Origin: a virus
Reading direction: 5' to 3' (one strand)
Virus record (IMG/VR): IMGVR_UViG_3300026518_000680
Coordinates: 1-31,011 of that record
Length of the DNA stretch: 31,011 nt
Positions 1 through 31,011 of this stretch are shown here, one piece after another (position 1 is the stretch's first letter; each line of letters starts with the position of its first letter). Both the position numbers and the translations under genes were made by a program. The notes under the pieces were generated by a model. The model had not been told where the DNA came from, ran no database searches, and was given only the letters and a program-made list of their open reading frames with translations.

Positions 1-44
1 GGTGTCAGCTCCTCTCGCGCCCCCGCGGTGGAACAGAAAGCGGG

Positions 45-73
45 TGGACACAGTATCGGCCATCTGCAATACT
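45..73 (+). promoter_or_regulatory. Candidate sigma70-type promoter for the 230-2339 unit
   Basis: A TGGACA hexamer (45-50, five of six matches to TTGACA) is followed after 17 bases by AATACT (68-73, four of six matches to TATAAT). It lies in the most AT-rich part of the leader and would start transcription near base 80. This is a sequence match only; in such GC-rich DNA chance matches are less frequent but still possible. Confidence 0.4.
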
Positions 74-96
74 CGCAACAACTGAAATGTACGAAT

Positions 97-160
97 TGTT
101 CGGCCGGCCGGTTCGCTCCGATGCGGATATCCTATCGAGAACCGAACATGGAGTGTTCGG
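97..160. promoter_or_regulatory. Operator-like TGTTCGG half-sites
   Basis: CCGAACA (142-148) and TGTTCGG (154-160) form a perfect 7-base inverted repeat with a 5-base centre. A third half-site TGTTCGG lies at 97-103. The layout suggests a dimeric repressor site in the leader of the first gene. The core resembles Gram-positive LexA boxes (CGAAC/GTTCG), but the gap between those halves is 7 rather than 4 bases, so I do not call it LexA. Confidence 0.4.
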
Positions 161-193
161 ACTCGCAGGGCAGGCCGCCCGTCATCCCGGTTC

Positions 194-211
194 CGGGCCC
201 GAGAGGGCCCG
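194..211 (+). promoter_or_regulatory. GNRA-capped hairpin in the 5' leader
   Basis: CGGGCCC (194-200), loop GAGA, GGGCCCG (205-211) is a perfect 7-bp stem with a GNRA-type tetraloop. It lies seven bases upstream of the GGAGG ribosome binding site (218-222) of the first gene, so it could shape access of ribosomes to that site. There is no T-run, so it is not a terminator. Confidence 0.4.
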
Positions 212-229
212 TGGCATGGAGGCCCGCCC

Positions 230-1417
230 TTGAGCTCAGCCGTTCGATTCCAGCCCCGTTTCGCGACCCCCGGCGTCCTGAACAGCCTCGACCCCGAGTT
301 GCTTCGCCGCTTCCTGCGGCCGCACGCCGACTGGCTGAAGGGGTCGGGGATCGATCTCGCGGAGCCGCTCGACCTTGGCTCGTTGTCGCTGCTGCTCATG
401 GCCGGGTCCGGGCTGCCGGCAGACCTCATCGAGTCGCTGTGCGCGATCGATGAGTTGTCGAAGCCGGCGATGTACGACGGCCTGCTCGGGTGCGCTCGGA
501 AGGCCAAGGTCACGCTCGACGGGCCGGTGGCGGGACCCGACCTCGCGCTCCGCGTGATGCTGGCGGACCCGGCGCTCGTCCAGGAGCTTCGCGTCGAGAC
601 CGCCTCGCTTCGGCCGAAGCGGATCGAGCGTTACATGGCGATGACGCCCGAGCCGCCGGCGCCGAAGCGCGACATCGAAAAACGCATCAAGAAGCTGGAA
701 GCGGCGCTCGACGAGGAGTTCCAGAAGCGGCAGCGCGGCCGGGGCGCTCGGCTCTACCACTACGACGAGCCGCGTGGTTTCAGGCTCATGGTTCGGCGCG
801 GCGACACGCTCCGCAGCCAGCCGGTGATCGACGACGATGCGCAGACGCGGCGCTTGCTGCTCCGACCGGAGTTGTACGACGTGGTGCGGTACGACCGGAG
901 GCACGGCGACCTCCTGGTCAACGCCAAGGCGAAGGCCGACGTCCGCGCGTACTGCTTCCTCGTCGGCGAGCACCTGTTCGGCGACCGGTTCCTGTTCGAT
1001 CCGCACCTGGCCCCGAAGCGGTACACCCTCGAGCCGATCCGCGAGCACGGGCTCGCGGCGCTCACGCACGCGGACATCGCGGGTATCGAGGGCGTGCGGC
1101 TCGTGCTGCTCCAGCTGGCCCACCCGAACGACGGCGACGCGAAGGTGACGCTCGACGCCAACGACGTGCTCGCGTCGCTCTCGCTGCTCGGCGGGCATAT
1201 TTCACCCGAGGCGGTGTTGAAGCGAGCCATCTTTAAGATCCGTCTGGCCGGCGAAGAACGCGAGCGTCGGGTCGCGATCACGCCGCCAATCGGCGCGGTG
1301 TACGAGCGCGACGACGGCGGCGAGGCGGTCGAGGCGTTCATCGAGAACCGGGGCTTCCTGCTGCCGAGAGAGGAGTCGCTGCGTGGCGCGCCCGACACAC
1401 TGTTTACGCTGTATTGA
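230..1417 (+). CDS. Hypothetical protein, 395 aa, first gene of a two-gene unit
   Basis: I do not recognise this protein. The TTG start is chosen because GGAGG (218-222) sits seven bases upstream; no ATG in frame is better placed. The N-terminal part is leucine-rich and helical in appearance. A charged, lysine/glutamate-rich stretch around residues 145-170 could form a coiled coil and link two domains. The C-terminal half is a mixed alpha/beta sequence with several tyrosines and aspartates (for example LYHYDEPRGF). No signal peptide or membrane segment is seen. The end overlaps the next gene by 35 bases, so the two are translationally coupled and probably act together. G+C and codon use look like the rest of the window. 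The stable reading frame and the ribosome site make it a real gene, but I assign no function. Confidence 0.8.
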   Translation: MSSAVRFQPRFATPGVLNSLDPELLRRFLRPHADWLKGSGIDLAEPLDLGSLSLLLMAGSGLPADLIESLCAIDELSKPAMYDGLLGCARKAKVTLDGPVAGPDLALRVMLADPALVQELRVETASLRPKRIERYMAMTPEPPAPKRDIEKRIKKLEAALDEEFQKRQRGRGARLYHYDEPRGFRLMVRRGDTLRSQPVIDDDAQTRRLLLRPELYDVVRYDRRHGDLLVNAKAKADVRAYCFLVGEHLFGDRFLFDPHLAPKRYTLEPIREHGLAALTHADIAGIEGVRLVLLQLAHPNDGDAKVTLDANDVLASLSLLGGHISPEAVLKRAIFKIRLAGEERERRVAITPPIGAVYERDDGGEAVEAFIENRGFLLPREESLRGAPDTLFTLY

Positions 1418-2339
1418 GCTGTTCGGGCCGAACGGGGCGCCGATGATCGTCTGGCGCGGTGAGTCGCGCGGCACCTTCGACGCGATCGAACCGCTGCTCA
1501 GACCCGCCGGTCGGCTCGCGGGCCGGTATCCGCCGCCGCGACCTGGCTGGCCCACCATGCGGGTCGTGGACTACCGCGACGGGCGGTTCGCCGCGATCTG
1601 CGACGAAGAACTCTCCGAGCGCATCGAGCTGACGCGCGAAGACGTGGTGATCCACCGCGTTGATGAGGGGCGGCTGCGGTCGCGTCTTGCAGAAGCGCTC
1701 GGGCTCGATATCTCCCGTGAGCCGATCAATCCGCTCCCGGGCGTGCTGCGCATCGGGACGTGGAACCCCAAGCCGGCGGCACGGTTCCGGGTCAGCCTGG
1801 TTGTGCCGGCGACTTCAGCGCTCTTCTGCGAGTTGCTGACGACCGAATTCGATCGCGAAGAACCCTCGATCGTGCTGACGCTATCGCCCCTGCACTGGAG
1901 CGACCGGGCGGCGGAGATTGCTGCGGCGAACTGTGTCACGCTCGTCCCCTGCGACGACATCATCGATCCCGAAGCGAAATGGACCGCCACGGAACGCTGG
2001 GCCTGGCATCAGGGCGCGTTTCTCGAGCGCGCCGGCGTCAAACTCGCCGACCCGTATCGCAACCGCACGAAGAAGGCCCGCACCGCTCGCGCCGGAGGCA
2101 ACGCGGCGAAGGTGAAGGCCGAACTCAACGGGTGGTACCGCTCGGCGCGGGCCGCGCTCATCGAGACCGGATCGCTCCCCGAGCCGCCGACGCAGAAGCA
2201 CCTCGCCGAACTCGCCGGCATCTCGGAGTCCACCGTGAGCCGGCTCCTGAACGCCCGCGGCGAGAACGCGGACCGCGAACTCGCGGTGCTCTGGAACGGC
2301 GTGCGGGAGACCGACGCCGTGCGTCGATTCCGGGGCTGA
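1383..2339 (+). CDS. Hypothetical protein with C-terminal helix-turn-helix, 318 aa
   Basis: Starts with GTG inside the previous gene; AGAGAGGAG at 1367-1375 is a good ribosome binding site seven bases upstream. Residues 1-230 match no family I know. Around residues 268-290 the sequence TQKHLAELAGISESTVSRLL is a clear helix-turn-helix of the LacI/Cro kind, preceded by a basic stretch (RNRTKKARTARAGGNAAKVK, roughly 217-236). The protein may therefore bind DNA and could regulate its own operon through the inverted repeat at 142-160; that link is inference. The HTH sits at the C-terminus after a long domain, unlike simple phage repressors. A terminator-like hairpin follows at 2366, which closes the unit. 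Confidence 0.8.
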   Translation: MARPTHCLRCIELFGPNGAPMIVWRGESRGTFDAIEPLLRPAGRLAGRYPPPRPGWPTMRVVDYRDGRFAAICDEELSERIELTREDVVIHRVDEGRLRSRLAEALGLDISREPINPLPGVLRIGTWNPKPAARFRVSLVVPATSALFCELLTTEFDREEPSIVLTLSPLHWSDRAAEIAAANCVTLVPCDDIIDPEAKWTATERWAWHQGAFLERAGVKLADPYRNRTKKARTARAGGNAAKVKAELNGWYRSARAALIETGSLPEPPTQKHLAELAGISESTVSRLLNARGENADRELAVLWNGVRETDAVRRFRG

Positions 2340-2365
2340 CGGACGGCAACATTCCGGGCAGGGCG

Positions 2366-2394
2366 AGCCGCCGGATTGCACGGCGGCTTGTTTC
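2366..2394 (+). terminator. Candidate rho-independent terminator after the two-gene unit
   Basis: AGCCGCC (2366-2372) pairs with GGCGGCT (2382-2388) around a 9-base loop and is followed by the T-rich TGTTTCG. The stem is 7 bp and GC-rich; the T-run is short and interrupted, so termination may be partial. Confidence 0.5.
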
Positions 2395-2418
2395 GTGCAA
2401 CTGCAAGGCAGAAATCTG

Positions 2419-2457
2419 AACCGCGCAAATCCATGCGATTCATGACTTTGCGCGGTT
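2419..2457. promoter_or_regulatory. Two-tier hairpin / inverted repeat upstream of the sigma-factor gene
   Basis: AACCGCGCAAA (2419-2429) and TTTGCGCGGTT (2447-2457) are a perfect 11-base inverted repeat. Inside the loop, CATG (2432-2435) pairs with CATG (2441-2444), separated from the outer stem by a 2x2 internal loop. No T-run follows. It lies in the 214-base gap between the first unit and the sigma-like gene, so it is either an operator for a dimer or an RNA element controlling sigma-factor expression. Confidence 0.55.
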
Positions 2458-2553
2458 GTCTCGTGCGCGGAACGGGCGAGTCGTGCAAGCCGCCCGGCGG
2501 GTGTACGCGGCGCGATGGGCGTCGCGGCAAGCACCCAGAAGCCGGAGCCGCAC

Positions 2554-3150
2554 ATGACAACCGCTACCCTCGAAGTCCCCGCAGTACCCGCCGTCTCGGT
2601 CACCACAAGCCCGGGTCTTGACGCCCAGCCCTGGATCGACGACTACGCCATGGAGCGCGTGTCGTATCAGGTCGCCCGCCTGTCGCGTTCGCTCGACCTC
2701 GGCGAGCACGACGAGGACGACATCCGCCAAGACCTCATCGCCGAGTTGTGCTCCGCCGAGCCGCGGTTCGACCCGTCGATCGCGAGCCGGAAGACGTTTA
2801 TCTGCCGTGTGCTCACTCGCGCGTCGGCGTACATCGCGCGGTCGATCCGGTCGCGGCGGCAGGGGTACGGCCGCCCGATGGTGTCGCTCAGCGCCTTGCA
2901 GGCCGCGCGGGCGGAGCAGTTGCACGCCAGCCAGCGCGACGACCCGGCACAGGGTGTGCCGCTGTCGATCGATCTCGAGCGCGGCCTCGGCCGGCTCGAC
3001 TCGGAGCAGCGCAGGCTCGCCGAGAACCTCAAGACCCAGACGCCGCGGGAGATCGCGGCGGAGTCGGGCGTGCACCGCAGCACCGTGTACCGCGCGATCG
3101 CCGGCATCCGCGAGGAGATGTCCGGCCTGGGCCTCGGCGCGTCCGGTTGA
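2554..3150 (+). CDS. Sigma-factor-like protein, 198 aa
   Basis: Small RNA-polymerase sigma-factor-like protein. Residues about 25-105 resemble region 2: an acidic EHDEDDIRQDLIAEL helix followed by a basic, aromatic-containing helix ending SRRQGYGR. Residues about 142-190 resemble region 4, with helix-turn-helix TPREIAAESGVHRSTVYRAI. Length and two-domain layout fit ECF-size factors or phage-coded sigma proteins. ATG 2554 is preferred because GGAG (2544-2547) lies six bases upstream; an in-frame ATG at 2515 would add 13 residues but has no ribosome site. The gene sits alone directly before the replication operon, and a bipartite motif that could be its promoter target begins two bases after its stop. 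A non-sigma DNA-binding role is possible because region 2 is divergent. Confidence 0.75.
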   Translation: MTTATLEVPAVPAVSVTTSPGLDAQPWIDDYAMERVSYQVARLSRSLDLGEHDEDDIRQDLIAELCSAEPRFDPSIASRKTFICRVLTRASAYIARSIRSRRQGYGRPMVSLSALQAARAEQLHASQRDDPAQGVPLSIDLERGLGRLDSEQRRLAENLKTQTPREIAAESGVHRSTVYRAIAGIREEMSGLGLGASG

Positions 3151-3151
3151 C

Positions 3152-3182
3152 GCGACACATCCGCCGCTCGTGCAGATGTAGA
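3152..3182 (+). promoter_or_regulatory. Bipartite motif, copy 1 (candidate phage-sigma promoter)
   Basis: GCGACAC (3152-3158), nine variable bases, then TCGTGCAGATGTAGA (3168-3182). The same two boxes with the same spacing recur at 19001-19031. In both, the start codon begins six bases after the last base of the motif (GTG 3188 here). The geometry resembles a -35/-10 promoter whose transcription start falls on the start codon. The box is not a good sigma70 -10, which fits an alternative sigma factor. Confidence 0.6.
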
Positions 3183-3187
3183 GGGGC

Positions 3188-4138
3188 GTGAGCCGCCCAA
3201 CGCCCGAGCCCGACGCCAGCGTCCCCAAGAGCGCGCCGCTGGTGCGGCTCGGACAGGGCGACTTCGAGACCCGGATCCACCCATCCGACCTCACCCCGGA
3301 AGGAGACGCGACCACGATGCCGACGGCCGCCGCCGAGACCGACCTTGGCTTCCTCGAGCACGAACCCGCCGACGCGTACCACGCCAGACGGGGCGAACTG
3401 CTCACCTCGCACGCGCTCGCGGACTTCCGCCGCTGCCCGAGGCTGTTCCGGCGCAAGCAACTCGGCATGATCGCCGAGCGCGACTCGGCCGTCTTCGCGT
3501 TCGGGCGGGCCGCGCATGTGCTGATCGTCGAGGGCCGCGAGCGGTTCGACGCGGAGTTCGCCGTCGGCGGCCCGATCAACCCGCGCACCGGCCGCGCGTT
3601 CGGCTCGGAGACCAAGGCGTTCGCCGAGTGGGCCGAGCGTGTCGGCAAGCCGGTGGTCAGCGAGGCGGACGCCGCGCTGCTCGACCGCATGGACGCGTCG
3701 GTGCGTGAGCACGTCTACGCACGCGAGTTGCTGCGGTGCGGCGTTGCCGAGGGCGTCGTGCGAGTGACGTACTGCGGCGTCGCCTGCCAGGCCCGGCTGG
3801 ACTGGGTCAATCCGCTCGACGGACGCGGGATCGTCGACCTCAAGACCTGCGACGACCTCGACCGCTTCGAGGAGGACGCGGTGCGTTTCGGCTACCCGCA
3901 CCAGCTCGCCTTCTACCGCGAGGTCGTCGTGGAGGCGGCGTCGGTCGAGCTCGAATGCCATCTCATCGCGATCGAGAAACGCGAGCCGTTCCGGTGCGGG
4001 GTCTGGCAGCTGTCGCGCCGGCTCATCGACCGTGCCGCGGACGAGAACGTCGAGGCCATCGATCGGCTCGTGAAGTGCCGCGACACCGACGCGTGGCCGA
4101 CCGGCTTCGAGTCGATGCGGCTGATGGACCTCGCCTGA
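3188..4138 (+). CDS. PD-(D/E)XK nuclease-like protein (DUF3799/RecE-type exonuclease), 316 aa
   Basis: Probable DNA exonuclease of the phage recombination module. The nuclease core is visible: RLDWV with Asp205, then GIVDLKT with Asp217 and Lys219, matching the D...(D/E)xK pattern, followed by the YPHQLAFYREVV helix that carries the conserved Q/Y of the Cas4/RecE/DUF3799 group. The N-terminal part has HALADFRRCPRLFRRK, typical of these proteins. I give GTG 3188 because the duplicated upstream motif is spaced identically from this codon and from the ATG at 19037. An ATG at 3317 (GGAAGGAG upstream at 3297-3304, twelve bases away) would remove 43 residues that look unconserved and remains a real alternative. 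First gene of the replication operon; followed by an ATPase and a DUF669 protein, a common phage trio. Confidence 0.85.
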   Translation: MSRPTPEPDASVPKSAPLVRLGQGDFETRIHPSDLTPEGDATTMPTAAAETDLGFLEHEPADAYHARRGELLTSHALADFRRCPRLFRRKQLGMIAERDSAVFAFGRAAHVLIVEGRERFDAEFAVGGPINPRTGRAFGSETKAFAEWAERVGKPVVSEADAALLDRMDASVREHVYARELLRCGVAEGVVRVTYCGVACQARLDWVNPLDGRGIVDLKTCDDLDRFEEDAVRFGYPHQLAFYREVVVEAASVELECHLIAIEKREPFRCGVWQLSRRLIDRAADENVEAIDRLVKCRDTDAWPTGFESMRLMDLA

Positions 4139-4176
4139 ACACCACCCCGGATCCCACACCCAACACAGGAGACCCC

Positions 4177-4932
4177 ATGACGCTGACCGACACGCTCATC
4201 CGAACCGCCTCGCCGGGCCCGCCGAAGATGCTCGTCTTCGGCGACGCCGGCGTCGGCAAGACCAGCCTCGCGCTCGACGCGGGCGCTCTGCTCATCGACT
4301 GCGAGAACGGCGCCGCCGCGATCCCCGGGCTCGTGCGGACCCCGTACCTGTCGAGCTGGCCCGAGATGCGGGCGTGGCTGGTTGAACTCGCCGGCGGCGT
4401 GCCCGACGAGGTCTCGTGCGTCGCGATCGACACGCTGGACTGGATGGTGCAGCGGATCGTCGAGCACGTCGTCATTGAGCTCGACGGCAAGAAGCAGGGC
4501 GACGTGACCAACACGCTCGCGAGCGCGCACGGCGGCTATTTCAAGGCCCGCGAGATCGTTCAGAACATCGTGAGCCGCGATCTGCTGCCGCTGCTCAACC
4601 GCATCAACGACCTCGGGCTGCCGATCCTGTTGCTCGCCCACGCCGCGAACACGAGGGTGACGACGCCCGAGGGGTTCGAGGTCCGCCTGGCCTGCCCGGA
4701 CCTCCCGCAGTGGATCGCGCCCATCTTCATCGAGTGGGCCGATGCCGTGCTGTACGCGCACCGGACCTCGGACGGGGAGCGCGTGCTCGCGACCGAGGGC
4801 ACCAGCACGGTGCTCGCGAAGAACCGCTACTCGATGCCGCCGCTGCTGCCGCTGTCGTGGGGCGCGGTGGTCGAGGCCGTGTCGTCGTCGCCGGCCGCGC
4901 CGGCGATGGCGCCCACCGAAGGGGGTGCGTGA
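4177..4932 (+). CDS. AAA/RecA-like nucleotide-binding protein (AAA_24 type), 251 aa
   Basis: Phage ATPase of the AAA_24 type. The P-loop GDAGVGKT is at residues 22-29 and the Walker B-like strand CVAIDTLDW has its Asp at 85. Later strands (PILLLAHAA, about 148-156, and VLAKNRY near 213) match sensor and arginine-finger regions of RecA-fold phage proteins. Start ATG 4177 has AGGAGA four bases upstream; the open frame upstream of it is only a shadow of the nuclease gene. The C-terminal 20 residues are Ala/Pro-rich and probably disordered. Members of this family are encoded next to PD-(D/E)XK nuclease and DUF669 genes, as here, and are thought to serve recombination or replication as a loader-like ATPase. 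The exact substrate is unknown. The stop overlaps the next ATG (TGATG). Confidence 0.88.
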   Translation: MTLTDTLIRTASPGPPKMLVFGDAGVGKTSLALDAGALLIDCENGAAAIPGLVRTPYLSSWPEMRAWLVELAGGVPDEVSCVAIDTLDWMVQRIVEHVVIELDGKKQGDVTNTLASAHGGYFKAREIVQNIVSRDLLPLLNRINDLGLPILLLAHAANTRVTTPEGFEVRLACPDLPQWIAPIFIEWADAVLYAHRTSDGERVLATEGTSTVLAKNRYSMPPLLPLSWGAVVEAVSSSPAAPAMAPTEGGA

Positions 4933-5399
4933 TGGCGAGTCTTCAGGGATTCGACGCCAACCAGGTCGAGCCGAACGCCGGCTTCGATCCGCTGCCCGCC
5001 GGCAAGTACACCTGCGTGATCGCCGCGTCGGAGATGAAGCCGACCAAGAACGGCGACGGCGAGTACCTCCAGCTTGAGCTCGAAGTGATCGAGGGCGAGC
5101 ACCGGGGCCGCAAGGTCTGGGACCGGCTGCTGCTCAAGCACCCGAACCCCCAGACGGTGCAGATCGCGCGGGGCACGCTCAGCGCCGTCTGCCGGGCGGT
5201 GAACGTGCTGACGCCGCGCGACTCGATCGAGCTGCACGGGCTGCCGCTGGCGGTGAACGTCAAGCTCGAACGCCGCTCGGACAACGGCGAGCTCGCCAAC
5301 CGGGTGTCGTCGTACTCGAAGCGTCAGGCGCCGAGCGCATCCGCCGCGCCCGCTTCGGCCGCCGCCGCGGGCGCTTCGACGCCGCCGTGGAAGCGGTGA
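4932..5399 (+). CDS. DUF669 protein, probable single-strand DNA-binding partner, 155 aa
   Basis: Resembles the DUF669 family of phage recombination modules. The pattern F(D)xLPAGKYTCVIAASEMKPTKNGDGEYLQLELEV (roughly residues 18-52) is the family hallmark: a short beta-rich domain in which the tolerance for GEY-L-L-v-EG is conserved. RGRKVWDRLLLKHPN follows. The tail from about 130 on is Ala/Ser/Pro-rich and ends PPWKR, similar to the flexible tails of SSB-like proteins that recruit partners. Start ATG 4932 overlaps the stop of the ATPase gene, so the two are coupled. The family is generally assumed to bind single-stranded DNA with the neighbouring nuclease and ATPase; this is inferred from context, not visible as a catalytic motif. 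Confidence 0.85.
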   Translation: MASLQGFDANQVEPNAGFDPLPAGKYTCVIAASEMKPTKNGDGEYLQLELEVIEGEHRGRKVWDRLLLKHPNPQTVQIARGTLSAVCRAVNVLTPRDSIELHGLPLAVNVKLERRSDNGELANRVSSYSKRQAPSASAAPASAAAAGASTPPWKR

Positions 5400-5594
5400 C
5401 TCGCACAGCGCAGCAACGGACCAGCACTGGCAAGGCAAGCCGGGGCCCGGCGGGGCGACCCGCGGACAGGCATGGCTAGTCAGGGCCCGGCTGGGCCCGG
5501 CACGGCGACTCATCCCGCCGCCGGCGGAAGCCGGCGCGCGGGGGTTCGGACCGGATCAGACACCTCAACGCCCCCACGGGCAAGGAGCACCCGC
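5400..5594. repeat. Short GC-rich noncoding gap with GGGCCCGGC repeats and a hairpin
   Basis: The sequence GGGCCCGGC occurs three times (5443-5451, 5483-5491, 5493-5501) among GGC-starting words such as GGCAAGGC and AGGCATGGC. A 7-bp hairpin with a GGAA loop lies at 5519-5536. The style resembles the noncoding stretch at 11500-12040. A frame is open through it, but the ribosome site AAGGAG (5582-5587) places the next gene at 5595, so I treat the gap as noncoding. Confidence 0.5.
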
Positions 5595-6272
5595 ATGGTC
5601 GCGACCGCGGCAACCCCGTCCCCCTCTCCATCCCCATCGCGCAACGGCAAGGCGACGACGAAGGCCACGGCCGTCGGGCCCAGCGTCACCAACGGAGGCA
5701 AGGCGACGATCGATGTCTCGCAGCCGTACCGCTTCGAGGTCGAGCTCACCGGCGACGCCGACATCCTGTTCCACCGCTGGAACTGCGAGGCGGTCGAGGC
5801 GAAGGCCAAGGCCGCCAAAGGCTCGGCGGCGAAGAAGACGGACGACGTCGAGTCATACGTCTACCGCGACGACACGGGGTCACTGTGCATCCCCGGCGAG
5901 TACGTGCGGCAGTCGATCATCGGCGCAGCGAAGTACCGGCAGGACCCGCGGTCGCCGCGCAAGAGCGCGCAGGACCTGGTGAAGGCGGCGGTGATCAGCC
6001 TGACCGACCTCGCCAGCCTGGGCGTGACGGACTGGGACTACGAGCACCGCTGCCGCGTGCAGGTCCAGCGGAGCGGGATCACCCGCGTGCGGCCGGCCCT
6101 GAAGAAGGGCTGGAAGGCGTCGTTCCTGTTCATGGTCAACCTGCCGGAGTACGTCAGCCCGGACTTCGTCCACGGGCTGCTCGTCGACGCGGGCCGCCTC
6201 GTCGGCATCGCGGACTTCCGGCCGACCTACGGGCGGTTCCGGGTCACGCGGTTCGAGGTGCTCGATGCGTGA
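5595..6272 (+). CDS. Conserved-looking protein of unknown function in the recombination module, 225 aa
   Basis: ATG 5595 is preceded by AAGGAG seven bases upstream. Residues 1-35 are Ser/Pro/Thr-rich and probably disordered. The folded part starts near 38 with YRFEVELTGDADILFHRW and contains GSLCIPGEYVRQSIIGAAKY (about 95-115), a basic DPRSPRKSAQ stretch, and a C-terminal RFRVTRFEVLD strand. The mix of beta strands, an invariant-looking Gly-Pro loop and basic patches suggests a nucleic-acid-binding protein. It occupies the place where other phages encode a single-strand annealing protein. No catalytic motif is visible and I do not recognise a named family. It overlaps the RusA gene by eight bases, so it belongs to the same operon. 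Confidence 0.75.
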   Translation: MVATAATPSPSPSPSRNGKATTKATAVGPSVTNGGKATIDVSQPYRFEVELTGDADILFHRWNCEAVEAKAKAAKGSAAKKTDDVESYVYRDDTGSLCIPGEYVRQSIIGAAKYRQDPRSPRKSAQDLVKAAVISLTDLASLGVTDWDYEHRCRVQVQRSGITRVRPALKKGWKASFLFMVNLPEYVSPDFVHGLLVDAGRLVGIADFRPTYGRFRVTRFEVLDA

Positions 6273-6708
6273 ACGGCGCGCGACCGGGGACGGGCCGGAG
6301 GAAGCGGCGGGCGCGCTGCGCCTGACGCTGCCGTGGCCGCCGAGCGTGAACAACGCCTGGCGGACGGTCCCGGTCCCGGTCCGCGGCGGGGGGCCCCGGC
6401 GGGGCTTCCGGGTGGTGCTGAGCCGCGAGGGGCGGGCGTTCCGCAGGGACGTGGTCGCCCGCCTCTCCGGCCGGCGCTGCGGCGGCTGCCTGACCGGCCG
6501 GCTCTCGGTGACGGTCGACCTGCACCCGCCCACGCGCCGCCCCATCGACATCGACAACCGGCTGAAGGCGCTGCTGGACGCGCTCCAGCACGCGGGGGTG
6601 TACCGCGACGACGGGCAGATCGACGAGATCGCGGTCCGGCGGCGCGGCGTTCGGAAGGGCGGGCTTGCGGTGGTCCGAATCGAGGAGCTTTGCGATGGCG
6701 AGAGTTGA
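6265..6708 (+). CDS. rusA: RusA-type Holliday-junction resolvase, 147 aa
   Basis: RusA family endonuclease, which cuts four-way DNA junctions during phage recombination and replication. Family signatures are visible: LPWPPSVNNAWR near the N-terminus (about 25-36) and the catalytic acidic block RPIDIDNRLKALLDALQHAGVYRDDGQIDEI (about 92-122), where the Asp residues of DIDN, LDAL and RDD hold the metal. The length is a little above the usual 120-140 because of a charged N-terminal extension (MRERRATGDGPEEAAG); a later start is possible, but no in-frame ATG or clear ribosome site supports one. The gene overlaps the previous one by eight bases and the next by fourteen. Confidence 0.9.
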   Translation: MRERRATGDGPEEAAGALRLTLPWPPSVNNAWRTVPVPVRGGGPRRGFRVVLSREGRAFRRDVVARLSGRRCGGCLTGRLSVTVDLHPPTRRPIDIDNRLKALLDALQHAGVYRDDGQIDEIAVRRRGVRKGGLAVVRIEELCDGES

Positions 6709-6955
6709 TCGCGGGCGGGAGGCGCACGTGTGTCTGGGGTGCGGGCGGAGCACGACCGCGCGAAGCCAGGTGTGCAACCGCTGCATGTACCACCAGCCGA
6801 TCGCGGAGTTGTTGCCGATTGACGACGACGACGGCGACCACGACCGCTTCGACGAGGAGTCGGGCCCCGACTCGCTGGCGCCGTTCGCGCACGACGTTGA
6901 GGTCGCCCGGCGCTGGGACTCGGCGGGCCGCCCGGCCCAGAGGATGTTCGCCTGA
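6695..6955 (+). CDS. Small zinc-ribbon protein, 86 aa
   Basis: Short acidic protein with one four-cysteine knuckle near the N-terminus: CLGCG followed by CNRC, spaced like a zinc ribbon. The rest (IDDDDGDHDRFDEESGPD) is strongly acidic and probably flexible. ATG 6695 is supported by GAGGAG seven bases upstream. The stop overlaps the helicase ATG (TGATG), so the protein is made together with the helicase and may be its accessory factor; the helicase itself carries another zinc ribbon. No enzymatic motif is present. Confidence 0.75.
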   Translation: MARVDRGREAHVCLGCGRSTTARSQVCNRCMYHQPIAELLPIDDDDGDHDRFDEESGPDSLAPFAHDVEVARRWDSAGRPAQRMFA

Positions 6956-8655
6956 TGCAGCTCCGCCCGTACCAGCGCGAGGCGGTCGACGCGATCTACC
7001 ACCACCTGCGCGAGCGCGACGACAACCCCGTCGCGGTGCTCCCGACCGGCGGCGGCAAGACGCCGCTGATCTCGACGATCTGCCGCGACGCCGTGCAGAC
7101 CTGGGACGGCCGGGTGCTCGTCCTGGCCCACGTTCGCGAGCTGCTCCAGCAGGCGGTCGACAAGCTGCACGTGATGGCGCCCGATCTGTGGAACCGCGTC
7201 GGCGTCTACTCGTCGGGTCTGAAGAGCCGCGACACCGACCACGACATCATCGTGGCGGGGATCCAGAGCGTGTATCGCCGTGCCCACGAGTTGGGCCCGT
7301 TCGACCTGGTCATCGTCGACGAGGCGCACATGATCCCGGCGGACGGGGAGGGGATGTACCGGCAGTTCCTGGTCGATGCCAGGGTCGTCAACCCTCACGT
7401 CCGCGTCGTCGGCCTGACCGCGACGCCGTACCGGCTCAAGACCGGCGAGATCTGCGGGCCGGGCAACATCCTGAACCACGTCTGCTACGAGGTCGGCGTG
7501 CGCGAGCTGATCGCGCAGGGCTACCTGTCGCCATTGCGCACGAAGGCGGGGGCCGCGAGGGCGGACACCGGCGGGCTCCACGTCCGCGGCGGCGAGTTCG
7601 TCGCCGGCGAGGCCGAGGACCTGATGGACGACGATGCCCTTGTCGAGGCGGCGTGCGCCGAGATCGTGGAGGAGACGAAGGGCCGCACCGCGACGCTGAT
7701 CTTCGCCGCGGGCGTCCGCCACGGGGAGCACATCCAGTCCGTCCTGCGCGATCGGCACGGGGTCGAGTGCGGGTTCGTGTCGGGCGAGACGCCGCCGGGC
7801 GAACGCGACGAGATCCTCGGCCGTTTCCGAAACGGCGACCTCAAGTATCTCGCCAACGTCCAGGTGCTGACGGTCGGCTTCGACGCCCCGCACATCGACT
7901 GCGTGGCGCTCGTGAGGCCGACGATGAGCCCCGGGCTGTACTACCAGATGGTCGGTCGCGGCTTCCGGCTGCACCCGGGCAAGGACGACTGCCTGGTGCT
8001 CGACTTTGGCGGCAACGTGCTCCGGCACGGGCCGGTCGACGCGGTTCGCGTGGCGACCGATGACCGCGGAGACGGGGGCGAAGCGCCCGCGAAGGAGTGC
8101 CCGTCGTGCCGGGCGCTGATCGCGGCGGGCTACCAGGCGTGCCCCGAGTGCGGGCACGAGTTCCCGCCGCCGAACCGGGGCAAGCACGAGGCGCGGGCGT
8201 CGGACGAGGGCATCCTCACCGGGCAGGTCACGCGCTCCGAGCACGACGTCACGGACACCACGTACCACATCCACTGGAAGCGGCACGACCCGGGCGCGGC
8301 GCTGACGATGCGCGTCGAGTACGAGGTCGGCATCGGGCAGGTGGTCCGCGAGTGGGTCTGCTTCGACCACGAGGGGTACGCGCGAACCAAGGCCGAGGCG
8401 TGGTGGCGGGCGAGGTCGATCGAGCCCGTTCCCGACTGCGTCGAGGAAGCGGTCGAGCTCGCGAAAGCCGGGGCGCTAGCGCCGACGCACGCGATCACCG
8501 TTGAGAAGAAAGCCGGTGACAAGTTCGATCGGGTCGTGCGGCACCGGCTCGGCAACAAGCCGCCGCGGCTGGACGACCCGGACGCCGCGCCGGCGCACGC
8601 GGCACCCGCCTCCGAAGCGTGGCGTGACATCCCGCTGGACGAGATCCCCTTCTGA
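6955..8655 (+). CDS. DEAD/DEAH-box superfamily 2 helicase with C-terminal zinc ribbon, 566 aa
   Basis: ATP-driven DNA helicase of the phage SF2 (SSL2/RadD-like) type. Visible motifs in order: LRPYQREAV (3-11), Walker A PTGGGKT (30-36), LAHVRELL (motif Ia), DEAH (122-125), GLTATPYRL (motif III), LIFAAGVRHGE and GFVSGETP (start of domain 2), LTVGFDAP (motif V) and QMVGRGFR (331-338, motif VI with arginine finger). A zinc ribbon with CPSC (382-385) and CPEC (396-399) follows, then a domain of about 150 residues with conserved Trp residues. This matches RadD-like helicases, which act at branched DNA and pair logically with RusA and the nuclease. The start overlaps the stop of the zinc-ribbon gene; the stop overlaps the primase ATG. 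Confidence 0.93.
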   Translation: MQLRPYQREAVDAIYHHLRERDDNPVAVLPTGGGKTPLISTICRDAVQTWDGRVLVLAHVRELLQQAVDKLHVMAPDLWNRVGVYSSGLKSRDTDHDIIVAGIQSVYRRAHELGPFDLVIVDEAHMIPADGEGMYRQFLVDARVVNPHVRVVGLTATPYRLKTGEICGPGNILNHVCYEVGVRELIAQGYLSPLRTKAGAARADTGGLHVRGGEFVAGEAEDLMDDDALVEAACAEIVEETKGRTATLIFAAGVRHGEHIQSVLRDRHGVECGFVSGETPPGERDEILGRFRNGDLKYLANVQVLTVGFDAPHIDCVALVRPTMSPGLYYQMVGRGFRLHPGKDDCLVLDFGGNVLRHGPVDAVRVATDDRGDGGEAPAKECPSCRALIAAGYQACPECGHEFPPPNRGKHEARASDEGILTGQVTRSEHDVTDTTYHIHWKRHDPGAALTMRVEYEVGIGQVVREWVCFDHEGYARTKAEAWWRARSIEPVPDCVEEAVELAKAGALAPTHAITVEKKAGDKFDRVVRHRLGNKPPRLDDPDAAPAHAAPASEAWRDIPLDEIPF

Positions 8656-11078
8656 TGGACACCACCGCGTCCAGCCCGGTCCGGTGCTTCCTCTCGCTGC
8701 TCTACGAGCCGGGGGACGTGCTCGAGGTCCGCGCGCCCAAGTGCCGCGAGCGGTCGGGGTCGTCGTTCGCGTCGACAGTGTCGGGCTACTTCAATGACCA
8801 CGACGCGGCGGCGGAAGCGATCGCCAAGCTCGACGCGAGCGGGCTCGCGCCCGGCGTGTACGTCACGCTGAACCCCGTCCGCCCCGACCTGCTCGCACGC
8901 GCCGCGAACCGCTTGCGGCCCAAGGCCTCGGAAACGACCGCCGACGCCGACGTGCCGCGCCGCCGCTGGATGCTGGTTGATGTTGACCCCGTCAGGCCTG
9001 CCGGGGTGAGCGCGACCGACGAAGAACTCGCGCTCGCCGAGCGGCGGGCTGCCGACATCCATGCCCACCTCGCAGGGCTCGCGTGGCCTGAGCCGGCCGT
9101 ATGCATGAGCGGCAACGGCTACCACCTGCTCTACCGCGTCGACCTCCCCGGCGACGACGACGGGGTGGTGCGCGCCGCGCTTGGATCGCTCGCGGGCAGC
9201 TTCAGCGACGACGCGGTGGCCGTGGACCGCTCCGTGTTCAACCCAGCGCGGATCGTCAAGGTGATCGGAACAGTCGCCCGCAAGGGCGACGACCTGCGCG
9301 GCCAGAGCGGCGTGCCCGACCGCCCGCACCGCCGGTCGGAGACAGTGCAGATCCCCGAGAACATCGGCGTGGTGGCGCCCGAGTTGCTCGCAGCGCTCGC
9401 CGAGCCCACGGCCAAGCCCGACATCGCGGTACCCGCGGGCGACCGCTTCCCCGCCGACCCGCGGGGCGTTCGCTCCTGGCTCGAGGCCCGCGGCGTGGCG
9501 GTCAAGGGCGAGCGTCGCAACGGCACGAAGACCCTGCTGCTGCTCGAGCGGTGCCCGGTCGACCCGGCCATCGAGTCCACGGGCGGGTCGGACATCGCCG
9601 TGCTCATCGGCGACGACGGCAAGCTGGCGTACTGCAACAAACACAGCCGCGGGGCCGACTTCACCTGGCACGATCTCCGCCGCGCCGTCGATCCCGACTA
9701 CGCGGCGCGCGGGGCCGCTGACCCCGGCGTCGACCTCTCGGGCATCCTCACCTCGTCGGCCGAAGAACCCCCCGACGAACGGCCGCCCGCCCCCGCGGAC
9801 CCCGGCCCGCTGCCCCCGGAGATGCTGCGACTCCCGGGCTTCGTTGGCGAGGTCATGGACCACTGCCTCCGGACCGCGCCGTACCCCAACCAAACGCTCG
9901 CGTTCTGCGGAGCGCTCGCACTCCAGGCGGTGCTCGCCGGCCGGAAGGTCCGCGACCCCGGCGACAACCGCACGAACCTGTACCTGCTCGGGCTGGCGCA
10001 CTCGTCGGCCGGGAAGGACCAGCCCCGCAAGGTGAACTCTCGCGTGCTGCAGGAGGTCGGGCTCGCCGGGGCCATCGGCGAGCGGCTCGCGTCGGGCGAG
10101 GGCATTCAGGACTCGCTGTTCGCCACGCCCGCGATGCTCTTCCAGACCGACGAGATCGACACGCTGCTCCAGTCGATCAACCGGTCCCGCGACGCCCGCT
10201 TCGAGTCGATGATGAGCACGCTGCTGACGATGTACTCGTCGGCCAACTCGATCTACCCGATGCGCCGGCGGGCGAACAACCCGGACCCCGGGGTCATCGA
10301 CCAGCCGTGCCTCGTGCTCTTCGGCACCGCGATCCCGAACCACTACTACGCGGCGCTCTCCGAACGCATGCTCACCAACGGGCTGTTTGCCCGGATGCTG
10401 ATCTTCGAGTCGGGCCCCCGCGGGGCCGGGCAGGAGCCCGAGGTCGCCGACCCGCCGCCGCGCGTGCTCGACACGGCACGTTGGTGGGCGGATCAAACAG
10501 CCGGTGATGGCAACCTCGCCGGGTCGTACCCGTCGCCCAAGACCGTGCCGCAGACGCCCGAGGCGAAGCGGCTGCTGGTCGAACTCCGCGAGCAGAGCGA
10601 ACGGGAGTACGCCGACGCCGAGTCGCGTTCCGACGCGGTCGCGACGACCGTCTGGGGACGCGTCAGCGAGAACGCCCGCAAGCTCGCGCTGCTCTACGCG
10701 ATCAGCGAGAACCACCGGGAGCCAGAGATCGGCGCCGAAGCTGTGCGGTGGGCGTCCGAGGTTGTGGTGCACCAGACGACGCGGATGCTGTTCATGGCCG
10801 CGGGCCACGCGGCGGAGACGCCGTTCGACGAACTCGCGCTCCGCGCGATGCGCAAGCTACGCGAGGCACCGGGCAAGACGCTCCGCCACAGCGTGCTGCT
10901 CAAACGGATGAAGATCGACTCGCGCTCGTTCCACGACCTGATGGAGACGCTGATCCAGCGCAGCGACGTTCGCGCGGAGACGGTCGCGACGGCGGGGCGG
11001 GCCGCGGTGCTGTACCGGCTCATAGAGAAGGAAGGTGAAGAAGGGGTGAACGAAGGGGGGTCGAAATGCGGGCTGTAG
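8655..11078 (+). CDS. Primase-polymerase fused to DUF3987-type helicase, 807 aa
   Basis: Replication protein joining two activities. The N-terminal part (about 1-240) is an archaeo-eukaryotic-type primase: RRRWMLVDVDPVRP holds the metal-binding DVD at 109-111, SGNGYHL (152-158) is the nucleotide-contact motif, and VDRSVFNPARIVKVIGT carries the third motif. A linker rich in Pro follows (about 370-395). The DUF3987 helicase part starts near 395; its Walker A variant is HSSAGKDQPRK (SAGKD at 451-455), with Walker B LFQTDEID near 495-502. The C-terminus ends with a winged-helix-like block. The enzyme probably synthesises primers and unwinds the phage origin. It is the last gene of the operon; a long inverted repeat starts 14 bases after its stop. 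The last codons are purine-rich (GEEGVNEGG) and begin the polypurine tract described below. Confidence 0.9.
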   Translation: MDTTASSPVRCFLSLLYEPGDVLEVRAPKCRERSGSSFASTVSGYFNDHDAAAEAIAKLDASGLAPGVYVTLNPVRPDLLARAANRLRPKASETTADADVPRRRWMLVDVDPVRPAGVSATDEELALAERRAADIHAHLAGLAWPEPAVCMSGNGYHLLYRVDLPGDDDGVVRAALGSLAGSFSDDAVAVDRSVFNPARIVKVIGTVARKGDDLRGQSGVPDRPHRRSETVQIPENIGVVAPELLAALAEPTAKPDIAVPAGDRFPADPRGVRSWLEARGVAVKGERRNGTKTLLLLERCPVDPAIESTGGSDIAVLIGDDGKLAYCNKHSRGADFTWHDLRRAVDPDYAARGAADPGVDLSGILTSSAEEPPDERPPAPADPGPLPPEMLRLPGFVGEVMDHCLRTAPYPNQTLAFCGALALQAVLAGRKVRDPGDNRTNLYLLGLAHSSAGKDQPRKVNSRVLQEVGLAGAIGERLASGEGIQDSLFATPAMLFQTDEIDTLLQSINRSRDARFESMMSTLLTMYSSANSIYPMRRRANNPDPGVIDQPCLVLFGTAIPNHYYAALSERMLTNGLFARMLIFESGPRGAGQEPEVADPPPRVLDTARWWADQTAGDGNLAGSYPSPKTVPQTPEAKRLLVELREQSEREYADAESRSDAVATTVWGRVSENARKLALLYAISENHREPEIGAEAVRWASEVVVHQTTRMLFMAAGHAAETPFDELALRAMRKLREAPGKTLRHSVLLKRMKIDSRSFHDLMETLIQRSDVRAETVATAGRAAVLYRLIEKEGEEGVNEGGSKCGL

Positions 11079-11091
11079 GTATACACACACA

Positions 11092-11185
11092 CTTCTTTCT
11101 CTCTTTCACCTTCTTACCCCCACCCCCACGCGCGTGTGTCTGTGTCTGCGCACGCACGCGGGCCGGGGTGAAAGAGGGAAAGAGG
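11092..11185 (+). promoter_or_regulatory. Long two-tier hairpin downstream of the replication operon
   Basis: Bases 11092-11110 (pyrimidine-rich, ending CTCTTTCACC) pair with 11167-11185 (GGTGAAAGAG...) over 19 bp with two G-U pairs. Within the loop, 11129-11138 pairs with 11151-11160 (nine of ten). No T-run follows, so it is more like an RNA processing or stability element than a simple terminator. The strand asymmetry (C+T, then G+A) could also form triplex DNA. Confidence 0.5.
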
Positions 11186-11634
11186 GAAAGAAGCCCTTCA
11201 CGGCCCCGAGAAGGCGGATTCCAAGGGGGAAGGAAGTGGGCGGGGGTGAAAGAGGGGTCGCGTGCAGCCGGCGCGGGCGGGTCCTCCGGCGCAAACGGCG
11301 TGCCATACGCCGCTGGGAACAGCCGCCGTTGCCATCTGACTTACTTCGAGCGGTCCGACCGGTCCGGGTTCGGCGCACGGCGCCCCGCGTGCGGCCCGAC
11401 GTTGGCCCACGTTGCGGCCGGGCGATTGGAGTCGGGCGACGGCCTCACCACCGCACGGTCGGCAACCGTGGCGGGCGTGGTTGGCCACGACGAATGCAAT
11501 CCACTCGCGACTCCGCGACCGCGGATGCGCGGGCTTCCGGGCAAGGCCCGGCGAGGGAGGCCAAGCCTCGGCGTGGCTATGCATGGTTGGGCGGGAATGG
11601 GATCGGTCGGGCGGGGTCTGGTCCGGCGCGGCAT

Positions 11635-11664
11635 GGACGCCCCGCGGCGCGAAGGCGTCGCGGG
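11635..11664 (+). repeat. 30-base hairpin repeat, copy 1
   Basis: Identical to 12009-12038 except at two positions. Folds into a 10-bp stem (11641-11650 with 11655-11664, one G-U pair) closed by a C-G pair over loop GAAG. Confidence 0.65.
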
Positions 11665-12008
11665 TGCGCTTGCGGATTGCCAGGGGAAGGCCTGGCGAGG
11701 CGGGGCTAGATGCGGCGCGATCGGGCTTGGTACGGCATGGAACGGTGCGGACCCGTCGCCGTCCCGAGACGGAGGTCTCGGGCAGCGCCTCATCAATGGC
11801 GGGGCATGGCAGGGAATGGCGAGGCGAGGCTCGGCCTGGCGAGCTCTGGACAGGAAAGGCATGGCCCGGCGCTTCCGCCGCGCACCGCGGGAGCGGTGCG
11901 ACGGCGATTCCTCACGACTGCGTCGTGACACTCAGCGTGAACAGGCGGGGCTTGTCGGGATCTGGTGAGGCGCGGCTCGGCGTGGCGGGCATTGGCGAGG
12001 CCCGGCCT

Positions 12009-12038
12009 GGACGCCCCGCGGCGTGAAAGCGTCGCGGG
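12009..12038 (+). repeat. 30-base hairpin repeat, copy 2
   Basis: Second copy of the repeat at 11635-11664. CCCCGCGGCG (12014-12023) pairs with CGTCGCGGGG (12030-12039) over 10 bp with one G-U pair. Both differences lie at the top: the closing pair changes from C-G to T-G and the loop from GAAG to GAAA (a GNRA loop). The stem ends 28 bases before the AAGGAGG of the methyltransferase gene, so it would be in its leader. Confidence 0.65.
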
Positions 12039-12077
12039 GGCATTGAACGGACAAGAACAGCGAGCAAGGAGGCTTCG

Positions 12078-13406
12078 ATGAAGGCAGACAAGACACCCAA
12101 GGTGGAGATGGTCGCGATCGACGACATCCGCGAGTACAAGCGGAACCCCCGGACGATCGGTGAGGAGGCAATCAAGGCCGTGGCCGACTCGATCCGCGAG
12201 TTCGGGTTCCGCGTGCCGGTGCTGATCGACGGACAAGGCGAACTCGTCGCGGGGCACACGCGGGTGCGGGCCGCCCGGTCGCTCGGCATGGATCGTGTTC
12301 CGTGCATCCGCGTCGCCGATCTGACGCCCGAGCAGGTCCGCGCGTTCCGCATCGCCGACAACCAGGTGGCTTCGCTCTCAACTTGGGATCAGGAACTCCT
12401 GCCGCTGGAGCTGGCCGATCTGCGTGACGCGGAGTTCGACCTGTCCGTGCTCGGCTTCGACATGAGCGAAGTCGAGGCGATGCTCGCGCCGGCGGGCACC
12501 GAGGGGAAGACCCCGGCGGACGACGTGCCCGAGACGCCGGACGACGACGAGGTCGTCACGCGGCCCGGCGATCTATGGGTGCTCGGGCGGCACCGGTTGC
12601 TCTGCGGCGACTCGACCAACGCCGCGGATGTCGATCGGCTCATGGACGGCGAGCGAGCGGCGCTGGTCGCGACCGACCCGCCGTACCTGGTCGACTACAC
12701 CGGCGAGCGGCCCAACGGCACGGGCAAGGACTGGACGGAGAACTACCGCGAGATCGACATCGACGACGCCGAGGGGTTCTTCCGCGGCGTGTTTGAGAAC
12801 GTGACGCGCGTCATCGCGCCGCACGCCGCGATCTACTGCTGGCACGCGCACAAGCGCTGCGGCGTGATCCAGACGGTCTGGGCCGACCTCGGCATCCTCG
12901 ATCATCAGTCGGTCGTCTGGGTGAAGCCGACGCCGGTGTTCGGGCGCGTGTTCTGGCACTTCCGCCACGAGCCGTGCATGATGGGCTGGGTGCAGGGCAG
13001 CAAGCCCGAGCACGACGGCGACCACTCGATGGAGATGAACTCCGTCTGGGAGCTCGGCTGGGAAGGCGGAGCCGGTGGAGCGTCGGGTGGCGAGAAGTCG
13101 CGCGTCACCGGCAACGAGCACCCGACGCAGAAGCCCGTCGAGCTGTTCGCCCGGCCGATGCGCAAGCACACCAAGCCAGGCCAGGTCTGCTACGAGCCGT
13201 TCAGCGGGTCGGGGTCGCAGCTCATCGCGGGCGAGCAGGAAGGCCGGCGGGTCTTCGCGATGGAGATCTCGCCGGCGTTCGTCGATGTCGCGGTGCGCCG
13301 CTGGCAGCGGTTCACCGGCGAGGTCGCGACGCGGTTCGATACGGACGGCGTGGAGCAGGCTGGGATGGAAAACGAGGCGACGGTCGAGCTTGGGAGCGGG
13401 GTGTGA
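12078..13406 (+). CDS. ParB-domain DNA methyltransferase (beta class, N4/N6), 442 aa
   Basis: Two-domain protein. Residues 1-110 are a ParB/sulfiredoxin-like nuclease-type domain: KRNPRTIGEEAIKAVADSIREFGF, then VAGHTRVRAARSLG with the GHTR box. A hinge with acidic residues (about 140-160) leads to PGDLWVLGRHRLLCGDST and the methyltransferase domain. DPPY at 200-203 is the catalytic motif and EPFSGSGS (373-380) is the AdoMet site, in the order typical of beta-class enzymes. No restriction partner is nearby, so it is an orphan phage methylase, probably protecting phage DNA or marking the packaging or replication region. ATG 12078 has AAGGAGG (12067-12073) four bases upstream. Such ParB-MTase fusions are common in phages near the terminase. 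Confidence 0.92.
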   Translation: MKADKTPKVEMVAIDDIREYKRNPRTIGEEAIKAVADSIREFGFRVPVLIDGQGELVAGHTRVRAARSLGMDRVPCIRVADLTPEQVRAFRIADNQVASLSTWDQELLPLELADLRDAEFDLSVLGFDMSEVEAMLAPAGTEGKTPADDVPETPDDDEVVTRPGDLWVLGRHRLLCGDSTNAADVDRLMDGERAALVATDPPYLVDYTGERPNGTGKDWTENYREIDIDDAEGFFRGVFENVTRVIAPHAAIYCWHAHKRCGVIQTVWADLGILDHQSVVWVKPTPVFGRVFWHFRHEPCMMGWVQGSKPEHDGDHSMEMNSVWELGWEGGAGGASGGEKSRVTGNEHPTQKPVELFARPMRKHTKPGQVCYEPFSGSGSQLIAGEQEGRRVFAMEISPAFVDVAVRRWQRFTGEVATRFDTDGVEQAGMENEATVELGSGV

Positions 13407-13421
13407 GCGCGATGATCCGAC

Positions 13422-13449
13422 CCGACTCCAGCCCTCTTCGATCAGTCGG
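13422..13449. terminator. Weak inverted repeat between convergent genes
   Basis: CCGACT (13422-13427) pairs with AGTCGG (13444-13449) across the 35-base gap where the methyltransferase (plus) and Fic (minus) genes meet. The loop is 16 bases and there is no T-run, so this is only a possible bidirectional stop. Confidence 0.25.
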
Positions 13450-14680
13450 CGAGACGGCGAAGGTCATCGCCGAAGCGGTCGTTGAGGTCGGCGAGCGTTC
13501 GTCGCAGATTCGCCTCGCGATCGCCGTCGTCATCATCCGTGAGCGCCGACAGGTACGCCTCGTAGATGTAGACGCGGTCGCGCTGCTTGCCGGTGGTCTC
13601 GCGCAGGACGCCGGCCTTGAGCAGTTCCTCGATGCACTTCGAGGCCGTGGGCTTGGCAACGCCGAGCAACTCCACGGCCCGGGGCAGCGTCATCACGGGG
13701 TGCTGCGGCATGGCCTCGAGCAGCCGGATCGTGTTGACGGTCGCCGAGCCCGAGGCGAGCAGCTTGGCGCGATCGTCGTTCACGATCCGAAAGAGATGGC
13801 CGGCCATATTGACCGCGTCTTCCGCGGCCTCGGCGACGCACTCGAGGAAGAACGCAGTCCAGCCCTCCCAGTCGCCTTCGGTGCGCACCGCGGCGAGGCG
13901 GGCGTAGTACTCCTGCTGGCGGCGCTTGAACGCCACGCTCAGGTACAGCAGCGGCTGATCGAGCAGGCCCCAGTGCTCCACAAGCAGCGTGATGAGCATG
14001 CGGCCGATGCGACCGTTGCCGTCGAGGAACGGGTGGATGGTCTCGAACTGCACATGCGCGAGCCCGGCCTTGACCAAGGGCGGCAGCGGGTCGCCCGAGT
14101 GCATCCACTTCTCAAGGACCGCGATCGCGGGGGCGACCTCCTCGTGCGGCGGCGGAACGAAGCGGGCGTTGCCCGGGCGCGTGCCGCCGATCCAGTTCTG
14201 GCTCCGGCGGATCTCGCCGGGGAGTTTGTCCTCGCCGCGCACGCCTCGCATGAGGATGCGGTGGACATCGCACAGCAGCCGCGTGCTCAGCGGCAGGCCG
14301 GCGGGGTCGGCGATCGCGGCGCGGGCGTGGTTGAGGCCATCGACGTAGTTGCAGACCTCCTCGACATCGGCCGGGCGGTCGGCGCTGCTGGTGGCCTCGA
14401 AGGTGGCGACGTCGCGGAGCGTCGCCTGGGTGCCCTCGATCTGCGAGGACAGCACGGCTTCCTTGCGGACGAAGCCGTAGAGGAACCAGCCCGGATCCGG
14501 GACCATGGCCCCCGCAACGCGGAGCCGACCGATGGCGGCGACCGCCGCGGTGTGACGCTCGGCGAGGTCACTCTCAATGACCAGGGCGGGGTCCGCCGGG
14601 GGCAGGGGGTGCGGAACGAACGCCTTCACGGTCTCGCCGTGGGTGGTGCTCGTTCGGTATGTGCCAGTCTCTCGGGGCAT
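13442..14680 (-). CDS. fic: Fic-domain AMPylase with C-terminal winged helix, 412 aa
   Basis: Fic enzymes transfer AMP (or another nucleotide part) to hydroxyl groups of target proteins. The catalytic motif HPFLDGNGRIGR is complete at 216-227. An inhibitory helix SSQIEGT at 78-84 lies N-terminal to it, so this is a class II Fic in which the glutamate of the motif blocks activity until displaced; no separate antitoxin is needed or seen. The C-terminal part (about 300-385) has a winged helix-turn-helix, AVELLGVAKPTASKCIEELLKAGVL, so the protein may bind its own promoter. ATG 14680 is preferred because AAGGA lies eight bases upstream; ATG 14689 has no spacing to that site. It has a private promoter and operator-like repeat. 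A host-takeover, dormancy or anti-phage role is possible; the target is unknown. Confidence 0.92.
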   Translation of the reverse strand: MPRETGTYRTSTTHGETVKAFVPHPLPPADPALVIESDLAERHTAAVAAIGRLRVAGAMVPDPGWFLYGFVRKEAVLSSQIEGTQATLRDVATFEATSSADRPADVEEVCNYVDGLNHARAAIADPAGLPLSTRLLCDVHRILMRGVRGEDKLPGEIRRSQNWIGGTRPGNARFVPPPHEEVAPAIAVLEKWMHSGDPLPPLVKAGLAHVQFETIHPFLDGNGRIGRMLITLLVEHWGLLDQPLLYLSVAFKRRQQEYYARLAAVRTEGDWEGWTAFFLECVAEAAEDAVNMAGHLFRIVNDDRAKLLASGSATVNTIRLLEAMPQHPVMTLPRAVELLGVAKPTASKCIEELLKAGVLRETTGKQRDRVYIYEAYLSALTDDDDGDREANLRRTLADLNDRFGDDLRRLAD

Positions 14681-14722
14681 GTTCGACATCCTTGGGAAAG
14701 CAGACGTTCCCAACGGGGATCA

Positions 14723-14761
14723 CTAGTTCAGCATTCTGTACTAGATCGGCCCGCTAGTCAA
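14723..14761 (-). promoter_or_regulatory. Promoter and CTAG operator for the Fic gene
   Basis: On the minus strand TTGACT (14756-14761) is followed after 17 bases by CAGAAT (14733-14738), a good sigma70-type pair. CTAGT (14723-14727) and ACTAG (14740-14744) form an inverted repeat that flanks the -10 box, and a further CTAG lies beside the -35 box. This layout fits repression of Fic, possibly by its own winged helix. Confidence 0.6.
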
Positions 14762-14786
14762 GGCGACTTTACCAAGCCTCGCCACA

Positions 14787-14812
14787 CGAGAAACCCCGGC
14801 CGGAGGCCGGGG
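14787..14812 (-). terminator. Terminator of the small minus-strand operon
   Basis: On the minus strand CCCCGGCC, loop TCC, GGCCGGGG (plus 14794-14812) is a perfect 8-bp stem followed by TTTCTCG. It lies just after the stop at 14840 and separates that operon from the Fic promoter. Confidence 0.6.
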
Positions 14813-14839
14813 AAGCGGGATCGGGCGGCCCGGGACCGG

Positions 14840-15199
14840 TCAGCCGGCATCCACGGGCTCGGGGCCCTTCTCCCGGAGGGCGTGGTACTCAGTCATCGCG
14901 TCCAGGTAGCAGTCGCCGCTGGCGGCGTGGTTGGTGTCGCCGCGGCGCTCGACGATGCTGCGCTCCTTCAGGAACGCCAGGGCCACGGCGGCCTGGGTCC
15001 ACGCGACCCGCTCGGCTCCGGCGATCTGGTTCAGGGTCCGCTGGTCGCTGTCGCGGCCGTCGAAGTGGTGCGCGACGGCTTGGAGTGTGTCGAGCGAGCA
15101 GCGGTGCTCGTACTGGTGGCCGTCGGTGCTGACGCGGGTGCGGACGAGCGCGCCCTCGGCGTCGATGCGGAAGTGCTCGATCGGGTGGCGGCGGTTCAT
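14840..15199 (-). CDS. Small hypothetical protein, 119 aa
   Basis: No recognised family. The sequence opens MNRRHPIEHFRIDAEGALV and has a short basic and histidine-containing N-terminus, then a helical stretch (SLDTLQAVAHHF, LNQIAGAERVAWTQAAVALAFLKERSIVERRG) that looks like a small winged helix, so DNA or RNA binding is possible. No cysteine cluster or membrane segment. ATG 15199 has GGAAGG seven bases upstream and overlaps the stop of the zinc-ribbon gene by four bases, so both are coupled. The frame continues upstream of this ATG, but only as a shadow of the neighbouring gene. A terminator follows. Confidence 0.65.
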   Translation of the reverse strand: MNRRHPIEHFRIDAEGALVRTRVSTDGHQYEHRCSLDTLQAVAHHFDGRDSDQRTLNQIAGAERVAWTQAAVALAFLKERSIVERRGDTNHAASGDCYLDAMTEYHALREKGPEPVDAG

Positions 15200-15393
15200 G
15201 CCTCGGCCTTCCGCTCGCGAGTTGGGTCGCCCTCGCGCCAGATGAGGCCCGGCCCCGGGTCGTACCGGCAGCCGCAGGTATTGCACTCGACGACGTCGTC
15301 CTCGACCCAGATCAGGAGGTCCATCTCCCGTTCGCCGCACCAGGGGCAGGCGAAGCCGGGCTCGACGGGGGTGCTGTCGTGCTGATCGGTCAT
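15196..15393 (-). CDS. Small zinc-ribbon protein, 65 aa
   Basis: Four-cysteine zinc ribbon covering nearly the whole protein: CPWCG near residue 16 and CNTCG near 37, with acidic and aromatic residues between (LLIWVEDDVVE) and a basic C-terminus. GGGAG lies eight bases before ATG 15393. Small zinc ribbons of this kind are often adaptors in transcription or replication complexes; nothing more specific can be read. It is flanked by a four-base overlap with the 119-aa gene and a three-base gap after the histone-like gene. Confidence 0.75.
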   Translation of the reverse strand: MTDQHDSTPVEPGFACPWCGEREMDLLIWVEDDVVECNTCGCRYDPGPGLIWREGDPTRERKAEA

Positions 15394-15396
15394 GGT

Positions 15397-16059
15397 TCAA
15401 GCTCCCTTCTTCGTCTGGTGCCCGGCTTCGAAGAGCCCGCGGTCGGCCTTGCGGAAGCGGGCCGCATCGCCCTTCTTGGCGATCTCGCGGGTCATCGCGG
15501 CGTAGAGCGTGGCCTCGGGCGTCTTGCCGTTGGTCTTCCAGCCGGCGGCGATCGCTCGCTCGGCGATCTGCTTGGCCTTGAGCGGCTCGCCGGCGTCGGC
15601 GAGGACCTTCGCGGCGAGGTCAAGGCCGCTGGGCTTGCGGTCTGCCTCGCGCTTCTTCGCGGCGGTCTTCGGTCGCTTCGAGCGCGGGATCGTGACGCCA
15701 TCGGCGAGGTTGCCCTTCTTGATCGCATCAACCGTCTTGGCCGCGTCCGACTCCGCCATCGCCCGCTCACTCGGCGTCATGCCGTCCTTGCTCGCGGCCC
15801 GCTGGTCGCGCTTGGTCGCGTTCTCCTGGTCGGCCGCCGCGATGGCCTTGAGGTTGGCGTCGACGCTCGCCTTCGCGTCAGCCAGGGCCCGCTTGGTCTT
15901 GGCAGCGCCCTCGGCCCGGGCGGCGCTCGCGGACATGCGGGGCGACTTCTTCGCCGGGGCCTTCTTCGCGGGTGCCTTCTTCGGCTGCGTCTTGCGCGTC
16001 GTGGTCTTCTTGGTCGTGTTCGTGGTGGCCGTCTTCTTGGTGGTGGTCTTCTTCGCCAT
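15397..16059 (-). CDS. Histone-like HARE-HTH protein with lysine-rich tail, 220 aa
   Basis: DNA-binding protein with two parts. Residues 1-40 are Lys/Thr/Ala-rich with repeated KKAPAKKAPAKK units, like eukaryotic H1 tails and bacterial histone-like proteins. Residues about 148-215 form a HARE-HTH (winged-helix) domain: LDLAAKVLADAGEPLKAKQIA, AAGWKTNGKTPEATLYAAM, then a final strand RKADRGLFE. The middle (45-145) is a charged, probably helical linker. AAGGAGT lies about seven bases before ATG 16059. The family is known from bacterial nucleoid proteins and restriction-linked regulators, and similar proteins with K-rich tails are common in planctomycetes. In a phage it may compact DNA, shield it from host factors or regulate genes. 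It is isolated from the upstream gene by a terminator. Confidence 0.85.
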   Translation of the reverse strand: MAKKTTTKKTATTNTTKKTTTRKTQPKKAPAKKAPAKKSPRMSASAARAEGAAKTKRALADAKASVDANLKAIAAADQENATKRDQRAASKDGMTPSERAMAESDAAKTVDAIKKGNLADGVTIPRSKRPKTAAKKREADRKPSGLDLAAKVLADAGEPLKAKQIAERAIAAGWKTNGKTPEATLYAAMTREIAKKGDAARFRKADRGLFEAGHQTKKGA

Positions 16060-16078
16060 GTCGGTACTCCTTGGGGTT

Positions 16079-16112
16079 CCAAAAACAGCGAAGCCCGCGA
16101 CGAGCGGGCTTC
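16079..16112 (-). terminator. Rho-independent terminator after the DUF6900-like gene
   Basis: On the minus strand GAAGCCCGC, a 5-base loop and GCGGGCTTC form a perfect 9-bp stem (plus 16090-16112), followed by GCTG and TTTTT. It begins at the stop codon of the 74-aa gene, so that mRNA ends before the histone-like gene. The clearest intrinsic terminator in the window. Confidence 0.85.
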
Positions 16113-16335
16113 AGAGGGGGCGGATCTCGATATCCCGGTCACACGCCGGGCAGGTGGTTCGTGTTGGCGGTGCCGCCTTGCGGCCCGCTTCGTACGCCCG
16201 TTCGAGGGCGTCCTTGATGGACCAGACCGCGTGCTCGTGGAAGTCGAGGCTGTCCATCCGGCGGGCCTCGAGCGTTTCGAGGTCGAGGACCTCGCGGGCG
16301 ATGCGGTTGATGGCGTTGTCGCGTGCGTTCGGCAT
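16111..16335 (-). CDS. DUF6900-like small protein, 74 aa
   Basis: Short protein whose core AINRIAREVLDLETLEARRMDSLDFHEHAVWSIKDALERAYEAGRKAA resembles DUF6900 proteins of plasmids and phages, in which SLDFH and VW-A---AY-AG are conserved. The family has no known biochemical function. The C-terminus adds CPAC and DIEI, a possible half zinc site that could be completed in a dimer. ATG 16335 is chosen because GGAGA lies upstream and the family begins near here; the open frame continues to 16386 without support. It is transcribed away from the terminase genes, from the divergent gap at 16336-16466. Confidence 0.75.
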   Translation of the reverse strand: MPNARDNAINRIAREVLDLETLEARRMDSLDFHEHAVWSIKDALERAYEAGRKAAPPTRTTCPACDRDIEIRPL

Positions 16336-16466
16336 GGTCGTCTCCGTCGTTCGCGGCGGCGGGCATTCGCCCCGCGTGTGACACATGAAGCCACGACATC
16401 GCCGGCAAGGGAAGGCGTTGCGCCCTTCATTTCTCGATGTTTCCGAGATTCTGCGGGAGGTGCGGC

Positions 16467-16715
16467 GTGACTCCCGAACATGCGCCTAGTCCCGGCGGCA
16501 AGCCCGGCCTGAACCCCGCCGCGCTGCGCGTTGAAGACGCCGCGAAGGTGCTCTCCCGCATGGGCGGGAAGCCCGTCACCGCGGACATGCTCGAGGCGGA
16601 CATCGACGCCGGCGCGCCGACGAACGTCGATGGGAGCATCAACCTCGTGCACTACGCGGCGTGGCTGGTGCGCGAGATGAGCGCCGGGGCGGCAGGGGGT
16701 GGCCGTGCCGATTGA
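16467..16715 (+). CDS. Small-terminase-like DNA-binding protein, 82 aa
   Basis: Start GTG 16467 has GGGAGG (16455-16460) six bases upstream; an ATG at 16437 is possible but lacks a site. The protein starts with a Gly/Pro-rich stretch, then LRVEDAAKVLSRM, VTADMLEADIDAGAP and INLVHYAAWLVREM. The same pattern (VI----L-----AG, then VDLFRYVAWLA) is found in the first 65 residues of the large terminase that follows. Its place directly before terL and its small HTH-like size suggest a terminase small subunit or a DNA-recognition domain working with terL. It overlaps terL by 17 bases. No biochemical motif is present, so the role is inferred. Confidence 0.65.
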   Translation: MTPEHAPSPGGKPGLNPAALRVEDAAKVLSRMGGKPVTADMLEADIDAGAPTNVDGSINLVHYAAWLVREMSAGAAGGGRAD

Positions 16716-18978
16716 CCCGCGGCAACTCCGTCCCGGCGAGCTGTGCCGGCTACTGAACTCCACCCCGCTGGGCGAGGTGATCAGCGAGCGGCAGCTGCAC
16801 CGTCACCGCACGCGCGCGGGGTTTCGCGTCGCTGCGGACGGGGACACCGGTCGCGTGGACCTGTTCCGGTACGTCGCGTGGCTCGCGGCCGTGCGACACG
16901 AGCCGAAGCCCGACCCGACCGAGGCCGAGGATTACGAGGCGTACCGCGACCGCAAGGCCCGCGAAGCGAGGGCGATGTCGCTGTCGGGCCGTGACATCGG
17001 CGAGTTGCCCGACGTAGCGGACGCGGCCCGGAAGGGCCGTGCCCGGGGCGACTTCCGGTTCTTCTGCGAGGCGTACTTCCCCCAGACGTTCCACCTGCGG
17101 TGGTCCGCCGACCACCTGAAGGTGATCTCCAAGATCGAGCAGGCGGTGCTCGAGGGCGGGCTGTTCGCGATGGCGATGCCCCGCGGCAGCGGGAAGACGA
17201 GTCTCTGCGAGACCGCGTGCCTCTGGGCCATGGTCTACGGACACCGCGGCTTCGTCGCGCTGATCGGCTCGGATGAAGAGCACGCCGCCGACATGCTCGA
17301 ATCGATCAAGGCCGAGCTGGAGAACAGCGAGCTGCTCGCGGCCGACTTCCCGGAGGTCTGCCACCCGATCCGCTCGTTGGAGGGGATCACCCAGCGAGCC
17401 GCCGGGCAGCTCTACCGCGGCAGGCAGACGCACATCGGGTGGACGGCGAAGGAGATCGTGCTGCCGACGATTGAGGGGTGCGAGGCGTCGGGGGCGATCA
17501 TCCGCGTCGCGGGAATCACGGGCCGGATCCGAGGCATGAAGTTCAAGCGGGCGGATGGCCAGAGCGTCCGGCCGTCGCTGGTGCTGATCGACGACCCGCA
17601 GACCGACGAGAGCGCCCGCAGCCCAAGCCAGTGCGCCAACCGCGAGCGGGTGCTGGCCGGCGCGGTGCTCGGCCTCGCCGGGCCGGGCGAGAAGATCGCC
17701 GGGCTCATGACGCTCACGGTGGTTCGTCCCGACGACCTGGCCGATCGGCTGCTCGACCGGGACAAGCACCCGCAGTGGCAGGGCGAACGGACGAAGATGG
17801 TGTACGCGTTCCCTGACGACGAGGCGCTTTGGTCCAAGTACGCGGAGATGCGCGCCGACGGTCTGCGTGCTGACAAGGGCCTTGCCGCCGCGACCCGGTT
17901 CTACAAGCGCAATCGGAAGGCGATGGATCGTGGCGCGGAGACCGCATGGCCCGAGCGATACAACCACGACGAGGCGTCGGCGATCCAGCACGCGATGAAC
18001 CTCCGCCTCCAGGACGAGGCGGCATTCTTCGCGGAGTACCAGAACGAGCCGCTGCCCGAGGTTGAGGCCGACGACGACCTGCTGACCGCAGAGCAGATCG
18101 CGTCGAAGACGAACGGCATGGCTCGGGGCATTGTGCCGATCGCCTGCACGCGTGCGACAGCATTCATCGACGTGCAGGGGAAACTGCTGTACTGGCTGGT
18201 TGCCGGTTGGGAGGACGACTTTACGGGCTACGTGCTCGACTACGGGGCATGGCCCGATCAGAAGCAGGCGTACTTCACGCTCCGGGATGCCAAGCGGACC
18301 CTTTCGACCGCCACGCCACGGGCTGGTCAGGAAGGAGCGATCTACGCCGGCCTGGAGGCGTTGACCGACCATCTGCTCGGGAAGGCGTGGCGTCGCGACG
18401 ACGGGACGGACTTTCGTATCGAGCGGTGCTTGGTCGACGCGAACTGGGGCGCATCGACGGACGTCGTCTACCAGTTCTGCCGGCAGAGCGGGTTTGGCGG
18501 GATCGTGATGCCGAGCCATGGGCGGTACGTCGGGGCGAGCAGCATCCCCTTCAGCGACTACAAACGGAAGCGCGGCGAGCGGGTCGGACTTAACTGGCGC
18601 GTCCCTGTGGTGACGGGCAAGCGTGCGATCCGTCACGCTCTCTACGACACGAACTACTGGAAGAGCTTCGTGCACGCGCGGCTCGCCGTGCCGATGGGCG
18701 ACCCTGGGTACCTGTCATTCTTCGGGCGCGACGCCGAAGCGCACCGGCTGGTGGCAGAGCACCTGACTGCGGAGTATCGAGTCAAGACCGAGGGACGCGG
18801 GCGGACCGTCGACGAGTGGAAGATCCGCGTGGCGGGCATCGACAACCACTGGCTTGACTGCCTGGTCGGCTCGGCGGTGGCAGCATCCATGCAGGGCGCG
18901 GTGCTGTTCGGAACAGATGTGAGGACACCAACTCGTCCACGCCTCAAGTTGTCATCGGTCCAGCGCAGCCGCACCTGA
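16699..18978 (+). CDS. Terminase large subunit (GpA-like), 759 aa
   Basis: DNA-packaging motor. Residues 1-65 are an HTH-like domain related to the small gene before it. The ATPase follows: FFCEAYFPQTF, Walker A PRGSGKT (161-167), Walker B LVLIDD with the acidic pair at 298-299, and a coupling region AGLMTLTVV. The nuclease domain has FIDVQG (near 488) with the first metal-binding Asp, CLVDANWG with the second, and the closing NHWLDC. This order matches phage lambda GpA-type terminases. GTG 16699 is used; GTG 16705 two codons later is equally possible because AGGGGG precedes both. The C-terminus ends with a basic tail. A lambda-type portal follows, consistent with a GpA system. Confidence 0.92.
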   Translation: MAVPIDPRQLRPGELCRLLNSTPLGEVISERQLHRHRTRAGFRVAADGDTGRVDLFRYVAWLAAVRHEPKPDPTEAEDYEAYRDRKAREARAMSLSGRDIGELPDVADAARKGRARGDFRFFCEAYFPQTFHLRWSADHLKVISKIEQAVLEGGLFAMAMPRGSGKTSLCETACLWAMVYGHRGFVALIGSDEEHAADMLESIKAELENSELLAADFPEVCHPIRSLEGITQRAAGQLYRGRQTHIGWTAKEIVLPTIEGCEASGAIIRVAGITGRIRGMKFKRADGQSVRPSLVLIDDPQTDESARSPSQCANRERVLAGAVLGLAGPGEKIAGLMTLTVVRPDDLADRLLDRDKHPQWQGERTKMVYAFPDDEALWSKYAEMRADGLRADKGLAAATRFYKRNRKAMDRGAETAWPERYNHDEASAIQHAMNLRLQDEAAFFAEYQNEPLPEVEADDDLLTAEQIASKTNGMARGIVPIACTRATAFIDVQGKLLYWLVAGWEDDFTGYVLDYGAWPDQKQAYFTLRDAKRTLSTATPRAGQEGAIYAGLEALTDHLLGKAWRRDDGTDFRIERCLVDANWGASTDVVYQFCRQSGFGGIVMPSHGRYVGASSIPFSDYKRKRGERVGLNWRVPVVTGKRAIRHALYDTNYWKSFVHARLAVPMGDPGYLSFFGRDAEAHRLVAEHLTAEYRVKTEGRGRTVDEWKIRVAGIDNHWLDCLVGSAVAASMQGAVLFGTDVRTPTRPRLKLSSVQRSRT

Positions 18979-19000
18979 TCGGGGTCGTTTCAAAGTCGGT

Positions 19001-19031
19001 GCGACACTTTGGCGGGTCGTGCAGATGTAGA
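19001..19031 (+). promoter_or_regulatory. Bipartite motif, copy 2 (candidate phage-sigma promoter)
   Basis: GCGACAC (19001-19007), nine bases, TCGTGCAGATGTAGA (19017-19031), identical in both boxes and spacing to 3152-3182. The next ATG is at 19037, again six bases after the motif. The nine bases between the boxes differ completely between the copies, as expected for a two-box protein site rather than a general duplication. Confidence 0.6.
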
Positions 19032-19036
19032 AGGCG

Positions 19037-19270
19037 ATGGCAGAGCCTTCTTCCAACACCCCCGACCTCGACCAAGCGATCGCCGAGAACGCCGCCGGGC
19101 CCGCGAAGGCGTCGGTGGACGGTCAGTCGGTCGAGCAGCACCCGCTGCCCGATGTGATCGAGGCCGACCGCTACCGCGAGTCCAAGAAGGCGTCGCGGAA
19201 GCCCGGGATCGGCATCCGGTTTTCCAAGCTGGTCCCGCCGGGAACGGAAGACCACGGGGGTGCGGCCTGA
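19037..19270 (+). CDS. Small protein between terminase and portal, 77 aa
   Basis: Short charged protein with an Ala/Ser-rich, probably flexible N-terminus and a compact core DVIEADRYRESKKASRKPGIGIRFSKLVPPGTE at about 37-70. The (I/V)EADRY and RF-KLVPPG pattern recurs in small proteins encoded just before portal genes. By position it could be a head-completion (gpW-like) protein, but sequence similarity to gpW is not clear to me. ATG 19037 lies directly after the bipartite motif and has no well-spaced ribosome site, which fits a leaderless start. The stop overlaps the portal ATG. Confidence 0.75.
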   Translation: MAEPSSNTPDLDQAIAENAAGPAKASVDGQSVEQHPLPDVIEADRYRESKKASRKPGIGIRFSKLVPPGTEDHGGAA

Positions 19271-20763
19271 TGCTCGGCGGCCTCCTCCGCAAATCGAAGC
19301 GCTCCGCCAAGGCCGAAGCCACAGCGCGGCCCGTCGTCGTACGGGCCCGGTTCGACTCGGCGCAGACGACGCCGGACAACCGCCGGCACTGGGCCGCGGC
19401 CGATGGCCTCGCGCCCAACGCCGCGGTCAGCCCCGAAGTGCGCCGGATCCTGCGCAACCGTGCCCGGTACGAGGTCGCCAACAACAGCTACGCCAAGGGC
19501 ATCGTGCTCACGCTCGCCAACGACACGGTGGGCACCGGGCCGCGGCTCCAGATGCTCACCGACGATCCGAAGGCCAACGCCCGCGTCGAGGACGCGTTCA
19601 GCGAGTGGGCCGCCGCGGTCGATCTTGCCGGGCTGCTCCGCACGATGCGGATGGGCCGGGCGGAGTCGGGCGAGTGCTTCTGCATGCTGACCAGCAGCCC
19701 GCGGATCGACCACGCGGTGAAGCTCGACCCGCGGCTCATCGAGCCGGATCAGGTGACGAGCCCGCTGGTGCGGACCGGACGCGCTGGCACGGACAACATC
19801 GACGGCGTCGTGCTTGATGCTTCGGGGCACCCGGCGGGGTACTACGTGCTGCGTCGACATCCCGGGGACACGGCGTCTTGGACGCGCGGACGCAGCGGAC
19901 CGTTCGAGTTCGACACGGTGCCCGCGGGCGCGATGATCCACTACTTCCGCGCCGACCGTCCGGGCCAGCGGCGCGGGATCCCGGATATCACGCCGGCGCT
20001 ACCGCTGTTCGCGCAGCTGCGCCGGTACACGCTCGCGGTGATCGCCGCGGCGGAGACCGCCGCCGACTTCGCGGCCGTGCTCTACACCGATGCGCCGGCC
20101 AACGGCGAGGCGGACCCGCTCGAGCCCATGGACATGGTGGGACTCGAGAAGCGGCTCGCGACGGTGCTGCCGGGCGGGTGGAAGCTCGGGCAGATCCACG
20201 CCGAGCAGCCGGCGACGACCTACGCGGAGTTCAAGCGGGAGATCCTCAACGAGATCGCGCGCTGTCTGAGCATGCCGTTCAACGTCGCGGCTGGGAACAG
20301 CTCGGGGTACAACTACGCCTCGGGCCGGCTGGACCACCAGACGTACTTCAAGAGCATCCGCGTCGAGCAGCACCAGATGCAGGTGTCGGTGCTCGACCGC
20401 ATCCTCGCGGCGTGGTTCGCCGAGGCGGCGCTGGTTGAGGGTCTGCTGCCGCAGGCTCTTCGTGCTCGCAACGCGGTGACACCGCATGCCTGGTTCTGGG
20501 ACGGCGTCGAGCACGTCGACCCGGCCAAGGAAGCCAGCGCGCAAGCGACACGGCTTGCGAACCACACGACAACGCTCGCCGCCGAGTACGCGCGGCAGGG
20601 CCGGGACTGGGAAGACGAGCTGCGGCAGCGCGCCAAGGAAGCGTTGCTGATGCGCGAGCTCGGTCTCGCGGCGGCGGACGCTGCGCCGACCTCTCCGCAC
20701 ACACCAACAGACGACACCGAAGAGCAGGACGCGCTCGACGAGAGCCGCAAGGAGGCCGCATGA
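19270..20763 (+). CDS. Lambda-family portal protein, 497 aa
   Basis: Forms the dodecameric channel at the head vertex through which DNA enters. Family features: RARYEVANNSYAKGIVLTLANDTVGTGPRLQM near 66-97, the segment ESGECFCML, IHYF-ADRPGQRRGIP (about 218-233) and the late motif MPFN(V)AAGNSSGYNYASGRLDHQTYFKS, all typical of lambda GpB-type portals. The C-terminus carries an acidic tail (DDTEEQDALDE). Start ATG 19270 overlaps the stop of the small gene; the longer open frame upstream is a shadow. Length is normal for the family. The stop overlaps the protease start. Confidence 0.93.
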   Translation: MLGGLLRKSKRSAKAEATARPVVVRARFDSAQTTPDNRRHWAAADGLAPNAAVSPEVRRILRNRARYEVANNSYAKGIVLTLANDTVGTGPRLQMLTDDPKANARVEDAFSEWAAAVDLAGLLRTMRMGRAESGECFCMLTSSPRIDHAVKLDPRLIEPDQVTSPLVRTGRAGTDNIDGVVLDASGHPAGYYVLRRHPGDTASWTRGRSGPFEFDTVPAGAMIHYFRADRPGQRRGIPDITPALPLFAQLRRYTLAVIAAAETAADFAAVLYTDAPANGEADPLEPMDMVGLEKRLATVLPGGWKLGQIHAEQPATTYAEFKREILNEIARCLSMPFNVAAGNSSGYNYASGRLDHQTYFKSIRVEQHQMQVSVLDRILAAWFAEAALVEGLLPQALRARNAVTPHAWFWDGVEHVDPAKEASAQATRLANHTTTLAAEYARQGRDWEDELRQRAKEALLMRELGLAAADAAPTSPHTPTDDTEEQDALDESRKEAA

Positions 20764-21986
20764 TCGCTGTGAACCCCAACGTGAACCCGATGTTCATCGC
20801 CGCCGCGGCGGACGATGTGCTCAGCGACGACCAGAAGTCCGTGGCGTTGACCGCCCGGGCGGAGATCGACCTGTCGGCGGCGGCCGAAGCGGATCAGACT
20901 GAGCCGCTGCCGCGGTTCCGCATGGTGGCCTACACCGGGGAGGCGATGCGCCTCGCGGGCTGGCGGCACCCCGTGGTCATCGACCTCGCGGGGCTGTCCG
21001 TCCCGTCGCAGAACCGACCGATCCGGTTCGGGCACGACGCCCAAGCCGGCGTCGGTCACACCGACGCGATCGGTGTTGACGGCGGACAGCTTGTCGCGTC
21101 GGGCGTGATCAGCCGCGACACGGCCGCGGCCAAGGAGGTCGTGGCGTCGAGCCGGAACGGCTTCCCGTGGCAGGCCTCGGTCGGGGCGTCGGTGGACGAG
21201 TTCGAGTTCGTCCGTCCGAACCAGACCGTCACCGTGAACGGGCGTGAGTTCACCGGGCCGGTCAACGTCGTGAGGCGATCGACGCTCGGAGAGATCAGCT
21301 TCGTCGACCTCGGGGCCGACGGGCGGACGAGCGCGACGATCGCGGCATCGGCAGGTGCGGAGTCCGCCGGCGATGACGACTCGCTTCGGACTGATCCGGA
21401 CGCCGGCGGCGGCCCGGATCTCGTCGCCCAGATGCGGGCCGAGGCCGCGGCGGAGACCGAGCGGATCAACGCCGTCCGCCGCATTTGCGCCGGCGAGCAC
21501 CGCGACCTGGAAGCCCGCGCGATCCGCGAGGGCTGGGACGCGACGCGCTGCGAACTCGAGGTCCTCCGGGCGAGCCGCCCGAAGGCCCCGGCGGCGCATG
21601 TGCCCACCAACCTCGTCACCGATGGCGTGCTCCAGGCCGCCTGCATGCTCAGCGGTCGGATCCAGCAGCCCGAGCGGTTCTGCGAGGAGCAGGATCTCGA
21701 CGCCGCGAGCAAGCGGTTCGGCCAGACGCTCGGTCTCCAGGAGCTGCTCCTTGAGGCGGCTTGGGCCAACGGGTACTCGGGGCGGACGTTCCGGGACTGG
21801 TCGGCGGTGATGGACGCGGCGTTCGGTCGCGGCATCGAGGCGGCGGGCTCGACCGTGAGCATCGGCGGCATCCTCTCAAACGTCGCCAACAAGTTCCTCC
21901 TCGACGGCTTCAACAGCGTCGAGCGCACCTGGCGGAACATCGCCGCGATCCGCAGCGTCACCGACTTCAAGACCGTCACGAGCTGA
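20760..21986 (+). CDS. Prohead protease fused to a truncated gpT-like major capsid protein, 408 aa
   Basis: Residues about 45-200 are a prohead protease: RFGHD supplies the catalytic His, FPWQASVGAS the Ser, and LGEISFVDLGAD the closing strand. After a helical scaffold-like linker (205-335) the capsid part begins with the N-arm of Mu gpT-like proteins: ILSNVANKFLLDGFNSVERTWRNIAAI and DFKTVTS. There it stops. Related capsid proteins continue for roughly another 250-300 residues, which hold the shell domains. The next open sequence, in another frame, is a different gene that seems to lack its own beginning. I infer that an internal deletion removed the rest of the capsid gene and several following genes. 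AAGGAGG lies four bases before ATG 20760. Confidence 0.85.
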   Translation: MIAVNPNVNPMFIAAAADDVLSDDQKSVALTARAEIDLSAAAEADQTEPLPRFRMVAYTGEAMRLAGWRHPVVIDLAGLSVPSQNRPIRFGHDAQAGVGHTDAIGVDGGQLVASGVISRDTAAAKEVVASSRNGFPWQASVGASVDEFEFVRPNQTVTVNGREFTGPVNVVRRSTLGEISFVDLGADGRTSATIAASAGAESAGDDDSLRTDPDAGGGPDLVAQMRAEAAAETERINAVRRICAGEHRDLEARAIREGWDATRCELEVLRASRPKAPAAHVPTNLVTDGVLQAACMLSGRIQQPERFCEEQDLDAASKRFGQTLGLQELLLEAAWANGYSGRTFRDWSAVMDAAFGRGIEAAGSTVSIGGILSNVANKFLLDGFNSVERTWRNIAAIRSVTDFKTVTS

Positions 21987-22246
21987 CGCTCCGCGAACTG
22001 ATGACGATGGCCGAGGCCCGTCAGCGGCACGACTGGTCGATGGCGAGCAGCGTGATGGCGCTCCTCGCGAGCGTCCACCGCGACCCGAAGAAGCGGCGCG
22101 CGTTCAAGCCCAGCGACTTCGACCCGTTCGCCAGGAAGGCCGACTCGGGTCAGCCGATCCCCGTCGACGTGCGGGTGCTCAAGGACGTGTTCATCAGGAA
22201 GCAGAGACACGACGACACCGAGCAGGGAGGCTCACATGAAGGTTGA
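21980..22246 (+). pseudogene. Small phage protein, probably 5'-truncated (81 aa from ATG 22001)
   Basis: A conserved-looking ORF reads ELTLRELMTMAEARQRHDW, VMALLASVHRDPKK and FKPSDFDPF. Similarity to the family as I recall it begins before the first ATG (22001): the ELTLREL block is encoded at 21980-22000, immediately after the capsid frame ends, with no start codon in front. So the true start was probably lost in the same event that cut the capsid gene. An ATG at 22001 or 22007 could still be used, but without a ribosome site. The product may be a tail-assembly or head-tail protein; the function is not known. It overlaps the next gene by eleven bases. Confidence 0.55.
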
Positions 22247-22733
22247 TCCAAAACACCTCGTCTTCGGCTTCGGGCTCGTGATGGTCACGCTGGGCCTCGC
22301 GGCCTGCGCCGGCTTCGACCTCGGCGACGTGGTCAAGGTCAAGACGCCCAACGAGATCCAGCAGACCCGCGGCCTGCCGAGCACGACCTCGCTCTACGAG
22401 GCCGAGACGGAGTACCGGGCGTGGTTCGACGACGTGCAGCGCACCGGGGCGCAGTGGAAGGCCTCGATCGACCGCGGCGGCGAGATCCGCGGGCTGCTCG
22501 GCCAGCTCACTCTCACGGCCCTCGATGACATCGGGCCGTCGCTGGCGGGCGTACCGATCGCTGGTCCGGCGCTGCCCGCGCTGACCGGGCTCGCGGGGCT
22601 ATTCATCGGGGCCGGCCGACTCCGCAAGGAGAAGGAGGCGTCGTTCAACAAGGGGCTGGAGAAGGGCGCGACGAACACGCTTCCGACGCCGGCTATCCCG
22701 TCGCCGACAGAGATCCGGGGGACCAGCGCGTGA
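22236..22733 (+). CDS. Putative lipoprotein / membrane protein of the tail module, 165 aa
   Basis: The first 24 residues form a signal peptide of lipoprotein type: a short basic start, a hydrophobic stretch LVFGFGLVMVTLGL and lipobox LAAC with Cys24 as the predicted lipid anchor. The middle is hydrophilic (about 45-85); near 97-125 a Gly/Ala/Leu-rich stretch (GPSLAGVPIAGPALPALTGLAGLF) could be a membrane helix. A lipid-anchored phage protein may act at the host envelope, for example in superinfection exclusion or lysis, but its place between head-tail genes suggests a structural or assembly link. GGGAGG lies five bases before ATG 22236. Family not recognised. Confidence 0.75.
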   Translation: MKVDPKHLVFGFGLVMVTLGLAACAGFDLGDVVKVKTPNEIQQTRGLPSTTSLYEAETEYRAWFDDVQRTGAQWKASIDRGGEIRGLLGQLTLTALDDIGPSLAGVPIAGPALPALTGLAGLFIGAGRLRKEKEASFNKGLEKGATNTLPTPAIPSPTEIRGTSA

Positions 22734-23167
22734 TCGACATGCGGGTCAAGAACCTGTTCTTCGATCGAGCTGCCGTGCAGCGTGCGGTCGATCCGGCCCG
22801 GCGGCGGGCGCTCTCCAAGGCCGGGGCGTTCGTCCGCCAGCGGGCGAAGACCAGCATGCGGAAGCGCCGCGGCACATCGCGGCCGGGGCAGCCGCCGTAC
22901 GCGCACGAGGGCAGCCTTCGCCGCATGGTGCTGTTCGGCTACGACCCGCGGACCGAGTCGGTGGTGGTCGGTCCGGTGGGGTTCCGGCGTGGGAATGCGC
23001 CCAGCGTGCTCGAGTTCGGCGGGCGGACAACTGTCGTCCGTCGCCGAGGCGGCAAGCGCACGAAGCAGGCGGTCCGCATCGCAGCGCGGCCGTACATGCG
23101 GCCGGCGCTCGAGAAGGAAGCCCCGAACCTCCCCAAGGTCTGGCGCAACAGCGTGAGGGGAAGCTGA
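22730..23167 (+). CDS. HK97 gp10-like head-tail/tail-completion protein, 145 aa
   Basis: Resembles the HK97-gp10 family, which closes the neck or the tail end. The first 40 residues include KAGAFVRQRAKTSMRKRRGTSRPGQPPYAHEGSL, the basic loop with the PG-PP-Y pattern, and VVGPVGFR with the following LEFGG strand is the family's beta core. RPYMRPALEK is the usual C-terminal helix. Start GTG 22730 has CCGGGGGA upstream and overlaps the lipoprotein stop. Length is typical. Its presence shows that part of the head-tail junction survived the proposed deletion. Confidence 0.85.
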   Translation: MIDMRVKNLFFDRAAVQRAVDPARRRALSKAGAFVRQRAKTSMRKRRGTSRPGQPPYAHEGSLRRMVLFGYDPRTESVVVGPVGFRRGNAPSVLEFGGRTTVVRRRGGKRTKQAVRIAARPYMRPALEKEAPNLPKVWRNSVRGS

Positions 23168-23177
23168 GATGGAGACG

Positions 23178-23690
23178 TCACATCTTCATCATCAGACGGA
23201 ACTGCTTCGCGGCCGTGGTTGGCTTGCCTTGCCTGGAACGGATAACGCCTCCAATGCTCCACTGGGGGACGTTGCGGGTGTGCTGGACATTGCACAGGTC
23301 AGGGTTCTTTGCAAGCGCGTACTGAATCAGCTCTTTCTCCATGTGCGTCAATTCCTTCTGCGCAACCTTCCGCTTGTTGCCTGGCGGTGTCACAAAGAAC
23401 AAGACAGGAGTTCCTCTGGTCCCGCGAAAGAGCGCGGAGTTGTAGTGCTCTCGCTTGTGATGTGTGAATGTCTCCTGCTCAAAGCCCTTCGAAGCTTGAC
23501 CGACGTACCACGGCGTGAAGCCCTTGCCCGCTCGAATCGCGAAGACGTAGCAGCCCTGCTTTTTCCGCAGATGAGCAACATCGTCGTAGGCCCAGAAGTC
23601 AACGCCATCCGATGGCCGTACTCGCTTCACAGCTCCGTTGGACTCGTAGTCGATCTCGTAAGGACCATCTACACAAAGGTCAGTCGCCAT
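23178..23690 (-). CDS. GIY-YIG nuclease, antisense insertion, 170 aa
   Basis: GIY-YIG endonuclease. The two signature strands are GCYVF (46-50) and WYVG (61-64); the catalytic Arg is probably R80 in THHKREHYN and the metal-binding Glu is in HMEKEL (118-120). The C-terminal part (NVPQWSIGGVIRS) is basic. The gene stands alone on the minus strand inside the late plus-strand module, between the gp10-like and tape-measure genes. Its G+C content (near 53 per cent by eye) is well below that of its neighbours, so it is a recent arrival. ATG 23690 has GGAGGG five bases upstream. Stand-alone GIY-YIG genes in phages are often homing endonucleases; a nuclease that attacks other phages or host DNA is the alternative. 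Confidence 0.85.
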   Translation of the reverse strand: MATDLCVDGPYEIDYESNGAVKRVRPSDGVDFWAYDDVAHLRKKQGCYVFAIRAGKGFTPWYVGQASKGFEQETFTHHKREHYNSALFRGTRGTPVLFFVTPPGNKRKVAQKELTHMEKELIQYALAKNPDLCNVQHTRNVPQWSIGGVIRSRQGKPTTAAKQFRLMMKM

Positions 23691-23740
23691 TCGAACCCTC
23701 CGCGTGATCGGGCCAGCGGTCACCGAGGAGGGTATCAGTG

Positions 23741-26083
23741 ATGGCGAACACCCGCGGCATCCGGGCCGGGCGTGCGTTCGTCGAGCTGGGCGTCAACGAC
23801 CGCCTCACGCGCGGGCTCCGCCGGGCCCAGAGGCAGCTCCGTGCGTTCGGTCAGAGCGTGCGTGGGATCGGAGCGCGGCTCGCCGCGGTCAGCGGTGCGG
23901 TCGCGGCGGGGTTCGGGCTCTCGACTCGCGTGTTCGCGGGCTTCGACGACCGCATGCGAGTGGTCCGCGCCGTCACGGGGGCGACTCAGGACCAGTTCGA
24001 GGCGCTGACCGACGAGGCCAAGCGACTCGGTCGCACAACCTCGTTCACCGCGGGCCAGGTCGCCGAGGCAATGACCGAGCTCGGCCGGGCTGGCTTCGAC
24101 CCGACCGCGATCCTGCAGAGCACCGAAGCCGTGCTCGCGCTCGCCCGGGCCACGAGCACCGACCTGCCGCGGGCGACCGAGATCGCCGGGGCGGCACTCC
24201 GCGGGTTCAACCTGCCCGCGAGCGAGATGGGCCGTGTGTCCGACGTGCTCACCGCGACGGCGAACAAGAGTGCCCAAACGCTCGAGGACCTCTTCGAGGC
24301 CTTCAAGCCGGTCGCCCCGATCGCGGCCGAGGCCGGCGAGAGTATGGAGGACGTCGCCGCGGCTATCGGCATCCTCGCCAATAACGGCATCAAGGGCAGC
24401 CTCGCCGGCAACGCGCTCGCCCGCGCGTACAAGAACCTGTCCTCGTCGGCCGCGCAGGACGAGCTGCGGCGGTTCGGCGTTGAGGCCGTCGACGCGTTGG
24501 GCAACCTCCGCCCGCTGGCCGACATCATCAACGACCTCGCCAAGGCGACCCAGGGACTCGGCACGGCCGAGCGGCTGTCGATCTTCGAGACGCTCTTCGG
24601 ACGCGGCCAGGCCGCGGCGCTCAAGCTCGCGTCGTCGGGCACCGCGTTCGACACGCTGCGCGACGAGATCCGTGATGCGGCTGGCATCGCTGTGAAGACG
24701 GCAGAGGAGATGGACGCGGGGATCGGCGGCGCGTTCCGCAAGCTGCTGTCGGCGGTCGAGGGCATCGCGATCGCGATCGGCGAGGCGATCGAGGGCCCGG
24801 TCCGCAAGGTGGCGGACGTGCTCGCCCGTGTCGCCGGATACATCACGCGGGTCGTCAACCAGAACCGCGAACTGGTCGCAACCATCGCGAAGATCACCGC
24901 GATCGTGCTAGGGGTCGGGGTTGCCTTGGTGATTGCCGGCACCGCCATCGTCGGCATCGGCGCGGTGCTCGGCTCGCTCGCGGCCATCGCCTCGGCTGCG
25001 GGAACCGCAATCGGCGTGATCGGCACCGTACTCGGGGCCCTTGTCTCGCCCATTGGGCTCGTCATCGCCGGCGTTACGGCCCTTGGCGTGGCCATCCTTT
25101 ATTACACCGGTGCCGGCGGCGAAGCGATCGCCTGGCTGAGCGAGCGGATCGGAGAACTGCGTGCGTTCGTGGGCAAGGTCGCAGGCGGCATTGCAGACGC
25201 CCTCGCGGCGGGTGACATCCAGCTCGCGGCCCAGATCCTTTGGCTCGGGCTCCAGGTCGCGTGGAAGCGCGGCGTCGCGGCGCTCAACGAAGTCTGGCTG
25301 GGGGCACGCAACTTCTTCATTACCACGGCCCAGAAGATGTGGTACGGGGCGCTCGCCGTCGCCCAGACGGTGTTCCACGCGCTCGAGGTCGCGTGGATCG
25401 AGACGACGTCGTTCCTGTCGAAGACCTGGACTCGGTTCACGAGCGGGTTCCAGAAGGTGTGGCAGTCGGCGTCGTCGTTCGTCGCCAAGCGGATGCTGGA
25501 GATCCAGGGCCTGTTCGACAGCGGCCTCGATGTTGAGGCCGCCAAGCGATCGGTCGACGAGCAGCTTGATGCGAAGCTCGCGGAGATCGAGGCGAACACG
25601 CAGCGAGATCTGGCCGGCCGGGAGTCACGCCGCCAGCGGGAGCGCGACGACGCCGCGGAGTTGAACGAGGCCACGCTCGCGGAGATCGGCCGGCGGTTCG
25701 AGGAGGCTCAGGACGCGCTGCGTTCCGGCACCGACGCGGATATCGCCGAGACGCAGCGGAAGCTGGATGAGGCCCGCGCGAAGCTCGACGAAGCGATCGC
25801 CGAGGCGCGTCGCCGGCGCGAAGAACAAGGCGAGTCCGGCGACGACACCACCGGCAACGTCCCGCGCGACCTGATCGGTCGGCTGCAGGAAGGGCTCGCC
25901 GGGCTCGGGGCCGCGATCGAACGCGGTGTGGCGGTTCGTGGCACGTTCAATGCACTGGCCGTGCAGAGCCTCGCCGCGGGCGACGACACCGCCGAGCGCA
26001 CCGCCAAGGCCACCGAGCAGACCGCCAAGAACACCCGCCGTCTGGCCGACTCCGCACAGTCGGGTGGCCTGTCTTTCACCTGA
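23741..26083 (+). CDS. Tail tape-measure protein (TP901 type), 780 aa
   Basis: Sets tail length and is ejected into the host. The N-terminal half contains the TP901 tape-measure core: FGRTTSF-like GRTTSFTAGQVAEAMTELG, ATSTDLPRATEIAGAALRGF, AGESMEDVAAAIGILANNGIKGS and LAKATQGLGTAERLSIFETLFG. A Gly/Ala/Ile/Val-rich hydrophobic run of about 75 residues (385-460) probably crosses the host membrane during DNA entry. The end (610-700) is a charged coiled coil with R/E/A repeats. ATG 23741 is preferred over GTG 23738 because GAGGAGGG lies eight bases upstream. It directly follows the antisense nuclease gene, so its own promoter or read-through is needed. 780 residues imply a rather short tail. Confidence 0.92.
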   Translation: MANTRGIRAGRAFVELGVNDRLTRGLRRAQRQLRAFGQSVRGIGARLAAVSGAVAAGFGLSTRVFAGFDDRMRVVRAVTGATQDQFEALTDEAKRLGRTTSFTAGQVAEAMTELGRAGFDPTAILQSTEAVLALARATSTDLPRATEIAGAALRGFNLPASEMGRVSDVLTATANKSAQTLEDLFEAFKPVAPIAAEAGESMEDVAAAIGILANNGIKGSLAGNALARAYKNLSSSAAQDELRRFGVEAVDALGNLRPLADIINDLAKATQGLGTAERLSIFETLFGRGQAAALKLASSGTAFDTLRDEIRDAAGIAVKTAEEMDAGIGGAFRKLLSAVEGIAIAIGEAIEGPVRKVADVLARVAGYITRVVNQNRELVATIAKITAIVLGVGVALVIAGTAIVGIGAVLGSLAAIASAAGTAIGVIGTVLGALVSPIGLVIAGVTALGVAILYYTGAGGEAIAWLSERIGELRAFVGKVAGGIADALAAGDIQLAAQILWLGLQVAWKRGVAALNEVWLGARNFFITTAQKMWYGALAVAQTVFHALEVAWIETTSFLSKTWTRFTSGFQKVWQSASSFVAKRMLEIQGLFDSGLDVEAAKRSVDEQLDAKLAEIEANTQRDLAGRESRRQRERDDAAELNEATLAEIGRRFEEAQDALRSGTDADIAETQRKLDEARAKLDEAIAEARRRREEQGESGDDTTGNVPRDLIGRLQEGLAGLGAAIERGVAVRGTFNALAVQSLAAGDDTAERTAKATEQTAKNTRRLADSAQSGGLSFT

Positions 26084-26113
26084 ACCAGTCGTTCACCTGA
26101 GGAGACCCATCGC

Positions 26114-26929
26114 GTGCCGTTGACCGTCACCGAGAAACTCGAGAGCCGCCGATCGACGACGGGCGACAATCCCTCGGCGGAGCTCGTCTACACGGTCCGC
26201 GGCACGGACAGCGACATGACCGCGCGAACGCAGGCGACGACCGCCAGCCCGGCGACGTACGACGGCATGCCGCGGCAGTCGGTGACCGTCGAGCCGATCG
26301 GGCACGAGCTGTGGGACGCGACGGTGCGGTACGCTCCCGACTCGCAGCAGCAGTCCACGCCACCGCAAACAGGCGAGAGCGTCTTCAGCTTCGACACCGG
26401 CGGCGGCACCCAGCACATCACCCAGAGCAAGCAGACCGTGCAGCGCTACGGCGCATCCGGCACGACCGCGCCCGATTTCAAAGGCGCGATCGGCGTCACG
26501 GCCGACGGCGTCGAGGGCGTGGACATCGCGGTGCCGGTCTACCAGTTCAGCGAGACGCACTACCTGCCCGCGACGCAGGTGACCCAGTCGTACAAGGGCA
26601 CGCTGTTCAGCCTCACGGGCAAGGTCAACAGCGGCTCGTGGAAGGGTTTCAACGGCGGTGAGGTGCTCTTCCTCGGCGCGTCCGGATCGCGACGCGGCAC
26701 GAGCGCCGACTCCGACTGGGAGATCACGTTCCGGTTCGCCGCGAGCCCGAACGCGTCGGGCATCTCGGTCGGACCGATCAGCGGGATCAGCAAGAAGGGA
26801 TGGGAGTATCTGTGGGTCCGCTACGCCGACGCGGAGGACTCGGGTTCGAACGCGATCGTCAAGCGGCCCGTCGCGGCGTATGTCGAGCGGGTGTACGACG
26901 AGGGCAACTTCTCGGCGCTGGGGATCTGA
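26114..26929 (+). CDS. Tail protein (distal tail or baseplate type), 271 aa
   Basis: Beta-rich protein following the tape measure, where distal tail proteins are encoded. The sequence LTVTEKLESR, ELVYTVRGTDSD and VRYAPDSQQQS, with many Thr/Ser/Gly and no cysteines, fits a virion protein. The part from about 85 on resembles a small jelly-roll (GVTADGVEGVDIAVPVYQF). GTG 26114 has AGGAGA eight bases upstream. I do not recognise a named family, so the assignment rests on position and composition. Confidence 0.7.
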   Translation: MPLTVTEKLESRRSTTGDNPSAELVYTVRGTDSDMTARTQATTASPATYDGMPRQSVTVEPIGHELWDATVRYAPDSQQQSTPPQTGESVFSFDTGGGTQHITQSKQTVQRYGASGTTAPDFKGAIGVTADGVEGVDIAVPVYQFSETHYLPATQVTQSYKGTLFSLTGKVNSGSWKGFNGGEVLFLGASGSRRGTSADSDWEITFRFAASPNASGISVGPISGISKKGWEYLWVRYADAEDSGSNAIVKRPVAAYVERVYDEGNFSALGI

Positions 26930-26932
26930 CGC

Positions 26933-27961
26933 ATGGCAGATGCCTTCCGCAAAGTCCAGACCGGCCAGCCGCTGGTGATCCCGGCCCGGGCGTACAACGC
27001 CTTCGTCGACGCGGCCGTGGCCGAGCGCCGACGCGAGCAGGCCCGGGGCGGGGGGCCGCTGGCTGATGCCATGCCCCGCGGGCTGGTGCTCGTGCGGAAC
27101 GACTCGGAGCAGACGATCGAGCCGTACCACGTGCTGGCGATCTCGGGCGTGCTCGTCGAGCCGGGCGAGGACGACCAGGAGCGGACGTTCCACAGCCGCA
27201 CACCGCTCACGGGCGAGATCGCGACCGAGGAGTCGAGCCCCATGGCGTTCGTGCTGGCGACCCAGCCGATCAAAGCGGGCGAGCTCGGGCGGTGTGTCCT
27301 GACGGGCGTCACGCCCGCCCGCGTGTATGTCACCAATGAACTCGACACCACCTGCGAGCTTGCGCCCGAGGAGACCGTGCTCACCAGCACGCCAATGGGC
27401 GGCGTCCCGATCCTGTGGAAGGAAGCGGGCGTCGGCGAGAAGTGGGCGGTCATCGAGATGGGGCGGCCGTCGTCGGGCCGCGTCACCGCGATCCTCGGTG
27501 CCGCCCAGCCGATCCCCACCGAGAGCAACCGCTGGCGGTACCCGTGGCAGGAGGCCCGGCTCGACGGCGACCCGGGCAGCGAGACCTACCTCCGCTATGT
27601 CGTGGTCCCCGAGGGGCTCTCATCGAAGCTTCCCAGCGGTGGCGAGGACCCGACCAAACTGGCCATCAACCGGTTCGAAGCACACCACATGAACGAGGGC
27701 ACGCCGGGCACCGGCTTCGAGGGCATGCTCGGCCTCGGCCCGGTGTGCGACCTGCCCGGCGTGCTGCCCGACTGCCCGCCCGCCCGGTCGCTTCGCCCGA
27801 AGCTCGTACCGATTCCCGAGGGCGTGTGCGTGCAGCTCACCTGCGAGCGCAACAGCAAGGGCAGGCCCGTCTGGGTCTTCGAGGCGATGACGTTGATGGA
27901 GCTGGCCGACCCCGCCGACGGCGACCGCAAGTTCAACCTGTTCGTCGAGGGTGCGGGATGA
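26933..27961 (+). CDS. Phage structural protein, unknown, 342 aa
   Basis: Family not recognised. The N-terminal RKVQTGQPLVIPARAYNAFVDAAV and a Pro/Gly-rich body with many beta-type strands suggest a tail-tip or fibre-connector protein. It starts three bases after the previous stop and its own stop overlaps the methyltransferase gene. Several short Cys-containing segments occur near residues 265-305 (CDLPGVLPDCPP and VCVQLTCE) and could bind a metal or form disulfides. No enzymatic motif is seen. Confidence 0.7.
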   Translation: MADAFRKVQTGQPLVIPARAYNAFVDAAVAERRREQARGGGPLADAMPRGLVLVRNDSEQTIEPYHVLAISGVLVEPGEDDQERTFHSRTPLTGEIATEESSPMAFVLATQPIKAGELGRCVLTGVTPARVYVTNELDTTCELAPEETVLTSTPMGGVPILWKEAGVGEKWAVIEMGRPSSGRVTAILGAAQPIPTESNRWRYPWQEARLDGDPGSETYLRYVVVPEGLSSKLPSGGEDPTKLAINRFEAHHMNEGTPGTGFEGMLGLGPVCDLPGVLPDCPPARSLRPKLVPIPEGVCVQLTCERNSKGRPVWVFEAMTLMELADPADGDRKFNLFVEGAG

Positions 27962-28527
27962 GCTCTCTCACGAACACCGCCACGAACGACCTCGACGCCC
28001 GCCGCGAGCACGAGCGCAGCAAGTACGTCGCGCTGGCGTCGCGCTCGGGCTCGGCGTACGGCGCGACCAACCACGGCCGCAATGCCATCGCGATCGTGAA
28101 GCGATGGAAGCCCTGGTTCGTGATTGACTTCGGCTGCGGCCGCAATGACTTCATCGCCGAGCTGCGCCGCAACTGCATCGACGGCCTCGGCGTGGACTTC
28201 GCATTCCCCGAGGCCGACATCGCCAAGCCGATGCACGACACGGGGCTCGTGGAGAGCGTCGCGGATGTCGTGACCAGCTTTGACGCGCTCGAGCACCTGC
28301 TCACCGAGGACGTGGTCCCTGTGCTGAACGAGATGCGACGCGTCGCCCGGCCGCATGGGTGGTTCTGCGTCTCGGTCTGCACCCGACCCAGCCGCATCAC
28401 CGTCGCTGGCGAGAACCTTCACCCGACGGTCCGGCCGCTGGCGTGGTGGGTCGAGACCATCGGCCGTGTGGGCGTGATCAGCGGTACACGCACCGCCGGC
28501 CGCTACATCACCGGGAGGTTCCGGTGA
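27958..28527 (+). CDS. SAM-dependent methyltransferase, 189 aa
   Basis: Class I AdoMet methyltransferase. Motif I VIDFGCGR is at 55-62, the acidic ribose contact is in GVDFAFPEAD, and FDALEHL (about 104-110) matches the post-III motif of small-molecule and sugar methyltransferases. The family resembles methyltransferase 11/25 types, not DNA methylases. Placed between tail genes and sugar-transferase genes, it may methylate a glycan or a virion protein. ATG 27958 overlaps the previous stop. The true protein is shorter than the open frame. Confidence 0.85.
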   Translation: MSSLTNTATNDLDARREHERSKYVALASRSGSAYGATNHGRNAIAIVKRWKPWFVIDFGCGRNDFIAELRRNCIDGLGVDFAFPEADIAKPMHDTGLVESVADVVTSFDALEHLLTEDVVPVLNEMRRVARPHGWFCVSVCTRPSRITVAGENLHPTVRPLAWWVETIGRVGVISGTRTAGRYITGRFR

Positions 28528-29435
28528 ACAATCCGAACCAGTCCGACATCATCGCGCTGCAGCGCGGCATCAAGACCCGTGCGCCCGCCCGCAGCGGGCT
28601 GCGGCTGTACACGTCCGACTTCGACTCGATCTCGCTCGGCGGGTTCTACAAGGGCCGCTCGGCGTTCCTCGTGCTCTCGGGGCCATCGCTGAATGCGCTC
28701 GACCTGAGCCTCCTCAACCGCCGCGGCATCGTGACCATGGGCGTGAACAACTCGTGGACCGTGCACCGCCCGGCGCTCTGGACCTGCGTGGACGATCCCG
28801 GCCGGTTCATCGACACAGGCTGGAAGGACCCGGGCGTGCTGAAGTTCGTTCCGGTCTGCCACTGGGGCCGCAAGCTGCGCATCCAGGCGAGGGACGGCAC
28901 GATGCGCGACAGCACGTTCCGCGTGGCGCAGATGCCCAGCGTGCTGTTCTTCCGCCGCAGCAATCACTTCGACCACGAGCGGTTCCTGACGGGCGACACG
29001 GTGCCGTGGGGCAACGACCCGAAGTCCACCGACTCGCTCGGCATCAAGGGCAAGCGCAGCGTGATGCTCGTGGCGCTGCGGCTCCTGCACCACCTGGGGT
29101 TCCGGACGGTGTACCTGCTGGGCTGCGACTTCCGGATGGCCGCCGATCGCAAGTACGCCTTCGACGAGACCCGCGAGGCCGCCGCGATCAAGCACAACAA
29201 CACGCTCTACGACTCGCTGAGCAGGCGATTCGAGGCCCTCCAGCCGCACTTCGAGAAGCACAGGTTCCGCGTCGTGAACTGCTCGCCCGGCAGCGAACTT
29301 GGCGTGTTCGAGCGGATGGCCTACGAGGACGCGATCGCGGCGGCCACCGCCGAGTGCGCCAAGCCCGTCAACACGCAGGGGTGGTACACGCCGATCGACC
29401 CGCCGAAGGAGGCCGCCCAGAGGACGAACCGATGA
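28524..29435 (+). CDS. DUF115/MptE-like transferase, probable glycan-modifying enzyme, 303 aa
   Basis: Resembles the DUF115/6-hydroxymethylpterin-pyrophosphokinase MptE-like family, which includes putative sialic-acid or motility-glycan transferases. The core has AFLVLSGPSLN (the diphosphate loop), RGIVTMGVNNSW, CVDDPGRF (acidic pair) and VYLLGCDF. Length is typical. GTG 28524 has GGGAGG (28513-28518) upstream and overlaps the previous stop. Neighbours are a methyltransferase, a Ser/Gly-rich protein and a DXD transferase, so a role in attaching or modifying a sugar on a virion protein is likely but inferred. Confidence 0.75.
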   Translation: MNNPNQSDIIALQRGIKTRAPARSGLRLYTSDFDSISLGGFYKGRSAFLVLSGPSLNALDLSLLNRRGIVTMGVNNSWTVHRPALWTCVDDPGRFIDTGWKDPGVLKFVPVCHWGRKLRIQARDGTMRDSTFRVAQMPSVLFFRRSNHFDHERFLTGDTVPWGNDPKSTDSLGIKGKRSVMLVALRLLHHLGFRTVYLLGCDFRMAADRKYAFDETREAAAIKHNNTLYDSLSRRFEALQPHFEKHRFRVVNCSPGSELGVFERMAYEDAIAAATAECAKPVNTQGWYTPIDPPKEAAQRTNR

Positions 29436-30394
29436 GCGAGCCGACCCGGTACTACCTCTACATTCCCGTCTGGGCGACGGGCCGCGCCCCGCAGGGCGGC
29501 GGCTCGAGCGATTACTCCACGCCCGGCACGCCGGAATCGTCGTACCAGACGCCGGCGAGCAGCACGCCCACGCCCTCGGAGGGCACGAGCTACTCAACGA
29601 CCGGCGATGTGATCTACACCACCGGCCCCAGCGGCACGCCGACGCTCACCACCTACACCACCGACGCGTTCACGAGCGACAGCGGGACGCCCCCGAGCGA
29701 AACAGACTCGCCCAGCGTCAGCGAGACCGCCCCGCTGAGCTCCAGCAGCGGCGGCGGCTCGACCGGCGCTTCCAGCGGCGGTTCTTCGGCGGCTTCGAGC
29801 GGGGGATCGTCTGGCGGCTCATCGTTCCAGTCCTCGATGGCTTCGACCGACGACCCGGGCTCGTCAGGCGGCGGGTCTTCCGGTGGTGGCGGATCGAGCG
29901 GTGGTGGCAGCGGCCCGGGTGGTTCAGGCTCGGGGCCCGGTGGCAGCGGCCCAGGCGGGTCCGGCCCCGGTGGATCAGGTTCCGGCGGCAGTTCCAACCA
30001 GTCGAGCATGGACTCGTCCGGCGCCAGCAGCGGCGCATCGAGCGGCGAAAGCTCGGGTTCCGGATCGAGCAGCGAGAGCTCGTCCGTCGAGTCGCCGAGC
30101 GACAGCTTCACCGATCGACTCACGCTCGGTTCTGAAGGCACGATCAAAGACACCACGGTCACGATCGGAACAAGCTCCGACTCGTTCACGGGCACCTTCA
30201 CCACCGATCCCAGCGGCACCATCGTCGCCACGGAAGTCACGCTCGATTCCGGTTCGGGCTCTGGTTCCGGCTCGGGCAATGAGTCCGTCGCGTTCGGCGC
30301 GATCGCGGCCCCGTTCATCGAGGGCGGCATGGAAGGCGTGCCCCCGGCGAACTGGCAGATCGAATCGAGCACCACGCAGGAGGACCTCAAGTGA
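29432..30394 (+). CDS. Ser/Gly/Thr-rich low-complexity protein, 320 aa
   Basis: Residues about 20-230 consist almost only of Ser, Gly, Thr, Pro and Ala, with runs such as GSSGGGSSGGGG and repeated GPGGSG units (about 165-190). A short ordered start (MSEPTRYYLYIPVWATG) and a Thr/Ser-rich C-terminal segment (SDSFTGTFTTDPSGT) flank it. This looks like a flexible, exposed virion fibre or linker and an ideal target for O-glycosylation. No enzyme motif. Start ATG 29432 overlaps the stop before it. Base use is skewed to G and C by the repeats and the low complexity makes homology searches unreliable. Confidence 0.75.
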   Translation: MSEPTRYYLYIPVWATGRAPQGGGSSDYSTPGTPESSYQTPASSTPTPSEGTSYSTTGDVIYTTGPSGTPTLTTYTTDAFTSDSGTPPSETDSPSVSETAPLSSSSGGGSTGASSGGSSAASSGGSSGGSSFQSSMASTDDPGSSGGGSSGGGGSSGGGSGPGGSGSGPGGSGPGGSGPGGSGSGGSSNQSSMDSSGASSGASSGESSGSGSSSESSSVESPSDSFTDRLTLGSEGTIKDTTVTIGTSSDSFTGTFTTDPSGTIVATEVTLDSGSGSGSGSGNESVAFGAIAAPFIEGGMEGVPPANWQIESSTTQEDLK

Positions 30395-31011
30395 TCCCGA
30401 AGATCGTCTACACCGCGCATCTGGCTGAGTCGCCCATGCCCGACTCGTTCCGACACTGGCAGGCCGAGTGGCGACAGCACCACCCTGAGTGGGACGTGCG
30501 CGTCATCACGCTCGACGACCGCGAGCCGATCTTCAACCACTCCCAGTGGGCCGAGACGTTCAAGCTGCCCGAGCCGGCAGGAGCGGCGTCGCGTCTCAAC
30601 ATCCTCCGCTACGAACTGCTCGCCCGCGAGGGCGGCGTGTTCGTCGACCCGGACCGGCTGCCGCTGCGACCAATCGACGAGTTGGTCGATGGCGTCCGCG
30701 CGTTCTGCTCGACCACGCAGCAGCACGGCCGACCGCACCTGCTCTCGCCGGCGGTGATGGGGGCGATGCCGTGCCACCCGGCGCTCTGGCACTGCGTCCG
30801 TGATCTCGCCCACTCGATCCTCGTCTACCGCGGCATCTGGGACCAGACCGGGCCCGGCTACCTCACACGCGTCATCAACGAGCACGGCCACTTCCGCGAT
30901 GTGGTCCCGTACCACTGGGGCCTCTTCGAGCAAGCCGAGGCCGACGCGCGCGAGCACGGCGGCGCATACCTCTACGACGCAAGCATCCAGACCGCAGAGG
31001 CCGTTGCCTGA
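30391..31011 (+). CDS. DXD glycosyltransferase (GT32-like), 206 aa
   Basis: Glycosyltransferase of the DXD-sugar-binding type. It opens IPKIVYTAHLAESPMP, followed by PEWDVRVITLDD, ASRLNILRYELLAREGGVFVDPDR with the metal- and sugar-binding DPD at 86-88, and a late HWGLFEQ. This matches the GT32 / Gly_transf_sug family, in which the enzyme uses a nucleotide sugar. GTG 30391 has AGGAGG (30378-30383) seven bases upstream and overlaps the Ser-rich gene. Its stop is the last codon of the window. It is probably part of the virion-glycosylation group. Confidence 0.88.
   Translation: MIPKIVYTAHLAESPMPDSFRHWQAEWRQHHPEWDVRVITLDDREPIFNHSQWAETFKLPEPAGAASRLNILRYELLAREGGVFVDPDRLPLRPIDELVDGVRAFCSTTQQHGRPHLLSPAVMGAMPCHPALWHCVRDLAHSILVYRGIWDQTGPGYLTRVINEHGHFRDVVPYHWGLFEQAEADAREHGGAYLYDASIQTAEAVA

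Follow-up and report, generated by a model that had tools for sequence, protein, structure and literature searches.

A putative ECF-like sigma factor and its predicted two-site promoter in phages of Phycisphaerales

T4 gp55 and SPO1 gp28/gp34 are late or middle sigma factors of large virulent phages with many promoters. The locus described here lies in what we call the window (the whole stretch of DNA that was analyzed, a virus record of 31,011 bp starting only 2.5 kb before a sigma-like gene). It is like these systems in that sigma replacement would act as a temporal switch, but it belongs to phages that are smaller, in many cases prophages, and that have two or three sites. Many ECF sigma factors use GGAAC/CGTC-type boxes; the boxes of the window phage differ. 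The window protein shares with ECF sigma factors (TIGR02937; SigE, SigH, CnrH) a length of about 200 amino acids, possession of regions 2 and 4 only, and two-box promoters; unlike them, it is phage-borne, its predicted targets are phage operons, and neither an anti-sigma nor a membrane sensor was identified in linkage with it. The start-associated sequences of Cluster K mycobacteriophages occur in many copies near Shine-Dalgarno sites. Both cases have a short conserved element set at a constant distance ahead of start codons, but here there are two copies, each made of two boxes and tied to a sigma gene.

The phage sigma factors of phiEco32 and 7-11 serve a few well-conserved promoters before middle and late genes; in those phages such promoters also precede the sigma gene, and there is a gene for an anti-sigma (PMC4331800). 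The window phage is like these two in having a sigma distantly related to sigma-A, few conserved promoters, and first sigma molecules that would be made by the host sigma; it differs in that both window sites lie downstream of sigma and in that many sigma/promoter types occur within one phage family. This comparison is limited, as the window reaches only 2.5 kb before sigma and two relatives have a third copy upstream. Within our partial coverage of the literature, we came across no account of this system, whether in work on sigma factors of planctomycete phages or in work on leaderless promoters of phage sigmas. Phage sigma factors as such are already known, and what is new is the co-diversifying sigma/promoter pairs. 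Very probably, an ECF-like sigma factor of this phage switches on its replication and structural operons through one promoter type, a reading for which there are no transcript, binding or promoter data.

A sigma-like gene and two copies of one motif

The protein encoded before the first motif copy matched PHROG 1740 (E 1.8e-9) and, over nearly the full length of the profile (residues 34-189), NCBIfam TIGR02937 (sigma70-ECF; E 9.9e-8). Counting against the assignment, it stays below the curated cut-offs of both TIGR02937 (31.8 bits against 42.9; the relative L028 scores 47.4) and Pfam Sigma70_r2 (residues 39-91, E 1.3e-3), the latter being exceeded in six relatives. A profile of the sigma family searched against PDB found RpoE/SigE (E 1.6e-9). 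The AF2 model (pLDDT 84, pTM 0.47) has two confident helical domains, with helices at 30-104 and 137-191, joined by a less confident linker with one helix (112-127); the 198-aa protein thus has two structured domains only and no region 1.1 or 3, as expected of an ECF sigma. Region 2 lies at about residues 34-91 and the region 4 HTH at about 137-191, and region 2 is present besides region 4 across the family. Superposed singly, the two regions fit sigma factors at about 1.5-2.7 Å: region 2 fits pro-sigma-K (2.4 Å over 77 residues) and the region 4 HTH fits region 4 of SigF/SigD/SigW (1.5-2.6 Å). The model does not fix how the domains are oriented to each other. The best Foldseek matches were mostly sigma factors with ECFs on top, though none passes E 0.001. 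The sigma-like fold is shown by computation, and the original prediction, which had called this gene sigma-like, is supported by the TIGR02937, PHROG 1740 and PDB profile matches, by Sigma70_r2 in relatives and by the ECF-led fold search.

Table 1. Coordinates of the sigma-like gene, the two predicted promoters and the genes that follow them in the window
Feature	Coordinates	Strand	Basis or remark
Sigma factor gene, ECF-like, 198 aa	2554..3150	+	PHROG 1740, TIGR02937, Sigma70_r2, AF2 fold
Promoter S1 (predicted)	3152..3182	+	GCGACAC, N9, TCGTGCAGATGTAGA; right after sigma stop codon
Exonuclease VIII-like (DUF3799), first gene after S1	3188..4138	+	PHROG 412 E 2e-41; PF12684 E 1e-25
Sak4-like annealing ATPase, second gene after S1	4177..4932	+	PHROG 124 E 4e-30
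Promoter S2 (predicted)	19001..19031	+	GCGACAC, N9, TCGTGCAGATGTAGA; between terminase large subunit and gp77
gp77, 77 aa	19037..19270	+	Conserved ahead of portal in relatives (tblastn)
Portal protein, second gene after S2	19270..20763	+	PHROG 21 E 5e-65

The sigma gene has GGAG at 6-base spacing ahead of ATG 2554; there is an in-frame upstream ATG at 2515. An inverted repeat, AACCGCGCAAA/TTTGCGCGGTT, that looks terminator- or operator-like lies upstream of sigma at about 2420-2460. A consensus scan of 2200-3300, which covers S1 and not S2, called no host-type promoter or terminator, this repeat included; the consensus used may not suit planctomycete promoters.

The motif GCGACAC-N9-TCGTGCAGATGTAGA occurs in two exact copies (S1 and S2), direct repeats about 16 kb apart whose inner nine bases are identical at 4/9 positions. 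No further match was found in the window with up to 3 mismatches allowed, and 100 shuffles of its sequence gave 0 matches. Used as probes, S1 and S2 each found the other as the best other match in the window. The sigma stop codon is at 3148-3150, so the first copy starts two bases further on. Six positions past the final base of the motif (five bases between) come the start codons, GTG 3188 for S1 and ATG 19037 for S2, each 15 bases past the first base of CAGA. The placement of the first copy two bases after the sigma-like gene, together with the positions, box sequence, spacing and start-codon distance of both copies, is exactly as originally predicted.

Both copies also head the gene blocks attributed to them: downstream of S1 are genes for the exonuclease VIII-like protein, Sak4, SSB, helicase and primase (the replication operon), and downstream of S2 are those for the 77-aa protein, portal and head protease (the portal/capsid cluster). 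The exonuclease keeps an N-terminal PLVRLGQG motif in relatives from the GTG 3188 frame. gp77 had no match in PHROG.

Agreement of box type with sigma type in relatives

The window sigma used as a single-protein query found no relative in viral contigs, and tblastn found none in named phages; relatives were gathered instead through Sak4 (26 loci) and terminase (80 kept of 554 matches). Bacterial genomes yielded 220 relatives, and the listed matches that name a class or order are mostly Phycisphaerae/Phycisphaerales, which makes the hosts planctomycetes and many of the copies prophages. The window phage belongs to a family of phages and prophages of Phycisphaerales (Planctomycetota) with hundreds of members. 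The sigma profile detected homologues in 27 of 50 viral contigs, fragments included, and matches in all 30 host genomes tested, the weaker of which may be host ECFs. A scan of viral contigs for the exact motif found nothing except one near-identical phage. The strict window motif occurred at 6 places in 397 Phycisphaerae genomes, against 0 for a reversed control pattern; it is thus not scattered across host chromosomes, as the original prediction required.

In most relatives, a short box (S1) directly follows the sigma gene or runs over its stop codon, and it usually has a counterpart of its kind (S2) before gp77. S1 and S2 regions were much more similar within a phage than between phages (mean 16.8 vs 8.4; n = 22), and none of 100,000 permutations reached the observed value (maximum 12.6). 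When whole contigs were scanned with S1, position left free, 21 of 39 phages (3 of the 39 being near-duplicates) had their best second match no more than 110 bases ahead of gp77 and on the correct strand; by our own arithmetic about 0.1 phages would be expected by chance. Scanned with their own shared S1/S2 pattern, 13 of 16 phages had matches solely at the two expected sites. Among the exceptions, the G024a pattern is only 12 bases long and gives chance hits, G025 and G033 have one poor threshold-level extra match each, within or near chance expectation, and G031 has its S2 outside the scanned stretch and one weak extra match. Reciprocal S1/S2 probes agree in six phages.

Two properties expected of a sigma-dependent promoter are two boxes with fixed spacing facing genes and a box type that changes with the sigma. 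Both were found. Spacing is constant within each phage and nearly so within each class. Of 23 pairs that could be classified, 20 have S1 and S2 of one class (20,000 permutations gave a mean of 4.6 and at most 13), and the 7 S1 classes are accommodated on the sigma tree with 6 changes, the smallest number possible. The class patterns were defined after the sequences were seen, so the class test was not a blind one; no such patterns enter the alignment-based tests (similarity in 22 phages and the position-free scan in 39). S2 adjoins terminase and lies 10-16 kb from sigma, yet it fits the sigma tree with fewer changes (9) than the terminase tree (12). A rank (Mantel) test of whole S2 regions against sigma identity was weak (partial 0.13, p 0.0055) and stronger for terminase identity, which counts against the proposed pairing; the weakness is probably due to other conserved DNA within whole S2 regions. 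These computations show that S1 type agrees with sigma clade and that the two sites are shared type-specifically within phages.

Region 4 recognition helices tend to sort with the upstream box. Most sigmas with a helix like GVHRxTVxR pair with the GCGACA box, and most with PRxTxRD-like helices pair with CGCCAC-N17-TAGATG. The closest sigma found belongs to L254 (56% identity over 154 residues); after it come GCGACAGATCCGCGGGTCGTGCAGATGTAG, which is a box of the window class, a GTG at the window's start-codon distance and an exonuclease 80% identical to the window's. L238 (sigma at about 40% identity) and L232, neighbors of the window on the sigma tree, have the window class at both sites; in L254, L238 and L232 this box class follows or overlaps the end of sigma. 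The window-class box stands before gp77 in L030, L035, L050, L232 and L238, and with one extra spacer base in L031-L034. Phages with divergent sigmas have a different box, mostly at the same two places. Relatives that keep the sigma but lack the motif had been named as grounds for refutation; the outcome went the other way, as the nearest sigmas (L254, L238, L232) keep it.

The agreement has exceptions. The S2 class differs from that of the phage's own sigma in G037, L239 and L240, and S2 is partly different in L245; G014 combines a type-C-like S1 with an S2 of no recognized class, and no box was found near gp77 in L233, L237, L249 and G017. In L248, a phage with a CGCCAC-type sigma, a box of that class and then one of the window class stand 61 bases apart before gp77. 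Such tandem two-class promoters before gp77, always 61 bases apart, occur in L031-L034, L148, L150 and L210/L248. It looks as if promoter cassettes were gained or lost as sigma types were exchanged, which is an inference. Six relatives (L037, L041, L043, L046, L055, L063) carry a conserved hairpin-like GCCGTGCAGGG..CCCTGTGCGGCGTTGTGCTTTTTGG before gp77 instead of a box.

Proposed mechanism, leader and competing readings

We propose that the sigma gene product would be made first, from a normal leadered mRNA, and would redirect host RNA polymerase. Both window sites lie downstream of sigma, which is thus driven by neither, and no motif copy was found upstream of it in the 2.5 kb that the window covers there. 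The resulting holoenzyme would recognize a two-box promoter, with GCGACA upstream and GCAGATRTAG about 15 bases on; S1 would drive the recombination/replication operon and S2 would drive gp77 and the genes for portal and head. That the phage sigma recognizes these boxes, binds core polymerase and initiates transcription is inferred, and so is the timing.

In the window's subtype, the promoter appears to fix the start codon at a near-constant distance, which probably leaves the mRNA with no leader or with one of a few bases. Nine or more distinct sites of this subtype have the start codon 14-16 bases from CAGA, with no conserved Shine-Dalgarno. No Shine-Dalgarno lies at a workable distance from GTG 3188 or ATG 19037: GAGGGG and AGAAGG stop only 1-2 bases short of the codon, consistent with the earlier remark that neither gene has a well-placed ribosome site, and relatives such as L031-L034 (TAGACACCGTG) do not retain them. 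Possession of the window box does not always go with a leaderless start. In L050, L232 and L251 the start codon is not at 14-16 bases from CAGA, being further away in L232 and L050, and a normal leader is seen in most other box classes. For the window's subtype, mRNA with no leader or almost none is likely but unproven in the absence of RNA data; the original suggestion of leaderless transcripts gains from the near-fixed start codons and the lack of a usable Shine-Dalgarno, but it remains an inference and not a result. Because the classes differ in box spacing, we are not certain of the register in which the -10 element should be read, and the inferred transcription start therefore lacks single-base resolution.

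Resemblance to sigma region 4 is common among phage late regulators, and a sigma-derived DNA-binding activator or repressor might bind both sites while a host sigma initiates, in the manner of ArpU/RinA-type late activators or an operator pair. The score of the window protein under curated sigma cut-offs would suit such a regulator. We nevertheless consider it unlikely, as the family has region 2 plus region 4, both of which superpose on sigma factors, and as the sites have two separated conserved parts at a near-fixed distance from the start codon, like a core promoter; the absence of a host-type promoter from the 2200-3300 scan points the same way for S1 only, with the reservation that the consensus may not fit planctomycetes.

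It is very improbable that the copies are direct repeats for packaging, recombination or a replication origin and not promoters, even though S2 comes right after the large terminase gene and the repeats are about 16 kb apart. Box type follows sigma clade, the copies point at downstream genes, extra copies precede recombinase operons and AlpA/DUF3987 elements, and the distance to the start codon is near-fixed in the leaderless subtype. Packaging-site and att-site readings were rejected because box type follows sigma clade. A fixed position beside start codons without a Shine-Dalgarno could also be expected of a translation-start element acting in the mRNA (a 5' leader or start-associated sequence), but this we find barely credible: in other classes the box stands tens of bases before gp77 and is followed by a normal leader, and in some phages it overlaps the sigma stop codon.

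Extra sites and satellite-like elements

The original prediction saw no third copy of the motif, which holds inside the window (up to 3 mismatches) and not in two relatives, L267 (G052:C44) and L256 (G063:C8), where a third window-type copy precedes DUF2924 and a serine recombinase 5-7 kb upstream of sigma. An equivalent of this copy would lie left of the window, in the region not reached. Two small elements have paired boxes: in L258 (G197:C75, reverse strand, 2286-2390 on the reversed contig) and L273 (G052:C35, 987-1091), a window-class box is followed 76 bases further on by CGCCAC-N17-TAGATG. Both carry an AlpA-like HTH gene and then a large gene, which in L258 is DUF3987; the L258 contig also has an integrase. 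It is possible that these are satellites answering either helper class, a lead and not a result. The claim that the sigma switches on two blocks through one promoter type is thus supported, but its regulon can exceed two blocks, given the third site in two relatives and the extra copies in satellite-like elements.

Seven sigma-profile matches in one genome, some of which may be host ECFs, were seen in host genomes G064, G055, G056 and G067, suggesting several co-resident prophages with different sigma classes. As a tentative idea that we do not yet favor, a family of Phycisphaerales phages may have diversified into many orthogonal sigma/promoter pairs, each having two or three sites in a genome, that serve co-resident prophages as a code of identity; cassettes would be swapped or tandem-stacked when sigma types change, and small satellites (AlpA, DUF3987, integrase) would carry the promoters of two sigma classes so that either helper activates them. 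If the satellite promoters hold up, mobile elements would sense a helper phage via its sigma factor. With dozens of natural sigma/promoter pairs, each having two or more target sites in its genome, the DNA-choice rules of regions 2 and 4 become directly testable; the pairs are also candidate orthogonal expression parts, and they suggest how small planctomycete prophages time replication and assembly.

In several phages (L004, L028, L118, L127 and others), the S1 operon is opened by a small protein with a similar start, which is missing from the window and occurs in many non-leaderless phages; it is conceivable that this protein acts as an anti-sigma. Two sigma homologues stand in tandem in L015 (4093-5412) and L019 (2448-3697). 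In L019, the box after the first sigma has its best counterpart elsewhere near base 1221 of the reverse strand, where a divergent promoter may lie.
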